This document shows positions 1 through 64,000 of a DNA stretch of 64,000 bases, in pieces (within the stretch, counting starts at the first letter, position 1; each line of letters starts with the position of its first letter). This stretch comes from Amycolatopsis deserti (GTDB lineage Bacteria > Actinomycetota > Actinomycetes > Mycobacteriales > Pseudonocardiaceae): the NCBI RefSeq assembly GCF_014653945.1, contig NZ_BNAU01000012.1:1-64000 (forward strand). Direction: 5' to 3'. Made by a program: the position numbers and the translations under genes. The notes under the pieces were generated by a model. The model made no database searches, was not told the origin of the DNA, and saw nothing but the letters and a program-made list of their open reading frames with translations.

Positions 1-172
1 CCTGCCAGCACCCACCCCGGCCACCCGCCGGCACACCCACACGGCGCCCACGCCACCCCGCACACCCGCACCTCCCGACCCCTCCACCTGCCAGCACCCA
101 CCCCGGCCACCCACCGACACACCCACACGGCGCCCACGCCGCCCCGGTGCCCGCGGACACCCACACCTCCCG
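1..172. repeat. Two imperfect 86-bp direct repeats, C-rich
   Basis: A unit beginning CCTGCCAGCACCCACCCC starts at 1 and again at 87, so the period is 86 bp. The second copy differs by a few substitutions and fades out near 172. The top strand is very C-rich and G-poor. No frame shows the composition of the neighbouring genes, so I read it as non-coding. The array may continue to the left of the window. Confidence 0.6.
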
Positions 173-510
173 GCCCCGACCCACGCCCCACACCTCCCGG
201 CGCCCGCCCGCTCCCCGACGTGCCCGGCGCCCCAGGCCGCCCGCACCAACCCCACCCACTGGCACACCCCACGCCACCCCACCCCCGGCGCCGCAACCCC
301 ACCGCCACGACCTGCCCACTCGCGCACCCACGAAAGTCCCACTCGCACCACCCACGAACCACCCACTCGCCCACCCGCCACCCACCTCCCCCGCACCGCA
401 CCCCCTCCCACCAGGGCGTTTCCGCCACCCCGCCACCCCGACTCGCAAACCTCCGACCCGTCACCCACTAGAGTGGCGGCCTCGAAGAACCACGATCAGG
501 GAATTCCCTG
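173..510. other. C-rich non-coding stretch
   Basis: This stretch has the same CCCACC-rich, G-poor top strand as the preceding repeat. Open frames run through it, but they encode only Pro/Arg/His/Thr low-complexity strings. A TAGAGT hexamer near 470, about 40 bp before the next start codon, could be a -10 element. Nothing else is recognisable. Confidence 0.5.
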
Positions 511-2712
511 GTGGCCGCCGAGGCCGCTCCCCTGCCACCCTGGGAGGCGATGATCAGCCCAGCGACCTTCACCGACCACCAGCCACCCGGGCCCGGCACC
601 CCACCGGTGCCCCGGGTGCGCCGCCGCCTGGCCACCTCCGCCTGGCTGCTGGTGCTGTCGCTGGCCGTCCTCACCTTCGGGTTCGTCGCCTCGCGGCCGG
701 CCACCCCGCCGGACCCCGGCCCGCCCACCGGCGGCGCCCTCGCCGCCCAGCAGGCCATCGAGGCGCTCGTCCACCCCGGCCCGCAACCGTCCGCCCTCGC
801 CCTGCTGCCGAAGGACTTCACCCAGGTCACCGGCGTCGTGCCCGGGCAGATCGCCGCCCGCGACGGCACCGTCCGCGCGGTCCACGTCGACGGCGGCTGC
901 TCGACACCGTGGGGCGACGACAACACGAAGTGGGACTACGCGGTCCCGTGCAAGGCGCACGACCTGGGCTACGACCTCCTCCGCTACGCCGCCGCGGTCG
1001 GCCACCCCCTCGGCCCGGACATCCGCGAGGCCCTGGACCAGCGCCTGTCCGACGACATGCACGCGGCCTGCGACATCAACCCGATGGACTCGCCCCGCAC
1101 GTGCCGCGTCGTCGCGAGCCTCTACTCCGCCGGGCTCGTCGTGAACTCCTGGCACCAGCGCTGGGGCCCGCCGGTCGGCGATCCGATCGGCCCGCTGCTC
1201 GCCGGGGTCGCCGTGATCGGCTGCCTCCTGATCTTCCGCCTCCGCGGCTGGCTGCAGCACCGGCACGCCCGCGTCACCACACCGGCCCCGGCCAAGACCT
1301 CGCCCCGCCCGCCACCGCTGTCGCCGTGGGTCACGCTCGGCGTGGGCGCCCTGGTCCTGCTGATCCTCGGCGAATCGGCCATCGCGCTGGCCCGGTGGGC
1401 CGGCGTGGGCGCCGACTGGCTGTGGCCGTTGACGTGGGTGGCGCAACTCGCCCCGGTGTTCTTCTTCGCCGGCGGCCGTGCCAACGCCGCGGGCTGGCGC
1501 GCGACCCGGGACAGCGGCGGCGGGTACCGCCAGTACCTGGCCCACCGGGCGAGCTGGCTGCTGCGCCCGGCCCTGATCTTCGTCGTGGTGGCGCTGCTCG
1601 TCCCGCTGGCGCTCGAACTGCTCGGCATCCCCGAGGGCACCAACGCGGCGATCATGCGAATCGCCCTGCATCCGCTGTGGCTGCTGGGCATCTACCTGCT
1701 CACCGTGGTCGCCACCCCGCTGATGCTCGCGCTGCACCGGCGCGCCGCGGCGGCCTCGGTCGCCGGCCTGCTCGCCTTCGTCGTCCTGGCCGAGATGGCC
1801 GCGCGCGCCCTCGGTTCGCCCATCCCGCGCTACCTGGCGGCGTTCGGCCTGGCGCTGCTCGCCCAGCAGGTCGCGTTCGGGCGCATCCGCACCTCCAACC
1901 GCCTGCTCCTGGCCGCCGTCACCGCCGCGGGCGTCACCGGCCTCGCCCTGCTCACCACCGTCGGCGGGCTCAGCAGGGACCTGCTCGGCGCACCGGGCGC
2001 GCCACCCGCGCTGTCCGGGCCCACTCTCCCGGTCCTGCTGCTCGGCGCCGCCCAGATCGGCCTGCTCGGCCTCGCCGCGAAGCCACTCGCCCTGCTGACC
2101 ACCCGCTTCGCCGGCGCCGCCCGCCTGGCGATGCGCGCCCCGATGAGCCTGTACCTGGGCTTCCTCGCCGCGATGCTGTTGGTCGTGGCCCTGGTCTACC
2201 TGCCGGACCACCCGGCGGCGATCGTCACGTGGCTGGGCGACCCGCGCACCTGGTTCGCGCTGGCGCTGCTCGCCGTGCCCGCCCTGATGGTCTTCTGGTG
2301 GTTCGAGCGCCACCCCCGGGAGACCGCCGTCCCGGTCGCGGACCACCCCGGCTCCGGCGGCTGGCTCGCGCACGCGGCGACCATGCTCGGGATCGGGTTC
2401 GCCGTGGTCGGGGTGTTCGGGTTCGCGCTGACCCGGTTCGGCGGCGACGACGGCACGATCATGGGACTGGCGGTCGACCCGATCCAGAACCTCATCCAGC
2501 TGCTGATCGGGGTATTCCTCCTGCACACGGTGCGGACAGGGCTCAGCGAAGCACGCAGCACGTGGGTCGTCACCGGGCTGGCGTGCGTCCCGGCGCTGCT
2601 GTCGGCGGCCGACCCGGTGACCATGGCAGTGCACGGCGTGACGGCCCTGATCGCGCTGGCGGCGGTGGCCAGCACGCTCGTATCCACCAAGGCGGTGGTG
2701 CAAAACACGTAA
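511..2712 (+). CDS. Phospholipase A2 / acyltransferase-3-like multi-domain membrane protein
   Basis: This is a predicted membrane protein of 733 residues. After a proline-rich start, one transmembrane helix (about 42-60) precedes an extracytoplasmic prokaryotic phospholipase A2 domain (about 75-215). That domain carries the PLA2 signature CKAHDLGYD, with the catalytic His/Asp pair at 150/151, and a CSTPWG calcium-loop-like motif at 130. The rest is strongly hydrophobic. It includes an acyltransferase-3-like segment (LAPVFFFAGG then a WR..YRQYL loop) and a final block resembling DUF4383 (DPIQNLIQLLIGVFLLHT). The inferred role is phospholipid deacylation coupled to membrane acyl transfer. The start is uncertain: GTG at 511, or ATG at 550 with a GGGAGG just upstream. 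Confidence 0.8.
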   Translation: MAAEAAPLPPWEAMISPATFTDHQPPGPGTPPVPRVRRRLATSAWLLVLSLAVLTFGFVASRPATPPDPGPPTGGALAAQQAIEALVHPGPQPSALALLPKDFTQVTGVVPGQIAARDGTVRAVHVDGGCSTPWGDDNTKWDYAVPCKAHDLGYDLLRYAAAVGHPLGPDIREALDQRLSDDMHAACDINPMDSPRTCRVVASLYSAGLVVNSWHQRWGPPVGDPIGPLLAGVAVIGCLLIFRLRGWLQHRHARVTTPAPAKTSPRPPPLSPWVTLGVGALVLLILGESAIALARWAGVGADWLWPLTWVAQLAPVFFFAGGRANAAGWRATRDSGGGYRQYLAHRASWLLRPALIFVVVALLVPLALELLGIPEGTNAAIMRIALHPLWLLGIYLLTVVATPLMLALHRRAAAASVAGLLAFVVLAEMAARALGSPIPRYLAAFGLALLAQQVAFGRIRTSNRLLLAAVTAAGVTGLALLTTVGGLSRDLLGAPGAPPALSGPTLPVLLLGAAQIGLLGLAAKPLALLTTRFAGAARLAMRAPMSLYLGFLAAMLLVVALVYLPDHPAAIVTWLGDPRTWFALALLAVPALMVFWWFERHPRETAVPVADHPGSGGWLAHAATMLGIGFAVVGVFGFALTRFGGDDGTIMGLAVDPIQNLIQLLIGVFLLHTVRTGLSEARSTWVVTGLACVPALLSAADPVTMAVHGVTALIALAAVASTLVSTKAVVQNT

Positions 2713-2797
2713 TCGAGTGTTGTGAACCACTTCCGGTCGGCCGTGTGCGACGCTACGGCCAAGTAGGTGAACGACTGTGGCGAAAGGAGCACCTGGC

Positions 2798-4510
2798 GTG
2801 GACGACCCGCGGAACGATCGTGGGACCGGCCGGCCCGCTCGGCCGCGACAGCCGCGCCAGATGGACGCTCGCCACGAAGGACCGGTCCGGCGCGCACCCG
2901 CCGACCGCACCTCGGCCGGCCGCCCGCCGGTGAACCGCGCCGGCAAACCGGTCGGCAACCGCACGTCGGCGGGTCGCCCGCCGGCAGGCCGGGCCCGGCC
3001 CCCGGCGGCCCGCGACCGCGCCGCGCCGGCCCAGGTCCGCCGCCGTCCGCCACCACCGCCACCGCGCCGCCGCCCGTCTCGCCGGGGCGCGAAGGTCGCG
3101 GTCGGGCTGGTCTCCCTGCTGGTCATGAGCCTCACCGGCTACGCGTGGGCCGCGATGCAGGGCCTGGTCAACGGGCTCACCACCACGGACGTGATCGACG
3201 GGAACCAGCCGGCCGACGGCGCCCGCGACATCCTCCTGGTCGGCATGGACAGCCGGACCGACGCACAGGGCAACCCGCTGCCGGAGGACCTCCTCGCCCA
3301 GCTCCGCGCCGGTGTCGCGGACGGTGAGGAGAACACCGACACGCTGATCATGGTCCACATCCCCAACGACGGCAGCAAAGCGGTCGCGATCTCGCTGCCC
3401 CGCGACTCCTACGTCACCATCCCCGGCTTCGGCAAGCACAAGATCAACTCCGCGTACGCCCGCGCGAAGGCCGCGGAGCGGAAGAAGCTGCAGGACGAGG
3501 GCGAGACCGACGCCAAGTCCATCGAGGTGCAGAGCAACCAGGCCGGGGCGAAGACCCTCATCCAGACCGTCGAGCAGCTGACCGGCTCGACCATCGACAA
3601 CTACGCCTCGGTCAACCTGCTCGGCTTCTCCGAGATCACGCAGGCCATCGGCGGCGTGGACGTGTGCCTCAAGGACAACGTCAACGACCCGTACTCGGGC
3701 GCGAAGTTCACCAAGGGCCAGCACACGATCTCCGGCGTCGAGGCGCTGGAGTTCGTCCGCCAGCGGCACGGCCTGCCGCGCGGCGACCTGGACCGGGTCG
3801 TGCGCCAGCAGGTGTTCATGGCCGGCATGGCGCGCAAGGTGCTCTCCGCGGGCACCCTCGCCGACCCGGGCAAGCTGAACAGCCTCACCGACGCGATCAA
3901 GAAGTCCGTCGTGCTCAACCAGGGCTGGGACATCATCGGCTTCGCCCAGCAGATGAAGGGCCTCACCGGCGGGCAGCTGGAGTTCCGCACCATCCCGGTG
4001 GTCAACATGGACTACAGCACCCCGGAGGACGGGCAGGCGATCCAGGTCGACCCGGGCCAGATCCGCGAGTTCGTCCGGGGCATCACCGCGCCGGCCCAGC
4101 CCGCCCAGCAGGCCGAGGCCGGTGCCGCCAAATCGGCGACCACTGTGGACGTCCGAAACGGAACGGGCCGCGAAGGGCTCGCCTCGACGGTCCTGCAGAG
4201 CCTGACCGCCAAGGGCTTCACCGGCGGCCAGACGTCGAACACCACCTCGCGCAAGTCCACCGTGGTCCGCTACCCGGCCGGCGGCCAGGACGCCGCCCAG
4301 CAGGTCGCCGACGCGCTGGGCTCGGGCGCGACGATCGAACAGGACCCGACGGTCACCAGCGGGCACGTCGTCGTACTGATCGGCAGCGACTACTCGACCA
4401 CCCCGTCACGGGTCGTCCAGCAGGCGGCCGCGGCGGCGCCCACGACCCAGGCCCCGGCGCCCGGCGGCGACGAGCCGATCACCGCCAACGGCATCACCTG
4501 CGTCAACTGA
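2798..4510 (+). CDS. LCP (LytR-CpsA-Psr) family cell-wall glycopolymer ligase with LytR_C domain
   Basis: LCP proteins transfer lipid-linked wall polymers such as arabinogalactan or teichoic acid onto peptidoglycan at the outer membrane face. The protein has a long basic Pro/Arg-rich cytoplasmic N-terminus of about 95 residues and one transmembrane helix (about 98-118). The LCP catalytic domain (about 140-370) contains DILLVGMDSR, NTDTLIMVHI, ISLPRDSYV and the KINSAYA block. A C-terminal LytR_C domain (about 430-525) begins VDVRNGTGREGLA. I chose the GTG at 2798 because AAAGGAG at 2783-2789 is ideally spaced for it; the GTG at 2777 lacks such a site. The assignment to the family is secure; the polymer it handles is not known. 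Confidence 0.92.
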   Translation: MDDPRNDRGTGRPARPRQPRQMDARHEGPVRRAPADRTSAGRPPVNRAGKPVGNRTSAGRPPAGRARPPAARDRAAPAQVRRRPPPPPPRRRPSRRGAKVAVGLVSLLVMSLTGYAWAAMQGLVNGLTTTDVIDGNQPADGARDILLVGMDSRTDAQGNPLPEDLLAQLRAGVADGEENTDTLIMVHIPNDGSKAVAISLPRDSYVTIPGFGKHKINSAYARAKAAERKKLQDEGETDAKSIEVQSNQAGAKTLIQTVEQLTGSTIDNYASVNLLGFSEITQAIGGVDVCLKDNVNDPYSGAKFTKGQHTISGVEALEFVRQRHGLPRGDLDRVVRQQVFMAGMARKVLSAGTLADPGKLNSLTDAIKKSVVLNQGWDIIGFAQQMKGLTGGQLEFRTIPVVNMDYSTPEDGQAIQVDPGQIREFVRGITAPAQPAQQAEAGAAKSATTVDVRNGTGREGLASTVLQSLTAKGFTGGQTSNTTSRKSTVVRYPAGGQDAAQQVADALGSGATIEQDPTVTSGHVVVLIGSDYSTTPSRVVQQAAAAAPTTQAPAPGGDEPITANGITCVN

Positions 4511-4700
4511 CCACACCGTCCAGCCCACCCCGGGTTAGCCCGATCGGCCTAATAACGGCGGTCAAACGCAACGGACTGGGCAAAGTCGCGTAAGGAACCC
4601 GCACTCAGCGACTTACATACCCGTGAACACCGCTGGAGTTCGACCGGACGTGCCAGAGCAGGGGTGCGGCACGACGCGTGGTCAAGGCAGGGGACGGGGA

Positions 4701-5174
4701 GTGCGCATCGACAATGACCTCTACCAGCGAATCCTGGGGGAGGAACTTCGCAAGCTGCGCCGGCGACGAGGCTGGACGCGCAAGGAGCTGAACCAGCACC
4801 TGCAGAGCGACATCTCGCTGCAGACGCTGGCGACCTACGAACTGGGCACCCGGCAGTGCTCGGTGGTGCGGCTCGTGGAGCTGTGCGTCGCGATGGACGA
4901 GCTGCCGCAGGACCTGCTCGCCCGCGTGCACCGCCGCGTGTTCGCCGACGAGCCGGGCAAGGTGCGGCTGGACCTGACCCGCATCGTCGCCGACGAGCGG
5001 ACCGAGCTGCTGCCGTTGCGCCGCTGGGCGGAAGACCGGCTGCGGCAGCCCGGCGCACCGCGCGAGGTGCGCCTGGACCGCTCGACGATGTCGTGGATGG
5101 CGCAGCTGTGCAACCTCAGCGTCCCCGAGCTGCTGGACCGCCTGCGCGCGATCTCCGGCGTGGAGGACGACTAG
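4701..5174 (+). CDS. XRE-type helix-turn-helix regulator
   Basis: This is a cytoplasmic protein of 157 residues. A helix-turn-helix lies in its first 65 residues (LGEELRKLRRRRGWTRKEL, then SLQTLATYELGTRQCS), followed by a helical C-terminal part of unknown role. The GTG at 4701 is the likely start because AGGGGA sits six bases upstream; earlier in-frame starts add a low-complexity Gly/Arg leader. It is transcribed in the same direction as the LCP gene, 190 bp downstream. Its targets cannot be read from the sequence. The 1.2-kb repeat block follows its stop codon directly. Confidence 0.75.
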   Translation: MRIDNDLYQRILGEELRKLRRRRGWTRKELNQHLQSDISLQTLATYELGTRQCSVVRLVELCVAMDELPQDLLARVHRRVFADEPGKVRLDLTRIVADERTELLPLRRWAEDRLRQPGAPREVRLDRSTMSWMAQLCNLSVPELLDRLRAISGVEDD

Positions 5175-5790
5175 GGCGCGCAGGCGCGGCGCACGAACAT
5201 CGCGCCGCCGGGCGGCAAGCCACCACCGGCGATCCCGGACGAGCGCCCCAGAGGGCGACCGCTGAACCGCCGGCAGGTGGCGAGCCGCCCACCTTGAGGC
5301 GGGCGGCAACCGAGGGAATCCCGACGAGCGGCGCCCACGGATCACCGCGCCACCGCGAAGCGGCAACCACCCACCACGAACGATCCCCACACGAGCGCCC
5401 CAGGCAGACGACCACGCCGCCACCGACAGGCGACGAGCCGCCCACCGCAAGGTGCCCGACAGCCGACGCGATCCCGACAAGCGGCGCCCGCAGACCACCA
5501 CACCACCGCGAAGCGGCAACCACCCACCACGAACGATCCCCGCACGAGCGCCCCAGGCAGACGAACCCGCCGCCGACAGGTGACGAGCCGCCCACCGCAA
5601 GGTGCCCGACAGCCGACGCGATCCCGACAAGCGGCGCCCGCAGACCACCACACCACCGCGAAGCGGCAGCCACCCACCACGAACGATCCCCGCACGAGCG
5701 CCCCAGGCAGACGAACCCGCCGCCGACAGGTGATGAGCCGCCCACCGCGAGGCTGGCGACAACCGACGGCGATCCCCGAGGCGCGCGCGG
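5162..5790. repeat. Tandem array of about four 150-bp units
   Basis: Two almost identical 150-bp units occupy 5461-5610 and 5611-5760. A slightly longer, diverged unit precedes them (about 5308-5460), and a decayed unit precedes that (about 5162-5307). Core words such as CACGAACGATCCC and GACGAGCCGCCCACC recur at the same phase. The period is a multiple of three, so open frames with a 50-residue repeat exist on both strands. The encoded peptides (Cys/Trp-rich on minus, Pro/His/Arg-rich on plus) do not look like real proteins, and neither frame has a credible start. I consider the array non-coding. Confidence 0.8.
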
Positions 5791-5894
5791 GAAGACGATC
5801 GCTCCACCGGAGAAGCGGCCGGCCACCGACTTCGGTCACGGACGCCCCCTCCCGGGAGGCATTCCGCCGCCAGCAGCGGGGGCCCGCCAGTCCG

Positions 5895-6260
5895 GGCCCT
5901 CATCGCCAGACAGCAAAACCATCCGGGCCGGGCCCTCGCCGCCAGATAGCAAAACCATCCCGGCCGGACCCCCGCCGCCAGACGACAAAACCACCCCAGA
6001 CCGCCGCCGCCAGGCGGCAAAACCATCCCGGCCGGGCCCCCGCCGCCAGACGACAAAACCATCCCGGCCGGACCGACCCCGCCAGGCGACAAAACCGTCC
6101 AGGTCGGGCCGTCGGCGCCAGACGGCAAAGCCGTCCGGGCCCGGGGCTGACGCCGAGCCCCTAGGCCGGCAAGTCGCCAACCGCCCAGCCGCCAGGCCGG
6201 CGAGCCGCCAACCACCCAGCCACCAGGCCGGCCAGCCGCCGGCCGCGGGCGAGGTGGTCA
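5895..6260. repeat. Degenerate 33-36-bp tandem repeats, then a 30-bp repeat
   Basis: At least six units built on CGCCAGACGACAAAACCATC plus a CCGGCCGG-type tail run from about 5905 to 6150 with a period of 33-36 bp. From about 6165 to 6240 a different unit, built on AGCCGCCAACCACCCAGCC, repeats about three times. The units are contiguous, with no unique spacers, so this is not a CRISPR array. With the 150-bp array it fills the space between two convergent genes. I see no gene in 5175-6414. Confidence 0.7.
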
Positions 6261-6414
6261 GCCACCGGGCACCGCCGATGGCCTCCCGCCCCCGGGCGCG
6301 GCGCAGCACCCCTCGAAACGCCGCCCTCCACCGGAGCCCGCCAGCGCCATCGCCGACAAAGAGCACCAGGCTCCGGCGCGCCCCCTCGGGAGGCCGCCCT
6401 TCGCGGGGAGTCCG

Positions 6415-7890
6415 TCAGCGGTGTCCGACCAGCTCGAAGTCGGACGGGCGCAGCTTGCGCGTGTTCAGCCAGTACCGCCAGGTGAAGCCGGGCCAGATGG
6501 TCCGGTTCACGCCCTTCGCGTCGAGGTACCAGCTCTTGCAGCCGCCCTGCGTCCACACGCCCTTGGCCAGCTTGTGCTGGATCTCGGCGTTGAACCGCTC
6601 CTGCACCTCCGCCCGCGGCTCCAGCGCGCCCGCGCCGCTCCGCTCGACCAGCCCGATCGCCTCGGCGACGTACCGGATCTGCGACTCGATCATGAACACG
6701 ACCGAGTTGTGCCCCAGCCCGGTGTTCGGCCCGAGCAGGAAGAACATGTTCGGGAACCCGTTGACCGTGATCCCCAGGTGCGTCCGCATGCCCTCGGTCG
6801 CCCACTCCTTGTTGAGCTTGCGGCCCTCCACCCCGATGATGTCGAGGTTGTCGAACGCGTCGGTGACGTGGAAGCCGGTGCCGAAGATGATCGCGTCGAC
6901 CTCGTGCTCCACCCCGGCTGTGTCGATCACGCCGGTCTCGGTGACCTCGGCGACGCCGTCGGTGATCACGTCGACGTTGTCCCGGTTCAGCGCCGGGTAG
7001 TAGTCGTTGGAGATCAGGACCCGCTTGCAGCCCATCACGTAGTCCGGCGTCAGCTTCGCGCGCAGCGCCGGGTCGTCGATGTGCCGGTCGATGTTGGACT
7101 TCGCGAGCTTCTGCGCGACCTTCATCAAGCCCTGGTGGCCGTTGAACCCGATCGCCCGGGCCTCCAGCATCCAGTACAGGAGGTTGCGGTAGGCGCGCTG
7201 AGTGCCGGGGATCTTCGCGAACACCGCCTTGGCCCAGTCCGGCATCGCGTGGTCCGGCTTCGGCATGACCCACGCCGGCGTGCGCTGGAAGACGTGCAGC
7301 CGCTCGACCTCGGGCGCGATGGCCGGGATGAACTGGATCGCGCTGGCGCCCGTGCCGACCACCGCGACGCGCTTGCCGCGCAGGTCGTAGTCGTGGTCCC
7401 ACTGCGCCGAGTGGAACGTCTTGCCCTGGAACCGCTCGATGCCCTTCAGGTCCGGGATCTGCGGCAGGTGCAGCGCGCCGACGCCGTTGACCAGGAACTG
7501 CCCGCTGAACGTGTCACCGCTCTTCGTCGTGACGTGCCAGCGGTTCTCGTCCGGGTCCCAGCGGGCGCCGGTCATCTCCTGGCCGAACCGGGTGCGGGCG
7601 TAGAGGTCGTACTTGCGGGCGACGCCGCGCAGGTAGTCCCAGATCTCCGGCTGCGGCGAGAACGAGCGGCTCCAGTTCGGGTTCTGCTCGAAGGAGAACG
7701 AGTACATGTGCGACTGGATGTCGCACGCGCAGCCCGGGTAGGTGTTGTCGCGCCAGGTGCCGCCGACGTCGTCCGCCTTCTCCAGGATGACGAAGTCCTC
7801 GCGACCCTCCTTGCGCAGCTGGATCGCCATGCCCAGGCCGGAGAACCCGGTGCCGACGATGATCACGCCCGTTCGCGTGTGCTCTGCCAT
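6415..7890 (-). CDS. Type I Baeyer-Villiger flavin monooxygenase
   Basis: A cytoplasmic FAD- and NADPH-dependent monooxygenase of 491 residues that is expected to insert oxygen next to a ketone, giving an ester or lactone. It has an FAD-binding Rossmann motif near the N-terminus (VGTGFSGLG, residues 12-20), a VGGTWRDNTYPGCACD block and a second dinucleotide fold (VVGTGASAIQ, about 177). The Baeyer-Villiger fingerprint FQGKTFHSAQWD is intact at 154-165. The length is normal for the family. It is divergent from a TetR gene 82 bp away, which is the likely local repressor. The substrate is unknown; steroid, terpenoid or cyclic ketones are typical of relatives. Confidence 0.9.
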   Translation of the reverse strand: MAEHTRTGVIIVGTGFSGLGMAIQLRKEGREDFVILEKADDVGGTWRDNTYPGCACDIQSHMYSFSFEQNPNWSRSFSPQPEIWDYLRGVARKYDLYARTRFGQEMTGARWDPDENRWHVTTKSGDTFSGQFLVNGVGALHLPQIPDLKGIERFQGKTFHSAQWDHDYDLRGKRVAVVGTGASAIQFIPAIAPEVERLHVFQRTPAWVMPKPDHAMPDWAKAVFAKIPGTQRAYRNLLYWMLEARAIGFNGHQGLMKVAQKLAKSNIDRHIDDPALRAKLTPDYVMGCKRVLISNDYYPALNRDNVDVITDGVAEVTETGVIDTAGVEHEVDAIIFGTGFHVTDAFDNLDIIGVEGRKLNKEWATEGMRTHLGITVNGFPNMFFLLGPNTGLGHNSVVFMIESQIRYVAEAIGLVERSGAGALEPRAEVQERFNAEIQHKLAKGVWTQGGCKSWYLDAKGVNRTIWPGFTWRYWLNTRKLRPSDFELVGHR

Positions 7891-7972
7891 GTACCTTCCT
7901 CCACACTGAGCATTAGGTGTTACCGCGAGTCCATCTTACTCGGAGTAGGTTACCTCCGGTAGAGTCAGTTTC
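7891..7972. promoter_or_regulatory. Divergent promoter region with palindromes
   Basis: Between the monooxygenase and the TetR gene lies TACTCGGAGTA (7937-7947), a palindrome of five-base arms around one base. GGTTACC follows at 7948-7954. Such short dyads are usual TetR sites. TAGAGT at about 7960 is a candidate -10 for the TetR gene. Confidence 0.5.
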
Positions 7973-8581
7973 ATGACCGGGCCGACCCGCCGCAAACGCA
8001 TGCCGAGAGCCCAGCGCGAACAGCAGATGCTCGAGGTCGCGGAGGCGGTGTTCGCCGAGCGCGGGTTCGCCGCGGCGTCGATGGACGAGATCGCCGAGCG
8101 CGTCGGCGTGTCCAAGCCGATGCTCTACGAGTACTTCAACTCCAAGGAAGGCCTGCTGCTCGCGTGCGTCGCGCACGCCAGGGCCGAGCTGCGCGAGGTG
8201 ACCGAACGCGCGGTGGCGGGCCAAACGGACGCCCGGGAGGCGCTGCGCAGTGGGTTGCGCGCGTTCTTCGTGTTCGCCCGGGAACGCCGGCAGGGCTGGT
8301 CGCTGCTGCGCCACGAGCTGGCCTTGATCGGCACGTCGGCCTCCGAGGCGCTGGAGGACACCCGGCGCCAGCAGACCGACCTCATCGCCAAGCTCATGGC
8401 GCAGTACTTCGACGCGGGCGAGGCGGGGCACGTCCTGCTCGAGGCCACGGCCGAGCTCGTGGTCGGGGCGAGCGAGCGGCTGGCCATCTGGTGCGAGCAG
8501 CACGATGAGGTGACACCCGATATGGCTACCGACCTCGCCATGGAGGTGCTGTGGACCGGACTGGGCCTTCGCGCTCAGTGA
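7973..8581 (+). CDS. TetR/AcrR-family transcriptional regulator
   Basis: This is a DNA-binding repressor of 202 residues. The N-terminal TetR helix-turn-helix spans about 15-60 (EVAEAVFAERGFAAASMDEI, then VSKPMLYEYFNSKEGLL), followed by an all-helical ligand-binding domain. It is divergent from the Baeyer-Villiger monooxygenase and very likely controls it and itself through the palindromes in the shared 82-bp spacer. The inducer is presumably the monooxygenase substrate or product. The 230 bp downstream (8582-8811) is less GC-rich and contains no gene that I can support. Confidence 0.88.
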   Translation: MTGPTRRKRMPRAQREQQMLEVAEAVFAERGFAAASMDEIAERVGVSKPMLYEYFNSKEGLLLACVAHARAELREVTERAVAGQTDAREALRSGLRAFFVFARERRQGWSLLRHELALIGTSASEALEDTRRQQTDLIAKLMAQYFDAGEAGHVLLEATAELVVGASERLAIWCEQHDEVTPDMATDLAMEVLWTGLGLRAQ

Positions 8582-8811
8582 TCGAACGTTCTCGCAGCTC
8601 GTTGCTCCATCTGGCCGTCACGCATCGCACATTTCCGCCCAGAACTTGTCACGCAGAGTTCTGTTGATGTATCGATAGAAGCTGACAGAGCGTTAAGCAA
8701 ATGGCGGCAGAAGCACGCCCGATCGGATGAACGCGATCGGCGTCATGAAGAGGCTTCGGATTGCTCCCTCATTGTGGAGTTGCAGCCGAGAGCGGCAGGG
8801 GTGTGAGACTC

Positions 8812-9291
8812 ATGGCGGTACCGATCACGGCCATCTACGTGCCGGAGGACGACGACTGGGCGGTGACCGTGACCGGTCAGGGCAAGAGCATGACCGCGCG
8901 GGCGCCCGGGATCATCGCGGCGCGGGACCGGGTGGACCAGTTCGTCGAGGAGCTGGGCGCGGAGGCGAAGGGGGCCACCGTCGTCCACCTGCTCAACGGG
9001 AGTGCGCTGGAGTTCACGGCGGCGTACATGACCGCGCGGCTGTCCCGGCCGGAGCCGGCGCCGATCGAGGTCCCGGAACCGGCCGCGCCCGCGGAGGGGG
9101 CGGCGACGGCGGAGGCACCGGCTGACGTACCAGAGCAGCCGGCGCCCAAGCCGGACAAGAAGCCGAAGGCGAAGCTGACGGCGAACATCGGGGACGCGCT
9201 GACGACCGCGAAGCCGGCGGCGCCGCAGCCGGCGGCCACCTCGTCGATCAAGGTGACCGCGGCCGCGAGCACGCCGGCCGCGCGGGCCTGA
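8812..9291 (+). CDS. Hypothetical protein, HicB-like N-terminus with Ala/Pro/Lys tail
   Basis: I do not recognise this 159-residue protein with confidence. The first 80 residues (ITAIYVPEDDDWAVTVTGQG, then ARDRVDQFVEEL) resemble the small alpha/beta fold of HicB-type antitoxins or related substrate-sensing domains. Residues 85-159 are low-complexity Ala/Pro/Lys/Thr and probably disordered. ATG at 8812 is chosen, with AGGGG about ten bases upstream; a GTG three codons earlier is possible. There is no adjacent HicA-like toxin, so a toxin-antitoxin role is not supported. It is convergent with the DUF3618 gene. Confidence 0.6.
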   Translation: MAVPITAIYVPEDDDWAVTVTGQGKSMTARAPGIIAARDRVDQFVEELGAEAKGATVVHLLNGSALEFTAAYMTARLSRPEPAPIEVPEPAAPAEGAATAEAPADVPEQPAPKPDKKPKAKLTANIGDALTTAKPAAPQPAATSSIKVTAAASTPAARA

Positions 9292-9295
9292 GCCC

Positions 9296-9517
9296 TCAGC
9301 GGAAGAGCTTGCGCACCAGCAGTGCCGCGACGAGCACGCCGGCCCCGATCAGCGGAAACTTGATCTTGGGGTCGTCGAACTTGGCGCGCAGGGTCGTCTT
9401 GGCGTTGTCGGCCAGCCGCTTGGGGCTGGCCTTCTCGCCCAGCTGGTCCAGCGTCGACGCGAGCGCTTCGCGGGCCTTCACGATCTCCCGCTCGATGGTG
9501 TCCGGGTCGCGAGCCAC
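9296..9517 (-). CDS. DUF3618 family small membrane protein
   Basis: This protein has 73 residues. The N-terminal MARDPDTIEREIVKAREALA is the usual DUF3618 opening, and a single C-terminal transmembrane helix (LIGAGVLVAALLVRKLF) ends in positive charges. Such proteins are common in actinobacteria and often sit beside envelope-stress genes; their function is not established. The rc ribosome site AGGAGGA lies just upstream of the ATG. It is separated from the convergent neighbour by only four bases. Confidence 0.85.
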   Translation of the reverse strand: MARDPDTIEREIVKAREALASTLDQLGEKASPKRLADNAKTTLRAKFDDPKIKFPLIGAGVLVAALLVRKLFR

Positions 9518-9618
9518 AGGTCCTCCTCACCTTCGCAGGGCACAACCGTAGATCACCGCTCCCGGCGGGCGGCACCGGCCACGCCGTTGGAGGCCCGGGC
9601 GCTAGGCTGGGGGCGTCG

Positions 9619-9695
9619 GGGCCCGTAGCCCAATTGGCAGAGGCACATGGTTTAGGTCCATGCCAGTGAGAGTTCGAGTCTCTCCGGGCCCACCA
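9619..9695 (+). tRNA. tRNA with anticodon UAG (Leu by codon), short variable loop
   Basis: A complete cloverleaf can be folded. The acceptor stem is GGGCCCG (9619-9625) with CGGGCCC (9685-9691), and CCA is encoded at 9693-9695. The D arm starts at 9628. The anticodon stem is CATGG/CCATG with loop TTTAGGT, giving anticodon TAG at 9653-9655. The T arm is GAGAG-TTCGAGT-CTCTC. The variable region is only five bases (9663-9667). Leucine tRNAs normally have a long class II variable arm, so the Leu assignment rests on the anticodon alone. Confidence 0.88.
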
Positions 9696-9792
9696 CAACG
9701 GCGATGAGGGAGCGCGGCGCTCCACTGATCACGATTCGGGGACGCGGGCGCCGGCGCGGCAACAACGCGCACCCGGTGCGCGACAGACAGTT

Positions 9793-10041
9793 GTGCACCC
9801 AGGACCGCCGGAACGCCCGATTAACTACCAGATGGTGATCGTGCTCGGGTTCGTCTCGCTGTTCGGCGGGATCGCCGCGCTGGTGGTGACCGCCAAGCGC
9901 GGCGACATCGGTACCTGGATCGCGTCGACTCTCGTGCTGCTCGTCGCCACGTTCGTGATCATCGCCGGATTCGCGGCCATGCAGGAGTACAACGACGTGA
10001 TCGGCGACCTCCTGGACTTCAGCAACTCGCTCGACAGCTGA
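9793..10041 (+). CDS. Small two-helix membrane protein, hypothetical
   Basis: This is an 82-residue protein with two predicted transmembrane segments (about 14-34 and 43-63) and an acidic C-terminal tail (YNDVIGDLLDFSNSLDS). I do not recognise a family. The start is uncertain: GTG at 9793 has no clear ribosome site, and the ATG at 9832 would begin just before the first helix. It follows the tRNA by about 100 bp and is convergent with the SnoaL-like gene. Confidence 0.55.
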   Translation: MHPGPPERPINYQMVIVLGFVSLFGGIAALVVTAKRGDIGTWIASTLVLLVATFVIIAGFAAMQEYNDVIGDLLDFSNSLDS

Positions 10042-10065
10042 CCCGCACACCTGGGCCTTCGCCCG

Positions 10066-10845
10066 TCACTCCTTCCCGGCGAGGGCTTGCGCGACGCTGA
10101 GGCTGTCCTCGTAGACGTGGTACCGCGTGATCAGCCCGTCCTCCACCGTGAGGTGCACGGCGCACCGCGCGGTGTAGGGCCTGCCCGTCGCCCGCACGGT
10201 CTGCTCGATGACGCCGAGCACCACCGCGTCCCGCCCGTCGACCAGCACCCTGGGCATCTCCCCGCCCCGCTTCTCCGGCACGTGGAAGCTGTTGAGCGCG
10301 CGGAAGTGGTCGGCGACGTCCGCCCTGGTCGACCGGGCGCGGATCCACGGGACCGCCGGGTGTCCCGAGGCGGGCCAGTCGAGCTCCCAGTCCACGCTGC
10401 CGGCGAACAAGTCGGCGATCCGGTCGGGTTCGCCTTCGGCCAGCCGGACGAGGAACTCCGCCACCGCCGCGCGGGTGCCGGCGTCCCCACCGGCGAACTG
10501 GTAGTCGCGCTCGATGCGCCCGTCCTCGCCGACCACGAGGAAGACCACGCCGGTCCAGACCGGATCACCGCCATCCGCGGGCACCATGTGCGTGGTGAAC
10601 GTGACGACGTCGTGGTGGGCCACCGCGTTCTGGTCACGCACGAAGACGAACCCGGCCGAGGCGACGAACTGTTCGTGCGCGTCGGCGATCCGGGCCGCGA
10701 TGGCCTCGTGCCCGTGGTACGCGCTGGTGTCGGTGAATTCGACGCCGTTCTCGGCCCAGAGCCGGGCGACGGCCGCGCGCCGCCGCCCGGGGTCGGCCTC
10801 GTTCCACACGGCGGTGTAGGTGTCGGCGATGGTGTTCGTGGTCAT
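10066..10845 (-). CDS. Protein with two SnoaL-like (NTF2-fold) domains
   Basis: This 259-residue protein holds two NTF2-like domains in tandem. Domain 1 (about 1-125) contains ENGVEFTDTSAYHGHEAIAA, and domain 2 (about 130-255) contains VDWELDWPASGHPAVPW and VEDGLITRYHVYED. Single SnoaL domains serve as cyclases, hydrolases or small-molecule binders; here the function is unknown. The ATG at 10845 is preceded on the minus strand by TAGCGT and seven bases, so the transcript is probably leaderless. A perfect 12-bp inverted repeat lies just upstream, pointing to repressor control. Confidence 0.75.
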   Translation of the reverse strand: MTTNTIADTYTAVWNEADPGRRRAAVARLWAENGVEFTDTSAYHGHEAIAARIADAHEQFVASAGFVFVRDQNAVAHHDVVTFTTHMVPADGGDPVWTGVVFLVVGEDGRIERDYQFAGGDAGTRAAVAEFLVRLAEGEPDRIADLFAGSVDWELDWPASGHPAVPWIRARSTRADVADHFRALNSFHVPEKRGGEMPRVLVDGRDAVVLGVIEQTVRATGRPYTARCAVHLTVEDGLITRYHVYEDSLSVAQALAGKE

Positions 10846-10863
10846 GCCGGGCACGCTAGGACC

Positions 10864-10892
10864 GGTTCGCTGACATCTTCTGTCAGCGAACC
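10864..10892. promoter_or_regulatory. Perfect 12-bp-arm inverted repeat (operator)
   Basis: GGTTCGCTGACA (10864-10875) and TGTCAGCGAACC (10881-10892) are exact reverse complements around TCTTC. The repeat lies just upstream of the TAGCGT -10 element of the SnoaL-like gene. There is no T-run, so an operator is likelier than a terminator. No regulator gene is adjacent. Confidence 0.65.
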
Positions 10893-10909
10893 CGCCGGCC
10901 CGATGACCG

Positions 10910-11701
10910 CTACGGCGCGACCAGCGGCTCCGCCTCGTAAGCGCGGTGCAGCAACTCCACAAAGGACTCCGGCGTGCCCAGCTCCACGCCGTCGATCCGG
11001 CTCACCGCCACGCCGGGGGTCCACGAGTTCATCACCACCGCCCCACGGAGTGCGGGCAAATCCTCGACCGTCAGGACCTGCGCGCGCTGCGCCACGCCGA
11101 GCCGCTCCAGCTGGCGCCGCAGGATGCCCATCGTGATACCGCCCAGCACCGGCGCCTCCGGCCAGACCACCGCGTCCCCGTCCCAGAACGCCAGGTTCCA
11201 GATCGACGCCTCGGTGAGCCGGCCATGGCGGTCGACGAACGCCGCGTCGTCGAAACCGCGCTTCGCGGCTTGCTTCGGGTAGTACGTCTTCGCCACCTCG
11301 CCGGCGTGCTTGATCTCCGGCAGGACCCGCTCGTACTCGAACGTCGCCAGGCTCAACGTGCCCGCGGGACCGTCGGTGGCCGGGCCGGTGCGGACCAGCA
11401 CCTGGGGCTCGGCATCGGCCGTCGAGAACTCCGGCGAGTACACCGTGGCGACCAGCGAGACGTCCTCCGGCCCCTCCTTCAGCGCCGCCCGCAGGTACGC
11501 GGCCACGGCCTCGTCGGGCAGTGCGGTGCCGAACATCTCGACGGAGGCGTTGCGCAGCCGGGCCAGGTGCAGGTCGAGGGCGCGGATCCGGCGGCCCCGC
11601 ACCTGCATCGCGGTGAAGTGCGCGTATCCGGCGAAGGCGAGCGGCGCCAGGTCCTCGCTGGTCGCCGCTCGCCCGTTGCGGTGGACGACGAAAGTGCTCA
11701 T
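10910..11701 (-). CDS. Class IV (fold-type IV) PLP-dependent aminotransferase
   Basis: This is a cytoplasmic enzyme of about 263 residues in the branched-chain aminotransferase / D-amino-acid transaminase / aminodeoxychorismate lyase superfamily. The lysine in EVAKTYYPKQ is the likely Schiff-base residue. RHGRLTEASIWNLAFWDG matches the family G.V.E.S..N.F block, and LGGITMGILRRQLERLG matches the cofactor-phosphate region. Which reaction it performs cannot be decided. I chose ATG at 11701 because a TAGCGT -10 lies seven bases upstream on the minus strand, implying a leaderless mRNA; the GTG at 11710 overlaps that hexamer. Confidence 0.82.
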   Translation of the reverse strand: MSTFVVHRNGRAATSEDLAPLAFAGYAHFTAMQVRGRRIRALDLHLARLRNASVEMFGTALPDEAVAAYLRAALKEGPEDVSLVATVYSPEFSTADAEPQVLVRTGPATDGPAGTLSLATFEYERVLPEIKHAGEVAKTYYPKQAAKRGFDDAAFVDRHGRLTEASIWNLAFWDGDAVVWPEAPVLGGITMGILRRQLERLGVAQRAQVLTVEDLPALRGAVVMNSWTPGVAVSRIDGVELGTPESFVELLHRAYEAEPLVAP

Positions 11702-11708
11702 GCCCCGC

Positions 11709-11733
11709 ACGCTAGACCCTCACACGGGTGTGA
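11709..11733 (-). promoter_or_regulatory. Leaderless promoter with dyad for the aminotransferase gene
   Basis: On the minus strand TAGCGT (plus 11709-11714) is followed after seven bases by the ATG. Immediately upstream is TCACACGGGTGTGA (11720-11733), a 6-bp inverted repeat around GG, placed as an operator between -10 and -35. Confidence 0.5.
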
Positions 11734-11736
11734 AGG

Positions 11737-13122
11737 TCAACTACGGCCCCAGGGCCCGGTGATCGCGAAGACGTGGCCGGGGCTCTGGATGCAGGCGAAC
11801 AGGATCCGCCCGTCCTGGCTGAACACCGGGCCGGTGAACTCGCTGTCGTTGAGGTCGTTGCGCGCCATCGGGTAGGACTGGCCGTCCTTCGTGACACCCA
11901 CCAGGTGGCTCAGGCCCTCCCCGTCCTCGGCGAGGATCAGGCCGCCGTGCGGCGACACGGTGATGTTGTCCGGCCCGTCGTAGTTCGTGTCGGCCTCCGG
12001 GTCCGGGTTCACGCCGTAGATCGTCTTCAGCTCGATCGTCTCCGAGCGCGGGTCGTAGTACCACACCTGACCGTCGTGCTCGTTGACGCTGCCGTCGCTG
12101 ATCCGCGCGTAGCTGGCGACGAAGTACGCCCCGCCGTCGCCCCAGTACGCGCCCTCCAGCTTGCGGCTGTGCGTCACCTGCCCGGCCTCGAACTGCTTGC
12201 GCACCGACACCGTCCGGGCGTCGCGATCGGGCACGTCGACCCACCGCACCTTGTACCGGGTGCCCGGCGTGGTCGCCTCGGACAGGTCGCCGATGTGCCT
12301 GCTGCCCTTGAACGCGCTCATCGCCTGCAGCCTGCCCGCGGTGTCGCCGCCCGCGGACAGCGCCAGCGCCCGCAGCGCGCCCTTGCCGCCGCGGAAGCCC
12401 TTCGGCGGCACCCACCGGAAGTACAGGCCGTTCGGGCCGCTCGCGTCTTCGGTCAGGTAGATCTCGCTGGTCTTCGGGTCGACGGCGACGGCCTCGTGCG
12501 AGTAGCGGCCGAGGAACTTCAGCGGGACCGGCTCGAGGTTCGCATCCCGGTCGAACGGGTCCACTTCGAACACGTAGCCGTGGTCCTTCTGGAACACTCC
12601 GCCGGCGCGCTGCTCGGTCTCCTCACACGTCAGCCAGGTTCCCCACGGGGTCTGGCCGCCGGCGCAGTTGTTGTGCGTGCCGGCCAGGCTGACGTACTCG
12701 CTCTTCCGATCGCCCTCGTGGTCCACGACGATCGTCGTGGTGCCGCCGCCGGCGCCGGGGTCGTAGGTGAGGCCGGGCAGGGCGGGCGTGCGGTGCGGCT
12801 CGCTGCCGCCGATCTCGTGGTTGTTGATCAGCACGAAGTCCCGGCCGCGGCGGAAGCACGCCATGCCGTCGGGATCGCTCGGGGTGAACTGGCCGGTCTC
12901 CAGCTTCGTCACGCCGGACTGGGCGATCACCTTGTACCGGAAGCCCTTCGGCAGCGCCAGCAGGCCGGCCGGGTCGTCAACGAGCGGGCCGTAGCCGGTG
13001 CCGCGGGTGACCTGCGCGGCCGCGGCCGGCGCCGCGATCGCGTCGACGCTGCCCGCGACGATGATGCCCAGACCGCTCGCCGCGCCGGTGCGCAGCAGAT
13101 CACGCCGGGAAAGTGAAGCCAT
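11737..13122 (-). CDS. Tat-exported PhoX/DUF839-family protein
   Basis: A 461-residue exported beta-propeller protein related to PhoX alkaline phosphatases. The N-terminus carries a twin-arginine signal (SRRDLLRTGAASG) with an AAPAAAAQ cleavage region. Family blocks include FVLINNHEIGGSEPHR, NNCAGGQTPWGTWLTCEE, YSHEAVAVDPKT and GPDNITVSPHGGLILAEDGEG, which supply the acidic and Asn ligands for Ca/Fe. PhoX enzymes release phosphate from organic phosphoesters outside the cell, but many DUF839 members have no proven activity. An AGGAGG ribosome site sits five bases before the ATG. The 200 bp upstream contains no gene. Confidence 0.85.
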   Translation of the reverse strand: MASLSRRDLLRTGAASGLGIIVAGSVDAIAAPAAAAQVTRGTGYGPLVDDPAGLLALPKGFRYKVIAQSGVTKLETGQFTPSDPDGMACFRRGRDFVLINNHEIGGSEPHRTPALPGLTYDPGAGGGTTTIVVDHEGDRKSEYVSLAGTHNNCAGGQTPWGTWLTCEETEQRAGGVFQKDHGYVFEVDPFDRDANLEPVPLKFLGRYSHEAVAVDPKTSEIYLTEDASGPNGLYFRWVPPKGFRGGKGALRALALSAGGDTAGRLQAMSAFKGSRHIGDLSEATTPGTRYKVRWVDVPDRDARTVSVRKQFEAGQVTHSRKLEGAYWGDGGAYFVASYARISDGSVNEHDGQVWYYDPRSETIELKTIYGVNPDPEADTNYDGPDNITVSPHGGLILAEDGEGLSHLVGVTKDGQSYPMARNDLNDSEFTGPVFSQDGRILFACIQSPGHVFAITGPWGRS

Positions 13123-13324
13123 GCCGACCTCCTGTGGTGGGAACCGTGCGAAGGATCAAAACCGCCCAGTCCGACCCCGGCGCGGACCGCGGACGACGCC
13201 TAGGCGAACGGACGGCGAACGGTTCAGGCCGGCCGCGAGCCGGTCTCGGATCGAGCGGTTGATGACCGCTGCGGACCGATTCCACCCACCCGCCGCCTGC
13301 CACCAACCCAACGGCCGAGTACAA

Positions 13325-13771
13325 CTAGGGGCGGCCCGTTTCGAGCAGGTCCTTCAACCGGCGCAGGTCCTTCCGGTTCGCGCGGGCCATCGCCGCGGCG
13401 ATCACGTGGGCGCTGACTTTCGCGAACCCGCGCGGCTCGCCCCGGTTGCGCAGGACCATGCGAGTGCGGTGCTCGTCCAGGGATTCCCAGGTGTAGCTGG
13501 TTTCCATCGGGAACGGGCCCTGCGCGGTGCGCATCACGAGCCGTTCGCCGGGCACGAGTTCGACCACCTCGTAGGTGTACCGCAGGGTGCCGCCGAGAAA
13601 ACGCGCCACGAAACCGATCCGGGAACCCTCGTGCAGCGGCGGCCGGGTTTCCCATTCGATGTCCAGGATGTTGACGTACCACTCGGGCGCGTTCGACGGA
13701 TCGCCCGCGTAGGCCGCCACCGTTTCCCGCGGGCGCGCGATGACGATTTCGGTGCGCACGTCGACCGGCAC
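13325..13771 (-). CDS. SRPBCC-fold (START-like) protein
   Basis: This 148-residue protein has the SRPBCC hydrophobic-ligand-binding fold: RTEIVIARPRETVAAYAGDP at the start, then PEWYVNIL, YTYEVVELVPGERLVMRT and a long C-terminal helix with RANRKDLRRLKDLLE. It probably binds or modifies a small lipophilic compound. The GTG start at 13771 is preceded on the minus strand by TACCCT and seven bases, suggesting a leaderless mRNA. It is divergent from the NTF2-fold gene, with a strong palindrome between them. Confidence 0.8.
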   Translation of the reverse strand: MPVDVRTEIVIARPRETVAAYAGDPSNAPEWYVNILDIEWETRPPLHEGSRIGFVARFLGGTLRYTYEVVELVPGERLVMRTAQGPFPMETSYTWESLDEHRTRMVLRNRGEPRGFAKVSAHVIAAAMARANRKDLRRLKDLLETGRP

Positions 13772-13778
13772 GAATGCG

Positions 13779-13833
13779 AGGGTAGGTCATCCGAGCCATG
13801 GTGGGATAGACTTCTTGCAACCGTTGCAAGAAG
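13779..13833. promoter_or_regulatory. Divergent promoters with 10-bp-arm palindrome
   Basis: CTTCTTGCAA (13811-13820) and TTGCAAGAAG (13824-13833) are perfect inverted repeats around CCG. They overlap TAGACT (13807-13812), a -10 for the rightward gene. The leftward gene has TACCCT (plus 13779-13784). The TTGCAA core is typical of MarR- or TetR-type sites; no such regulator is adjacent. Confidence 0.65.
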
Positions 13834-13843
13834 GAGGCCGGCG

Positions 13844-14356
13844 ATGACCGACTGGACCGCCGCCCACGAGAAGGTCGTCGCGGCGTTCGCCGAGGGCTGG
13901 GCGCGGCCGCATCGGCGCGCGTGGGACGCCCTGCTCGCCGAGGACGTCGAGCTCAACCAGCCGATGGTGCCGCCCACGCGGGGCAGGCAGGCGTGGTGGC
14001 GGGAAGCCGAACGGCTGCTGGCCTTCCTGCCGGACCTGCGCGGCGAGGTGCTGTCCTGGGCTGGCCGGGAGGACCGCCTGTTCATCGAACTGCGGCTGAG
14101 CGGCACGTTGCGCGGAAAGCCGCTGGCCTTCCGCGCGGTCGACGAGCTGTGGCTGGACGCCGACGGCTGGGTGACCCGGCGCGACTCCTTCTTCGACTCC
14201 CTGCCGGTCGCGCAGGCGGTCGCCGGACGGCCCGGCTCGTGGCTCGCCTGGTGGCGCTCCGGGCTCGGCCCGCTCACCGGCCGGCGGCGGTTCCAGCGGT
14301 GGTCCCGGTGGCCGGAGCACCCCGGCCACCGGGAACCCGTCACGCCGGCATCGTGA
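13844..14356 (+). CDS. NTF2-like / SnoaL-type protein
   Basis: This 170-residue protein has an NTF2-like fold: WTAAHEKVVAAFAEGWARPH, ELNQPMVPPTRGRQAWWREA, then LRLSGTLRGKPLAFRAVDEL and WVTRRDSFFDSLPVAQAV. It probably acts on or binds a small molecule. A strong AAGGAGG ribosome site lies about five bases before the ATG. The palindrome at 13811-13833 overlaps its -10, so it is probably repressed together with the divergent SRPBCC gene. Its last 17 bases overlap the end of the convergent rskA gene. Confidence 0.75.
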   Translation: MTDWTAAHEKVVAAFAEGWARPHRRAWDALLAEDVELNQPMVPPTRGRQAWWREAERLLAFLPDLRGEVLSWAGREDRLFIELRLSGTLRGKPLAFRAVDELWLDADGWVTRRDSFFDSLPVAQAVAGRPGSWLAWWRSGLGPLTGRRRFQRWSRWPEHPGHREPVTPAS

Positions 14357-15062
14357 AAACCACGACCGGCGCCGTGGTCGGCCGCTCGGAGCCGCCCGCC
14401 GGTTCGATGGTCACCGCGACCGTGCGCACCCCCGCCAGGCCGGCGAACACCAGCGGCGCCCCGGTGGTCCCGGCGTGCCCCATCACGCCGGCCGAGTGCG
14501 GGCCGGCCGCGTCGATCGTCCACGCCTGGTAGGTCACGTCCGCCGGCTGGTCCGGCATGCCGGACATCATCAGCATCGCACGGTCCCGGCTCGGCGCCAC
14601 GACCAGCCGCGCCTCACCGGGGATGCCCGCGTCGGCGCCGGACACCGTCCGCGCGTCGGGCGCGGATAGCAGCTCCGTCACCGCCGCGTACTGCGCCTGT
14701 GCGGTGTCGAGCTGGCGCTGCGCCCGCACGGCGAGCACCCCGCTGACCGCGGCGACCGCGATCGCGATCACGGCGGCCGCCGCGAGCAGGCGCGTCGTCC
14801 AGTTCCGGGAGCGGGTCACCGTCCGGCGGCCGGGCGGCTCCTGCCGGACCTGGCGCGCCTGGGACAGCACTCGGTCCCGCAGCGCCGCGGGCGGCGTCTC
14901 GGACACCGCGGCCCCCAGCCGCGCGGTCGTCGCGCGCAGTTCGGCGACCTCGCGCTCGCAGTCCGGGCACTGCGCCAGGTGCTCCTCGAACCGGCGCCGC
15001 TCCAGCTCGTCGAGCGCGTCGAGGGCGTAGGCGCCGGTCAGCATGTGGACGTCCGGGTTCAC
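14340..15062 (-). CDS. rskA: Anti-sigma-K factor RskA family
   Basis: This is a single-pass membrane anti-sigma factor of 240 residues. The cytoplasmic N-terminus carries a zinc-binding anti-sigma motif (H28, C32, C35 in FEEHLAQCPDCEREV). The transmembrane helix is at about 92-112, and the extracytoplasmic RskA domain ends with AWTIDAAGPHSAGVMGHAG and the usual TVEP-like strand. It sequesters the adjacent sigma factor until regulated proteolysis. The GTG start at 15062 overlaps the sigK stop codon (GTGA), so translation is coupled. The family assignment is firm. Confidence 0.9.
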   Translation of the reverse strand: MNPDVHMLTGAYALDALDELERRRFEEHLAQCPDCEREVAELRATTARLGAAVSETPPAALRDRVLSQARQVRQEPPGRRTVTRSRNWTTRLLAAAAVIAIAVAAVSGVLAVRAQRQLDTAQAQYAAVTELLSAPDARTVSGADAGIPGEARLVVAPSRDRAMLMMSGMPDQPADVTYQAWTIDAAGPHSAGVMGHAGTTGAPLVFAGLAGVRTVAVTIEPAGGSERPTTAPVVVFTMPA

Positions 15063-15652
15063 CGCGTCACCCCCAGGCAGTCGCGCAGGCGGATCAGCCC
15101 GTCCCGCATCCTCGTCTTGACCGTCCCCAGTGGACTCTGCAACAGGTCCGCGACCTCGGGGTAGGTGTGGCCGCCGTAGTACGCCAGCAGGATCGACTCG
15201 CGCTGCAGCTCGGTGAGGCCGTCCAGGCAGCGGCGCACCTGCTCCCGCTCCAGGCGGGCGGTGACCGCCTCCAGCACCTCGTCGAAGTCGCGGCCCGGCG
15301 CCGTCGCCCCGGCCCGCTGCTCGCGGTCGGTGCGCGCCTGGGCCGACCGCACCCGGTCGACCGCACGGCGGTGCGCCAGGGTCAGCGTCCAGTTCAGCAC
15401 GCTGCCCTGCGCGCGGTCGTAGCGCGCCGCGGTCCGCCACAGCTCGACCAGGACCTCCTGCGCGACTTCCTCGGACTGGGCGGCGTCGCGCACCACGCGC
15501 CGCACCACGCCGAAGACCGGGCCGGCAACCACCTCGTAGAGCTGCTCGAACGCGGCCTCGCTCCCCCGCGCGACCTGGGTCATCAGGTCCTCGGGCGATG
15601 GCCCCACCGGGCCCGGCGCGGACGAGCGCATCGCCCGGACCGAGTCGTCCAT
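15059..15652 (-). CDS. sigK: ECF sigma factor, SigK type
   Basis: This extracytoplasmic-function sigma factor has about 197 residues. Region 2 is visible in FEQLYEVVAGPVFGVVRRVV and EEVAQEVLVELWRTAARYD, with the -10-binding segment GSVLNWTLTLAHRRAVDRVR. Region 4 is LTELQRESILLAYYGGHTYP followed by LLQSPLGTVKTRMRDG. It pairs with rskA through a 4-base overlap. ATG at 15652 is preferred because GAGAGG lies seven bases before it; a GTG at 15670 is the alternative. In mycobacteria the pair responds to redox state; the regulon here is unknown. The 49-bp gap to the upstream qsuB-like gene allows read-through. Confidence 0.9.
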   Translation of the reverse strand: MDDSVRAMRSSAPGPVGPSPEDLMTQVARGSEAAFEQLYEVVAGPVFGVVRRVVRDAAQSEEVAQEVLVELWRTAARYDRAQGSVLNWTLTLAHRRAVDRVRSAQARTDREQRAGATAPGRDFDEVLEAVTARLEREQVRRCLDGLTELQRESILLAYYGGHTYPEVADLLQSPLGTVKTRMRDGLIRLRDCLGVTR

Positions 15653-15719
15653 CCCGTCATCCTCTCTCACGCCGACGCACTGTGTTCGGCGCCGAGGGGC
15701 AGGTGGATGGGTGCGGTCG

Positions 15720-17507
15720 TCAGGATTTCTCGCGCGCCAGCCGAAGCCGCCGGTGGGCGGCCATCCGCACCGGCGCGTTCGCCGCGCCGTAGCCGCGGTA
15801 GCCGCCGATCCGCTGGACCACCTCGAAGAACACCCGGGACCCCAGCACCTCGGTGTAGAAGTGCAGGAACTCGCCGTGCTCGTCGCGGTCGTAGAGCACC
15901 GAGTACTCGCGCAGGGCGGCGAGCAGGTCCGGCGGCGGGGCCAGCCGGGCGTCCAGGTCGTCGTAGTAGTTGGCCGGGATCTCCAGCAGCGGAGCGCCGG
16001 CCGCGTGCATCGCCTTGGCGGTGGCCAGGACGTCGTCGCTGGTGAAGGCGATGTGCTGCGGGTCCGGCACGCCGGGCGCCCACTCGCCGCGGCGCAGCAA
16101 CGCGACGTTCAGCGCGATCCGCACGGTGTTCGACGGGTTGGTCACCGCACGGCTGCGGATCAGGCCGAACGGCGCGGCGAACTCGGTCGGCATCTCCGGG
16201 TGCAGCCCGAGCACCGTGCGGTAGAACAGCGCGGCCTCGTCGAAGTTGTCGAACGGCTGGCTCAGGGACACGTGGTCGGTGCCGAGCAACCCAGCGCCCG
16301 CTGCCGTGGAACCGGTCGGCGTGAAGTCCGACAACCAGCCGTCGCGGCAGAAGAACACCGCCGTGCCGTCCGGAGCGGCCACCGCGGACAGGTCGGCCTC
16401 GCCGGCGCGGTGCTCGCGCGGCAGCACCGGCGCGTGGAAGGACTCTGCGCGCTGCGCCGAACGCGCCGGGTCCGCGCTCTCCACGGCCAGCGCGCTGATC
16501 TCGGCCGGTCCGCCGGTCGCGTTCAGCAGCACCCGCGCCTCGCCCTGGGTCCACAGCTGCACGGGCTTCGAACGGTGCTGCCCCGTGTGTGCGAAGCCCA
16601 TCGCGGCCAGCGCGGCGGCCAGCTGCGGCCCGGTGGTCTCGTCCACGGCCAGCTCGGTGAACGCGTGCCCGGTCAGCTCCGGCGCGGCGATCGCGGGCTC
16701 GCCCAGCGACTCCTCCAGCCCGAGCAGCGACCGCATCGCGTCGACCGCCGCACGGCCCGGATCGGCCTGCCGGAACACGTCGTTGAAGACCTCCAGCGAC
16801 AGCGGCCCGGAGTAGCCGGTGGCGAGCACGTGCCCGACGAACGCGGTCAGGTCGAAGGCACCCTGCCCCGGGAACAGCCGGTGGTGCCTGCTCCACTGCA
16901 GGACGTCCATGTGCAGCCGGGGCGCGTCGGCCAGCTGCAGGAAGAAGATCTTCTCGCCGGGAATCGTGCGGATCAGCGCGAGGTCGCTGCCGCGGGAGAG
17001 CACGTGGAAGCTGTCCAGGCACAGGCCCACCGCCGGGTGGTCGGCCCGCCGCACGATGCGCCACGAGTGGTCGTACGTGTCGACGAACCGGCCCCACGCC
17101 AGCGCCTCGTACGCGATGCGCATACCGCGCTGAGCAGCCCGTACACCGAGTGTGTGCAATTGTTCGGCGGCCAGATCGTCGTCGTCCACGGCGTCCGGCG
17201 ACACCGACGAGCACACCAGCATGGTGTCGGCGCCGAGCTGCTCCATCACGTCGAACTTGCGCTCGGCGCGGCGCAGGTTCGCCTCGAACACCGGCGGCGG
17301 CACCGCCTCGAAGTCCCGGAACGGCTGGTACAGGTCGACCGACAGTCCGAGGTCGGCGCAGCGGCGGCGGACCTCGGCCGGCGAGAGCGGCGAGACGATC
17401 AGGTCGTTCTCGAAGATCTCGACGCCGTCGAAGCCGGCGGCGGCCGCCGCGGTCAGCTTGTCCTCGAGCGTGCCGGACAGGCACACGGTCGCGATCCCTC
17501 GCCTCAT
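15720..17507 (-). CDS. qsuB: QsuB-like two-domain 3-dehydroshikimate dehydratase
   Basis: 3-Dehydroshikimate dehydratases of this type convert 3-dehydroshikimate to protocatechuate, feeding quinate and shikimate into the beta-ketoadipate pathway. The protein has 595 residues. An N-terminal xylose-isomerase-like TIM barrel (about 1-275) contains GFDGVEIFENDL, IAYEALAWGRFVDTYDHSW, VGLCLDSFHVLSRG and GPLSLEVFNDVFRQ. A C-terminal VOC half resembles 4-hydroxyphenylpyruvate dioxygenase (about 285-580; DHVSLSQPFDNFDEAALFYR, QHIAFTSDDVLA, LHFYTEVLGSRVFFEVVQR). This matches Corynebacterium QsuB. GAGGAG sits eight bases before the ATG. It is divergent from a TetR gene, with an MHS transporter beyond. 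Confidence 0.88.
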   Translation of the reverse strand: MRRGIATVCLSGTLEDKLTAAAAAGFDGVEIFENDLIVSPLSPAEVRRRCADLGLSVDLYQPFRDFEAVPPPVFEANLRRAERKFDVMEQLGADTMLVCSSVSPDAVDDDDLAAEQLHTLGVRAAQRGMRIAYEALAWGRFVDTYDHSWRIVRRADHPAVGLCLDSFHVLSRGSDLALIRTIPGEKIFFLQLADAPRLHMDVLQWSRHHRLFPGQGAFDLTAFVGHVLATGYSGPLSLEVFNDVFRQADPGRAAVDAMRSLLGLEESLGEPAIAAPELTGHAFTELAVDETTGPQLAAALAAMGFAHTGQHRSKPVQLWTQGEARVLLNATGGPAEISALAVESADPARSAQRAESFHAPVLPREHRAGEADLSAVAAPDGTAVFFCRDGWLSDFTPTGSTAAGAGLLGTDHVSLSQPFDNFDEAALFYRTVLGLHPEMPTEFAAPFGLIRSRAVTNPSNTVRIALNVALLRRGEWAPGVPDPQHIAFTSDDVLATAKAMHAAGAPLLEIPANYYDDLDARLAPPPDLLAALREYSVLYDRDEHGEFLHFYTEVLGSRVFFEVVQRIGGYRGYGAANAPVRMAAHRRLRLAREKS

Positions 17508-17532
17508 GGCCGGGGCTCCTCTCGCACGGGCC

Positions 17533-17566
17533 GGTGTTGGTTGAACCAGTCGGTGAGTCCTACGGT
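17533..17566. promoter_or_regulatory. Divergent promoter/operator between qsuB-like and TetR genes
   Basis: TTGGTT (17537-17542) and TACGGT (17561-17566) are spaced 18 bp apart, and the hexamer lies six bases before the TetR ATG, fitting a leaderless mRNA. The dyad TGGTTGAACCA overlaps the -35. It shares TGGT...ACCAG half-sites with the operator at 18260-18282. Confidence 0.55.
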
Positions 17567-17572
17567 GCGCAT

Positions 17573-18211
17573 ATGCCGACCGAAAGCGCCGAACGCCTCC
17601 GCGACGCCGAACGCACCCGCGCCGAGATCCTGGACGTGGCCACCCGCGAGTTCGCCGACCAGGGCTACGCCGGGGCGCGGGTCAACGAGATCGCCGCGAA
17701 GACCCGCACCACCAAGCGGATGCTCTACTACTACTTCGGCAGCAAGGAAGGCCTCTACATCGCGGTGCTCGAGCGCGCCTACGCCGGCATCCGCGCCAGG
17801 GAGCAGGAACTCGACGTCGACCACCTCGACCCGGTCGAGGCCCTGCGGCAGCTCGCCGAGCTGACCTTCGACCACCACGAGTCCCACCCGGACTTCATCC
17901 GGCTGGTCAGCATCGAGAACATCCACAACGCCGAGCACATCGGCCGCTCCGAGGTGCTGTCGACGCTCGCCAACCCCGCGCTGGACGTGCTGACCCGCAT
18001 CCTCCAGCGCGGCCGGGCCGACGGCACGTTCCGCGAGGACGTCGACGCGCTGGACGTGCACATGATGATCAGCGCGTTCTGCATCTTCCGCACCGCCAAC
18101 CGGCACACGTTCAACGCCATCTTCAAACGCGACATGCTCGACCCGGGCCGGCGCGAGCACTACCGCAAGATGCTCGGCGACCTGCTGGTCGAGTACCTGA
18201 CCGCGCACTGA
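17573..18211 (+). CDS. TetR-family regulator of the quinate/shikimate module
   Basis: This 212-residue regulator has a TetR helix-turn-helix in residues 12-60 (EILDVATREFADQGYAGARV, TKRMLYYYFGSKEGLY) and a TetR_C domain containing HESHPDFIRLVSIENIHNAEH. It stands between the qsuB-like gene (divergent) and the MHS transporter (downstream, same strand). Similar TGGT-N-ACCAG dyads lie upstream of both neighbours, so it is the probable repressor of the module, with a shikimate-pathway compound as likely inducer (inference). The ATG at 17573 is six bases from a TACGGT -10. Confidence 0.85.
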   Translation: MPTESAERLRDAERTRAEILDVATREFADQGYAGARVNEIAAKTRTTKRMLYYYFGSKEGLYIAVLERAYAGIRAREQELDVDHLDPVEALRQLAELTFDHHESHPDFIRLVSIENIHNAEHIGRSEVLSTLANPALDVLTRILQRGRADGTFREDVDALDVHMMISAFCIFRTANRHTFNAIFKRDMLDPGRREHYRKMLGDLLVEYLTAH

Positions 18212-18259
18212 GCGTTTCGTCCCCTTCTCCGGGTTGACAAGCCTCGGGCCGCTAACTCA

Positions 18260-18288
18260 CCATCTGGTACGTAACCAGACGGTACATT
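18260..18288 (+). promoter_or_regulatory. TetR-type operator and -10 for the MHS transporter
   Basis: CCATCTGGT (18260-18268) and ACCAGACGG (18274-18282) are inverted repeats around ACGTA with a single mismatch. TACATT (18283-18288) follows directly as the -10 hexamer, so binding would block the promoter. Confidence 0.65.
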
Positions 18289-18323
18289 AATCCGGCCCGC
18301 AACGGAGCGACAGGAGCGTGGAC

Positions 18324-19661
18324 GTGGTCGAGCACGGAAAGCCCCGGAAGGCCGCGGTGGCCGCCTGGGTGGGCAGCGCACTGGAGTACTACGACTTCTT
18401 CATCTACGGCACCGCCGCGGCACTCGTCTTCGGCAAGATCTTCTTCCCCAGCTCGGACCCGGCGGCCGGCACGCTGCTGGCGCTGGCCACGTTCGGCGTC
18501 GGCTACGTCGCCCGCCCGATCGGCGCGTTCATCCTGGGCCACGTCGGCGACCGGTTCGGCCGCAAGAAGGTCCTGGTCTTCACCGTGCTGCTGATGGGTC
18601 TGTCGACGTTCCTGGTCGGCTGCCTGCCGACCTACGGGCAGGTCGGCGTGCTCGCCCCGGTGCTGCTGGTGGTCCTGCGCCTGCTGCAGGGCCTGTCCGC
18701 GGCCGGTGAGCAGGCCGGCGCCAACTCGATGTCGCTGGAACACGCGCCGGAGCACCGCCGCTCGTACTACACGAGCTGGACGCTGTCCGGCACGCAGGCG
18801 GGGCAGATCCTGGCGACCGCGGTGTTCCTGCCGGTGGCGGCGATGCCGACGGCCGCGCTGCAGAGCTGGGGCTGGCGGTTGCCGTTCTGGGCCAGCGCAC
18901 TGGTCGTCGTGGCCGCGTTCGTCATCCGGCGCAAGCTGGAGGAGACCCCGGTGTTCGAGCGCGAGGTCGCCGGCAAGGAGCAGGCGAAGCTGCCGGTCGC
19001 GGTGCTGTTCCGCGACCACTGGGCCGACGTGCTGCGGGTCGTGTTCGCGGCCGTGATCGCCGCGGTCAGCACGATCTTCACCGTGTACGCGTTGTCCTAC
19101 GCGGTCAACTCCGCCGGGCTGGCGCGGACGCCGATGCTGTGGGTCGGCGTGCTCGCCAACGTCGTGGCGCTGGCGGCCATCCCGCTGTGGGCGATGCTGG
19201 CCGACCGGGTCGGGCGCAAGCCGGTGTTCATCGGCGGGTCGCTGGGCTGCGCGGTGCTGATCTTCGCCTACCTGGGCGCGATCTCGGCGGGCAACTACGT
19301 GCTCGTGTTCGTCGTGGGAATCCTGATGTTCGGCGTCGTCTACAGCGCGACGAACGCGGTGTGGCCGGCGTTCTACGGCGAGATGTTCCCGGCGCGGGTG
19401 CGGTTGTCCGGCATGGCGATCGGCACGCAGATCGGGTTCGCGATCGCCGGGTTCACGCCGACCATCGCCGCCGCGATCGCCGGGGACAAGAGCGCGAACT
19501 GGGTCGGCGTCGCGATCTTCACCGCCGGGCTGTGCCTGGTCAACGTGATCGCGGTGCTCACCGGCCGGGACAACTTCCGGGTCCCGACCGCCGACCTGGG
19601 CCGCAAGGACTCCACCGGCGACCGGGTGCCGATGACCTCGCCGGGCGGGGCGACCGCCTAG
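18324..19661 (+). CDS. MHS-family MFS transporter, shikimate/quinate type
   Basis: A 12-helix major facilitator of the metabolite:H+ symporter family, about 445 residues. Family marks are AAWVGSALEYYDFFIYGTAA at the first helix, RPIGAFILGHVGDRFGRKK in loop 2-3, LRLLQGLSAAGEQAGA in helix 4 and LADRVGRKP in loop 8-9. It resembles ShiA/QsuA-type transporters, and its neighbours make uptake of shikimate, quinate or a related acid likely. GTG at 18324 is preferred because AGGAG at 18312-18316 is seven bases away; the GTG at 18318 is too close. Confidence 0.87.
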   Translation: MVEHGKPRKAAVAAWVGSALEYYDFFIYGTAAALVFGKIFFPSSDPAAGTLLALATFGVGYVARPIGAFILGHVGDRFGRKKVLVFTVLLMGLSTFLVGCLPTYGQVGVLAPVLLVVLRLLQGLSAAGEQAGANSMSLEHAPEHRRSYYTSWTLSGTQAGQILATAVFLPVAAMPTAALQSWGWRLPFWASALVVVAAFVIRRKLEETPVFEREVAGKEQAKLPVAVLFRDHWADVLRVVFAAVIAAVSTIFTVYALSYAVNSAGLARTPMLWVGVLANVVALAAIPLWAMLADRVGRKPVFIGGSLGCAVLIFAYLGAISAGNYVLVFVVGILMFGVVYSATNAVWPAFYGEMFPARVRLSGMAIGTQIGFAIAGFTPTIAAAIAGDKSANWVGVAIFTAGLCLVNVIAVLTGRDNFRVPTADLGRKDSTGDRVPMTSPGGATA

Positions 19662-19715
19662 GACCCGGCGGTCGCCCGGTCATCCACAGTGGACGCGTGC
19701 GGGCATGATGGGGGC

Positions 19716-20228
19716 GTGCGCGTCCACCTGGAGACCGAGCGGCTGATCCTGCGGCACTTCACCCCCGCCGACGTGGACCTCGTGACGGACCTCGACCGTG
19801 ATCCCGAGGTCCTGCGCTACCTGGGCGCCGACGCCGCCTCGCGTGACGTGGTCGAGCGGGACGGGTTCTTCGCCGCGATCGAGAAGGCGAGCGGCGAGTT
19901 CGCCGGCTGGTTCGAGTTCCGGCCGCTGGACGAGGGCGAGGTGGAGCTCGGCTACCGGCTGCGGCGGCGGTTCTGGGGCCGTGGCTACGCGACCGAAGGC
20001 GCCCGTGCGCTGATCGCGAAGGGGTTCACCGAGGGCGGTGTCCGGCGGGTCGTGGCGTTCACGATGTCGGTGAACACCGGGTCCCGGCGGGTCATGGAGA
20101 AGGCCGGTTTGCGGTACGTGCGCACGTTCCACGAAGACTGGCCGGATCCGCTTCCGGGCGCCGAACACGGTGACGTCGAGTACGCTCTGTCCGAGGACGA
20201 TTGGAACCGACAGCACGGACTGCCATGA
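19716..20228 (+). CDS. GNAT acetyltransferase, RimJ/RimL type
   Basis: A GCN5-related N-acetyltransferase of 170 residues that uses acetyl-CoA. It opens with the RimJ/RimL-type VHLETERLILRHFTPADVD. The acetyl-CoA loop is RRRFWGRGYATEGARALIAK, followed by VVAFTMSVNTGSRRVMEKAG. The acceptor is unknown. The GTG at 19716 aligns with the family start. The stop codon overlaps the ATG of the DUF2237 gene (ATGA), so the two are translated together. Confidence 0.85.
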   Translation: MRVHLETERLILRHFTPADVDLVTDLDRDPEVLRYLGADAASRDVVERDGFFAAIEKASGEFAGWFEFRPLDEGEVELGYRLRRRFWGRGYATEGARALIAKGFTEGGVRRVVAFTMSVNTGSRRVMEKAGLRYVRTFHEDWPDPLPGAEHGDVEYALSEDDWNRQHGLP

Positions 20229-20617
20229 CGACCGATCGCAATGTTCTGGGCGGCGAACTCGAGCCCTGCGGCACCGATCCGATGACCGGCTACTACCGGG
20301 ACGGGTGCTGCACCACCGGTGACGACGACCTCGGCAGCCACACCGTGTGCACCGTGGTCACCAAGGAGTTCCTGGAGTACCAGCGCGGGGTCGGCAACGA
20401 CCTGTCCACGCCCCGCCCGGAGTACGGCTTCCCCGGGTTGCAGCCCGGGGACCGCTGGTGCGTCGTGGCCGCCCGGTGGCTGCAGGCGTACGAGGCTGGT
20501 GTCGCCGCGCCGGTGGTGCTGGCCTCGACCCACGAGCGGGCGCTGGACGTCGTCCCGTTGGAGGCCCTCCAGCGGCACGCGGTGGACGTGCCCGCGGACC
20601 CTAGCTCGCTGACCTGA
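20225..20617 (+). CDS. DUF2237 family protein
   Basis: This 130-residue protein is rich in conserved motifs of DUF2237: RNVLGGELEPCGTDPMTGYY, RDGCCTTG, GSHTVCTVVTKEFLEYQR and GLQPGDRWCVVAARWLQAYE. The cysteines hint at metal or redox chemistry, but no function is proven for the family. The ATG at 20225 overlaps the stop codon of the GNAT gene by four bases. Its 3' end overlaps the convergent membrane-protein gene by 17 bp. Confidence 0.88.
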   Translation: MTTDRNVLGGELEPCGTDPMTGYYRDGCCTTGDDDLGSHTVCTVVTKEFLEYQRGVGNDLSTPRPEYGFPGLQPGDRWCVVAARWLQAYEAGVAAPVVLASTHERALDVVPLEALQRHAVDVPADPSSLT

Positions 20618-21173
20618 CCGAGCGCCGCACGAGCACGGCGGTCAGGGCGATCGACGCGAGCACGGCGGGCACCTCCAGCAGGAGCGGGTGGCGGTCGGCG
20701 AAGTCGGGTTCGAGGAGGTCGCCGGTCAGGATCGTCACCGCGGTCCCGACCGGCACGCGGTCGCCCGGGTCCGTGCGGATGGTGCGGGTTCCGCTGCCGC
20801 AGGCGAGGGTGTGCACGAAGCCGTAGTGGTGGTAGCGGGCGCCGGTCTCGATCATGACCCGGTCGGTGACCGTGCAGGTCTCCGTGTGCCTGAAGGCGTG
20901 CAGCGCGAGGCCGCGGCCGGCGACCGTGAGCGCCGCGAAGAGCAGGGCCGCGCTGATCAGCCCGGCGACGAGCGCCCACCAGCGGCCGTTGGTCCGGCGT
21001 GCGGTGCCCAGCGCGAACGCGGCGCCGCCGACGAGTCCGAAGGCGATCGCGGCGAGGGTGCTGTGCGGTGGGAGGACGAAGAGGGCGGCCCCGAGGACGA
21101 TCGCCGCGAGCCCGGCGGGCGCGGCGTGGCGGCCGGTGCGGATGCCCAGCCTGTCCGTGATGTCGAGGACCAT
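20601..21173 (-). CDS. Hypothetical membrane protein with extracytoplasmic domain
   Basis: I do not recognise a named family. The protein has 190 residues and about four transmembrane helices: three near the N-terminus (about 19-38, 41-56, 66-86) and one at the C-terminus (about 167-185). Between them is an extracytoplasmic domain with two cysteines (TETCTVTDR, TLACGSGTRTI) that could form a disulfide. On the minus strand TAGAGT lies six bases before the ATG, so the mRNA is probably leaderless. It is divergent from the J-domain/NERD gene. Confidence 0.7.
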   Translation of the reverse strand: MVLDITDRLGIRTGRHAAPAGLAAIVLGAALFVLPPHSTLAAIAFGLVGGAAFALGTARRTNGRWWALVAGLISAALLFAALTVAGRGLALHAFRHTETCTVTDRVMIETGARYHHYGFVHTLACGSGTRTIRTDPGDRVPVGTAVTILTGDLLEPDFADRHPLLLEVPAVLASIALTAVLVRRSVRSAS

Positions 21174-21227
21174 CGGCTGACTCTAGCCACATGTGGCGCG
21201 AAATCGGAGACCACATAAAGTGACCGC
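21174..21227. promoter_or_regulatory. Divergent leaderless promoters with CCACATGTGG palindrome
   Basis: The leftward gene has TAGAGT and the rightward gene TAAAGT (21216-21221), each six bases before its start codon. CCACATGTGG (21187-21196) is a perfect 10-bp palindrome, and its half-site CCACAT recurs at 21211. This suggests shared control. Confidence 0.55.
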
Positions 21228-22283
21228 GTGCGCGGCGAGGGCTACTACGACCTGCTCGGGGTGCACCGGCATGCCTCGACGGCGGAGATCAAGTCCGCCT
21301 ACCGCCAGAAGGCGCGGACCGTGCACCCGGACGCCGGCGGTTCGCCCGACGAGTTCCAGGCGTTGCGGCAGGCCTACGAGGTGCTGGTCGACCCGTTGCA
21401 GCGGGCGGCGTACGACCGGGCGCTGGACCGCGCCGCCGCGACCGCCACTCCGGTCCGGGCCCGGCGGCCGGGGCGGAAGCTGGGTGAGGACCCGAGTTTC
21501 ACGGCCGAGTTGCCGGTGCTGGACCCGGACGCGCTGGAGTGGTGGGACGCGGCGCGGGAGAAGGCGCGGACGGCCGACCGGGCCGCGCCCGGGCACGCTC
21601 CGGCGGTGTTGTTGCTGGCGTGGTTGCTGCTGGTGGTGCTGCCGATCATGGCGGGTGCGCTGGCGGTCGCGGTGTGGCTGGTGCTGGCGTCGGCGGTGGC
21701 GATTTGGCTGGTGCGGCAGCATCTCGAGGTCGCGCGGGCCGAACGTGCCGTGGCGGACGAGTTCGGCGGCACGGTCGTGTTCGGCTCGCCGGGCGCGGAG
21801 CCGGACCAGTGGGGCGAGCGGCTGACGGCGGAGTTGCTGGAGCGGTACCTGACGCGGCTGCCGGGGGCGCGGATCTTCCACGGGCTGGCGTGGCCGGGTT
21901 CGGTGTTCGCCGACATCGACCACGCGGTGCTCGCCGGGCGGCGGCTGGTGCTGATCGAGTCGAAGACGTGGCTGCCCGGGCACTACGCGGCGGACGAGAA
22001 CGGTGAGCTGTGGCGGGACGAGCGTCGTTTCCTCGGCGGCGCGACGCAGCTGCCGGAGGCGATCGAGGCCTTCCGCGCACTGCTGCCCGGGGCGGAGATC
22101 CGCGGCGCGCTGATCGTCTACCCGAGCCGGACGGGCGAGATCACCACGGACGAGGACTTCGACGTGCCCGCGCCGCCGATGACGCCGGACCAGTTCGTGC
22201 AGGTGATCGGCGACTGGCTGGCGGCGGAGGCCGCGCGCGTGGACGTGCGGCTGCTGCGGAAGGTGCGGGCGCAGGTCGTCTAG
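21228..22283 (+). CDS. J-domain protein with membrane helices and NERD domain
   Basis: This 351-residue protein combines three parts. An N-terminal J domain (about 5-66) carries the HPD tripeptide (VHPDAGG) needed to stimulate DnaK ATPase. A hydrophobic hairpin (about 125-162) gives two transmembrane helices. A NERD domain (about 185-300) contains GERLTAELLERYL, FADIDHAVLAGRRLVLIESK and LPGHYAADENGELW, which matches the restriction-endonuclease-like D...ESK core. It could recruit the Hsp70 machinery to a membrane-bound nuclease-like domain. GTG at 21228 is six bases after TAAAGT. Confidence 0.8.
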   Translation: MRGEGYYDLLGVHRHASTAEIKSAYRQKARTVHPDAGGSPDEFQALRQAYEVLVDPLQRAAYDRALDRAAATATPVRARRPGRKLGEDPSFTAELPVLDPDALEWWDAAREKARTADRAAPGHAPAVLLLAWLLLVVLPIMAGALAVAVWLVLASAVAIWLVRQHLEVARAERAVADEFGGTVVFGSPGAEPDQWGERLTAELLERYLTRLPGARIFHGLAWPGSVFADIDHAVLAGRRLVLIESKTWLPGHYAADENGELWRDERRFLGGATQLPEAIEAFRALLPGAEIRGALIVYPSRTGEITTDEDFDVPAPPMTPDQFVQVIGDWLAAEAARVDVRLLRKVRAQVV

Positions 22284-22571
22284 TCAGGCCACGTGGAGGA
22301 ACGGCTCGAGGCAGTAGATCGCCACGCGATTCGGCCGCTCGGCGACGAACGTTCCCTTCGACGGGATGGTCCGCACCAGCCCGCGTTCCCGGAGGACCTT
22401 CGTGGCGTGACGGCACGTGCCCAGTGAGACGCCGTACTGCCGGGCCAGTGTCTGCTCCGCGGGAAGTGGCGTGTTGACCGCGAGTTCACCGGATTCGATG
22501 CGCCGGGCGAGATCGTCGGCGACGAGGTCGTAGAGGTAGGCGGGACCGGTGGCGGGAAGTTCTCTGCTCAC
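22284..22571 (-). CDS. Short GntR-type winged-helix regulator
   Basis: This protein is about 95 residues and consists of little more than a GntR winged-helix domain: YLYDLVADDLARRIESGELA, PAEQTLARQYGVSLGTCRHA and LVRTIPSKGTFVAERP. It lacks a GntR effector domain. The GTG at 22571 lies directly after TACCGT plus six bases on the minus strand, fitting leaderless initiation; an upstream ATG is less likely. It is divergent from a small XRE protein, a pairing common among developmental regulators in this phylum. Confidence 0.8.
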   Translation of the reverse strand: MSRELPATGPAYLYDLVADDLARRIESGELAVNTPLPAEQTLARQYGVSLGTCRHATKVLRERGLVRTIPSKGTFVAERPNRVAIYCLEPFLHVA

Positions 22572-22637
22572 CCCTCCACGGTAGCATAGAAAAGACAAAA
22601 AGTCGGGTGCGGGCGACCATTGGTAGGCTGCGTCGCT

Positions 22638-22901
22638 GTGACGATGGAGGAGGTCCTGGACGCCCGGCTGCGCGCACTGGCAACCCGCGTGCGGCGACTG
22701 CGGCGGGACCGGGACCTGAGCCAGGCAGACCTCGCCGACCGGGCCGGAGTGTCCCGCTCGGTGGTCGCCGAACTGGAACGATCACGACTGGCACAAGGCG
22801 CCCCGCGGCCGACGCGGAACATCACGCTGGACACGTTGTTCCGCCTTGCCGAAGCGATGGGGGTGCATCCGGCGGAGTTGCTGGACGAGGGGAGGGGTTG
22901 A
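22638..22901 (+). CDS. Small XRE-family DNA-binding protein
   Basis: An 87-residue helix-turn-helix protein: LATRVRRLRRDRDLSQADLA, RAGVSRSVVAELERSRL and ITLDTLFRLAEAMGVHPAEL. It has no additional domain. GTG at 22638 or ATG at 22644 could be the start; TAGGCT (22624-22629) is a fitting -10 element. It is divergent from the short GntR protein with a 66-bp AT-richer spacer, so the two may regulate each other. The structured repeat copy A begins about 70 bp downstream. Confidence 0.8.
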   Translation: MTMEEVLDARLRALATRVRRLRRDRDLSQADLADRAGVSRSVVAELERSRLAQGAPRPTRNITLDTLFRLAEAMGVHPAELLDEGRG

Positions 22902-22973
22902 GGGGAGCAACGGCAGCCGGGCGCCCGGCAGCGGCGGTGGACTGGCGCCAACCAGACCCGCAGTTCACCCCAC

Positions 22974-23450
22974 CAACCGCAAGCCGGCAACGCAACAGAA
23001 CCGACTACCCCAACCAGACCTCCCCCGCCCCCGATCCACAGCCTGCTTTTGGTCGCCGATCAGGCGTGTCAAGGTACTCTTTCCCGCCTTGACACGCCTG
23101 CTCGGCGACCGAAACACAATCAGGAATCGGGGGCGGGGGTGGTCGTAAGGTGACCTTTGGCGCCGTAAGGCGCTCTCCGCCCGCAGGGCGGGCTCTTCGC
23201 CTGCCCCAAGTCACCTCTAAAGATCAAGAGATGTCCTCGCCGGACGGGCAGGCTCCGGGATGACGGGAATGCAGGCACGTCACCTTGGCAGGGTGGGAGC
23301 TGGGTGGTCATCCCGTCGCCTTCCGGTTTGTGCATATCACCTTGAGCCAGGGCCGCAAGGTTGGCATGTCATCTCGCGCTGGCAGCGGAGGTTGCGGCCC
23401 TGGCTCAAGGTGATCGTCACGTGTCAGGCGACGGGATGACCACCCAGCTC
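22974..23450 (+). repeat. Structured 477-bp palindromic repeat, copy A
   Basis: This element recurs in inverted orientation at 58384-58867. It contains two large dyads. The first spans 23022-23139 with stepped arms 23022-23035/23126-23139, 23051-23059/23102-23110 and 23062-23074/23087-23099. The second spans 23297-23450, with perfect 25-bp outer arms (23297-23321/23426-23450) and perfect 23-bp inner arms (23336-23358/23392-23414). Smaller hairpins (for example around 23160-23195) lie between. Short ORFs inside are by-products of the repeat. There is no transposase. Confidence 0.85.
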
Positions 23451-23474
23451 CGCTTGTGTTCAAAGATCAAGAGC

Positions 23475-23491
23475 ACGGCGCTGCGCGCCGT
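23475..23491 (-). terminator. Possible hairpin terminator of the PPOX gene
   Basis: ACGGCGC and GCGCCGT pair perfectly around TGC, overlapping the stop codon of the minus-strand oxidase gene. The T-run after it is poor, so termination is only suggested. Confidence 0.35.
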
Positions 23492-23922
23492 CAGTATCCC
23501 CGCACCTTGTTGATCTTCACTCGCAACACCTGGGGGTACTGTGCCGAAAACGCCTCCAGGTTTCCGCCCACCCGCTTCATCGCCTTGCCGTATTTCGCCA
23601 CGTACGCGGGGTTCTCGTGTGCCGGGGGTTGGGTGTCGGCCGGTCTCGCCAGTCCGCTGAACACCATGACGTCCGAGCCCTGCCCGTCGCTGTTGAAGTG
23701 GAGCGCCACCTGCGGCCGGTCGCGGATGTGGTCCAGTCGCTTGGCGTGGGCGGCGTTGTAGACGAGGAACTCGCCGTCCTGCCAGACGAACCACACCGGG
23801 TTCGGCTGCGGGGTGCCGTCCGCGCCCGTCGTGGTGAACCAGACGATCCGCTCGGTCTCGAGCCGCTCGCGGACCCGTCGTCCGAAGGGGCTCGACGGGT
23901 CGGGGAGCACGTCACCTGCCAT
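23491..23922 (-). CDS. PPOX-class F420-dependent/flavin oxidoreductase (TIGR03667-like)
   Basis: This 143-residue split-barrel protein belongs to the pyridoxamine-phosphate-oxidase fold: FGRRVRERLETERIVWFTTT, PQPNPVWFVWQDGEFLVYNA, LDHIRDRPQVALHFNSDGQG and YPQVLRVKINKVRGY. It resembles the mycobacterial Rv3369-like group, members of which bind F420 or heme-type cofactors. The ATG at 23922 is six bases after TACGCT on the minus strand, so translation is probably leaderless; longer upstream reading is unlikely. The substrate is unknown. Confidence 0.85.
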   Translation of the reverse strand: MAGDVLPDPSSPFGRRVRERLETERIVWFTTTGADGTPQPNPVWFVWQDGEFLVYNAAHAKRLDHIRDRPQVALHFNSDGQGSDVMVFSGLARPADTQPPAHENPAYVAKYGKAMKRVGGNLEAFSAQYPQVLRVKINKVRGY

Positions 23923-24015
23923 CCCGCCAGCGTAGTGGCCGGGCTCACTTCCAGCGCAACTCCACCGACCACCCGTGATAGGCATTCGGGGATCGAGCGC
24001 CGGAAAGGATCATCG

Positions 24016-24726
24016 ATGCGTCTGCTGCTGCTGTCCAACTCGACCGCGCCCGGACGCGGCTACCTGGAGCACGCCACCGACGCGCTGGGCGAGGTGCTCC
24101 AGGACGTGCGCCGCCTGGTGTTCGTGCCGTTCGCGCTCGCCGATCACGACGGCTACACGGCCATCGTCGCCAAGGCGCTCGCCCCGTTCGGCGTCGAGGT
24201 CGCCGGCGCCCACCAGGATGACCCGATCAGGTTGCTCAACTCCGCGCAGGCCGTGTTCACCGGCGGCGGCAACACCTTCCGGCTGCTGCGCGAACTCTAC
24301 CGCCGCGAGCTGCTCGCCCCGATCCGCGACCGCGTCGCGCACGGCACCGTCTACATCGGATCGAGCGCGGGCACGAACGTCGCCTGCCCCACCATCCGCA
24401 CCACCAACGACATGCCGATCGTGCAGCCGCCCGCGTTCGACGCGGCCGGGTTCGTGCCGTTCCAGATCAACCCGCACTACCTCGACCCGCAGCCGGGATC
24501 CACCCACATGGGCGAAACGCGCGAGGAACGGATCGACCAGTTCCTCGAGGAGAACGACGTGCCGGTGCTGGGGATGCGCGAAGGCACCTGGCTGCGCCGC
24601 GAGGACCAGACCCTCACCCTGGGCGGCGATGAAGCCGGCGCCCGCCTGTTCCGCCGCGGCGCCGCCCCGGCCGAGCTGCGGCCCGGCGCGGACCTCAGCG
24701 AGCTTCTGGCGAGCGAGATCGCCTGA
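24016..24726 (+). CDS. pepE: Peptidase E (alpha-aspartyl dipeptidase, S51)
   Basis: A cytoplasmic serine peptidase of 236 residues that hydrolyses Asp-X dipeptides. Family landmarks are MRLLLLSNSTAPGRGYLEHA, VFTGGGNTFRLLRELY and the nucleophile elbow GSSAGTNVA (Ser117), then FVPFQINPHYLDP, which carries the catalytic His region. The length is typical. AAAGGA lies eight bases before the ATG. Its 3' end overlaps the convergent def gene by 32 bp. Confidence 0.92.
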   Translation: MRLLLLSNSTAPGRGYLEHATDALGEVLQDVRRLVFVPFALADHDGYTAIVAKALAPFGVEVAGAHQDDPIRLLNSAQAVFTGGGNTFRLLRELYRRELLAPIRDRVAHGTVYIGSSAGTNVACPTIRTTNDMPIVQPPAFDAAGFVPFQINPHYLDPQPGSTHMGETREERIDQFLEENDVPVLGMREGTWLRREDQTLTLGGDEAGARLFRRGAAPAELRPGADLSELLASEIA

Positions 24727-25342
24727 GCTCGTCCGCCAGCTCGGCGCGGCGGGCCAGCACCTCGTCGCGCGACTTGGCCATGTCGCGCAGCACCGACTTG
24801 CGCTTGCGCAGCGGCAGCCGGTCCACGTAGAGGCCGCCGCCGAGGTGGTCGGCCTCGTGCTGCAGGCACCGCGCGAAGTACCCGCGCCCCTCGACGACCA
24901 GCGGTTCCCCGAACTGATCCACCCCGCGCACCACGGCGTGGTCGGCGCGCGGCAGCTTCGCGTACGGGCCGGGCACGGACAGGCAGCCCTCCGGCGCCTC
25001 GATCAGCCGCCGGTTTCCGACCGGCTCGTCGTCGAGCACCGGGTTGAGGATGTGGCCGATGTGCCGGTCGCCGTACTCGTCCCAGCAGTCCCACACGAAC
25101 AGCCGCAGGTCGACGTCCACCTGGTTGGCCGCCAGCCCGGCCCCCTCGGCCACGTACAGCGTCGCGAACATGTCGTCGATCAGGGCCGACAGCTCCGGCG
25201 TGCCGAACTCGGCCGCCGGGCGACACGGACGGGCGAGGATCTCCTCGCCGATCTCGGTGATCCGCCGCGGGGTGCCACGGCGCGCTTCCGGCAGCACCCG
25301 CGGGCAGTCCCCTACCGGCTGCCCCTGCACGTAGACGGCCAT
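24695..25342 (-). CDS. def: Peptide deformylase
   Basis: It removes the formyl group from nascent protein N-termini. All three metal-site motifs are present: GAGLAANQV (68-75), EGCLSV (118-123) and QHEADHL (161-167), in a protein of 215 residues. There is a strong AAGGAGG five bases before the ATG. Actinobacteria often have several def genes, and this one is unusual in being divergent from an ArsR-like regulator with two TTTGCAAA palindromes in between. It may therefore be an inducible copy, for example replacing a housekeeping enzyme under inhibition (inference). Confidence 0.93.
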   Translation of the reverse strand: MAVYVQGQPVGDCPRVLPEARRGTPRRITEIGEEILARPCRPAAEFGTPELSALIDDMFATLYVAEGAGLAANQVDVDLRLFVWDCWDEYGDRHIGHILNPVLDDEPVGNRRLIEAPEGCLSVPGPYAKLPRADHAVVRGVDQFGEPLVVEGRGYFARCLQHEADHLGGGLYVDRLPLRKRKSVLRDMAKSRDEVLARRAELADELRRSRSPEAR

Positions 25343-25360
25343 CTCGCCTCCTTGCCAACG

Positions 25361-25389
25361 ACTTTGCAAACTAGCACACTTTGCAAAGT
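25361..25389. promoter_or_regulatory. Paired TTTGCAAA operators between def and ArsR-like gene
   Basis: ACTTTGCAAAGT (25378-25389) is a perfect 12-bp palindrome overlapping the GTG of the regulator, and ACTTTGCAAAC (25361-25371) is a second copy 17 bp away. The arrangement fits autoregulation plus control of def. Confidence 0.7.
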
Positions 25390-25813
25390 GGAGAACCGAC
25401 CCGAGTCGACGCTGCCCGACCACCCCGTCCGCGTCGCACTGCTGGACCTGCTCGCCGAACTGGGCACCGTGACCGCGAACGAGGCGAGCCGCCGCCTCGG
25501 GTACAGCTCCGGGCTGTGCTCGTTCCACCTGCGGCAGCTGGCGCGGGCGGGCCTGATCGAAGAGGCGCCGCGCGGCCGGGGGCGGATCAAGCCATGGCGG
25601 TTGCGGTGGGATTCCGCCGAATCCGCCGAGCCGGAAGATCAAAGCTTTTCCGCCATCCTGCATCTGACTCCGCGCGAGCTGGCCGAACTCACCGCATCCG
25701 TGCGAGAATTGATCAAGCGTTTTCCGGAACGGGCATCCGAAGACGCCGAATCCCGGCCCGTCGAAGTCAATTTCTCCGCGTTTCCAGCGCCCGCGAACCA
25801 CGCCCGTCAATGA
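25388..25813 (+). CDS. ArsR-like winged-helix regulator
   Basis: This 141-residue protein has an N-terminal winged helix-turn-helix (HPVRVALLDLLAELGTVTAN, EASRRLGYSSGLCSFHLRQL, RAGLIEEAPRGRGRIKPWRL), typical of ArsR/HTH_20 regulators. A helical C-terminal half is probably for dimerisation or sensing. There is no obvious metal-binding cysteine cluster. The GTG at 25388 lies inside the palindrome ACTTTGCAAAGT, so self-repression is likely. Its partner gene is the divergent def. Confidence 0.8.
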   Translation: MENRPESTLPDHPVRVALLDLLAELGTVTANEASRRLGYSSGLCSFHLRQLARAGLIEEAPRGRGRIKPWRLRWDSAESAEPEDQSFSAILHLTPRELAELTASVRELIKRFPERASEDAESRPVEVNFSAFPAPANHARQ

Positions 25814-25875
25814 CCGGTTCAACGGAGTTTCAGCAGCCGAGACGCCTGTTTGCTACATTCGGATGACGAAGCTTC

Positions 25876-26160
25876 ATGGCCGCTCCCACCCGTGCCTACC
25901 ATGGTTCAACTGCGACCCACGGGAATGCGATCATGACGATGCACATGGATTTCCGCCCCGCGGACAGCTGCTTCGGCTGCCTGGTCCCCCACGAACAGAC
26001 CCCCGCCGACGAGGAATGGTGTTTCGACGCTCAGGGCCACCCGCTTTGCGGACAATGCGCCCGTGACGAGCAGATCATTCACGAACCGTGGGCCGGCCCA
26101 CCGCAAGCGCGTCGCGCCGAATGGGATTTGGTGCAGGACCTCTCCTATTTCCTCCATTGA
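25876..26160 (+). CDS. Small zinc-ribbon-like protein, hypothetical
   Basis: It has up to 94 residues. The core carries two CxxC pairs (CFGCLVPHEQ and CGQCARDEQ) that would bind one zinc ion, followed by an acidic/aromatic tail (EWDLVQDLSYFLH). No family is recognised. ATG at 25876 follows a TACATT -10 at 25854; ATG at 25933, with GGGAA upstream, would give a 75-residue protein that keeps both CxxC pairs. It is transcribed like the ArsR gene and just before the PaaX-like gene. Confidence 0.6.
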   Translation: MAAPTRAYHGSTATHGNAIMTMHMDFRPADSCFGCLVPHEQTPADEEWCFDAQGHPLCGQCARDEQIIHEPWAGPPQARRAEWDLVQDLSYFLH

Positions 26161-26210
26161 CCCACCGCGCACGGCAAGCCACTCGGGGTGGGCTAACCTG
26201 AGCAACGCCA

Positions 26211-27104
26211 ATGGCGTCGAGGTCAGCTTCGCGGGAGGTGAGCGCGATCGCGGACACCACGGCCCGCCCCACCGTGAGCAGGCGGCGCGAGGTGAGCCAC
26301 ACGAGCGCGCGGTCGGTCCTGATGACCGTGCTCGGTGAGTTCGTGCTGCCCCGCGACCGGCCGGTGTGGACCTCCACCCTCGTCGACGTCCTCGCGATGT
26401 TCGGCATCGAGGAGAAGTCGGCCCGCCAGGCGCTGGCCCGGACCGCCGCCGAGGGCTGGCTGGTGTCGCAACGCCACGGCCGGCGCGTGCGGTGGTCGCT
26501 GACCGCGCCGGGACGGCGGCTGCTGAGCGAGGGCGCGGAACGCATCTACGGTTTCGGCCGCGAGGACACGCCCTGGGACGGCACGTGGCTGATGCTGCTG
26601 GTGTCGGTGCCCGAGACGAAGCGGGACCTGCGGCACAGCCTGCGCACCAGGCTGACGTGGGCCGGGTTCGGTTCGCCGACGCCGGGCGTGTGGATCTGCC
26701 CGGACCCGAGCCGCCACGACGAGGCGAACTCGATCGTGCGCGAGCTGGGGCTGGACGCCGAAGCGATGTCGTTCGTGGCCTCGTACGGCCGGATCGGCGA
26801 CGAGGACGCGATGGTCGCGCGGGCCTGGGACCTGACCGCGCTGGAAGAGCGCTACGAGGACTTCATCGACGAGTTCGCCGCACTGGACCCGGCTTCGGGC
26901 GAGGCGGTGCTGCACGCGCAGACCCGCCTGGTGCACGAGTGGCGCCGCTTCCCGTTCCTCGACCCGCGCCTGCCGGGCCGCCTGCTGCCCGACGGCTGGA
27001 GCGGCGCCAAGGCGGCGGAGCTGTTCCACCGCCGGCACGTCGAATGGCGCCCCGTCGCGCAGCGGCACTGGGACCAGCTGGTCGGCGAGGAGGAAGCGGC
27101 CTAG
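26211..27104 (+). CDS. PaaX-family transcriptional regulator
   Basis: This 297-residue regulator resembles PaaX, the phenylacetyl-CoA-responsive repressor. A winged helix occupies about 35-95 (SARSVLMTVLGEFVLPRDRP, KSARQALARTAAEGWLVSQR). The central PaaX region has DGTWLMLLVSVPETKRDLRH and LTWAGFGSPTPGVWICPDPS, and the C-terminal block has RFPFLDPRLPGRLLPDGWSG. The start is uncertain: ATG at 26211 follows TAACCT by about ten bases, but GTG codons at 26241 and 26292 are also in frame. No phenylacetate genes are near, so its target may be distant. Confidence 0.85.
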   Translation: MASRSASREVSAIADTTARPTVSRRREVSHTSARSVLMTVLGEFVLPRDRPVWTSTLVDVLAMFGIEEKSARQALARTAAEGWLVSQRHGRRVRWSLTAPGRRLLSEGAERIYGFGREDTPWDGTWLMLLVSVPETKRDLRHSLRTRLTWAGFGSPTPGVWICPDPSRHDEANSIVRELGLDAEAMSFVASYGRIGDEDAMVARAWDLTALEERYEDFIDEFAALDPASGEAVLHAQTRLVHEWRRFPFLDPRLPGRLLPDGWSGAKAAELFHRRHVEWRPVAQRHWDQLVGEEEAA

Positions 27105-27157
27105 CTGGTTGCGGGCCTGCACGTTGTCGACGGTCGCCCACGACTCCGCGGGCTGTT

Positions 27158-27754
27158 CTAGACGTTGGCCTTCAGCGACTGCTGGCCGACGCCGGTCAGC
27201 AGTGTGTCCACGACGAGCGTTGCCAGTTCATCCACGTCTCGGGCGTCGGTGGGCTGGCTCTGTGCGGCTTCGTGGATCAGCGCGTAGTAAGTGCGCCGAG
27301 CCCATGTCAGGTCGATGTCGGGCCGTAGCGCACCGGTGTGCTGCAGCCTCCGGAAGAGGCGGTCGCACTGGTCGAGCACGTCCGCGTGGACCCGTGCGGT
27401 CTCGGAATCCTCGGGCTTTACGGCGTTCATGGCGAACCCCCAGCCGATCTTGACCCGGAGCACGTTCGCGGTCACCTGATACAGCGCGACCAGCGGCGGA
27501 GCCGTCTCGGGCCGAGCACTGGCGACGGCGTCGTGGAACTGCTGAGTGGCCCAGGCCGTCATGGCATCGACGAGGGCCTCGCGGCTGGTGAACCGGCGGT
27601 GCACGGTCGTCCGGGCGACGCCCGCAGCCTCCGCGATCTGTTCCATGGTGGCTGCGGGATTGGCGCTCAGCACGCGTTCCGCAGCCTCGAGGATCGCCCT
27701 CGCTGTCCGCTCGGCGTCTGCACGCATAGGGCGTACTCGCCTCTCCTGCTCCAT
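27158..27754 (-). CDS. TetR-family regulator
   Basis: A 198-residue repressor. The helix-turn-helix is in residues 14-60 (ARAILEAAERVLSANPAATM, ARTTVHRRFTSREALVD), and the C-terminal effector domain is helical. AGGAGG is seven bases before the ATG. It is divergent from an SDR gene, with a palindrome in the 126-bp spacer, so it probably represses that dehydrogenase and itself. Codon use is slightly less GC-rich here than in neighbouring genes, which may reflect later acquisition of this pair. Confidence 0.87.
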   Translation of the reverse strand: MEQERRVRPMRADAERTARAILEAAERVLSANPAATMEQIAEAAGVARTTVHRRFTSREALVDAMTAWATQQFHDAVASARPETAPPLVALYQVTANVLRVKIGWGFAMNAVKPEDSETARVHADVLDQCDRLFRRLQHTGALRPDIDLTWARRTYYALIHEAAQSQPTDARDVDELATLVVDTLLTGVGQQSLKANV

Positions 27755-27811
27755 CCGACATCCTCCTGAACCCCCTCCAGGCTACACCACAGTCGCCGAT
27801 CCCTCTTAACT

Positions 27812-27829
27812 TGCGACATCGATGTTGCA
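27812..27829. promoter_or_regulatory. TetR-type operator between TetR and SDR genes
   Basis: TGCGACATCGATGTTGCA is an 18-bp palindrome with one mismatched pair, centred between the divergent genes. Confidence 0.6.
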
Positions 27830-27880
27830 GCTACTAGCCTAGTCGCATCACTGATGACGTCGATTGGACTGGGAGACCTC

Positions 27881-28666
27881 ATGGATCTGCAGCTGAACGG
27901 CAAGGTCGCTGTTGTGACCGGCGCGAGCCGGGGAATCGGATTGGCCACGGTTTCGGCCTTGATCGGCGAAGGAATGCGGGTGCTGGCAGCAGCACGGACG
28001 ATCACACCCGAGCTCCAGGCCACGGGGGCGCTCGGTGTGTCCGTCGACCTGTCCACTCCCGACGGCCCCGCTCAGCTCATCGAACGGGCGGAGGCAGAGC
28101 TCGGGCGGCTCGATGTGCTGGTCAACAACGTCGGGGGTGGTGACGGCGGTGGCCAGACCGGCGGGTTCCTCACCTTCACCGATCAGCAGTGGAGCAGCGC
28201 GTTCGACCTGAACTTCCTGGCGGCGGTCCGCACCACGCGGGCCGCACTGCCTCGTCTGCTGGAGAGCCGCGGCGCGATCGTCAACATCTCATCCAACGGT
28301 GCCCGGATCCCACATGCCGGCCCGATCCCCTACACCACCGCCAAGGCTGCGCTCACCGCCTTCGGGAAGGCGGTAGCGGAAGAGTTCGGCCCGCACGGAG
28401 TGCGCGTCAACACGGTCTCACCTGGCCCTGTCCGGACTCACATGTGGGAATCCTCGGACGGCTACGGAGCTGAGCTCGCCGAATCCCTGGGCCTGAGCCG
28501 GGAGCAACTGTTGAGCAACCTGCCGGCGACCATGGGGATGGTCACCGGCAGGCTCGTGAATCCTGCGGAGGTCGCTGACCTCGTCGCGTACCTCGCCTCA
28601 CCGCTCGCAGGCAGCACCACCGGGACGGACCACATCATCGACGGGGGCGCGATCAAGTCTGTGTGA
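27881..28666 (+). CDS. Short-chain dehydrogenase/reductase
   Basis: An NAD(P)-dependent oxidoreductase of 261 residues with a classical SDR layout: TGASRGIG cofactor motif (13-20), NNVGG, the catalytic serine in IVNISSNGAR, the YTTAK active-site Tyr/Lys, and SPGPVRT. An IDGG motif closes the sheet near the C-terminus. GGGAG six bases upstream supports ATG at 27881; ATG at 27854 is an alternative. The substrate is unknown. It is probably controlled by the divergent TetR protein. Confidence 0.88.
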   Translation: MDLQLNGKVAVVTGASRGIGLATVSALIGEGMRVLAAARTITPELQATGALGVSVDLSTPDGPAQLIERAEAELGRLDVLVNNVGGGDGGGQTGGFLTFTDQQWSSAFDLNFLAAVRTTRAALPRLLESRGAIVNISSNGARIPHAGPIPYTTAKAALTAFGKAVAEEFGPHGVRVNTVSPGPVRTHMWESSDGYGAELAESLGLSREQLLSNLPATMGMVTGRLVNPAEVADLVAYLASPLAGSTTGTDHIIDGGAIKSV

Positions 28667-28689
28667 CGCGCCAGCGTCAGCCTCGCTGT

Positions 28690-28925
28690 TCGCACCCGGT
28701 CATGGACCGCCTCGTTTCCGCACCCCGCGGTCGGCGAGGTAGGTGTCGAGTTCGCGGGAGACGTAGCCTTGTCGACCAGGATCAGCAGTCCAGCGTCAGC
28801 AGTTCAGCATCGGTCAGCCGCGGCGGCCTACCGATCCGCACGGGCTTGTCATCGATCTTGACGCACAGTGCGGTCAGAAGGGTGTTCAGGTCGGTCCGCA
28901 CAAACTGATCTTGAACACCCTTCAC
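28690..28925 (-). pseudogene. Remnant of an IS982/IS4-type transposase
   Basis: Two fragments of one transposase survive on the minus strand. The N-terminal piece reads LNTLLTALCVKIDD and GRPPRLTDAELLTL (about 28782-28905), and an internal piece reads DKGYVSRELDTYLADRGV (about 28705-28765). They are joined out of frame with the middle of the gene missing. A pair of 11-bp inverted repeats, AAGGGTGTTCA (28878-28888) and TGAACACCCTT (28912-28922), lies at the 5' side. It is inactive. Confidence 0.7.
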
Positions 28926-28963
28926 CCATCTCCACACGCCGCCCTGGGTCAGGACTTGCTCGT

Positions 28964-29416
28964 CTAGTCCGGCAGGTTCCCGTCGCCGCCGAGGTTGTCC
29001 ACCATGCGGCGCAGGACGTTGATGGTGGTCACGAAGTCGGCGGGGTCCACCCCCTGGTGCGTCCGCTCGTGGACCCGCGCGTTGCGGTCCCGGGCCCGCA
29101 GGCGCCCGGCCTCCCCCGCCTCGGTGAGGGTCAGCCCCTCCTGCTCGGTCAGCCAGCCGCGGGTGATGAGGTCGTCGAAGACCTCGTCGAAGTCGATGCC
29201 CAGGTCGTCGTAGCGCGACAGGCGCCGGACCAGCGCCGCGCGCGTCCACTCGCCCGGTTTGCCCGCGACGTGGTTCAAGATCCACCAGTGCGGCTGCGTG
29301 AGGTTTTCGACCGCCAGCGCCTCGCGCAGCGCGCCGACCACGCGCCGGTACGCCTCACCGCTCCACGCTCCGATGGGCTGAGCGGCGAGTTCTTCGTCTG
29401 AGTATTCCTTGATCAC
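28964..29416 (-). CDS. MarR-type winged-helix regulator
   Basis: This 150-residue protein has a winged-helix layout: RVVGALREALAVENLTQPHW, WILNHVAGKPGEWTRAALVR, DEVFDDLITRGWLTEQEGLT and LTEAGEAGRLRARDRNARVH. This matches MarR-like proteins common in actinobacteria. GTG at 29416 is six bases after TACCGT on the minus strand. The near-palindrome at 29431-29450 lies between it and the divergent alpha/beta hydrolase, so it probably controls both genes. Confidence 0.78.
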   Translation of the reverse strand: MIKEYSDEELAAQPIGAWSGEAYRRVVGALREALAVENLTQPHWWILNHVAGKPGEWTRAALVRRLSRYDDLGIDFDEVFDDLITRGWLTEQEGLTLTEAGEAGRLRARDRNARVHERTHQGVDPADFVTTINVLRRMVDNLGGDGNLPD

Positions 29417-29422
29417 GATCCG

Positions 29423-29450
29423 ACGGTAGAACCTCTAGATAACTGGAGGT
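29423..29450. promoter_or_regulatory. MarR-type operator and leaderless -10
   Basis: ACCTCTAGAT/AACTGGAGGT (29431-29450) matches as an inverted repeat at eight of ten pairs. TACCGT (plus 29423-29428) is the -10 of the leftward regulator. The rightward hydrolase has TAGGGT at 29491-29496. Confidence 0.55.
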
Positions 29451-29503
29451 CAATGGCGGGGATGTCTGACGGGTTGTCGGTGGCAGGCCGTAGGGTTTCG
29501 GGC

Positions 29504-30334
29504 GTGATGGATTACCTGAGCATCCCGACCGCGGCCGGCACGTTCGACGCGATCGCGGCCGGGCCCGCCGACGGCAGGCCCGTGCTGCTGCTGCACGGGT
29601 TCCCGGAGGCGGCGATCTCGTGGGAGTACCAGGTCGCGGTGCTGGGCGACCGGGGTTTCCGCGCGGTGGCGCCGGACCAGCGCGGCTATTCGCCGGGCGT
29701 GCGGCCGGAGCAGGCGGCCGAGTACGGCGTGGACGAGCTGGTCGGCGACGTCCTGGCCATCGCCGAGGCGCTGGAGTGGTCCCGGTTCGACCTGGTGGGC
29801 CACGACTGGGGCGGCGCGGTGGCGTGGTGGACGGCATCGGAGCACCCGGAGCGGCTGCGGACGCTGACGGCCGTGTCGACGCCGCACCCCGGGGCGTTGA
29901 GCCACGCCCTGCGCACGGACGAGGACCAGCAGATGCGGTCGCAGTACATGCGGGACTGGCGGTCGAGTTCCACCGAGCGCCAGATGCTCGCCAACAACGC
30001 CGAGGCACTGCGGCGGATGTTCGAGTGGAAGGTGCCGCCGAGCCGCGTCGACGAGTACGTCCGGCGGCTGTCCGAGCCGGGCGCCCTGACCGCGGCGCTG
30101 AACTGGTACCGCGCGAACCGCCCGAGGGCCACCATCGAGAAGGTGTCGGTGCCGACGCTCTACGTGTGGAGCACGGAGGACGTCGCCCTCGGCTCGACGG
30201 CCGCCCTGGAAACCGAGAACTGGGTCACCGGGCCGTACTCGTTCCAGATGCTGGAGGACGTGTCGCACTGGATCCCGGAGGAGGTGCCCGAGGTGCTGAC
30301 CGCGCTGCTGCTGGAGCACCTGAGCGCCTTCTGA
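29504..30334 (+). CDS. Alpha/beta hydrolase, epoxide-hydrolase-like
   Basis: This 276-residue hydrolase has the oxyanion motif HGFPEA and the nucleophile elbow GHDWGGAVAWW, in which Asp is the nucleophile as in epoxide hydrolases and haloalkane dehalogenases. A cap domain rich in Trp/Arg and a late acid and His (WSTEDVALG, SHWIPEEVPE) complete the fold. An epoxide or ester is the probable substrate. GTG at 29504 is seven bases after TAGGGT (29491-29496), so translation is probably leaderless. The divergent MarR-type regulator is the likely repressor. Confidence 0.85.
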   Translation: MMDYLSIPTAAGTFDAIAAGPADGRPVLLLHGFPEAAISWEYQVAVLGDRGFRAVAPDQRGYSPGVRPEQAAEYGVDELVGDVLAIAEALEWSRFDLVGHDWGGAVAWWTASEHPERLRTLTAVSTPHPGALSHALRTDEDQQMRSQYMRDWRSSSTERQMLANNAEALRRMFEWKVPPSRVDEYVRRLSEPGALTAALNWYRANRPRATIEKVSVPTLYVWSTEDVALGSTAALETENWVTGPYSFQMLEDVSHWIPEEVPEVLTALLLEHLSAF

Positions 30335-30369
30335 CCGGCGACGGCCCGGTTCTGCGCCGGCGGAGTGGT

Positions 30370-30660
30370 CAGCCGGATTCCCGCTCGGTGTCCACCGGTC
30401 CAGGATGGCGCCGAGTCCGAGGTCGAAGCGGGACGGTGAGTTCGCCCGCCACGGCCACGAGGTCCGGGCACTGGCCCGGCGGCAGCCCGGCCAGGCACGC
30501 ATCCGCCTGGTCCAGCCGCTCGCGACCCCCGGGCCCCTTGCCGAACGCGGTCTCCTGGATGGCGAAGCCGACCACGTAGTTGATGAAATCCGCGTGCTGA
30601 ACTGCTCCACCCCGTCGGCGTCCAGGAGGTCCAGCGCGGCGCGGACGATCTCGGTGCGGT
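30370..30660 (-). pseudogene. Decayed TetR regulator
   Basis: The minus strand encodes TEIVRAALDLLDADGVEQFS (start of a TetR helix-turn-helix), then in another frame NYVVGFAIQETAFGKGPGGR and ACLAGLPPGQCPDLVAVAGE, and then FDLGLGAILDR, all typical of the tetracycline-repressor-like C-terminal domain. Roughly the middle hundred residues are missing and the frame is broken twice. It is divergent from the equally broken MFS gene, the normal arrangement for an efflux pair. Confidence 0.7.
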
Positions 30661-31600
30661 GAACTGGCTGCCGCTGGCCGGGATCGTGCTCGCGGTGTTC
30701 ATGCTCATGCTGGACGCGACCGTGGTGACGGTCGCGGGGCCGGGATCTGGGCGGTGGGCTCCGCGACCTGCAATGGGTGGTGAACGCGTACCCGATCGCC
30801 ATGGCCGCCGTGCAGCCCACGACGGGCGCTCTCGCCGATCGCTGCGGCAGGCGCAGGCTCTTCCTCGTTTCGGTGACCGCCTTCGCCGTGGCGTCACCGG
30901 TCTGCGGGCTCGCACCCACGGTCGGGGTACTCATCGCCGCGCGCGTCGCGCAGGGCCTGGCTGGGCGGCCATCTTCGCCACGACCCTCGCCCTGATCGGG
31001 CAGAGCTACCCGGGCGCGGCACGTGGCACAGCCTTCGCGGTTCGCGGCACGGCCGCCGGCGTGCTCGGCCCGGTGATCGGGGGCCTGCTGACCGAGGGGC
31101 TGGGCTGGCGGTGGATCTTCTTCCTCAACCTGCCGGTCGCGGTCGCCGCCGCCGTCATCGGCTGGCCCCGCCTGCCGCGCGCGGAGGAACTCGCGCGTGG
31201 ACGCCGGATCGTCATCCCCGGCCCCGTGCTGTGGGCCGTTTCGCTGGTCTACGCCCTGCTGCACGCCGGGAGCGGGGCGGGGCGGACCCGCTGGTGCTGA
31301 CCTGCTTGGCGCTCACCGGGGTCGCACTGGCGGTGTTCCTGGTCGCCGAGCGCGGACACGCTCATCCCGTGCTGGACCTGAGCCTGTTCCGCGGCCGCCG
31401 GTTCGTGGGCACGCAGATCGGGCGTCTACTTCAACGAGCAGCTGGGCTCCAGCGCTGTCGAGACGGGGTTGTCGTTCCTGCCCGTCGTGGTGCCGATCAT
31501 GATCGCCGGGGCGGTCGTCGGCGCGGTCCTGGAGCGCATCCCGCCGCGGCTCGGTGCGGATCGGCGCCGCCGCCGGTGTCAACACGGTGCGGCGCCGTGC
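30659..31600 (+). pseudogene. Frameshifted DHA2-family MFS drug-efflux transporter
   Basis: Fragments of one multidrug transporter appear in successive frames. They are LAGIVLAVFMLMLDATVVTV; then VVNAYPIAMAAVQPTTGALA and RCGRRRLFLVSVTAF; then AIFATTLALIGQSYPGAARG and GLGWRWIFFLNLPVAVAAAV; then LVLTCLALTGVALAVFLVAE and HPVLDLSLFRGRRFVGTQI; then GLSFLPVVVPIMIAGAVVGA. At least four frameshifts separate them, and the C-terminal part is missing. The gene cannot be functional. Confidence 0.8.
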
Positions 31601-31633
31601 GTGCATCACGGCGCCGCGTCGCATCGCCCAGCG

Positions 31634-31825
31634 TCAGGTCTTCGAAAACTCCGCGCTCACCGCGTTCGGGCCGTCGTACTCGCGGTCCGGCAGCTGACGC
31701 AGGTGGTCCAGCACGTCGTCCGGCGCGCCCTGGCTTTGCGCGTGGTCGACCAGCCCGTCCCGCGTGCACGGGTAGTCCACGCCCGACAGGAACTTCTGCA
31801 TCTGGATCGGATTCGGGGCCGACAT
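31634..31825 (-). CDS. DUF2795 family small protein
   Basis: A 63-residue protein matching DUF2795: PIQMQKFLSGVDYPCTRDGL, then PDDVLDHLRQLPDREYDGPN and AVSAEFSK. Such proteins are soluble, often occur in several copies in actinobacteria, and have no established role. AAGGAGC lies eight bases before the ATG. It is divergent from the flavodoxin-fold gene and sits next to the decayed efflux locus. Confidence 0.85.
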   Translation of the reverse strand: MSAPNPIQMQKFLSGVDYPCTRDGLVDHAQSQGAPDDVLDHLRQLPDREYDGPNAVSAEFSKT

Positions 31826-31928
31826 CGTCGTGCTCCTTCCTGTTGTCGTCCGGTCGCCCCGGGGCTACCCACGCGCCTGGCCGTCACTCGTCCTGTTTCG
31901 CGGATCGACCGGACGGGAAGCCGTCACC

Positions 31929-32546
31929 ATGCGCGCGACCATCCTGAACTGCACGTTGAAGCCCTCCCCGGAGCCGTCGAACACCGACGCGCTCGCCGAG
32001 ATCGTGGCGGCCGGCCTGCGTGACCTGGGCACCGACGTCCGGAGCATCCGCCTGGTCGACCACGACATCAAACCCGGCGTCAGCAGCGACATGGGCGACG
32101 GCGACGAGTGGCCCCGCATCCGCGAGGAGATCCTGCGCTCGGAAATCCTCATCATGGCCTCGCCGACCTGGGTCGGGCACCCCTCGTCCATCGCGCAGCG
32201 GGCGATCGAGCGCATGGACGCGATGCTGTCCGAGACGGGCGAGGACGGTACACCGGTTGCATACAATCGCGTCGCGGGCGTGGTCGTGACCGGCAACGAG
32301 GACGGCGCGCACCACGTCATCAGCGAGATCAACGGCGCGCTCGGCGACATCGGCTTCACGATTCCCGGCCAGGCCTGGGTGTACTGGAACATGGGTCCCG
32401 GACCGGGCCCGAGCTACACCGACACCGATCACGGCCACCAGTACGTCCACCAGGTGGCCGGCCTGATGGCGAAGAACCTCTACGCGGTGGCCGCCGCCCT
32501 GCGAGAGCACCCGATCCCGGCGGAGATCTCCCGCGGCGAGGATTGA
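31929..32546 (+). CDS. NAD(P)H-dependent FMN reductase, flavodoxin fold
   Basis: This 205-residue flavoprotein has the flavodoxin-like fold. The N-terminal MRATILNCTLKPSPEPSNTD forms the FMN phosphate loop, SEILIMASPTWVGHPSSIAQ matches the P-T-W flavin-binding motif of the NADPH-dependent FMN reductase family, and VAGVVVTGNEDGAHHV the next FMN loop. It probably reduces flavin or a quinone/nitro compound. ATG at 31929 is chosen, with GGGAAG upstream; longer frames lack a ribosome site. The following 160 bp (32547-32706) hold nothing recognisable. Confidence 0.83.
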   Translation: MRATILNCTLKPSPEPSNTDALAEIVAAGLRDLGTDVRSIRLVDHDIKPGVSSDMGDGDEWPRIREEILRSEILIMASPTWVGHPSSIAQRAIERMDAMLSETGEDGTPVAYNRVAGVVVTGNEDGAHHVISEINGALGDIGFTIPGQAWVYWNMGPGPGPSYTDTDHGHQYVHQVAGLMAKNLYAVAAALREHPIPAEISRGED

Positions 32547-32706
32547 CGGCCGCTCTGATCACAACCGTCCAAACGAGACGGATCGGGCGCGTCTTCGAAG
32601 CAGCCGGTGTTCGCGAGTTACACCGCTCGGGTGAATGTCGTCGGCTGACCGACCCGGAATTGTCGGACCCCCTGGCTAACGTGGCGTTGTCTGAAGGGGG
32701 ACGAAC

Positions 32707-33678
32707 ATGCGAGCAGCAGTGGCGGACGGTCCGGGCGGGCCGGAGGTGTTGCGGGTGCGGGAGATTCCCACACCCGAGGCGCGGGACGGCTGGGCCCTGG
32801 TGCGGGTCGAGGGGTTCGGGCTGAACCGGTCGGAGCTGATGACCCGGCAGGGGCATTCGCCGAACGTGCGGTTCCCGCGGGTCCTGGGCATCGAGTGCGT
32901 CGGGGTCGTCGTGGAGTCCGCACGGCTGGCGCCGGGCACCAAGGTGGCCGCGGTGATGGGCGAGATGGGCCGGGAGTTCGACGGCGGGTACGCGGAGTAC
33001 GCGCTGCTGCCGGAGGATCTGCTGATCCCGGTGGAGACCGATCTGCCGTGGGACGTCTTCGCCGCGCTGCCGGAGACGTACTTGACGGCGTGGGGATCGC
33101 TGGCCACGTTCGGGCCGACTTCGCCGGGGCAGAGCCTGCTGATCCGCGGCGGCACGTCGTCAGTCGGGATGGCGATGCTGTCGCTGGCGCGGGAGCGCGG
33201 GCTGGTGACCATCGCGACCACGCGCAACCGCGAGAAGGTGGCGGCGCTGGAGAAGGCCGGGGCGTCACACGTCGTGGTGGACGGCGGGGACATCGCCGCC
33301 GACGTTCGCGCGCTGCGCCCGGAGGGTCCGGACTACGTGCTGGACCTGATCGGAGCGCCGACGGTGGCGGACTCGCTGCAGCTCGCCGCCCGCGGTGGAA
33401 CGGTGTGCGTCACCGGCATGCTGAGCGGGAAGTGGTCGATCCCGGACTTCCAGCCGACGGCGGTGATCCCCTCCGGCACGAAGCTGACGGCGTTCCAGAG
33501 CAACGACATCCAGGGCTCGTCCGGGGCCGGGGCATTGCAAACCATCGTCGACGGCGTGGCGCGCGGCGCGTACCAGCCGAACCTGGACCGGGTCTTCCGG
33601 CTGGACGAGATCGTCGAGGCCCACGCGTACATGGAGGACAACCACGCCACGGGCAAGGTGGTGGTCCGCAATGCCTGA
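32707..33678 (+). CDS. Zinc-independent MDR oxidoreductase (quinone-oxidoreductase-like)
   Basis: A medium-chain dehydrogenase/reductase of 323 residues. The GroES-like part (MRAAVADGPGGPEVLRVREI, FGLNRSELMTRQGHSP, PRVLGIECVGVV) lacks the catalytic and structural zinc cysteines. The cofactor fold has LLIRGGTSSVGMAMLSLARE, in which the G.S.VG pattern and the following TTRNREK favour NADPH. It resembles zeta-crystallin-type quinone oxidoreductases. AAGGGGG precedes the ATG at a good distance. The C-rich 193 bp downstream (33679-33871) contain no gene. Confidence 0.87.
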   Translation: MRAAVADGPGGPEVLRVREIPTPEARDGWALVRVEGFGLNRSELMTRQGHSPNVRFPRVLGIECVGVVVESARLAPGTKVAAVMGEMGREFDGGYAEYALLPEDLLIPVETDLPWDVFAALPETYLTAWGSLATFGPTSPGQSLLIRGGTSSVGMAMLSLARERGLVTIATTRNREKVAALEKAGASHVVVDGGDIAADVRALRPEGPDYVLDLIGAPTVADSLQLAARGGTVCVTGMLSGKWSIPDFQPTAVIPSGTKLTAFQSNDIQGSSGAGALQTIVDGVARGAYQPNLDRVFRLDEIVEAHAYMEDNHATGKVVVRNA

Positions 33679-33871
33679 CCGGACGCACGGCGCTCCCCAC
33701 CAACCGATCACACCCGACAGCCGCCCAAAATCACCCACCAACAACCCGATCCTCGCCGCAGTCACATCACGCGAAACCGCCACGACCACACAAGACCACG
33801 AGACCCACAACCCCCACACCCGACAGCCGCCCGAATCACCCGCGAGCTACCCCGCCCACCAACCTCCACCG

Positions 33872-35515
33872 TCACCGGGACCGCATCGCGCGGTACCACC
33901 GCGGCGACGTGTTCACCGGCGGCTTCAACGACGCACGCACCACCAGCACGTTCGGCTCGTCGCTGCGCACGAACTCGCCCAGCAACCGCCGGAACGCGCG
34001 GCCGAAACCCTCCACCCGGCCGGCGTCCACGCCGAACGACCGCGCCAGGCCGACGAAGTCCGGCGTGTGCAGGTTGACCCCGCGGTGCGGCAGGCCCTCC
34101 CGGTCCTGGTCGAACCGCAGCATCCCGTAACCACCGTCGTCGACGATGATGACCGTCACCGGCAGCGACTCCTGCGCCAGCGTGGCCAGATCGCCGCACC
34201 CGTACAGGAACCCGCCGTCGCCGCTGATGCACACCACCCGGCCCGCCCCGGTGGCCGCCGCACCCAGCGCGGCCGGGAAGCCGAACCCGAGCGTGCCCCA
34301 GCCCATCGGATACGCGAACCGGTGCGGCGCCGCCACGCGGTGGAACCCGCCCGCCCAGTACCCGGCGATGCACATGTCGGCCACCAGCATCGCGCGGTCG
34401 GGCAGCGTCTCTTCCAGCGTGCGCAAGAAGTCCGCGGCCTGCGGCTCCTCGCTGCGGATCCGGCGGCGCACCTGGTCGGAGATCCGCTGCAGCCGCTCGG
34501 TCAGCTCCCCCAGCCCTGGCCGCGCCGGCAAGCCCTGCAGCAACTGGGGCACCACGTCCCGGGCATCGCCGACCAGCGTGAGGTCCGGCGGGTAGTTCTT
34601 GGCCGCATCCTTGGGATCGACGTTGATCACGATGAGCTTCGGCGGCTTGGGCATCAGCCAGTTCTGCGTCATCAGGCCGTCGAAATCCGTGCCGATGCCG
34701 AGCACCACGTCGGCCTCGTCCCACAGCGCGCCCACCTCCGGGGCGTGCACGGGGTTCGGCGCGGCACACGGGTGCGCCGGCGGCAGCAACCCGCGCGCGG
34801 CGAACGTCGTGATCACCGGCGCGGCGAGCTTCTCCGCCAACTGCCCGATCACGGCGCCCGCCTCGGCCCGCACCGCGCCGCCACCGGCCCAGATCAGCGG
34901 CTTCGAGGCCATCGCCAGCATGCGCCGGGCCGCGTCCAGATCCGCCAGCGCCAGCGCCGGGAAAGCCTCGGTGGGCTCCGGGTCCGGGCCACGGAAACCG
35001 TTGTGCCGCAAGAAATCTGTCGGGATCCCGACGTACACCGGGCCGCTCTGCGGTCGCATCGTCAGCCGGGCGGCGCGTAGCACCGTGGGCGCCAGGTCCT
35101 CAGGAGTCTCGACGGTGAACGCCGCCTTCGTCACCGGCGCGAACAACGCGGCCTGGTCACTGGTCTCGTGCAGCACCCCGCGCACCATGCCGGGCCGCCG
35201 CAGCCCCGCCGGGATGTCGGTCGCGATCACCAGCACCGGCGAACCCGAGGCCATCGCCTCCCCGACCGCGGCGATCGTGTTCGCCGCGCCCGGCCCGGTC
35301 GTCACGATCGCGACGCCGAGCTTGCCGGTCGCCCGCGCGAACCCGTCCGCGGCGTACCCGGCGGTCTGTTCGTGCCGCACACCGATCAGCCGGAGCGAGC
35401 TGTCCGCCAGCGCCTCCCAGATCGGCAGGTTGTGCACGCCCGGAAGACCGAACGCGACCTCGGCGCCGAGCTCGAGCAGCGCGTCCACGAGGTGCTGGGC
35501 GCCGGTCTTCGTCAC
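33872..35515 (-). CDS. Thiamine-diphosphate-dependent enzyme, acetolactate-synthase family
   Basis: A 547-residue ThDP enzyme. The catalytic Glu lies in VRHEQTAGYAADGFARATGK. The ThDP/Mg motif begins GDGGFLYGCGDLATLAQESL and continues to IVDDGGYG, where the usual NN is DD/GG-like. The FAD-binding-like middle domain is retained (IWAGGGAVRAEAGAVI). Substrate specificity cannot be assigned; acetolactate synthase, guanidino-oxoacid decarboxylase and related enzymes share this layout. On the minus strand GTG at 35515 is six bases after TACTCT, indicating a leaderless mRNA. The GST gene ends only 22 bp upstream. Confidence 0.82.
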   Translation of the reverse strand: MTKTGAQHLVDALLELGAEVAFGLPGVHNLPIWEALADSSLRLIGVRHEQTAGYAADGFARATGKLGVAIVTTGPGAANTIAAVGEAMASGSPVLVIATDIPAGLRRPGMVRGVLHETSDQAALFAPVTKAAFTVETPEDLAPTVLRAARLTMRPQSGPVYVGIPTDFLRHNGFRGPDPEPTEAFPALALADLDAARRMLAMASKPLIWAGGGAVRAEAGAVIGQLAEKLAAPVITTFAARGLLPPAHPCAAPNPVHAPEVGALWDEADVVLGIGTDFDGLMTQNWLMPKPPKLIVINVDPKDAAKNYPPDLTLVGDARDVVPQLLQGLPARPGLGELTERLQRISDQVRRRIRSEEPQAADFLRTLEETLPDRAMLVADMCIAGYWAGGFHRVAAPHRFAYPMGWGTLGFGFPAALGAAATGAGRVVCISGDGGFLYGCGDLATLAQESLPVTVIIVDDGGYGMLRFDQDREGLPHRGVNLHTPDFVGLARSFGVDAGRVEGFGRAFRRLLGEFVRSDEPNVLVVRASLKPPVNTSPRWYRAMRSR

Positions 35516-35537
35516 GCCGTCAGAGTATGGCACCCCG

Positions 35538-36539
35538 TCACCACTGCGGGGGCACGACCTCGTCCTGGGGCGGCGGCCCCGGCGGTGTGCCGTCGCCGAA
35601 GGGCCGTCCGCCCAGGTCGGCACGGCCGTGCGGCTCGGCCCACGCGGAGAGGTCCGGACCATTCGGCACGATCCGCGTCGGGTTGACCTGCTCGTGCACC
35701 TGGTAGTAGTGCCGCTTGATGTGGTCGAAGTCCACGGTGTCGCCGAAACCCGGCGTGGTGAACAGATCCCGCGCATACGCCCACAACACCGGCATCTCGG
35801 TCAGCTTGTGCCGGTTGCACTTGAAGTGCCCGTGGTAGACCGGATCGAACCGGACGAGCGTGGTGAACAGCCGGATGTCGGCCTCGGTGATCGTGTCCCC
35901 GACCAGATAACGCTGCCGCGACAACCGGTCCGACAGCTCGTCGAGCCGGGCGAACAGGCGCCGGTACGCGTCGTCGTAGGCGGACTGCTTCGTCGCGAAG
36001 CCAGCCTCGTACACGGCGGCGTTGACGTCGCGGTGCACCGCGCGGTTGATCTCGTCGATTTCGTCGCGCAGCTTCTCCGGGTACAGATCGGGCGCGCCGT
36101 CGCGGTAGTGGGCGCCCCACTCGGTGTCCAGGTCGAGCGTGATCTGCGGGTAGTCGTTCGTCACCAGCTTGCCGCTGGGGATGTCGACGATCGCCGGCAC
36201 GCTGATGCCGCCGTCGTAGTCCGGGTCGGCCGCGCGGTAGGCCTCGCCGAGGAACTGGATGCCCAGCACGGGATCACGTCCACCGGGGTCGAGCGTGAAC
36301 CGCCAGCTGCGCTCGTCCTGGATCGGGTCGGCGATCGCGACGGACAGCGCTTCCTCCAGCCCCATCAACCGGCGCACGATCAGTGCACGGCTGGCCCACG
36401 GGCACGCACGGCTGACGACCAGCCGGTACCGGCCCGCCTGGACGGGCCAGCCATCCGCGCCGTCGGCCGTGATCCGTGCCGTGAAGCGGTTCGGCGATCG
36501 CTTGAACTCGCCCGTTTCCGGGTCCGTCGGGATGGTCAT
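35538..36539 (-). CDS. Xi-class glutathione-S-transferase-like protein (YqjG/ECM4 type)
   Basis: A 333-residue protein of the glutathionyl-hydroquinone reductase family. The catalytic cysteine is in SRACPWASR (C46), followed by DGGISVPAIVDIPSGKLVTN and the helical C-terminal domain with VGDTITEADIRLFTTLVRFD and WAYARDLFTTPGF. Actinobacteria lack glutathione, so mycothiol or another thiol is the presumable partner. ATG at 36539 is preceded on the minus strand by TACGCT and GAGGGA. The WS/DGAT gene is divergent. Confidence 0.87.
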   Translation of the reverse strand: MTIPTDPETGEFKRSPNRFTARITADGADGWPVQAGRYRLVVSRACPWASRALIVRRLMGLEEALSVAIADPIQDERSWRFTLDPGGRDPVLGIQFLGEAYRAADPDYDGGISVPAIVDIPSGKLVTNDYPQITLDLDTEWGAHYRDGAPDLYPEKLRDEIDEINRAVHRDVNAAVYEAGFATKQSAYDDAYRRLFARLDELSDRLSRQRYLVGDTITEADIRLFTTLVRFDPVYHGHFKCNRHKLTEMPVLWAYARDLFTTPGFGDTVDFDHIKRHYYQVHEQVNPTRIVPNGPDLSAWAEPHGRADLGGRPFGDGTPPGPPPQDEVVPPQW

Positions 36540-36634
36540 TCCCTCAGCGTAGATTGTGTTCCGGGCCGTAGCAGTACGCGTAGACTCAATGACCCTGGGC
36601 ACACCATCGCCCCGGACCGGAGAGGTGGCCACCG

Positions 36635-37999
36635 ATGCCGTTGATGCCCTTCACCGACTCGATGTTCCTGCTGGTGGAAAGCCGCGAGCACCCCATGCAC
36701 GTGGGTGGCCTGCAGCTGTTCCAGACCCCCGACGGCGCCGACCACACCTACCTGCGCAGCCTGCGTGAGGACCTGGTCAAGAACACCGACGTCCGTCCGC
36801 TGTTCCGGCAGCGGGTGGCCCGCCCCGTGAACACGCTCGGTTACGCGGCCTGGGCCCGCGACGACGATCTCGACCTCGACTACCACTTCCGGCATTCCGC
36901 GCTGCCCTACCCGGGCCGGGTGCGCGAGCTGCTGGAGCTGACCTCGCGCTGGCACAGCACGCTGCTCGACCGGCACCGTCCGCTGTGGGAGATCCACCTG
37001 GTCGAAGGCCTGCAGGACGGCCGGTTCGCGATGTACAGCAAGGTGCACCACGCGTTGATGGACGGCGTTTCGGCGTTGCGGCACCTGCAGGGCACGCTGT
37101 CCGACGATCCGGACGACCGCAGCTGCCCGCCGCCGTGGGGCTCGCGCCAGGTGCCGCGCGGCAAGCCGCCGCGTAACGCACGGTCACTGTTGCGCATGGG
37201 CGCCGGCTCGCTGAAGCAGATCGCGGGAATGGCGCCGGCGGCGGCGAAGGTGGCTCGGGAGGCCTTCCGCGAGCACACGTTGCTGCTGCCGATGCAAGCC
37301 CCGAAGACGATCTTCAACGTGTCGATCGGCGGCGCGCGCCGGTTCGCCGCGCAGTCGTGGCCGCTCAAGCGGGTGCGCGCGATCGCGACCGCCACCGGGA
37401 CGTCCCGCAACGACGTGGTGCTCGCGATGTGCTCCGGCGCGCTGCGGGACTACCTCATCGAGCAGCGCGCGCTGCCGGACGCGCCGCTGGTCGCGATGGT
37501 GCCGGTGTCGATGCGCAAGCCGACCGACACCGGTGAGGCGGCGGGCAACCAGATCGGCGCGGTGCTGTGCAACCTCGGCACGGACAAGCCGGATCCGGCG
37601 TCGCGGCTGATGACGATCCACCAGTCCATGCGCGACGCGAAGCGGATCTTCAAGGAGCTGACGCCGCTGCAGGCGCTGCTGCTGTCCGGCATCAACGTGG
37701 CGCAGCTGGGTGTGTCGACGGTGCCCGGGGTCGTGAACAACACGCGACCGCCGTTCAACCTGGTGATCTCGAACGTGCCCGGGCCGCGCAAGCAGATGTA
37801 CTGGAACGGCGCGAAGCTCGACGGCATCTACCCGGCGTCGGTGCTGCTGGACGGGCAGGCGCTCAACATCACGCTGACCAACAACGGGGACAACCTGGAC
37901 TTCGGGATCACCGGGTGCCGCCGGTCGGTGCCGCACCTGCAGCGGATCCTGACGCACTTGGACACCGCGCTGGAGGAACTGGAGTTCGCGGCGCGCTGA
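36635..37999 (+). CDS. Wax ester synthase / diacylglycerol acyltransferase (WS/DGAT)
   Basis: It transfers fatty acyl groups from acyl-CoA to diacylglycerol or fatty alcohols to make storage lipid. The active-site motif HHALMDG is at 138-144 (H139 and D143). Other family blocks are HRPLWEIHLVEGLQDGRFAM, MVPVSMRKPTDTGEAAGNQI and PFNLVISNVPGPRKQMYWNG. The length of 454 residues is typical of the mycobacterial Tgs group. TAGACT near 36580 is a candidate -10, and GGAGAGG lies upstream of the ATG. Confidence 0.93.
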   Translation: MPLMPFTDSMFLLVESREHPMHVGGLQLFQTPDGADHTYLRSLREDLVKNTDVRPLFRQRVARPVNTLGYAAWARDDDLDLDYHFRHSALPYPGRVRELLELTSRWHSTLLDRHRPLWEIHLVEGLQDGRFAMYSKVHHALMDGVSALRHLQGTLSDDPDDRSCPPPWGSRQVPRGKPPRNARSLLRMGAGSLKQIAGMAPAAAKVAREAFREHTLLLPMQAPKTIFNVSIGGARRFAAQSWPLKRVRAIATATGTSRNDVVLAMCSGALRDYLIEQRALPDAPLVAMVPVSMRKPTDTGEAAGNQIGAVLCNLGTDKPDPASRLMTIHQSMRDAKRIFKELTPLQALLLSGINVAQLGVSTVPGVVNNTRPPFNLVISNVPGPRKQMYWNGAKLDGIYPASVLLDGQALNITLTNNGDNLDFGITGCRRSVPHLQRILTHLDTALEELEFAAR

Positions 38000-38093
38000 C
38001 TCGGGGGCTTGGTCGGGCCGCACCGTCGCGGCGTGCTCTGCGGTGCCGCACGTCCGGGCGCGCACCGCAGCCTGCAGCCCCCGCCGGCTTTGG

Positions 38094-39068
38094 TCAGGCG
38101 ACGCCCTCCGGGCTGGCCCCCTCGACCTGGACGCCGCGCGCCGTGATCTCCTCGATGCGGGCCAGGTCGTCGCGGGTGAGGTCGAGGTCCGCCGCGGCGA
38201 CGCTGTCCTCGATGTTGCGGGCCCGCCGCGCGCCGACGATCGCCACGTGGACGCCGGGCTGGTGCAGGGTCCACGCGATGGCGAGCCGGCTGACGGTGGC
38301 GCCCTTCTCGGCCGCGAGGTTCTTCAGCTGCTCGACGACCTCGAGGTTCCGCTGGAAGTTCGCGCCCTGGAAGGCGCTGGAGTTCGCGCGCCAGTCGCCG
38401 GGCTCGAAGGTGGTGTGCGGGTTGAGGGCGCCGGTGAGGAGGCCGCTGCCGAGGGGGCTGTAGACGAGGACGCCGATGTTGTGCTCGCGGCAGTACGGGA
38501 GCGGGTCGTCCTCGATGGCGCGGCGGAACAGGTGGTAGGGCGGCTGCAGGGTCTCGACCGGGCGGGTGCGGTCGAACGCGGCCAGTTGCGCGGTGTCGTA
38601 GTTGGACACGCCGACGTGGCGGATCTTGCCCTCGTCGACGAGTTCCTGCAGGGCTTCGGCGGTCTCCTCGGCCGGGGTCTCCGGGTCGGGCCAGTGGACC
38701 TGGTACAGGTCGATGTGGTCGAGGTCGAGGTGACGCAGACTTTCCTCGACGCCGTTGCGCAGCCAGCCGCGGCGGGCGTCGCGGGGCCGGTCGCTGCCCG
38801 GGTTGATGCCGCCCTTGGTGGCGATGACCAGGCTGTCGCGGTCGCGTTTCAGCTCATCCCGCAGGGCTCGGCCGAGGAGGGCTTCCGACTTGCCGAAGCC
38901 ATACGCCTGGGCGGTGTCGAAGAAGTTGACGCCCAGCTCGCGGGCGTGCTGGATGGCCTGGACGGCCGTGTCCTCGTCGAAGGAGCCCCAGTCGCCGCCG
39001 AGCTGCCAGGTCCCGAAGGCGATCCGGGAGACGTCGAGTCCGCTCTTGCCCAAAGTCGTTCTCCGCAT
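38094..39068 (-). CDS. Aldo/keto reductase
   Basis: An NADPH-dependent carbonyl reductase of 324 residues. The catalytic tetrad is visible: Asp51 and Tyr56 in FFDTAQAYGFGKSE, Lys85 in VIATKGG and His in YQVHWPD. SPLGSGLLTG and IVGARRARNIED form the cofactor-binding end. The start at 39068 matches the family N-terminus (MRRTTLGKSGLDVSRIAFGT), although the ribosome site is weak. The substrate is unknown. Its start is followed upstream by the palindromic repeat region, which separates it from the amidase operon. Confidence 0.9.
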   Translation of the reverse strand: MRRTTLGKSGLDVSRIAFGTWQLGGDWGSFDEDTAVQAIQHARELGVNFFDTAQAYGFGKSEALLGRALRDELKRDRDSLVIATKGGINPGSDRPRDARRGWLRNGVEESLRHLDLDHIDLYQVHWPDPETPAEETAEALQELVDEGKIRHVGVSNYDTAQLAAFDRTRPVETLQPPYHLFRRAIEDDPLPYCREHNIGVLVYSPLGSGLLTGALNPHTTFEPGDWRANSSAFQGANFQRNLEVVEQLKNLAAEKGATVSRLAIAWTLHQPGVHVAIVGARRARNIEDSVAAADLDLTRDDLARIEEITARGVQVEGASPEGVA

Positions 39069-39119
39069 GGTCTCAGCACAGCACATGACAGGTGACGGCG
39101 CATCGCGGAGCAGCACCGG

Positions 39120-39280
39120 GTGGCGGGGTCCTTTGTGGAGCAGCCACCCCAACGACAGGCACATCTCGCACATCGATGAACGGGCCCTTCATCACGAGAC
39201 GAGAAGCCCAACCACCCCAACGCAGCTCCCGCAGCCACGACTGGCGCATCTCGCGCAACGATGAATGGACCGTTCATCGC
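39120..39280. repeat. Two copies of a GATGAA-N7-TTCATC palindromic repeat
   Basis: GATGAACGGGCCCTTCATC (39175-39193) and GATGAATGGACCGTTCATC (39260-39278) are palindromes with a 7-base centre. Each is preceded by a related CATCTCGC word and farther upstream by CACCCCAACG, so the underlying direct repeat is about 85 bp. Short ORFs beginning MNGPFI on both strands are by-products of the palindrome. Confidence 0.7.
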
Positions 39281-39289
39281 TCAGGCCCG

Positions 39290-39507
39290 GCAACTCACTC
39301 GACCGCGAGTCGCGGCAGGGCCGACACACCCGCCGCGAACGCGGCAACCGCCGAACACCTCACCGCCCAGCGGGCCGATCAGCCACCCACGAGTGCCTCA
39401 CCGCCCAGCCGGCCGAACAGCCCGCCCCGGCGGCCGAACAGCCAGCCGATCAGCCGCGCACAAAGCACCTCACCGCCCAGCCGGCCGACAGCCGCGCACG
39501 AAGCAAC
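39290..39507. repeat. C-rich tandem repeat before the amidase stop codon
   Basis: The word CTCACCGCCCAGC(C/G)GG(C/T)C recurs at about 39358, 39396, 39466 and 39506, with CAGCCG(C/A)GCAC words in between, giving irregular 38-70-bp spacing. The last copy runs into the 3' end of the amidase gene. I see no gene in 39069-39507. Confidence 0.55.
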
Positions 39508-40902
39508 TCACCGCCCAGCCGGTCGGTCTGTCGGCCACGGGCGGACCTCCTCGACCAGCCTCGCCACCGCCAGCACCAGATCGTCCGAGTGCCGCGGCCC
39601 CACGATCTGCAACCCCACCGGCAACCCGTCCGCCGTCATCCCCGCCGGGACGCTGATCGCCGGTTGTTGGGTCATGTTGAACGGGTACGTGAACGGCGTC
39701 CAGTCCGGCCAGCCGCTCATCCCGCTCCCCGGGGGCACCTCGAAACCCGCCTCGAACGGCGCCACCGCGACCGTCGGGGTGATCAGCACGTCGAACCGGG
39801 TGTGGAACTCGCCCATGAGGATTCCCAGCGACGCCCGCTCCGCGTTGGCCGCCAGGTAGTCCGCCGCCGAGTACGTCTTCCCCTTCTCCCACACCCGCCG
39901 CAGGCCCGGGTCCACCTTCGCCTCCGAACCGGGCGGGAACGTGTCCAGCCACTGCGCGGCACCGGTCGACCAGAGCACGTCGAACGCCTCCCGCGGGTCG
40001 GCGAAACCCGGGTCCGTCTCCTCGACCCGCAACCCGGCCTCGTCCAGCGCCGCGACCGCCGACGTGACGATCCGGCGCACCTCCGGGTCCACCGAAGCCC
40101 ACCCCAACGTCGGAGAGAAGGCCGCGAACAACCCCCGCACGTCCCGCCGCACCGCCTCGCGGTACGCGCCCGCCGGCGGCTCCAGCGCGTTCGGGTCCCG
40201 GTGGTCCGGCAGCGCGAGCACGTCCAGCAACAACGCCACGTCCGACACCGACCGCGCCATCGGCCCGGCGTGCGACAACGCCCCGAACGGGCTCGCCGGC
40301 CACAACGGGATACGACCGTATGTCGGCTTCAGCCCGACGATCCCGCAGAACGACGCCGGGATCCGCACCGACCCGCCACCGTCGGTCCCCACCGACAGCT
40401 CGCCCATCCCGGCCGCCACCGCCGCCGCGCTACCCCCGCTCGACCCACCGGGCGTCTTCGCCGGGTTCCACGGGTTGCGGGTCACGCCGGTCAGCGGGTT
40501 GTCCGTCACGCCCTTCCACGCCAGCTCCGGCGTGGTCGTCTTGCCGAGCAGGACCAGCCCGTTCTCCCGCAGCCGCGCGGTGACCGGGCTGTCCACCTCC
40601 CACGGCTGATCGGGGTCGATGCAGGTCGATCCACGCAGCGTGGGCCAGCCCTGGGTCAGGAACATGTCCTTGATCGAGGTCGGCACCCCGTCCAGCGAGC
40701 CGATCGGGTTGCCCTCGCGCCACCGCACCTCCGACGCCTTGGCGCCCTCGCGGGCCACCTCGGGGTCGACCAGGCAGAACGCGTTGCACTCCCTGTCCCG
40801 CTCCTCGATCGAGCGCAGCGCGGCCTCGGTCGCCTCGACCGGGCTGATCTCGCCGGTCGAATACGCGGCGACCAGCTCACTCGCCGTCAACAGGGTGCTC
40901 AT
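39508..40902 (-). CDS. Amidase-signature-family amidohydrolase
   Basis: An amidase of 464 residues. The Ser-cisSer-Lys triad is visible: Lys78 in TSIKDM, Ser154 in PGGSSGGSAAAVAAG and Ser178 in GTDGGGSVRIPAS. Members hydrolyse carboxamides to acid plus ammonia. It follows the D-2-hydroxyacid dehydrogenase gene with a 9-bp gap and has its own GAGGAG ribosome site, so the two form an operon under the operator at 41935. The context suggests an aliphatic amide or amino-dicarboxylate amide as substrate (inference). The C-terminal 25 residues lie in C-rich repeat sequence. Confidence 0.88.
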   Translation of the reverse strand: MSTLLTASELVAAYSTGEISPVEATEAALRSIEERDRECNAFCLVDPEVAREGAKASEVRWREGNPIGSLDGVPTSIKDMFLTQGWPTLRGSTCIDPDQPWEVDSPVTARLRENGLVLLGKTTTPELAWKGVTDNPLTGVTRNPWNPAKTPGGSSGGSAAAVAAGMGELSVGTDGGGSVRIPASFCGIVGLKPTYGRIPLWPASPFGALSHAGPMARSVSDVALLLDVLALPDHRDPNALEPPAGAYREAVRRDVRGLFAAFSPTLGWASVDPEVRRIVTSAVAALDEAGLRVEETDPGFADPREAFDVLWSTGAAQWLDTFPPGSEAKVDPGLRRVWEKGKTYSAADYLAANAERASLGILMGEFHTRFDVLITPTVAVAPFEAGFEVPPGSGMSGWPDWTPFTYPFNMTQQPAISVPAGMTADGLPVGLQIVGPRHSDDLVLAVARLVEEVRPWPTDRPAGR

Positions 40903-40911
40903 CGGAACTCC

Positions 40912-41907
40912 TCACCGATCGGACGGCACGTACCCCAGCTGCTTGTCCACGACATTACGAAGCGGGGCGCCAGTCTGCCAGCGGTGGAAGTTGTCCGCGA
41001 ACACCTCGACCAGCGTGTCCCGCCACCCGATGAAGTCACCGGACATGTGCGGCGAGACCAGCACGTTCTTCATGGTCCACAAGGGACTGTCCATCGGCAG
41101 CGGCTCGGTGTCGAACACGTCCAGCGCGGCACCGGCGATGCCACCGGTCCGCAGCGCCTGCACCAGGTCACCGGTGACCACCAGCTCCCCCCGGCCGACG
41201 TTGACGAACCGCGCGGACGGCTTCATCGCCGCGAACGCGGCCGCGTCGAACAGGCCCTTCGTCTGCTCGGTCAGCGGCGCCACCGCGACGACGTAGTCAT
41301 AGGCCGGTAGGTGGTCCACCAGCCGGTCGGAGGCGTGCACCTCCCCGAAGTCGGGGTCGCCCGAGCGCGCCCGGCGGCCGGCGCCCGCGACGCGCATCCC
41401 GACCGCGCGCAGCATCCGCGCGATCGCCCGGCCGATCGGCCCGGTGCCCACGACCAGCACCGACCGCCCGGCGATGCGCTCGGTCTCCCGGTGCTGCCAG
41501 CGGCTCTCGCGCTGCAGGTCGAGTGATCCGTGCAGGTCCTTGGCGAAGGTGAGGACCACCCCCAGCACGTACTCCGCGATCGAATCGTCGAACACGCCCC
41601 GCGAGTTGGTGAGCACGACGTCGCTGTCCCGCATCCCCGGGAACATCACCGGGTCCACCCCGGCGCTGGCGATGTGCAGCCACCGCAGCCGGTTCACGGC
41701 GTGCCACGCATCAGGCACCGCACGGGACAGGAAGTCGTAGACAAAAAGGACATCGGCGTCCCGCAGCGCGTCGGCCAGACCGGCCTCGCCGGTGTAACGC
41801 ACCACGGCCGCCGATTCGATGGGCTGCATGGCGGGCGATTCGGTGAGGTCCCGGGCCTGGTCGTCACCGCACAGCACCGCCAGCACCGGTTTCTCCATGC
41901 CGATCAC
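40912..41907 (-). CDS. D-2-hydroxyacid dehydrogenase
   Basis: An NAD(P)-dependent D-isomer-specific 2-hydroxyacid dehydrogenase of about 331 residues. The cofactor motif is VLVVGTGPIGRAIARMLRAV. The catalytic Arg, Glu and His are in FVNVGRGELV, LDVFDTEPLP and VLVSPHMSGDF. It interconverts a 2-oxo acid and a D-hydroxy acid. It is first in an operon with the amidase. The promoter TTGACA-17-TACCGT on the minus strand is overlapped by the GntR-type operator. GTG at 41907 fits leaderless initiation seven bases after the -10; ATG at 41898 is the alternative. Confidence 0.87.
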   Translation of the reverse strand: MIGMEKPVLAVLCGDDQARDLTESPAMQPIESAAVVRYTGEAGLADALRDADVLFVYDFLSRAVPDAWHAVNRLRWLHIASAGVDPVMFPGMRDSDVVLTNSRGVFDDSIAEYVLGVVLTFAKDLHGSLDLQRESRWQHRETERIAGRSVLVVGTGPIGRAIARMLRAVGMRVAGAGRRARSGDPDFGEVHASDRLVDHLPAYDYVVAVAPLTEQTKGLFDAAAFAAMKPSARFVNVGRGELVVTGDLVQALRTGGIAGAALDVFDTEPLPMDSPLWTMKNVLVSPHMSGDFIGWRDTLVEVFADNFHRWQTGAPLRNVVDKQLGYVPSDR

Positions 41908-41909
41908 CG

Positions 41910-41948
41910 TTGACACGGTAGGAGCCGGTCGTATGATTGTCAACAATC
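41910..41948. promoter_or_regulatory. Divergent promoters overlapped by GntR operator (site 1)
   Basis: The palindrome GATTGTCAACAATC occupies 41935-41948. Leftward, TTGACA inside the palindrome and TACCGT (plus 41915-41920) are 17 bp apart. Rightward, TTGACA (41910-41915) and TATGAT (41932-41937) are 16 bp apart. The operator therefore covers the left -35 and the right -10. Confidence 0.8.
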
Positions 41949-41998
41949 CGAGGAGCCACCCCGGAGGCTTCCTTCAGAACGTCCCCGGAGGCTGAGCC

Positions 41999-42739
41999 TT
42001 GGATTTCGACTTCCCTGTCTTCGACGGGCCACTGGCGCAGCGAGGCATCGGAGTCATCGCACCCTTCGACCTGGCTCTCGAGCGCGAGCTGTGGCGCTGG
42101 ATCCCGATGGAGGTGTCCCTGCACCTCGCCCGCACCCCGTACGAGCCGGTGCCGGTGAGCATGGAGATGGCCCAGCTCGTCAGCAACCACCAGCACCTGG
42201 CCGCCGCCACCCGCGACGTCCTGCACGTCGAGCCGGAGGTGGTCGCCTACCTGTGCACGTCCGGCAGCTTCGTCAACGGCCTCGACTACGAGCGGTCGCT
42301 GTGCAAGGCGATCTGCGACGCCGGCGCCCCGGACGCGGTGACCACGTCGGGCGCGCTGGCCGAGGTGCTGCACCTGCTGGACGTCCACAAGGTCGCGGTG
42401 ATCACCCCGTACGACGCGGACCTGACGCAGAGCCTGCACGACTTCCTCGCCGAGCTGAACGTGGACACCGTCTCCAGCGACCACCTCGGCCTCGGCGGCG
42501 GGATCTGGAAGGTCAGCTACCGCACGATCGCCGAGCGGATCCTCGGCGCCGACCACCCCGACGCCGAGGCGATCTTCGTGAGCTGCACGAACCTCCCGAC
42601 GTACGACGTGATCGAACCGCTGGAGGTGGCCCTGGGCAAGCCCGTGCTGACCGCGAACCAGCTGACGATGTGGGCTTGCCTGAGACGCATGGAACTGCCG
42701 ATCGTCGGCCCGGGCAAGTGGCTGCGCGAAGTGTCCTGA
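41999..42739 (+). CDS. Asp/Glu racemase superfamily protein, maleate-isomerase-like (two Cys)
   Basis: This 246-residue protein belongs to the family that includes aspartate/glutamate racemases, maleate cis-trans isomerase and arylmalonate decarboxylase. Both catalytic cysteines are present: Cys86 in YLCTSGSFVNG and Cys196 in FVSCTNLPTYD. Isomerisation or racemisation of a dicarboxylate or amino acid is likely. TTG at 41999 is the start, since GGAGG lies seven bases upstream and the frame has no better codon. It is driven by the rightward promoter at 41910, under the GntR operator. The next gene is a paralogue. Confidence 0.85.
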   Translation: MDFDFPVFDGPLAQRGIGVIAPFDLALERELWRWIPMEVSLHLARTPYEPVPVSMEMAQLVSNHQHLAAATRDVLHVEPEVVAYLCTSGSFVNGLDYERSLCKAICDAGAPDAVTTSGALAEVLHLLDVHKVAVITPYDADLTQSLHDFLAELNVDTVSSDHLGLGGGIWKVSYRTIAERILGADHPDAEAIFVSCTNLPTYDVIEPLEVALGKPVLTANQLTMWACLRRMELPIVGPGKWLREVS

Positions 42740-42750
42740 AACCGCTAACG

Positions 42751-42767
42751 TAGGATTGTCGACAATC
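42751..42767 (+). promoter_or_regulatory. GntR operator (site 2) with -10
   Basis: GATTGTCGACAATC (42754-42767) is a perfect 14-bp palindrome. It overlaps TAGGAT (42751-42756), a -10 hexamer, and ends at the ribosome site (GGAGG) of the next gene. Confidence 0.8.
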
Positions 42768-42781
42768 TTGGAGGTTTGTGC

Positions 42782-43498
42782 ATGGCGACCGTCGGCTTCA
42801 TCTACCCGGACCACGCCGCGGAGGACGACTACCCGTTCGCCGAGCGGCTGCTCGGGTACCGGATCTCGCTGCCGGTCGAGCACATCTACGGCACCGACCT
42901 GCACGCCGTGCCCGAGCTGCTCGACCTGGGCAGCGAGAAGCGGCTGGCCGAGGGCGCCGCGCTGCTCGCCAAGCACGAGCCGGACGCGGTGGTGTGGGCC
43001 TGCACCAGCGGCAGCTTCGTCTACCGCTGGCAGGGGGCGCACGAGCAGGTGGAGAAGCTGTCGGCGGCCGCGGGCAAGCCGGCGTCGAGCACGTCCTTCG
43101 CGTTCGTGCGGGCCGCGCAGGCGCTCGGGCTGAATCGGGTGTCGGTGGCCGCGAGCTACCCGGACGACGTGGCGAAGCTGTTCGTCGAGTTCCTCGGCGC
43201 GGGCGGGATCGAGGTCGTCGCGATGTCGAGCGAGGACATCGACACGGCCGCCGAGGTGGGCCGGCTGAGCCCCGAGGCCGTCGTCGAACTGGCGGTGGCG
43301 CATGATCACCCCGCGGCGGACGCCGTCCTGGTCCCGGACACGGCGATGCGCACGCTCGGTGTGCTGGGCGCGATCGAGGAACGGCTGGGCAAGCCGGTGC
43401 TCACCGCGAACCAGGTGACGATCTGGGAAGGGCTCCGGCTGACCGGCCAGGTGCCCCGGTGCGAGCAGCTGGGCAGACTGTTCGCAGAAGGCAGGTGA
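42782..43498 (+). CDS. Asp/Glu racemase superfamily paralogue lacking the second Cys
   Basis: This 238-residue paralogue keeps Cys74 in WACTSGSFVYR, but the position of the second catalytic cysteine is Asp186 (VLVPDTAMRTLG). Two-base racemisation as in the neighbour is therefore unlikely; a one-cysteine lyase or isomerase reaction, or a partner role, is possible. GGAGG is seven bases before the ATG at 42782. It has its own operator (site 2) and is followed after three bases by the GntR gene, so the regulator is co-transcribed with it. Confidence 0.83.
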   Translation: MATVGFIYPDHAAEDDYPFAERLLGYRISLPVEHIYGTDLHAVPELLDLGSEKRLAEGAALLAKHEPDAVVWACTSGSFVYRWQGAHEQVEKLSAAAGKPASSTSFAFVRAAQALGLNRVSVAASYPDDVAKLFVEFLGAGGIEVVAMSSEDIDTAAEVGRLSPEAVVELAVAHDHPAADAVLVPDTAMRTLGVLGAIEERLGKPVLTANQVTIWEGLRLTGQVPRCEQLGRLFAEGR

Positions 43499-43501
43499 AC
43501 G

Positions 43502-44167
43502 ATGGCCCTGACCGACATCGAACCGGTGAGCCGGGAGTCGACCGCGGCGATCATCGCGCGGCAGCTCCGCGAGGCGATCATGAACGGCACGTTCGCGCCG
43601 GGCACGCAGCTCGGGGAGACCGAGCTGGCCGGCCGGTTCCAGGTGTCCCGCGGCCCGCTGCGCGAGGCGATGCAGCGGCTGGTGTCGGAGGGCCTGCTGC
43701 GCAGCGAGCGGCACCGCGGGCTGTTCGTGATCGACCTCGAACCGGAGGACGTGCACGACATCTACTCGGCGCGGTTCGCGATCGAGCGGGCGGCGCTGAT
43801 CCGGGTGCTGCGGCACGGTGACCGCGAGGAGCTGGCCGTCCGGCTGATGGACGCCGTCGAGGACATGGCGTCGGCCACCGACGGGGACGAGGTGTCGGCG
43901 GCGGACGTCCGGTTCCACGAGGAGCTGGTGGGGGCTTCGGGGTCCAAGCGGCTCGGCCGGATGGCGCGGACGCTGCTGATCGAGACGCGCATGTGCCTGT
44001 CCGCGCTGCACCGCACCTACGCGACGAACGAGGAGCGGGTGACCGAGCACAAGCGCATCGCGGAGGCGATCGGCGCCGGCGACGAGGAGCTGGCGGTGTC
44101 GCTGCTGGAGGCGCACATGGAGGACGCGGTGCGCCGCCTCGCCCCGGGGACCAGCCTGCACGCCTGA
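43502..44167 (+). CDS. GntR/FCD-family transcriptional regulator
   Basis: This 221-residue repressor has an N-terminal GntR winged helix (IIARQLREAIMNGTFAPGTQ, ELAGRFQVSRGPLREAMQRL, GLFVIDLEPEDV) and an all-helical FCD effector domain (about 80-210). The FCD domain contains ARFAIERAALIRVL, VRFHEELVGASGS and EHKRIAEAIGAGDEELAVSL, with the Asp/His residues that commonly bind a metal and a carboxylate. FadR/FCD regulators typically bind ATTGTnnACAAT-like sites, exactly the palindrome found at 41935, 42754 and 52563. It is probably the repressor of all three, with a pathway carboxylate as inducer (inference). Confidence 0.9.
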   Translation: MALTDIEPVSRESTAAIIARQLREAIMNGTFAPGTQLGETELAGRFQVSRGPLREAMQRLVSEGLLRSERHRGLFVIDLEPEDVHDIYSARFAIERAALIRVLRHGDREELAVRLMDAVEDMASATDGDEVSAADVRFHEELVGASGSKRLGRMARTLLIETRMCLSALHRTYATNEERVTEHKRIAEAIGAGDEELAVSLLEAHMEDAVRRLAPGTSLHA

Positions 44168-44244
44168 TCCGCTGTAACGGAAGGTTGCGGGTCCGCGATC
44201 TTGGGTTCGTCCGCGCGCGACGCGGGGGGAACCGGGAGGACCGC

Positions 44245-44904
44245 GTGCGCGGATGGATCTTGCTCGCCCTGGCGCTGGTGAGCGGCTGTTCCGCGGCGGA
44301 GCCGGTGGTCGCGCCGTCGTCGAGCGCATCGCGGCCGAGCGCGCCCGCCGTGCCCAAGGTCAACGAGCACGAGCGGCTCGCCGCGACCATGCTCACCGAC
44401 AGCGAGGGGACCGCGCTCGGGTTCACCTACCAGAGCGAGCCCACGCCGTTCATCGAGTCGCAGAACCAGAAGTTCGCGCTCGTCGCGGCGTGCCCAGGGC
44501 GGCTGCCGAGCGACTCACGAATCGTGCGGGCCGAGCAGGCCACCTGGAGGAACGACGACTACAACCTGGAGGAACTCACCGCGCAGTATTCCGGGATCCC
44601 GGCCGCAGACGCGGTGGGCGAGGTCGCGCGGACGAAAGGGTGCCGGGCGAACGTCGGCTCGGGTGGGCGGATCGACGAGATCTCCTTGCCGTCGGTGCCC
44701 GGCGCCGACGCGGCGAAGGCGTTCTGCACCATCAGCGAATACGGCACCGACCGGTGCGTCGTCGTCGTGGCGCGTGGGGAGTTCGCCGCGGCGGGCGAGC
44801 TGAGGTACTACGGCATTGACGGTCCCGCGAACCGCGAAGCCACCACCGCTCTCCTGCGCCGGGTCGCCATCGCCCTCGGGCAGGGCCTGGGACATGTGGC
44901 GTGA
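44245..44904 (+). CDS. Putative lipoprotein A of a tandem pair
   Basis: This 219-residue secreted lipoprotein has a short signal ending in the lipobox LVSGCS, a Ser/Pro-rich linker and a globular domain with four cysteines (VAACPGRLPSDS, KGCRANVG, AFCTISEYG, DRCVVVVARG), probably forming disulfides. I do not recognise a named family; it resembles actinobacterial sensor-domain-type lipoproteins. GTG at 44245 follows GGGAGGA. Its stop overlaps the start of a paralogous lipoprotein, which shares the PFIESQN motif. Confidence 0.72.
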   Translation: MRGWILLALALVSGCSAAEPVVAPSSSASRPSAPAVPKVNEHERLAATMLTDSEGTALGFTYQSEPTPFIESQNQKFALVAACPGRLPSDSRIVRAEQATWRNDDYNLEELTAQYSGIPAADAVGEVARTKGCRANVGSGGRIDEISLPSVPGADAAKAFCTISEYGTDRCVVVVARGEFAAAGELRYYGIDGPANREATTALLRRVAIALGQGLGHVA

Positions 44905-45566
44905 GACGCCTCGTGGCGCTGCTCGCCGGGGTGGTCCTTCTCACCGGGTGCAGTACCGAAATCGCCGGCACCGCGGGTATGCCGGGGCCGGCGGTCGGGC
45001 CGGTCGTGTCCAAGTACGACCTCCAGCAGCGGCTCGTCGGTGCCATGCTCACCGAGCCGGAACTCACGCAGGCGGGTCTGCACTGGCTCCAGGAGCCCCT
45101 GCCGTTCATCGAGTCGCAGAACTCGCGCTACAAGTTCATCTACGACTGCCCGAGCCACTTGCCCTCGGACGTCGCGATCCAGGCGGCGGAGTACGCCACC
45201 GCGACTTCGGGGAACTTCGATCACGGCACCTACCTGTACGTGATGACCGCGTCCTACCGCGGCCCCAGCGGCCCCACCGCGGTCGCGCAAGGCCGCGCGC
45301 TCAGCGGCTGCATCGGGCTGCCCGGGGCCACCAAAGTCACGCTTCCGCCGCTGAACGGCGCCGATGAGCAGGCAGCGTTCTGCGGGGACGACGTGGGCTT
45401 CTCCGGCTTCCACCGGGTCTGCGTGCTGCTACTGGGCAGGCAGAACGCGGCGACGGTCGCCGCCTACAGCGTCAGCGACAAGAACCGGGCCATCCCGCCC
45501 ACCCAGATGGAAACCGACCTGCCGCGCGTCGCGCAGTTGCTCGCCACCGCGCTCACCCGCGCCTGA
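44901..45566 (+). CDS. Putative lipoprotein B of a tandem pair
   Basis: A 221-residue lipoprotein with lipobox LLTGCS, paralogous to the preceding gene (shared LHWLQEPLPFIESQN and C..HLPSD blocks and the same cysteine pattern: YDCPSHLPSD, SGCIGLPG, AFCGDDVG, RVCVLLLGRQ). GTG at 44901 overlaps the previous stop (GTGA), so the pair is translationally coupled. The function is unknown. It ends two bases from the end of the convergent P-type ATPase gene. Confidence 0.72.
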   Translation: MRRLVALLAGVVLLTGCSTEIAGTAGMPGPAVGPVVSKYDLQQRLVGAMLTEPELTQAGLHWLQEPLPFIESQNSRYKFIYDCPSHLPSDVAIQAAEYATATSGNFDHGTYLYVMTASYRGPSGPTAVAQGRALSGCIGLPGATKVTLPPLNGADEQAAFCGDDVGFSGFHRVCVLLLGRQNAATVAAYSVSDKNRAIPPTQMETDLPRVAQLLATALTRA

Positions 45567-45567
45567 C

Positions 45568-48500
45568 TCACTCCTCGATCGTCCGGCCGACCACCGCTCC
45601 CAGTGCCGTCGCCGCGCCCGCGCTGCCCAGCGCCATCCCCCAGCCGATCGGGCCGAGCGGGGTGCAGCCGAAGAACTGGCTCACCCCGGGCGTCTGGATG
45701 ACCGCCGCGAGCAGCGCCACCGAACCGAGCGACGTCGCCAGCACCGAACGGTTCCAGCCGCCCGTCAGCAGGGTCTGCCCGAGCTGCGTGCCGACCAGCC
45801 CGGCCAGCGCGACCGTGCTCGCCCGGCGGCCGCGGCCCGTTGCGCGCGCCAGCATCCACGCGGTCGTCGCGCCGAGGGTCGTCACTCCCGCCCGCACGCC
45901 GATGTCCTTCTGCAAGCGCTTCCCGAGCGAACTCTCCGGGCCCTCCCGCAACAGGTCGGCGCCGTCCTCGGGCCGCCGCAACGCGATCGCCAGCGCCGGC
46001 GCCAGGTCGGTCAGCAGGTTGACCAGCAGGAACTGCCGCGCCCCCAACGGGGACCGGCCGGTCAGGGTCGCGCCGAGCACGCTGAACCCGATCTCGCCCA
46101 GGTTCCCGCCGAGCAGGATCGCCAGCGCCTCCCGCACCGACGCCCACATCGCCCGGCCCTCGACCAGCGCCGCGATGATGGTTTCCAGCCGGTCGTCGGT
46201 CACCACCAGGTCGGCCGCGGCCCGCGCCGCCGGGGCGCCGTGCCCGCCGAGGGCGATGCCGACGTCGGCGAGCCGGATCGCGGGCGCGTCGTTCGCGCCG
46301 TCGCCGGTCATCGCGACGGTGTGGCCGTGCTTCTGGTACGCCTTGATGATCCGCACCTTCTGCGCCGGGCTGCACCGCGCCACCACGTCCACGGTTTCCA
46401 AAGTGGACGCCAGCTGCTCGTCGTCCATCGCGTCCAGCTCGGCGCCGGTCACCACGTGCAGGTCGGCGCCGTCCTCGGTGACCTTGTCCGCGATCGCCTC
46501 GCCGGTGTCCGGGTGGTCGCCGGTGATCATCACGATCTGCACGCCCGCGGCACGCAGGTCCGCCGCCGCGGCCGCCGCGCTCCCCCGCACCGGGTCGGCG
46601 ATCGCCACGAAACCCTTGAACCGCAGGCCCTCGACCGCATCCTCGTCTAGGCTCGCACTGTCCGGAGTGGACTCGGCGACCGCGAGCACCCGCTGCCCCG
46701 CCTTGGCGAGCTTCTTCATCCGCCCGGCGAGCTTCTTCCGCTTTCCCTCGTCCAGGTCGCAGCGCGGGAGCACCGACTCCGGCGCGCCCTTGACGCTCAG
46801 CACCAGCCCGCCGTCGCCCCGCATCAGTGAGGCGTGGTAACCGCGCGACGGCTCGAACGGCACCGCGTCGACCAGCTCCCAGCCGTTCGTGTGCACGGAA
46901 ACCCGTTGCGCGCCTTCGACGATCGCCCGGTCCGTCGCGTGTGGCAGGTCGGACGGGTCGTCGGCGTGCGGCGTCGCCCGCAAGGCGGTCAGCAGCACCG
47001 ACTCGGTCGTCTCGTCGAGGTCCTCGATCTTGCGGCGCTGGCGGCCGTCGTCGACCTCGTGGACGGTCAGCGTGCCCTCGGTCAGCGTCCCGGTCTTGTC
47101 GAAGCACAGCACGTCGACGCGGCCCAGCGCTTCGATGCTGCGCGGGTTGCGGACCAGCGCGTTGTGCTCGGCGAGCCGGCGCGCGGCGGCCAGCTGCGCG
47201 GCGCTGACCAGGAACGGCAGCCCCTCCGGCACCGACGCGACGGCCAGGTTCACCGCCGCCGACAGGCTTTGCCGCAGCGGCACCCGCCGCAGCAGCCCGG
47301 CGCCGGCGACCGCGACCGCCGACCCGATCGCCAGCGGCATCGACTTCGACGTCAGCTCGGCCAGGCGGGTCTCCACACCGGTGACCGGCGCGTTCTCGCG
47401 CGCCATCGCCATGCTGCGGCCGGCCTCGGTGTCCGCGCCGGTCGCGACCACGACGCCGACGGCCTCGCCGGCCGCGATCGTCGTGCCCTCGTAGAGCATC
47501 GACGCGCGCTCGGCGACATCCCCGGCGATCACCGGCGCCGGGTCCTTGGACACCGGCAGCGACTCGCCGGTCAGCGACGACTCGTCCGCCTCGACACCGT
47601 CGGCTTCGAGCAGCCGGCAGTCGGCGGGCACGACGTCGCCGGAAGTCAGCTTGATGACGTCGCCGGGCACCAGGTCGTCGGCGCTGACCACGCGCTCCCG
47701 GCCGCCGCGGATCACGGTCGTGCTGATCGCGGACCGGCTCAGCAGCTCGGCCAGCTGCTTCTCGGTGTGGACCTGCTGGACGCTGCCGACCAGCGCGGAC
47801 ACGCCGGTGATCCCGGCGACGAGCGCGGCGTCCACCGGCGACCCGACCGACGCGGACAGCGCGGCACCGCCGATCAGGACCGGGGTGAGCGGGTTGGACA
47901 GCTCGTTGATGAACGCCTGCATCAGGCTGGTCCGGCCGCCGCTGCCGGTGCCGCGGGTCCGGGCGCGCTTCTGGGCGTCGTCGTCGCTCAGGCCGTCCGG
48001 GTCGGTGTCGAGCCGGTCCAGGACCACGTCGACCGGCATCAGGTGCCAGGGCGCGGCGTCCCCGGCGAGGCTCGTGTCGCGGTCGGCGAGCCGCTTCGCG
48101 CGGCGGTGCGCGTTGGTCAGGGCGACGGCCGCGCCCAGGTTCACCGCCCGCATCGCCCGGTTGGCCGGGCTGCGGCGTCCGGGCTGCAGCGCGGCGACCG
48201 CGCCCACGCCCGTCGCGCCCTGGGAGAGCCAGATGCTGTCGCGGTTGACCTCGCGGGCGGCGGCGATCGCGTCGACGACCAGCGCCGCCACGCCGATGTC
48301 CTCGCCGATCAGCAGGTGCGCGCCCCACGGCGGCGGGTCGCCCGGGCGCTGGGTGCCGATGCCGCAGTCGGCGGCGCCGAGCGCGCGGCGGTCGTCGGAC
48401 ACCAGCATCACCACGTGGTCCTCGCCCTGCAGCTCGCGCACGGTGGAGACGAGACGGTCGCCGCCGGGCATCAGCCGGTCGGCCTCGAACGCGGCGTGGC

Positions 48501-49869
48501 CGCCGTTGGCGCTGATCACCTCGATGTTCGAGCGGCGGGCGGCGGCGATCACCGCGGCCACGCCCGGCGGCACCTGCCTGCCGAGACCGATCACGGCCGC
48601 GAGCTGCTGGTCGCGCACCAGGCCGAGGACCGCGGCCGCGCCACGCTTCTCCAGCTGCTCGCGCTCGTGGGCGCCCTGGTCGACGCCCAGCTCGTCAAGC
48701 GGGCCGAGGCGCCAGCCGTCGTCGTCGTGGACCTTGCCCGGGGTGTGCGCGTCGAACAGCTGCCAGGCGCGTTCGACCAGCTCGCGGGGGTCGCCGTCGC
48801 CGAGCGGGACGAGGTCGTTGAGGACCATCCGGCCGGTGTCGAAGGCCTGCTCGTCGAGGACCAGGGTGTCGATGGCGTCCAGGTGGCGCAGCACGCCGCG
48901 GTCCATGACCAGGACGCCCTCGGTGGCCAGCACGCGGCCAAGGCGGGCGCCGAACGCGGTGCGCCCGGCCTCGGCGGCCTTGGGGAGCGCGGCCAGGCCG
49001 ATGCCCATCGCCCGGCGCGGGCGCGCGAAGGGGATCGACACGGCGGCCGCGGCGGCGCCGAGGTTGAGGATGCGCTGCTCGTACTGTTCGACCGGGCCGT
49101 CCGGGATCTCCCGCGGGCGCTCAACGACGACCGGCCCGGCGGCGGCGTCCTCCGGGCCGTGGATCAGGCGGTTCTCGGCCTGGCACCACAGCCGTTCGTG
49201 CGCGCGGGCCTCGCGCCACTGCTCGGCGCGCTGGATGATGTCGACGATCGTGCCCTCGCCACCGGAGGCCAGGCCCTGTGCGAACGCGCCGAACGCCGAC
49301 GTCGCGGTGTCGGCCTTCTCGCGGCTGCCGGCCCGCTCGGCGGCGATCTCGCGCAGGCGCGGGTGCAGGTCGACGACGCTGGGCAGCGCGGCGATCTCGG
49401 TCGGGATCGGGGCCCACGGCGCGAGGCGGGTGATGAGGGACAGGCCAAGGCCGAGGGTGTCGGCGGCCAGGGTCGGCAGGAGGCGGGTTCCGCGCAGGCC
49501 GTCGGCCGGGTGGTGGAGTTCGTCCTCTTTGATCTCTTCGCCGACGCCGTCGGGAGCGCCCTCGGCCTCCTCGACGACGCGGATCAGCTCGGCGCTGTCC
49601 GGGGCGGGGTCGTGGACGCCGATGATCACCCGGGAGGAGGGCGCGTTGACCCGAGCCCACGCGACGCCCGGGTGACGTTGCACGGCCTGCTCGATGCGCT
49701 GCGCGACGGCTTCACCGCCCGGCCCGTGCACCCCGTGGGCCTCGATGTGCAGCCGCCCCGGACAGGACCACACCCGGCGACGGGGCCTGCTCAGCGGGGA
49801 CAACACCACCCCGGCGAGCCCCTTCACCGCCGACACCGGACCGGGCACCCGGACACCCAGCAACTCCAT
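45568..49869 (-). CDS. Giant CtpI-like P-type ATPase with degenerate N-terminal ATPase half
   Basis: A 1433-residue P-type ATPase. The C-terminal half is a complete P-type pump: PGDVIKLTSGDVVPADC, SLTGESLPV, VPEGLP, the phosphorylation site FDKTGTLTEGT (Asp near 923) and MTGDGANDAPAI, plus a final membrane domain. The N-terminal half contains a heavy-metal-associated-like domain (about 39-86) and a decayed copy of the pump core. At about 335-345 LDEQAFDTG replaces DKTGTLTEG, and near 480 LVSDDRRALGAADCGIG replaces the hinge. The ion is unknown. ATG at 49869 has GGGAG six bases upstream. Confidence 0.88.
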   Translation of the reverse strand: MELLGVRVPGPVSAVKGLAGVVLSPLSRPRRRVWSCPGRLHIEAHGVHGPGGEAVAQRIEQAVQRHPGVAWARVNAPSSRVIIGVHDPAPDSAELIRVVEEAEGAPDGVGEEIKEDELHHPADGLRGTRLLPTLAADTLGLGLSLITRLAPWAPIPTEIAALPSVVDLHPRLREIAAERAGSREKADTATSAFGAFAQGLASGGEGTIVDIIQRAEQWREARAHERLWCQAENRLIHGPEDAAAGPVVVERPREIPDGPVEQYEQRILNLGAAAAAVSIPFARPRRAMGIGLAALPKAAEAGRTAFGARLGRVLATEGVLVMDRGVLRHLDAIDTLVLDEQAFDTGRMVLNDLVPLGDGDPRELVERAWQLFDAHTPGKVHDDDGWRLGPLDELGVDQGAHEREQLEKRGAAAVLGLVRDQQLAAVIGLGRQVPPGVAAVIAAARRSNIEVISANGGHAAFEADRLMPGGDRLVSTVRELQGEDHVVMLVSDDRRALGAADCGIGTQRPGDPPPWGAHLLIGEDIGVAALVVDAIAAAREVNRDSIWLSQGATGVGAVAALQPGRRSPANRAMRAVNLGAAVALTNAHRRAKRLADRDTSLAGDAAPWHLMPVDVVLDRLDTDPDGLSDDDAQKRARTRGTGSGGRTSLMQAFINELSNPLTPVLIGGAALSASVGSPVDAALVAGITGVSALVGSVQQVHTEKQLAELLSRSAISTTVIRGGRERVVSADDLVPGDVIKLTSGDVVPADCRLLEADGVEADESSLTGESLPVSKDPAPVIAGDVAERASMLYEGTTIAAGEAVGVVVATGADTEAGRSMAMARENAPVTGVETRLAELTSKSMPLAIGSAVAVAGAGLLRRVPLRQSLSAAVNLAVASVPEGLPFLVSAAQLAAARRLAEHNALVRNPRSIEALGRVDVLCFDKTGTLTEGTLTVHEVDDGRQRRKIEDLDETTESVLLTALRATPHADDPSDLPHATDRAIVEGAQRVSVHTNGWELVDAVPFEPSRGYHASLMRGDGGLVLSVKGAPESVLPRCDLDEGKRKKLAGRMKKLAKAGQRVLAVAESTPDSASLDEDAVEGLRFKGFVAIADPVRGSAAAAAADLRAAGVQIVMITGDHPDTGEAIADKVTEDGADLHVVTGAELDAMDDEQLASTLETVDVVARCSPAQKVRIIKAYQKHGHTVAMTGDGANDAPAIRLADVGIALGGHGAPAARAAADLVVTDDRLETIIAALVEGRAMWASVREALAILLGGNLGEIGFSVLGATLTGRSPLGARQFLLVNLLTDLAPALAIALRRPEDGADLLREGPESSLGKRLQKDIGVRAGVTTLGATTAWMLARATGRGRRASTVALAGLVGTQLGQTLLTGGWNRSVLATSLGSVALLAAVIQTPGVSQFFGCTPLGPIGWGMALGSAGAATALGAVVGRTIEE

Positions 49870-49996
49870 GAACCACTCCCACACCTCGACTTCTCCGGTG
49901 CCTGGGTTGCCCATTCCGGGTGAAGGTATGCGTGTGCCCGCAGGTCGGCCGGAGTTTCCGTCCCGCGGTCGCACCGGGGTGCGACCGCGGGCGGGG

Positions 49997-51055
49997 TCAG
50001 CCGAGAGCCGCGGTGACGGCGGCGCCCAGCTCGGTGGTCGTGGACTTGCCGCCGAGATCGGGTGTGGCCACCTCGCCGGCGGCGAGCACCTGCTCGACCG
50101 CCGTGTTGACGGCCGCGGCGGCCTTCTTCTCCCCGAGGTGTTCCAGCATCATCGCGCCCGCCAGGATCTGCGCCACCGGGTTCGCGATGCCCTGGCCGGC
50201 GATGTCCGGCGCACTGCCGTGCACCGCCTCGAACATCGACGGGAACTCGCCCTCCGGGTTGACGTTGCCGGACGGCGCCATGCCCAGTCCGCCCGTCACC
50301 GCCGCCGCCAGGTCGCTCAGGATGTCGCCGAACAGGTTCGACCCGACGACCACGTCCAGCCGGTCCGGGTGCTGCACCATGCGCGCCGCCAGCGCGTCGA
50401 TGTGCGTCTGTTCACTGTGGACGTCCGGGTACTCGGCGGCGATCTCGGCGAAGATCTCGTCCCAGAACGGCATCGTGTGGATGATCCCGTTCGACTTGGT
50501 CGCCGAGCACACCCGCCCGCTGCGGGTCCGGGCCAGCTCGAACGCGAACCGGATGATCCGCGAAACGCCGACGCGCGTGAAGATCGACTCCTGCACGACG
50601 AACTCCCCCGGCTGCCCCGGGTTGTGCCGCCCGCCGATCTGCGAGTACTCGCCCTCGGTGTTCTCCCGGACGATCACCATCTCCAGCTCGTCGGCCTCGC
50701 GCCCGGCGAGCACCGACGTCGTCCCGGGCAGCAGCCGCACCGGCCGCAGGTTCACGTACTGCGCGAACGCCCGCCGGATGGGGATCAGCAACCCCCACAG
50801 CGACACGTGGTCCGGCACCCCGGGAAACCCGACCGCGCCGAGCAGGATCCCGTCGAACGGCCGCAGCTGCTCGATGCCGTCCTCCGGCATCATCCGGCCG
50901 GTCTTGGCGTACCGCTCGCAGCTCCAGTCGAACTCCGTCCACTGCAGACGGAACCCGTGCAGCTCGCCCGCGCGGTCCAGGACCTGGCGCGCCTCGGCGG
51001 TGACGTCGACCCCGATGCCGTCACCGGGGATGCTGGCGATCCGGTAGTCGTTCAC
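49997..51055 (-). CDS. Tartrate/D-malate dehydrogenase family (isopropylmalate-DH-like)
   Basis: A 352-residue NAD-dependent beta-decarboxylating dehydrogenase: IASIPGDGIGVDVTAEA, VNLRPVRLLPG, VIVRENTEGEYSQIGG, KSNGIIHTMPFWDEIF, DVVVGSNLFGDILSDLAAAV and EAVHGSAPDIAGQGIANPVA. ENTEGEY with SQIGGR is characteristic of the tartrate/D-malate dehydrogenase branch rather than LeuB. It would oxidise D-malate or a related 2-hydroxy-diacid. GTG at 51055 overlaps the stop codon of the aldehyde dehydrogenase gene (GTGA), so the two form one operon under operator site 3. Confidence 0.87.
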   Translation of the reverse strand: MNDYRIASIPGDGIGVDVTAEARQVLDRAGELHGFRLQWTEFDWSCERYAKTGRMMPEDGIEQLRPFDGILLGAVGFPGVPDHVSLWGLLIPIRRAFAQYVNLRPVRLLPGTTSVLAGREADELEMVIVRENTEGEYSQIGGRHNPGQPGEFVVQESIFTRVGVSRIIRFAFELARTRSGRVCSATKSNGIIHTMPFWDEIFAEIAAEYPDVHSEQTHIDALAARMVQHPDRLDVVVGSNLFGDILSDLAAAVTGGLGMAPSGNVNPEGEFPSMFEAVHGSAPDIAGQGIANPVAQILAGAMMLEHLGEKKAAAAVNTAVEQVLAAGEVATPDLGGKSTTTELGAAVTAALG

Positions 51056-52515
51056 AGGCTCACCGCGATGTACTTGGTCTCCAGGAACTCGTCGATGCCG
51101 ACGGTGCCGCCCTCGCGGCCGAGCCCGGACTGCTTGACCCCGCCGAACGGCGCCGCCGGGTTGGACACGATGCCCTGGTTGAGCCCGATCATGCCGGCCT
51201 CCAGCGCCTCCGACACGCGCAGCGCCCGCTTCAGGTCGTTGGTGTAGACGTAGCTGACCAGGCCGTACTCGGTGTCGTTCGCGGCGGCGACGGCCTCGTC
51301 CTCATCGTCGAACACACTGATCGGCGCGACCGGGCCGAAGATCTCCTCGCTCGCCATCCGCGCGTCCCGCGGCACTTCGGTGAGCACCGTGGCCTGGTAG
51401 AAGTTCCCCGGACCGTCCACAGTGGCCCCACCGGTGAGCACCTTCGCGCCCCGGGAGGTGGCGTCGGCGACCAGCTCGGTCACCTTGGCCACCGCGTCGG
51501 CGTCGATCAGCGGCCCGACCACCACGCCGGGTTCGGTGCCGCGGCCCAGCGGCAGCGCGGACATCCGCTCGGTCAGCCGGCGGGCGAACTCGTCGGCGAC
51601 CCCGCGCTGCACGTAGAACCGGTTGGCCGCGGTGCACGCCTCGCCGATGTTGCGCATCTTGGCCTGCATCGCGCCCTCGACCGCCGCGTCCAGGTCGGCG
51701 TCGTCGAAGACCAGGAAGGGCGCGTTGCCGCCCAGCTCCATGGACGTGCGCAGCACCTTGTCCGCGCACTGTTCGAGCAGCTTGCGGCCGACCGCGGTGG
51801 ACCCGGTGAACGACAGCTTGCGCGCCCGGCCGTCCTTGATCATCGGCTCCATCACGCCGCCGGGGTCGCTGGTGGTGACGACGTTGAGCACGCCCGCGGG
51901 CAGCCCGGCCTCGGTCAGGATCGCGGCCAGCGCGAGCATCGACAGCGGCGTCTGCTCGGCCGGCTTGATCACCATCGTGCAGCCGGCCGCGATCGCCGGA
52001 CCGATCTTGCGGCCGCCCATCGCCATCGGGAAGTTCCACGGCGTGATCAGCAGGCACGGCCCGACCGGCTGCTTGGTGACCAGGAACCGGCCGGCGCCGT
52101 TGGGCGCGACCTGGTAGCCGCCGTCGATGCGCACGGCCTCCTCGGAGAACCAGCGGAAGAACTCCGCGGCGTAGGCGACCTCGCCCTTCGCCTCGGCCAG
52201 CGGCTTGCCCATCTCCAGGGTCATCAACAACGCCAGCTCGTCGACCCGCGAGTTGAGCAGTTCGTAGGCGCGACGCAGGATCTCGCTGCGCTCACGCGGG
52301 GCCGTCTTCGCCCAGTCGGCCTGGGCGGCGACCGCGGCGTCGAGGGCGGCCTTCCCGTCCTCGGGCGAGGCGTCGGCGACCTCGCAGAGGACCCGGCCGG
52401 TCGCGGGATCCTCGACGGCGAAGGTCCGTCCGCTGCTCGACGGGACCCACTTCCCGCCGATGAACAGCTCCTTGCCGACGGCGTCCACGACACCCGATTC
52501 GGTCAGCTCGCCCAT
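51052..52515 (-). CDS. NAD(P)-dependent (succinate-semialdehyde-type) aldehyde dehydrogenase
   Basis: A 487-residue aldehyde dehydrogenase. The catalytic Glu260 is in MELGGNAPF and the nucleophile Cys294 in IGEACTAANRF; ITPWNFPMAMGGRKIGPAIA and FTGSTAVGRKLL are cofactor motifs. The overall pattern is closest to succinate-semialdehyde dehydrogenase (GabD-type). It would oxidise a semialdehyde, perhaps one produced by the divergent aminotransferase. AGGAGG precedes the ATG. The promoter TTGTAG-17-TAGCAT on the minus strand has the GntR operator between its hexamers. Confidence 0.9.
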   Translation of the reverse strand: MGELTESGVVDAVGKELFIGGKWVPSSSGRTFAVEDPATGRVLCEVADASPEDGKAALDAAVAAQADWAKTAPRERSEILRRAYELLNSRVDELALLMTLEMGKPLAEAKGEVAYAAEFFRWFSEEAVRIDGGYQVAPNGAGRFLVTKQPVGPCLLITPWNFPMAMGGRKIGPAIAAGCTMVIKPAEQTPLSMLALAAILTEAGLPAGVLNVVTTSDPGGVMEPMIKDGRARKLSFTGSTAVGRKLLEQCADKVLRTSMELGGNAPFLVFDDADLDAAVEGAMQAKMRNIGEACTAANRFYVQRGVADEFARRLTERMSALPLGRGTEPGVVVGPLIDADAVAKVTELVADATSRGAKVLTGGATVDGPGNFYQATVLTEVPRDARMASEEIFGPVAPISVFDDEDEAVAAANDTEYGLVSYVYTNDLKRALRVSEALEAGMIGLNQGIVSNPAAPFGGVKQSGLGREGGTVGIDEFLETKYIAVSL

Positions 52516-52552
52516 CAGTCCTCCTGATCAACCTTGCGCCTGTCCACGGGCC

Positions 52553-52581
52553 ATGCTAGACAGATTGTCAACAATCTACAA
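52553..52581. promoter_or_regulatory. GntR operator (site 3) with leftward promoter
   Basis: AGATTGTCAACAATCT (52562-52577) has 7-bp arms around CA and is identical at its 14-bp core to site 1. On the minus strand TTGTAG (plus 52576-52581) and TAGCAT (plus 52553-52558) are 17 bp apart and enclose it. The rightward promoter is not clear. Confidence 0.8.
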
Positions 52582-52609
52582 GCTCACTCCGGTTAGGAGT
52601 TCCGCCGTC

Positions 52610-53869
52610 ATGGCCCAGCTCTCCCCCCTGCTCAAGCAGGCCACTCCGGTCGTCGTCGAGCACGGCGAAGGCGCCTACCTCTACGACACCGACGGCAACC
52701 GCCACCTCGACTTCACCGCCGGCATCGGCGTGACCAGCACCGGCCACTGCCACCCGAAGGTGGTCAAGGCGGCGCAGGAGCAGGTCGGCAAGCTGATCCA
52801 CGGCCAGTACACGACCGTGATGCACCAGCCGCTGCTCAAGCTGGTCGAGCGGCTCGGCGACGTGCTGCCCACCGGGCTGGACTCGCTGTTCTTCGCCAAC
52901 TCGGGCAGCGAGGCCGTCGAGGCCGCGCTGCGGTTGTCGCGGCAGGCCACGAAGCGGCCGAACGTCATCGTCTTCCAGGGCGGGTTCCACGGCCGCACGG
53001 TCGCCGCCGCCTCCATGACCACCTCCGGCACCCGGTTCAGCGCGGGCATCTCGCCGCTGATGGGCGGCGTGCACGTCGCCCCCTTCCCCTACGCCTACCA
53101 CTACGGCTGGGACGAGCAGACCGCGACGAAGTTCGCGCTGCGCGAACTGGACTACCTCTTCCAGACGATCAGCGCCCCGCACGAGACGGCCGCGTTCTTC
53201 ATCGAGCCGATGCTCGGCGAGGGCGGGTACGTGCCGGCGAACCCGGAGTTCATGGCCGGGCTGCGCGAGCGCGCCGACCAGCACGGGATTCTGCTGGTGA
53301 TCGACGAGATCCAGACCGGGTTCGGGCGGACCGGCCGGTTCTGGGGCCACGACCACTTCGGCGTGCGGCCGGACGTGGTGCTGATCGCGAAGGGCCTGGC
53401 GAGCGGTTTCCCGCTGTCCGGCATCGCGGCGTCGCAGGAGCTGATGGCCAAGGCGTTCCCCGGTTCGCAGGGCGGCACCTACGGCGGCAACGCGGTGTCG
53501 TGCGCGGCGGCGCTGGCCACCCTCGACGTGATCGAGGAGGAGAACCTGGTCGAAAACGCGGCGGCGCGCGGCAAGCAGCTGCTCGAGGGCGCGCGGCTGA
53601 TCGGCGACAAGACACCGGAGATCGGCGAGGTGCGCGGGCTGGGCCTGCTGGTCGGGTCGGAGTTCACCAAGGCCGACGGCACCCCGGACACCGCGACCGC
53701 GGCGGCGGCGCAGCAGGAGGCCGCGCGGCGCGGGCTGCTGCTGCTCACCTGCGGCGCGTACTCCAACGTCGTGCGGATGATCCCGCCGCTCGTGGTCACC
53801 GCCGAGCAGATCGACGACGCGCTCGCGATCTGGGCCGAGACCGTCGCCGCCGTCACCGGTTCCAAGTAG
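52610..53869 (+). CDS. Class III (omega) PLP-dependent aminotransferase
   Basis: A 419-residue fold-type I aminotransferase. The PLP lysine is Lys261 in LIAKGLASGFPLS, with Asp232/Glu233 in LLVIDEIQTGFGRTG. FANSGSEAVEAALRL and GFHGRTVAAASMTTSG are phosphate- and ring-binding motifs. The nearest types act on GABA, ornithine or other omega-amino acids. With the divergent semialdehyde dehydrogenase it could form an amino-acid to semialdehyde to acid step. TTAGGAG lies about ten bases before the ATG. It is under operator site 3 and followed by the DUF3830 gene. Confidence 0.9.
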   Translation: MAQLSPLLKQATPVVVEHGEGAYLYDTDGNRHLDFTAGIGVTSTGHCHPKVVKAAQEQVGKLIHGQYTTVMHQPLLKLVERLGDVLPTGLDSLFFANSGSEAVEAALRLSRQATKRPNVIVFQGGFHGRTVAAASMTTSGTRFSAGISPLMGGVHVAPFPYAYHYGWDEQTATKFALRELDYLFQTISAPHETAAFFIEPMLGEGGYVPANPEFMAGLRERADQHGILLVIDEIQTGFGRTGRFWGHDHFGVRPDVVLIAKGLASGFPLSGIAASQELMAKAFPGSQGGTYGGNAVSCAAALATLDVIEEENLVENAAARGKQLLEGARLIGDKTPEIGEVRGLGLLVGSEFTKADGTPDTATAAAAQQEAARRGLLLLTCGAYSNVVRMIPPLVVTAEQIDDALAIWAETVAAVTGSK

Positions 53870-53881
53870 GGAGAAGGCACG

Positions 53882-54382
53882 TTGGCCCGCTACATCACCA
53901 TTTCGCTCGACAAGCGCGGCGTGTCCTGCCGCGCCGTGCTGCTGGACGCGGAGGCGCCGCGGACCTGCCAGGCGGTGTGGAACGCGCTGCCGCAGAGCGG
54001 TTCGGCCTACCACGCGAAGTACGCCCGCAACGAGGTCTACACGCTGGTGCCGCCGTTCGCCGACCCGAAGCCGGGCCGGGAGAACCCGACGGTGACGCCC
54101 ATTCCCGGGGATGTCGTCTATTTCGGATTCGAGGCGTGGGAAATCGGCAATCCCGCGTACGGGTACGAGGACAGCAGCGAGGCGCACAGCGATCAGGGCG
54201 CGACCGATCTGGCCATCTTCTACGGCCGGAACAACCTGCTCATCAACGGCGACGCCGGCTGGGTTCCGGGCAACGTGTTCGCCACGATCGTGGAAGGGCT
54301 GCCGGAAATGGCGGCGGCCGCCCAGGACCTGTGGCTGCGCGGCGTCGAGGGGGAAACGCTCTCGTTCGCTCGTGCCGAGTGA
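53882..54382 (+). CDS. DUF3830 family protein
   Basis: This 166-residue protein fits DUF3830, a cyclophilin-like-fold family found beside catabolic genes: MARYITISLDKRGVSCRAVL, EAPRTCQAVWNALPQSGSAY, GDVVYFGFEAWEIG, FYGRNNLLINGDAGWVPGNV and FATIVEGLPEMAAAAQDLWL. Its biochemical role is not established. TTG at 53882 is the start: GGGAGAAGG lies just upstream and the family N-terminus aligns there. It is 12 bp after the aminotransferase stop, so the two are one operon. Confidence 0.85.
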   Translation: MARYITISLDKRGVSCRAVLLDAEAPRTCQAVWNALPQSGSAYHAKYARNEVYTLVPPFADPKPGRENPTVTPIPGDVVYFGFEAWEIGNPAYGYEDSSEAHSDQGATDLAIFYGRNNLLINGDAGWVPGNVFATIVEGLPEMAAAAQDLWLRGVEGETLSFARAE

Positions 54383-54432
54383 CCCTCGACCAGCGGTCGT
54401 TAGGGGCAGAACCCGGGTCCCCCGTCACTCGT

Positions 54433-54751
54433 TAGCGTGATCATAGGGGGATCACCTTACGTGGCAATGTGTTCACCCGTTCGGGCGGGCATCACCCGGT
54501 GTGCCGGATCAAGATCGGCATCGCGCCAGGTGAGCCCGCCCGGCGGGGCTACGAGCGGCGTCGTGAGACCCCCGCCGCAGAACCCGAAAGTGTTACGTGT
54601 TTAGGCTGGGCGGATTTCCCACCTCGCTGTTCACGGGGTCCGAGGCTTTTCGGAGCGGTTTGACACCTCCTCGCGGAACTGAAAATCTTCCCGTGCTTTC
54701 GAAAGCAGTCAGGGAATAGCAAAGATTGATTCCGTAAGGAGCCCCTCTCCC
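54433..54751 (+). promoter_or_regulatory. Promoter and strongly structured leader of a 28-residue ORF
   Basis: TAGCGT (54433-54438) could start a transcript near 54445, within the inverted repeat GTGATC-N7-GATCAC (54437-54455). At 54482-54542 a stem pairs CGGGCGGGC plus TCACC with GGTGA plus GCCCGCCCG, enclosing a GCCGGATC/GATCGGC hairpin. A second TAGGCT hexamer lies at about 54603. The span has no gene. It leads into the ribosome site AAGGAG at about 54737. Confidence 0.5.
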
Positions 54752-54838
54752 ATGTTCGCTGCGCACTTTCACCACGGCCACGACATCGTTTCCCACATCC
54801 TGGCCGGGCTCGCGCACGTCCTCGGCTGGCTGGTCTGA
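54752..54838 (+). CDS. His-rich 28-residue small protein
   Basis: A short ORF reads MFAAHFHHGHDIVSHILAGL followed by AHVLGWLV. It has five histidines in the first 15 residues and a hydrophobic amphipathic helix after them. AAGGAG sits about ten bases upstream of the ATG, a terminator-like hairpin follows within 20 bp, and a structured leader precedes it, which together suggest a real transcription unit. No family is recognised. It may be a membrane-associated peptide or a leader peptide. Confidence 0.5.
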   Translation: MFAAHFHHGHDIVSHILAGLAHVLGWLV

Positions 54839-54855
54839 CCCGCTGAGCTGAGAAC

Positions 54856-54902
54856 GCGGGGCCGGTACGTTGGCGCGGACCGGCCCCGCACCTCGCATTT
54901 TT
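54856..54902 (+). terminator. Rho-independent-type terminator
   Basis: GCGGGGCCGGT (54856-54866) and ACCGGCCCCGC (54879-54889) pair perfectly around a 12-base loop. A TTTTT run follows at 54898-54902. It serves the small ORF and faces the convergent gene. Confidence 0.6.
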
Positions 54903-55294
54903 CAGCCGACCGGCAGCAGATCCCGCTCGCCGAACACCTTCTTCGCGACCAAGGTCGCGTTGAGCGCCTTCGGAATTCCGCAGTAGACGGCCGAATGCAG
55001 CAGCGCCTCCACGATCTCCCCCGGCGACAACCCGACGTTCAGCGCAGCGTTGACGTGCACCTCCAGTTGCGGTTCGCACCCACCGAGCGCGGTCAGCATC
55101 CCGAGCGTCACGAGCTGCCGATCCCGCGGCGGCAGCTCCGGCCGCGCGTACATCTCGCCGAACGCCCACGACACCACCTGGTGCCCCAGTTCCGGGCTCA
55201 CGTCCGCGAGCGAATCGATCACCCGCTTACCCGCTTCGCCGTCGACGGCCGACAGCACCTCGTACCCCGCCTGGAACCGCTCTTCCCTAGTCAT
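54902..55294 (-). CDS. Carboxymuconolactone decarboxylase (AhpD-like) family protein
   Basis: A 130-residue CMD-family protein: FGEMYARPELPPRDRQLVTL, GMLTALGGCEPQLEVHVNAA and LNVGLSPGEIVEALLHSAVY followed by CGIPKALNA. The single Cys/Glu/His arrangement resembles gamma-carboxymuconolactone decarboxylases more than the CxxC peroxidase AhpD. TAGCGT lies seven bases before the ATG on the minus strand (leaderless). Its promoter has the 19-bp spacer and dyad of MerR-activated promoters, so expression is probably induced by a MerR-type regulator encoded elsewhere. Confidence 0.85.
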   Translation of the reverse strand: MTREERFQAGYEVLSAVDGEAGKRVIDSLADVSPELGHQVVSWAFGEMYARPELPPRDRQLVTLGMLTALGGCEPQLEVHVNAALNVGLSPGEIVEALLHSAVYCGIPKALNATLVAKKVFGERDLLPVG

Positions 55295-55301
55295 GTCGAC
55301 G

Positions 55302-55332
55302 ACGCTAGGAGCTGGAGCGAACTCCAGGTCAA
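55302..55332 (-). promoter_or_regulatory. MerR-type promoter with 19-bp spacer
   Basis: On the minus strand TTGACC (plus 55327-55332) and TAGCGT (plus 55302-55307) are 19 bp apart. Between them CTGGAG (55312-55317) and CTCCAG (55322-55327) form a dyad around CGAA. This overlong spacer with a central dyad is the hallmark of MerR-family activation. Confidence 0.7.
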
Positions 55333-55429
55333 GCACCGACCAGACATGAATGACCTTCACTTCCGGTCCTGAGCCCTCCCGTACTACGCTTCCATCAACG
55401 GGCAGGCGCAGGAAAGGCAGGGGTACGTC

Positions 55430-56803
55430 ATGGGCGACGTCGCCGCGCGGATCGCCGAGATCGTCGGCGAGCGCAACCTCCTCACCGGGGACGACATCCC
55501 CGACGACTACGCGAAGGACGAGTCCCTGACAGTCGCCGCCGCCAAACCGGCCTACGTCGCCAAACCCGGCACCGCCGAGGAGGTCGCCGCGCTGCTGGCC
55601 CTCGCCGCCGAGAACGACCTGCCAGTCACCGCACGCGGCTCGGGCAGCGGGTTGTCCGGCGCGGCCCGCCCGCGGGAGGACGGCCTGCTCGTCTCGTTCG
55701 AGCGGATGACCGCGGTCCTGGAGATCGACACCGCCAACCAGGTCGCAGTCGTCCAGCCGGGCGTCACGCTCAGCGAACTGGACGAGGCGACCAAGGAATC
55801 CGGCCTCGCCTACACGGTCTACCCGGGCGAACTGAGCGCGAGCGTCGGCGGCAACGTCGGCACCAACGCCGGCGGCATGCGCGCGGTCAAGTACGGCGTC
55901 GCCCGGCACAACATCGTGGGCCTGCAGGCGGTCCTGCCCACCGGCGAGATCATCCGCACCGGCGGCAAGACGTCCAAGATCTCCAGCGGCTACGACCTGA
56001 CCCAGCTGATCATCGGCTCGGAGGGCACACTCGCGCTGGTCACCGAAGTGATCGTCAAGCTCCACCCGCGCCTGCCCCACGCCGCGACGCTGCTCGCCCC
56101 GTTCGGCGACCTCGACCAGGTGATGCGCGCCGTTCCGGAGATCATCGCCAGCGGTCTGACGCCGAACATCCTCGAGTACATCGACAACCTCACGATGGCG
56201 GCGATCACCTACAACGAGAAGCTGGAGCTGGGCGTCCCCGAGGAGGTCCGCAACGCCACGCAGGCGTATCTGGTGGTGGGGCTGGAAAACCGCGACGGCG
56301 ACCGGCTGGACGGCGATGTCGAGCGCGCCGGCGAGCTGCTCGGCGAGCTGGGCGCGTCCGACGTGTACGTGCTGGACGGCGGTTCGGCCCGCAAGCTCAT
56401 CGAGGCGCGGGAAAAGGCGTTCTGGACCGCGAAGGCCGCGGGCGCGGACGACGTGATCGACGTCGTGGTGCCGCGCTCGGAGATGCCCGGTTTCCTGGCG
56501 AAGGTCCGGGAACTCGCGGCCGCCGCGGAGGCGGGTGCCATCGGTTGCGGTCACGCCGGGGACGGCAACGTCCACTTGGGAGTCTTCTGCAAGGACCCGG
56601 AGAAGCGGCACCGGCTCCTGCACGACATCTTCGCCGCGGGGATAGCGGCGGGCGGGGCCATCTCCGGTGAGCACGGCATCGGGCAGGCGAAGAAGGACCA
56701 CTTCCTCGCGCTCGAGGACCCGGCCAAGGTCGCGTTGCTGCGCCGGATCAAGCAGGCCTTCGACCCGAAGGGCATCCTGAACCCGGATGTCCTGTTCGAC
56801 TGA
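55430..56803 (+). CDS. GlcD-type FAD-linked oxidase (glycolate/D-lactate oxidase family)
   Basis: A 457-residue flavoprotein of the FAD-binding type 4 family. The FAD domain has VTARGSGSGLSGAARP, VQPGVTLSELDEATKESGL and SASVGGNVGTNAGGMRAVKY. The C-terminal cap has IGCGHAGDGNVHLGVFCKD and GAISGEHGIGQAKKDHFLA, with the active-site histidines. It would oxidise a 2-hydroxy acid such as glycolate or D-lactate to the 2-oxo acid. It is co-directional with, and eight bases from, the TPP enzyme gene, so the two probably work in sequence. Confidence 0.9.
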   Translation: MGDVAARIAEIVGERNLLTGDDIPDDYAKDESLTVAAAKPAYVAKPGTAEEVAALLALAAENDLPVTARGSGSGLSGAARPREDGLLVSFERMTAVLEIDTANQVAVVQPGVTLSELDEATKESGLAYTVYPGELSASVGGNVGTNAGGMRAVKYGVARHNIVGLQAVLPTGEIIRTGGKTSKISSGYDLTQLIIGSEGTLALVTEVIVKLHPRLPHAATLLAPFGDLDQVMRAVPEIIASGLTPNILEYIDNLTMAAITYNEKLELGVPEEVRNATQAYLVVGLENRDGDRLDGDVERAGELLGELGASDVYVLDGGSARKLIEAREKAFWTAKAAGADDVIDVVVPRSEMPGFLAKVRELAAAAEAGAIGCGHAGDGNVHLGVFCKDPEKRHRLLHDIFAAGIAAGGAISGEHGIGQAKKDHFLALEDPAKVALLRRIKQAFDPKGILNPDVLFD

Positions 56804-56811
56804 GGAGTGAG

Positions 56812-58365
56812 ATGAACGGCGCGCAGTCCCTGATCCGCACGCTCGTCGACGCGGGTGTCGACGTGTGCTTCTCCAACCCGGGCACGTCGGAGATGCACTT
56901 CGTCGCGGCGCTCGATTCGGTGCCCGAGATGCGCGGTGTGTTGGCCCTGTTCGAGGGCGTGGTCACCGGCGCGGCGGACGGTTACGCGCGGATCGCGGAC
57001 AAGCCGGCCGCGACGCTCCTGCACCTGGGGCCGGGGCTGGGCAACGGCCTGGCGAACCTGCACAACGCCCGCCGCGGGCACGTGCCGGTGGTGAACGTGA
57101 TCGGCGACCACGCGACGTACCACAAGAAGTACGACGCGCCGCTGGAGTCGGACATCGAGGCAATCGCCGGTTCACTGAACGGCTGGGTGCGCCGGTCGGC
57201 GAACAGCGCGGACGTCGGCGCGGACGCCGCGTTCGCCGTCGCCGCGGCGCAGGAGGCGCCCGGCAAGGTGGCGACGTTGATCCTGCCGGCGGACGTGTCG
57301 TGGGGCGACGGTGGTGTCGCGGTCAAGCCGGTGCCGCCGCGCTCACCGCAGACCGTCGCCGAAACCACGGTGAAGGCCGTGGCGGAGGTGTTGCGCACCG
57401 GTGAGCCGGTCGCGTTGCTGGTGGGCGGTCTCGCCTGCCGCGAAGCCGGTCTGCGCGCGGTGAGCCGGATCGCGACCGCGACCGGCGCGAAGCCGTTCGT
57501 GGAAACCTTCCCGGCAAGGCTGGAGCGCGGCGCCGGACTGCCCACGATCGAGCGCCTGGCTTACCTGGCCGAGCAGGTGCAGTGGCAGCTGGAGGGCATC
57601 AAGCACGTCATCGTGGCCGGGACCAAGTCGCCGGTGTCGTTCTTCGCCTACCCCGGCAAGCCCAGTGATCTGGTGCCGGAGGGCGCCCAGGTGCACACGC
57701 TGGCGGAGCTGGACCAGGACGTGGTCGCCGCGCTGGAAGCCCTGGCCGACGAGGTCGCGTCCGATGTGGACCCGGTGCTGCAGGAACCGGCTCGCCCGGC
57801 CCTGCCGAGCGGCCCGCTGACGGTGCAGAACTGGGTCGAGGTGATCGGCGCTCTGTTGCCGGAGGGCGCGATCATCTCCGACGAGGCCAACACCTCAGGA
57901 CTGTTGTTGCCGGGCGCGACAGCGGGCGCCCCGCGCCACGACGTGCTCACGCTGACCGGCGGCGCGATCGGCCAGGGACTCCCGGTCGCGGTGGGCGCCG
58001 CTGTCGCCGCCCCGGACCGCCCGGTGATCGCACTGCAGGCGGACGGCAGCGCGCTGTACACGATCTCGGCGCTGTGGACGATGGCGCGGGAAAACCTGAA
58101 CGTGACGACGGTGATCCTGAACAACCACGCCTACGCCATCCTGCGCATGGAACTGCAGCGGGTGGGTGCGGAGGCGGCCGGCCCGAAGGCGAAGGACCTG
58201 CTGGACCTGGCCCGCCCCGACATCGACTTCGTGAAGATCGCCGAAGGCATGGGCGTCGCAGCAACAAGGGCGACGACGGCAGAGGAACTGGCCGACCAAT
58301 TCCGCAACGCCCTCGCCGAGCCAGGACCACACCTCATCGACGCGGCAGTACCCCCACTCCTCTGA
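56812..58365 (+). CDS. ThDP-dependent acetolactate-synthase-like enzyme
   Basis: A 517-residue ThDP enzyme: MNGAQSLIRTLVDAGVDVCF, FSNPGTSEMHFVAALD and a catalytic Glu in LALFEGVVTGAADGYARIAD. The ThDP/Mg motif runs from ALQADGSALYTISALWTMAR to ILNNHAYAILRMELQRVG. It resembles the acetolactate synthase large-subunit homologues (IlvX/benzoylformate-decarboxylase branch) that lack a regulatory subunit. Paired with the GlcD-like oxidase it could condense or decarboxylate the 2-oxo acid the oxidase makes (inference). GAGGAGTGAG lies before the ATG. The structured repeat copy B begins 18 bp after the stop. Confidence 0.86.
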   Translation: MNGAQSLIRTLVDAGVDVCFSNPGTSEMHFVAALDSVPEMRGVLALFEGVVTGAADGYARIADKPAATLLHLGPGLGNGLANLHNARRGHVPVVNVIGDHATYHKKYDAPLESDIEAIAGSLNGWVRRSANSADVGADAAFAVAAAQEAPGKVATLILPADVSWGDGGVAVKPVPPRSPQTVAETTVKAVAEVLRTGEPVALLVGGLACREAGLRAVSRIATATGAKPFVETFPARLERGAGLPTIERLAYLAEQVQWQLEGIKHVIVAGTKSPVSFFAYPGKPSDLVPEGAQVHTLAELDQDVVAALEALADEVASDVDPVLQEPARPALPSGPLTVQNWVEVIGALLPEGAIISDEANTSGLLLPGATAGAPRHDVLTLTGGAIGQGLPVAVGAAVAAPDRPVIALQADGSALYTISALWTMARENLNVTTVILNNHAYAILRMELQRVGAEAAGPKAKDLLDLARPDIDFVKIAEGMGVAATRATTAEELADQFRNALAEPGPHLIDAAVPPLL

Positions 58366-58383
58366 CGCGCACCACGCACAGGT

Positions 58384-58867
58384 GAGCTGGGTGGTCATCC
58401 CGTCGCCTGACACGTGACGATCACCTTGAGCGAGGGCCGCAACATCCGTGCTCGCGCGAGTTGAGATGCCAACCTTGCGGCCCTGGCTCAAGGTGATATG
58501 CACAAACCGCAGGCGACGGGATGACCACCCAGCTCCCACCTCGACAAGGTGAGACGACAACGGTCCCCGTCATCCCGGAGCCTGCCTGTCCGGCGAGGAC
58601 ATCTTTTGATCTTTAGTCTTGCCCTTGGGCAAGCGAAGAGCCCGCCCTGCGGGCGGGTTCCAAAGAGCGCCTCACGGCGCCGAATGGTCACCTTACGACC
58701 ACCCCCGCCCCCGATGCCTGATTGTGTTTCAGTCGCCGAGCAGGCGTGTCAAGGCGGGAAAGAGTACCTTGACACGCCTGATCGGCGACCAAAAGCAGGC
58801 TGTGGATCGGGGGCGGGGGAGGTCTGGTTGGGGTAGTCGCTTGCTTTTCGTTGCCGGCTTGCGGTTT
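58384..58867 (-). repeat. Structured 484-bp palindromic repeat, copy B (inverted)
   Basis: This is the reverse-oriented counterpart of 22974-23450. The large dyad has 25-bp outer arms at 58384-58408/58511-58535, identical to copy A, and inner arms at 58420-58442/58475-58497 with one substitution. The second dyad includes 58702-58715/58806-58819 and the CCTTGACACGCCT stem. Loops differ between copies while stems are conserved. An ORF of 95 residues within it is a by-product. Confidence 0.85.
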
Positions 58868-58880
58868 GTTGCAAAGAAGA

Positions 58881-58920
58881 AGGCGCCCTTCCCGAGCTGT
58901 CGGGAAGGGCGCCTTTTCTG
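58881..58920. terminator. Strong bidirectional rho-independent terminator
   Basis: AGGCGCCCTTCCCGA (58881-58895) and TCGGGAAGGGCGCCT (58900-58914) pair perfectly over 15 bp around GCTG. TTTT follows on the plus strand and a T-rich run on the minus strand. It ends the fadAB operon and faces the repeat. Confidence 0.85.
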
Positions 58921-58926
58921 TTCTTG

Positions 58927-61089
58927 TTATTCGAACTTCTCGCCCGCTTCGGCCTTCTTCACCAGCGACTCCGGCGGCTGGAAGTGCTCACCGTACTTCT
59001 CCGCCAGCTCGCGCGCACGCGCCACGAAACCGGGCAGGCCACCCTCGTACTGGTTGATGTACTGGATGACACCACCGGTCCACGCCGGGAACCCGATGCC
59101 GAAGATGGAACCGATGTTGGCGTCCTGCACCGACAGCAGCACGCCCTCGTCGAAGCAGCGGACCGTTTCCAGCGCCTCGGCGAACAGCATGCGCTCCTGC
59201 AGGTCCTTGAACGGCACGTTGCCGCTGCCGGACTTGAACGCCTCCCGCAGGCCGGGCCACAAGCCGACGCGCTTGCCGTTCTCGTCGTAGTCGTAGAAGC
59301 CCGCGCCGCTGGACCGGCCCTTGCGGTCGAACTCGTCGATCATCCGGTCGATGACCGCTTCCGAGGCGTGGCCCTGCCAGGTGCCGCCGGCCGCCTCGAT
59401 CGCGGCCTTCGTCTCCTCGCGGATCTTCCGAGGCAGGGTCAGCGTCAGCTCGTCCATCAGCTGCAGCGGCGGCGCCGGGTAGCCGGCCTGCGCACCGGCC
59501 TGCTCGATCGACGCGGGCTCGACACCCTCGCCGAGCGCGGCGACCGCCTCGTTGATGAACGTGCCGATCACCCGGCTGGTGAAGAAGCCGCGGCTGTCGT
59601 TGACCACGATCGGCGTCTTCTTGATCTGCAACGTGTAGTCGAAGACCTTCGCCAGCGTGGCGTCCGAGGTCTTCTCCCCGCGGATGATCTCCACCAGCGG
59701 CATCTTGTCCACCGGCGAGAAGAAGTGGATGCCGATGAAGTCCTCCTGCCGCCGCACGCCCTGCGCGAGGCCGGTGATGGGCAGCGTGGAGGTGTTCGAG
59801 CCGAGCACGGCGTCCGGGTTGACGATGTTCTCGATCTCACCGAAGACCTTGTGCTTGAGCTCCTGGCTCTCGAACACGGCCTCGATCACGAAGTCCACCC
59901 CGGCGAAGTCCGCCGGGTCGGCCGTCGGCTTGATGCGCGCCAGCAGCGCGTCCGACTTCTCCTTCGTGGTCTTGCCGCGGGACAGCGCCTTCTCTTCGAG
60001 CTTGACCGCGTAGCCCTTGCCCTTCTCGGCCGCCTCCAGCGAGACGTCCTTGAGCACGACCTCGATGCCGGCCTTCGCAGACACGTAGGCGATCGCCGCG
60101 CCCATCATGCCCGCGCCGAGCACGCCGACCTTGCGCGCCTGGTACTTCTCGTACCCGTCCGGCCGCGAGCCGCCGGAGTTGATGTGCTGCAGGTCGAAGA
60201 AGAACGCCTTCGTCATGTTCTTCGCGACCTGGCCGGTGACCAGGCTGACGAAGTAGCGGGTCTCGATCTGCGTCGCGGTCTCGACGTCGACCTGCGCACC
60301 CTCGACCGCGGCGGCCAGGATGGCGCGCGGGGCGGGCATCGGGGCGCCCTTGAGCTGCTTGCGCAGGTTGGCCGGGAACGCGGGCAGGTTCGCCGCGAAC
60401 TTCGGGTTCGACGGGGAGCCGCCGGGCATCTTGTAGCCCTTGACGTCCCACGGCTGCTGCGCCTCGGGGTTGGCCTTGATCCACTCCTTGGCCTTGGGCA
60501 GCAGCTCGTCCACACTGGACACGACCTCGTGCACGAGACCGAGTTCCAGCGCCTTGGCCGGCTTGTGCCGCTGGCCCTGCACCAGCACGTTCAGCACGGC
60601 GCTCTGGATGCCGAGCAGCCGCACGGTGCGCACGATGCCGCCACCGCCGGGCAGCAGGCCCAGGGTGACCTCGGGCAGGCCGACGACCGTGCCCGGCACG
60701 TCCGCGACGATCCGGTGGTGCGTGGCCAGCGCGATCTCGAGGCCACCGCCGAGCGCGGCGCCGTTGATGGCGGCCACGACCGGCTTGCCGAGGGTCTCCA
60801 GCTTGCGCAGCTGGGCCTTCATGGCGTTGGTGCTCTCGGTGATCTCGGCCGCGTGCTCCGGCGTGGCCTGGATCAGGTCACGCAGGTCACCGCCCGCGAA
60901 GAAGGTCTTCTTGGCCGAGGTGATCACCACACCGGTGATCGAGTCCTTTTCGGACTCCAGTCGCTCGACCGTGTTCTTGAAGGACTCGCGGAAGTCGGCG
61001 TTCATCGTGTTGGCCGACTGGTTGGGGTCGTCCAGGGTGAGCACGACGATGCCGTCGGAATCCTGGTCCCAGCGAATAGTGTTGGTCAT
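58927..61089 (-). CDS. fadB: Fatty-acid oxidation multifunctional protein (enoyl-CoA hydratase / 3-hydroxyacyl-CoA dehydrogenase)
   Basis: A 720-residue beta-oxidation enzyme. The N-terminal crotonase domain (about 1-190) has FFAGGDLRDLI for the oxyanion hole and INGAALGGGLEIALATHHRI with ALPEV-like GLPEVTLGLLPGGGG carrying the catalytic Glu. The dehydrogenase domain begins VGVLGAGMMGAAIAYVSAKA (about 325) and has SNTSTLPITGLA and GIHFFSPVDKMPLVEIIRG. C-terminal 3HCDH domains follow. It starts two bases after the thiolase stop, so hydratase, dehydrogenase and thiolase are made together. Confidence 0.94.
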   Translation of the reverse strand: MTNTIRWDQDSDGIVVLTLDDPNQSANTMNADFRESFKNTVERLESEKDSITGVVITSAKKTFFAGGDLRDLIQATPEHAAEITESTNAMKAQLRKLETLGKPVVAAINGAALGGGLEIALATHHRIVADVPGTVVGLPEVTLGLLPGGGGIVRTVRLLGIQSAVLNVLVQGQRHKPAKALELGLVHEVVSSVDELLPKAKEWIKANPEAQQPWDVKGYKMPGGSPSNPKFAANLPAFPANLRKQLKGAPMPAPRAILAAAVEGAQVDVETATQIETRYFVSLVTGQVAKNMTKAFFFDLQHINSGGSRPDGYEKYQARKVGVLGAGMMGAAIAYVSAKAGIEVVLKDVSLEAAEKGKGYAVKLEEKALSRGKTTKEKSDALLARIKPTADPADFAGVDFVIEAVFESQELKHKVFGEIENIVNPDAVLGSNTSTLPITGLAQGVRRQEDFIGIHFFSPVDKMPLVEIIRGEKTSDATLAKVFDYTLQIKKTPIVVNDSRGFFTSRVIGTFINEAVAALGEGVEPASIEQAGAQAGYPAPPLQLMDELTLTLPRKIREETKAAIEAAGGTWQGHASEAVIDRMIDEFDRKGRSSGAGFYDYDENGKRVGLWPGLREAFKSGSGNVPFKDLQERMLFAEALETVRCFDEGVLLSVQDANIGSIFGIGFPAWTGGVIQYINQYEGGLPGFVARARELAEKYGEHFQPPESLVKKAEAGEKFE

Positions 61090-61091
61090 GA

Positions 61092-62303
<1,212 letters not shown>

Positions 62304-62339
62304 ACCGACGGTCCTTCCTGCTTACTGCATCCGTCTGGG

Positions 62340-62421
62340 TCTGACGCTAATTGCCACTAACATACTCCGGCTGAATCCCCTGGTGTCAACCATTTGCAGG
62401 GGGTCTCACTCCGGCTAGAGT
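62340..62421. promoter_or_regulatory. Divergent fadA / TetR promoter region with repeated ACTCCGGCT
   Basis: ACTCCGGCT occurs at about 62364-62372 and again at about 62409-62417. The second is part of CACTC-CGGCTA-GAGTG, a dyad overlapping TAGAGT, the -10 of the TetR gene. The leftward promoter has TTGACA and TATGTT near the first copy. Two operator sites for the neighbouring regulator are likely. Confidence 0.55.
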
Positions 62422-62430
62422 GGGATCACC

Positions 62431-63606
62431 ATGTCGAGTACGTCCCGTCGCCCCGACCGCAAGGCCCAGCTGGCCGGCCTGGCCGCCGAGCTGTTCCGCG
62501 CCCGCGGCTACCACGGCGTGGGCATCAACGACATCGCGGCGGCGGCCGGTATCACCGGCCCGGCCGTGTACCGGCACTTCGCGGACAAGCAAGCGATCCT
62601 GGCGTACGTGCTGCTCGACGGGGTGCGGGAGATGGAGGACGCGACCGCGGCCGCGTTGTCGAGCCTGCGCCGGCCGGACGGTGCGCAGGTGGAGCGGCTG
62701 CTGCGGGGCATCGCGGAGTCGTCGGTGGAGCGGCGGGACGTGGCGGCGCTGTGGCGCTGGGAGGGTCGGCACCTCTCGCCGGAGGACCAGCGCGAGATCG
62801 GCCGCCGGTCGGCGGCGTTGCTCACGTCGTGGGCGAAGGAGCTCATGAACCTGCGCTCCGACCTGGGGCCGGAGGACGCGGAGCTGCTGTGCTGGGCGGC
62901 GCTGAGCGTGTTCGGCAGCGTTTCGGTGCACCGGACGTCGGTGGCGCGGAAGCGGTTCGCCGAGCTGCTGGCGGAGCTGGCGCGGCGGGTGCTGCACGTG
63001 CGGCTGCCGTCGGACGTCGCCGAGGACGAGCCGGCGCCGGTGGGCGTCGGGGTGCCGTCCCGGCGGGAGCAGATCCTGTCGGCGGCGGCGGAGTTGTTCC
63101 AGCGGCGGGGCTTCCACGCGGTGAGCATGGAGGACATCGGCGCGGCGGCCGGCATCGCGGGCCCGAGCGTGTACCGGCACTTTTCGAGCAAGGCGGCACT
63201 GCTGGGGGCGATCGCGCGCCGGGCGGCGGACCGGTTGCTGCTGGACGCCGAGCGGGTTCGCTTGAGCAGTGCGGACGAGACGGAGGCGCTGCGCGGGCTG
63301 ATCGAGTCGTACGTGCGGGTGCTGACCGGTTCGGCGGAGCTGGCGGTGTCGTTCTCGGCCGACGCGGTGAACTACGCGGAGGACGAGGGCCCCGAACTGC
63401 TGCGCATCCAGCGGGACTACGTGGCGCAGTGGGTCAGCCTGCTGGGCGCCGCGCAGCCGTCGCTGAACCCGCGCGAAGCGAAGATCACGGTGCACGCGGC
63501 CCTGACGATCGCGAACGACCTGTCCCGCACCCGGCGGATCAACCAGCGCCCGGGCCTGGCGGCCGAGCTGCGAGTCCTGATGGCGGCGGTGCTGGACCTG
63601 GGCTAG
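62431..63606 (+). CDS. Fused double TetR-family regulator of fatty-acid oxidation
   Basis: A 391-residue protein made of two complete TetR units. Unit 1 (about 1-195) has LAAELFRARGYHGVGINDIA and TGPAVYRHFADKQAIL. Unit 2 (about 205-391) has LSAAAELFQRRGFHAVSMED and AGPSVYRHFSSKAALL. Each helix-turn-helix is followed by its own helical domain. One chain could bind both half-sites of an operator without dimerising. It is divergent from fadAB and is probably its repressor, with acyl-CoA as likely ligand (inference). A TAGAGT -10 lies nine bases before the ATG. Confidence 0.88.
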   Translation: MSSTSRRPDRKAQLAGLAAELFRARGYHGVGINDIAAAAGITGPAVYRHFADKQAILAYVLLDGVREMEDATAAALSSLRRPDGAQVERLLRGIAESSVERRDVAALWRWEGRHLSPEDQREIGRRSAALLTSWAKELMNLRSDLGPEDAELLCWAALSVFGSVSVHRTSVARKRFAELLAELARRVLHVRLPSDVAEDEPAPVGVGVPSRREQILSAAAELFQRRGFHAVSMEDIGAAAGIAGPSVYRHFSSKAALLGAIARRAADRLLLDAERVRLSSADETEALRGLIESYVRVLTGSAELAVSFSADAVNYAEDEGPELLRIQRDYVAQWVSLLGAAQPSLNPREAKITVHAALTIANDLSRTRRINQRPGLAAELRVLMAAVLDLG

Positions 63607-63672
63607 GTCGGCATTGGCCGAATCCTGCCATTTCGCCCTGCTCGCGCGGGTTACGCCGCTACCGTGATCCAC

Positions 63673-64000
63673 GTGAAGCGCGCCCTCCTGTTCCTCCTCC
63701 TTCCGCTGGCCGCGTGCAGCGGCGACGGCGACGGCAAGCCCCCCGAAATCCCGGCACCGGCCACCACCTCCGCGCAACCGCCGGCGCTCACCGCCGCCGA
63801 TGGGCGTGACTACGGCGCCTGCCTGGACGGCAACTGCGAGGTCCTGGTGAGCGATCCCGTCGACATCGCGCTCACCGGGCAGGGCGGAGTCGACCGGATC
63901 TCCGTCCGCGCCGTCACCGCCGAGGGCATCGAGTTCTCCACCGGCGACGGCAGCGGCAGCCTCACCCCCGGCTGCGTCTCCACCATCTACGAGAACGGCA
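63673..64000 (+). CDS. Putative lipoprotein, truncated by window end
   Basis: The first 109 residues of a secreted lipoprotein are present. A short basic start and hydrophobic core (VKRALLFLLLPLAACSG) end in the lipobox LAAC, followed by a Gly/Asp and Pro/Thr-rich linker. A domain follows with RDYGACLDGNCEVLVSDPVD and GVDRISVRAVTAEGIEFSTG, including a cysteine pair. GTG at 63673 is seven bases after TACCGT (63660-63665), so translation is probably leaderless. The gene continues beyond base 64000; no family is assigned. Confidence 0.7.
   Translation, partial: MKRALLFLLLPLAACSGDGDGKPPEIPAPATTSAQPPALTAADGRDYGACLDGNCEVLVSDPVDIALTGQGGVDRISVRAVTAEGIEFSTGDGSGSLTPGCVSTIYENG

Follow-up and report, generated by a model that had tools for sequence, protein, structure and literature searches.

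A conserved palindrome and a GntR/FCD regulator gene mark a probable regulon for ectoine-type solutes in Amycolatopsis deserti

Results

Genes at the locus

The window analysed was a stretch of 64,000 nucleotides (positions 1 to 64,000, forward strand) of contig NZ_BNAU01000012.1 from Amycolatopsis deserti (assembly GCF_014653945.1). The first half of the gene set spans 39508-44167. AMI (39508-40902, minus strand) was assigned as an amidase-signature hydrolase of PRK06169 type (PF01425; equivalog NF004815, 766.5 bits, cut-off 506), and HDH (40912-41898, minus strand, ATG taken at 41898) as a D-2-hydroxyacid dehydrogenase (PF02826, PF00389). RAC1 (41999-42739, plus strand) is a EutA/maleate-isomerase/AMDase-like protein (PF17645) and RAC2 (42776-43498, plus strand; PF17645) its paralogue. 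Scores against TIGR02990 were 99.5 bits for RAC1 and 115 bits for RAC2, below the cut-off of 318, making both family-level relatives of EutA only; scores against the AMDase equivalog NF052327 were 71.0 and 92.8 bits, below the cut-off of 225. Both catalytic-type cysteines of RAC1 (C86 and C196) were present in 34 of 34 sequences, whereas RAC2 has the first only (C76 with D188, 39/39 sequences). AMDase keeps the second cysteine. RAC2 was found in 25 of 42 sampled genomes of the window's own family. The gene at 43502-44167 (plus strand) encodes a GntR/FCD regulator with an N-terminal GntR winged helix (PF00392, 67.1 bits) and a C-terminal FCD domain (PF07729, 75.7 bits), both over gathering cut-offs. 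This protein is presumed to be a repressor acting at the operators described below.

The second half spans 49997-54382. TTC (49997-51055, minus strand) is a beta-decarboxylating dehydrogenase of tartrate/D-malate type (TIGR02089, 527.8 bits, cut-off 470.4). ALDH (51052-52515, minus strand) resembles succinate-semialdehyde dehydrogenases (TIGR01780, 585.8 bits, below the cut-off of 646.35); it is 45% identical to Ssd of the Sinorhizobium meliloti ectoine cluster and is, as judged from its sequence, a generic SSADH-type enzyme. AMT (52610-53869, plus strand, ATG taken at 52610; PF00202) is a class III aminotransferase whose best PDB relatives are GABA aminotransferases, and it shares only 31% identity with S. 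meliloti Atf. A GABA-type pathway drawn from AMT and ALDH alone was rejected: it is possible for those two and leaves the other genes unexplained. The last gene (53882-54382, plus strand) encodes a DUF3830 protein (PF12903), a homologue of crystal structure 3KOP (3kop_A, E=5.4e-71). The functions named for the gene set in the original prediction were all correct at the level of family, as judged by profile matches.

Between the halves lie a P-type ATPase gene (45568-49974) and two lipoprotein-like ORFs, which were absent from the earlier gene list. On the same strand as TTC and beginning 22 bp beyond it, the ATPase gene may form one transcript with ALDH-TTC. It was set aside as a regulon member, since it has no site of its own and relatives differ in having it between the halves (G138, G156, G125, G144, G174 and G227 do, others do not). 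A FAD oxidase/TPP enzyme pair at 55430-58365 was also rejected; it has no site, and each of the two was matched in 12 of 80 named loci (flanks to 10 kb).

Operator sites

A 14-bp palindrome of the form GATTGTCNACAATC was predicted at 41935, 42754 and 52563, always in a promoter of this gene set, and all three exact positions were borne out. Operator 1 (GATTGTCAACAATC, 41935-41948), which is kept in relatives, lies in the divergent HDH/RAC1 promoter, operator 2 (GATTGTCGACAATC, 42754-42767) 5' of RAC2 and operator 3 (GATTGTCAACAATC, 52563-52576) in the divergent ALDH/AMT promoter; each is an exact match. The mechanical ORFs of HDH (to 41946) and AMT (from 52460) overrun the operators. With the ATG codons taken at 41898 and 52610, the operators lie 36 and 33 bp upstream. 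A sigma-70-like promoter towards RAC1 was predicted at 41910-41937 (plus strand, TTGACA-16-TATGAT, 11/12 matches), its -10 element overlapping operator 1, and the same sequence predominated at 126 aligned positions in related loci, counted without deduplication. On its opposite strand, operator 1 contains a TTGACA, which may be an HDH promoter element.

Searches of the whole genome (7,743,013 bases, 24 contigs) located the exact 14-mer at the three operators only; equal frequency away from these genes, named beforehand as an outcome that would count against the regulon, was thus not seen. Forms with one mismatch occurred at three further places (C2:684520, C8:177227 and C8:272923; contig:position). 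At up to two mismatches, the genome gave 25 forward and 23 reverse matches, and the reversed control pattern 8 and 4. At up to three mismatches, the window held 14 matches, against a mean of 5.4 and a maximum of 13 in 100 shuffles. The 12-bp core, ATTGTNNACAAT, has six exact occurrences genome-wide, against none for its reversed control.

Conservation of site, regulator and gene linkage

The co-occurrence of genes and site in related genomes, proposed earlier as a check, was found. Among 57 fetched related loci, 49 had both the regulator gene and the core site and 8 had neither, so that the site was present in 49/49 loci with the regulator and 0/8 without it. Of 118 core sites in these 57 loci, 117 were found in the 400 bp preceding a query gene, where 0.06 would be expected, and all 158 sites in 80 named loci were upstream of a cluster gene. 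In different families the core precedes the same genes. In 34 of the 57 loci a single stretch, 20 kb long at most, contained both halves, and in 9 of those 34 ALDH or AMT was at most 200 bp from the regulator gene. In six genomes (G250, G129, G156, G174, G219 and G414) every core site fell in a cluster stretch.

The claim that one palindrome ties two separated clusters together is therefore strongly supported by comparison of sequences, since the 14-mer is unique to these operators in the genome, the core is conserved at the same genes, site and regulator co-occur and the halves are joined in many relatives. The core is not exclusive to the regulon. Other loci use it too, some adjoining FCD genes of their own; it also lies 5' of PIG-L and RraA-like genes in this genome, with related loci in G138 and G125, and 5' of FCD regulator genes in G125.

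Links to ectoine genes

In this genome contig C8 carries a predicted ectoine transporter operon that, lying outside the window, also seems to belong to the regulon. EhuB (248.5 bits, cut-off 190.9) and EhuA (348.9 bits, cut-off 345.4) of this operon passed their NCBIfam equivalogs, and EhuC and EhuD were identified by tblastn only (48% and 50%). The site at this operon suggests a substrate for the regulon. A site precedes ehuB in three genomes (this one, G129 and G250). Most of the ehu operons examined are without one: 2 of 46 loci (L116-L161) carry a site, that of G129 and the C8 copy here, and it is absent from the second ehu copy of this genome (C7) and from all 14 f31 loci. The core being common to other loci, the C8 ehuB site could belong to another regulator.

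Further links were found in several lineages. The import genes ehuABCD lie side by side with cluster enzymes in genus g85. G129 and G250 have a site at a EutD-like gene; in G129 it is within the longest ORF and 15 bp ahead of where similarity begins, so that a promoter role there depends on the true start of the gene. In Rhodococcus opacus the regulator gene is followed by one for EctD, and Mycolicibacter/Mycobacterium loci have ectB-ectC-ectD next to DUF3830 on the same strand. This genome has an EctD over cut-off at C4:351182. On two Rhodococcus plasmids the ehu genes lie beside BCCT and NhaA genes, and in some loci beside ect genes; these settings look osmoprotective.

Canonical ectoine enzymes

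EutD/DoeA gave no match at E<=1e-50 in this genome, and EutD was over cut-off in 0 of 345 genomes of the class and 0 of 30 further cluster genomes. Among genomes bearing RAC1/RAC2, matches to EutD below cut-off were confined to G250 and G129. EutE/DoeB was over cut-off in 0 of 55 genomes, the best score in this genome being 93 bits against 402.7. S. meliloti EutB, EutC, DoeA and DoeB had no match among the eight window proteins compared, and EutB and EutC had none in the 57 related loci. In two Janibacter loci the regulator gene has a EutB-like gene (37 and 38%) at a distance of about 6 to 7 kb. The regulator of the cluster is GntR/FCD and not of the EnuR-type MocR class.

The DUF3830 protein

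The structure predicted for the DUF3830 protein (pLDDT 87) has a cyclophilin-like fold. When the best 1000 Foldseek chains were re-ranked, Pictet-Spenglerases were nearest to the model, well above other cyclophilin-like folds, and no 5-oxoprolinase/KipI-type cyclophilin-like protein was among the best 50 of these 1000. The Pictet-Spenglerases McbB and KslB (PDB 3x27, 9nss), whose fold the model resembles, are ring-forming; the DUF3830 protein is 16 to 20% identical to them, half their length and stand-alone. A predicted fold held in common does not show a function for DUF3830. Open-licence PMC literature yielded no paper on it.

Discussion

Proposed ectoine pathway

Similarity of RAC1 and RAC2 to EutA alone was too weak a basis for an ectoine reading, both being below cut-off; the reading was adopted on the ehu, EutD-like, EctD and ect links. 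We consider it likely that a single regulon run by the GntR/FCD protein imports and degrades ectoine-type solutes, probably 5-hydroxyectoine and possibly ectoine. The basis is comparative (sites, conservation, gene linkage and family memberships), and from it we infer repression, inducer, substrate and every reaction. Without inducer, the repressor would occupy GATTGTCNACAATC and so silence the RAC2 promoter, the ehuBCDA operon far away and both divergent promoter pairs, until its FCD domain bound a pathway intermediate. The ring would enter through Ehu, and AMI and/or the DUF3830 protein would open and deacetylate it. By analogy with EutA, RAC1/RAC2 and HDH may handle hydroxylated or mirror-image forms. 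From their enzyme classes, AMT and ALDH would carry out counterparts of the final two steps of the established ectoine route, taking a diaminobutyrate-type product to an aspartate-type acid, and TTC might, as a guess, finish a hydroxylated product. Elsewhere the ring is opened by EutD and deacetylated by EutE; with neither found in this genome, the route would be a variant.

A more specific version is put forward tentatively, as plausible but somewhat short of likely: a widespread route in Actinomycetota for 5-hydroxyectoine (ectoine after EctD hydroxylation), independent of EutD/EutE, in which DUF3830 and AMI replace the ring hydrolase and deacetylase, the RAC1/RAC2 pair acts jointly on a chiral centre and the GntR/FCD repressor controls import and catabolism. 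The fold match of DUF3830 adds weight to this route, which if true would make DUF3830 a new family of ring-opening enzymes.

The regulon might instead be real and serve another small ring amide, an amino-dicarboxylate or a related nitrogen compound carried by an Ehu-type transporter, the ect and ehu neighbourhoods being partly chance or reflecting a common role in nitrogen-rich solutes. The failure to find EutD and EutE in this genome, the scores of RAC1 and RAC2 under the EutA cut-off and the kinship of AMT to GABA aminotransferases would fit such a substrate, as would assignment of the EhuB ligand by homology only and a tartrate-type dehydrogenase without a place in the ectoine route as given in a 2018 review (PMC5924519). 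We regard this as unlikely, given that several lineages show links to ectoine genes (g85, G250 and G129 to ehu, G129 and G250 to EutD-like genes, Rhodococcus to ectD, Mycolicibacter to ectBCD) and that ehuB has a site here. Alternatively, the cluster might clear (hydroxy)ectoine of the cell itself, in stationary phase or following osmotic downshift, and not an external solute. This would suit the EctD at C4:351182 and the one-strand ectB-ectC-ectD/DUF3830 neighbourhoods of Mycolicibacter/Mycobacterium; sites at ehuB in three genomes and import genes adjoining the enzymes in g85 speak for uptake, and we find this alternative improbable.

It is least probable, and in our view very much so, that the palindrome is a generic FCD site used by several FCD regulators, so that the three sites define no single regulon. 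The core does precede other catabolic-type genes (here, in G138 and in G125) and FCD regulator genes (G125). Pseudomonas aeruginosa PrpR, a GntR/FCD repressor of the 2-methylcitrate cycle, has a predicted 12-bp palindrome, ATTGTCGACAAT, and is reported to bind, by EMSA, the region upstream of prpR that contains this motif (PMC9765439); its genes and pathway differ from those of the present cluster. Against a generic site, regulator gene and site co-vary (both in 49 loci, neither in 8), and in the six genomes listed above all core sites lie inside cluster stretches.

Relation to known systems

Ectoines are major compatible solutes and, once released, sources of carbon and nitrogen. Should an ectoine-type substrate be correct, many actinomycetes would be consumers of ectoines whose route is overlooked by EutD searches. 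A role would then follow for DUF3830 and for two EutA-like families, and the chemistry by which hydroxyectoine is degraded could be studied in a new genetic system whose operator is clean. The 2018 review describes ectoine consumers as restricted to Proteobacteria, with EutD as probe (PMC5924519). No description of this cluster was found in titles and abstract openings of open-licence PMC literature.

The EutR/EnuR-controlled ehuABCD-eutABCDE-asnC-ssd-atf cluster of S. meliloti and Ruegeria pomeroyi has in common with this one a EutA-type family, a class III aminotransferase and an SSADH-type dehydrogenase, as well as ehuB, which in three genomes has the same operator as the present cluster. 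The regulator is GntR/FCD here and MocR there. Present here in addition are an amidase, a D-2-hydroxyacid dehydrogenase, the one-cysteine paralogue, DUF3830 and often a tartrate-type dehydrogenase.

A 2026 paper proposes putative ectoine clusters based on EutD/EutB in Bacillota and Actinomycetota (PMC13188858), so that Gram-positive ectoine catabolism is proposed in both cases. Its main text lacks the terms 'GntR', 'DUF' and 'amidase'. The clusters described there were found with EutD and EutB probes, whereas the present cluster is mostly without EutD; some of the clusters in that paper lack EutE and have an amidohydrolase gene and EhuABCD. Among enzymes in the PDB, arylmalonate decarboxylase and maleate cis-trans isomerase (3ixl, 2xed, 4fq5) are sequence relatives of RAC2, and RAC1 belongs to the same Pfam family.

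Sampling of related loci

Homologues of RAC2, an EutA/maleate-isomerase-like protein, were searched for across the order (249 genomes, 41 positive), and those of the similar RAC1 across the class (345 genomes, 45 positive). RAC2 loci were taken from 38 of the 41 positives, omitting the source genome (G000) and the two weakest, G020 and G181; of the 36 class genomes that remained, 19 supplied further loci. The paralogous stretches L073 and L074 and the genome's own paralogue, L115, were excluded. The final set comprised 57 loci, selected for RAC1 or RAC2. Named loci were the best 80 of 581, from Amycolatopsis, Prauserella, Saccharomonospora, Nocardia, Rhodococcus, Mycolicibacter, Janibacter and others.

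Putative operator sites and promoter

The palindrome GATTGTCNACAATC lies exactly where the original prediction had placed it, at 41935, 42754 and 52563 (sites 1 to 3). Whether it is equally frequent elsewhere was answered by a scan of the whole genome (7,743,013 bases), in which this 14-mer has three places only, all in the cluster; one-base variants have three further places. Six places carry the core ATTGTNNACAAT, vs none for a reversed control pattern. In this genome the full 14-mer is specific to the cluster and the core is not exclusive to it. The predicted functions also hold at the level of gene family: an amidase (AMI), a hydroxyacid dehydrogenase (HDH), RAC1, RAC2, a GntR/FCD regulator (43502-44167), ALDH, a tartrate-type dehydrogenase (TTC), an aminotransferase (AMT) and DUF3830.

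With starts taken as likely, site 1 is 36 bp upstream of HDH and 50 bp upstream of RAC1, site 2 is 8 bp upstream of the first TTG of RAC2, and site 3 is 47 bp upstream of ALDH and 33 bp upstream of AMT. At site 1 the -10 element of a near-perfect sigma-70-like promoter, TTGACA-16-TATGAT, extends into the operator; promoters of such quality number 2 in 16.5 kb, vs 0.3 expected from shuffles. This promoter-operator sequence predominates across 126 aligned places of related loci, with each of the six TTGACA bases conserved in 114 to 123 of them (overlapping sets, not deduplicated). The geometry fits a repressor, and we infer repression. TTGACA can also be read within operator 1 on the opposite strand, where it may serve HDH.

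The core at C2:684520 of G000 (loci L004 and L283) precedes PIG-L and RraA-like genes, and related core-site loci in genomes G138 and G125 carry RraA-like, PrpF, glyoxalase-family and GCV_T-like genes. In G125, two such sites are next to genes for other FCD regulators, which are 20 and 26% identical to the window regulator over the whole protein. These loci perhaps represent a second catabolic regulon with a nearly identical operator. PrpR of P. aeruginosa, like the window regulator, belongs to the FCD family; as excerpted, its study reports EMSA binding upstream of prpR and a predicted motif, ATTGTCGACAAT (PMC9765439).

Conservation of genes, regulator and site

A single regulon had been proposed to tie AMI-HDH / RAC1-RAC2-regulator to TTC-ALDH / AMT-DUF3830. 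Relatives bear this out: the halves share one stretch in 34 of the 57 loci, in 9 of which no more than 200 bp separate the regulator gene from ALDH or AMT. Three loci (L057, L060, L065) hold a compact block without TTC, AMI-HDH-[site]-DUF3830-RAC1-[site]-RAC2-GntR-ALDH-[site]-AMT; because the halves are contiguous there, their spacing in the window is not essential. All nine genes occur in 13 of the 57 loci. Counts by gene, with some loci clipped by their ends, were RAC2 57, HDH 56, amidase 53, RAC1 52, DUF3830 49, regulator 49, AMT 38, ALDH 35 and TTC 19.

Genes and site also co-occur as predicted, regulator gene and core site being both present in 49 of the 57 loci and both absent in 8. These loci (1.11 Mb) contain 118 core sites vs 0.056 expected from first-order composition. 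All except one lie at most 400 bp upstream of a query-gene match (117/118), the remaining one, in L114, standing directly before a sugar-transporter-family MFS gene. Among the best 80 of 581 named loci, regulator gene and site occur together in 79; the sole exception, L234, has the regulator but no exact copy of the site. Every one of the 158 sites in this set precedes a cluster gene. Whole-genome scans placed 42 of 55 core sites inside the fetched cluster stretches in 13 regulator-bearing genomes, and 0 of 5 in three genomes of the genus labelled g85.

Evidence for and against ectoine as substrate

The best NCBIfam match of RAC1 and RAC2 is EutA (ectoine utilization), at scores far under its cut-off; this match gave the first hint to ectoine. 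G000 itself encodes EctD. A one-mismatch site in G000 (C8:272923) lies 91 bp upstream of the ATG of ehuB, one of the predicted ectoine transporter genes ehuABCD. EhuB (248.5, cut-off 190.9) and EhuA (348.9, cut-off 345.4) of this operon both score above threshold, and ehuC and ehuD follow ehuB by similarity. After the site, TTGACAATCCTACGA is similar to TTGACAATCATACGA, the opposite-strand sequence at HDH.

In g85, ehuABCD, DUF3830, AMI, HDH, RAC1 and RAC2 are clustered in all 8 fetched loci, from all of which the GntR gene and the site are absent; in one (L099) EhuA, B, C and D each exceed the equivalog cut-off. By coordinates, ehuB is within about 8 kb of RAC1 in 18 of 18 RAC1-bearing g85 genomes, and in the 11 with ehuB and no RAC1 match it adjoins a RAC2-like gene (37 to 54%) in 10 and HDH in 7. 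Within the cluster of genome G129 are ehuABCD and genes for a class I/II aminotransferase, an M20 ArgE/DapE-type deacylase and an EutD-like protein, the last scoring 388.8 bits, under the cut-off of 613; one site is between ehuB and RAC2 and another 15 bp ahead of the start of EutD similarity, within the longest ORF. All eight core sites of genome G250 fall at two loci separated by about 85 kb, which contain Ehu, RAC1, RAC2, regulator, AMI, ALDH, a sugar-transporter-family MFS, HDH, an EutD-like protein (416.5 bits), AMT and DUF3830.

An ectoine hydroxylase gene directly follows the regulator in Rhodococcus opacus (equivalog, 419.8, above 336.5), and among the best 80 of 581 named loci this neighbour is present, by similarity, in R. 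koreensis and a Rhodococcus MAG. Genes ectB-ectC-ectD lead directly into DUF3830 in three Mycolicibacter/Mycobacterium loci of the same best 80 and likewise in genomes G148, G226 and G195; Pfam recognised ectoine synthase and a PhyH-type hydroxylase in two loci of the latter genomes, L056 and L055. A ProP-like transporter is encoded close to the block in four genomes; the single protein scored had 422.1 bits, under the ProP cut-off of 544. EhuB was found in 37 of 45 RAC1-positive vs 18 of 300 RAC1-negative class genomes (Fisher p about 2.5e-28, ignoring relatedness, with the overlap hand-compiled and both draws assumed to be the same 345 genomes). Within the order, 25 of 35 cluster genomes have an EhuB match, 24 above cut-off.

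Against ectoine, EutD was not found in G000 (E<=1e-50). None of 345 class genomes and none of 30 additional cluster genomes gave an EutD match above cut-off, G129 alone among the 30 giving a weaker one. EutE exceeded its cut-off in 0 of 55 genomes. Neither EutB nor EutC was found in the cluster surroundings of the 57 loci; two Janibacter loci have an EutB-like gene (37 and 38%) some kilobases from the cluster. AMT and ALDH belong to the enzyme classes expected for the ectoine route, those of Atf and Ssd, and are at most candidate orthologues of them. The site is at the ehu operon in 2 of 46 loci (L116-L161), those of G129 and the C8 copy of G000, and at neither the C7 copy nor any of 14 loci of group f31. 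In 12 of those 14, ehu adjoins an aminotransferase 31 to 34% like AMT; in three other f31 genomes it adjoins ectB/ectC by similarity, a biosynthetic setting, and on two annotated Rhodococcus plasmids it is near BCCT and NhaA genes. Since most of these ehu operons are without the site and some stand in biosynthetic or BCCT/NhaA settings, the presence of Ehu alone is no proof of catabolism.

As excerpted, a 2018 review confined ectoine consumers to Proteobacteria (PMC5924519), a 2016 regulon study reported EutR in Proteobacteria (PMC5320631) and a 2026 paper proposed EutD/EutB-based ectoine clusters in Actinomycetota (PMC13188858); the words GntR, DUF and amidase are absent from the main text of the last. 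No published description of this cluster was found in the open-licence PMC literature searched.

Other features of the cluster and its neighbours

Orthologues of RAC2 (42776-43498) keep the first catalytic-type cysteine and have Asp at the second position (39/39). Arylmalonate decarboxylase has the reverse pattern. The fold of DUF3830 (53882-54382) is closer to the bacterial Pictet-Spenglerases McbB and KslB than to ordinary cyclophilins. In Mycolicibacter sp. MYC340 (L226), ectB-ectC-ectD-DUF3830 is flanked on both sides by partial AMI-HDH-RAC1-RAC2 copies with one site each.

After DUF3830 comes a pair without operator (55430-58365), a GlcD-like FAD-linked oxidase and a TPP enzyme (PRK07586, 805.5 bits, above the cut-off of 363), with matches to each enzyme in 12 of the best 80 of 581 named loci; the pair is possibly a 2-hydroxyacid/2-oxoacid module. 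A P-type ATPase (45568-49974, 1468 aa) has a long N-terminal extension, with P-type domains from near residue 640; it lies 22 bp past TTC on the same strand and separates the regulon halves in some relatives only. Downstream of the regulator (44245-45566), two short tandem ORFs were seen by eye to have secreted-lipoprotein-like starts, with GCSAAE and GCSTEI near the N-terminus; the second matched no Pfam family. A minus-strand stretch at 54904-55296 resembles, by eye, a gene of the carboxymuconolactone-decarboxylase type.
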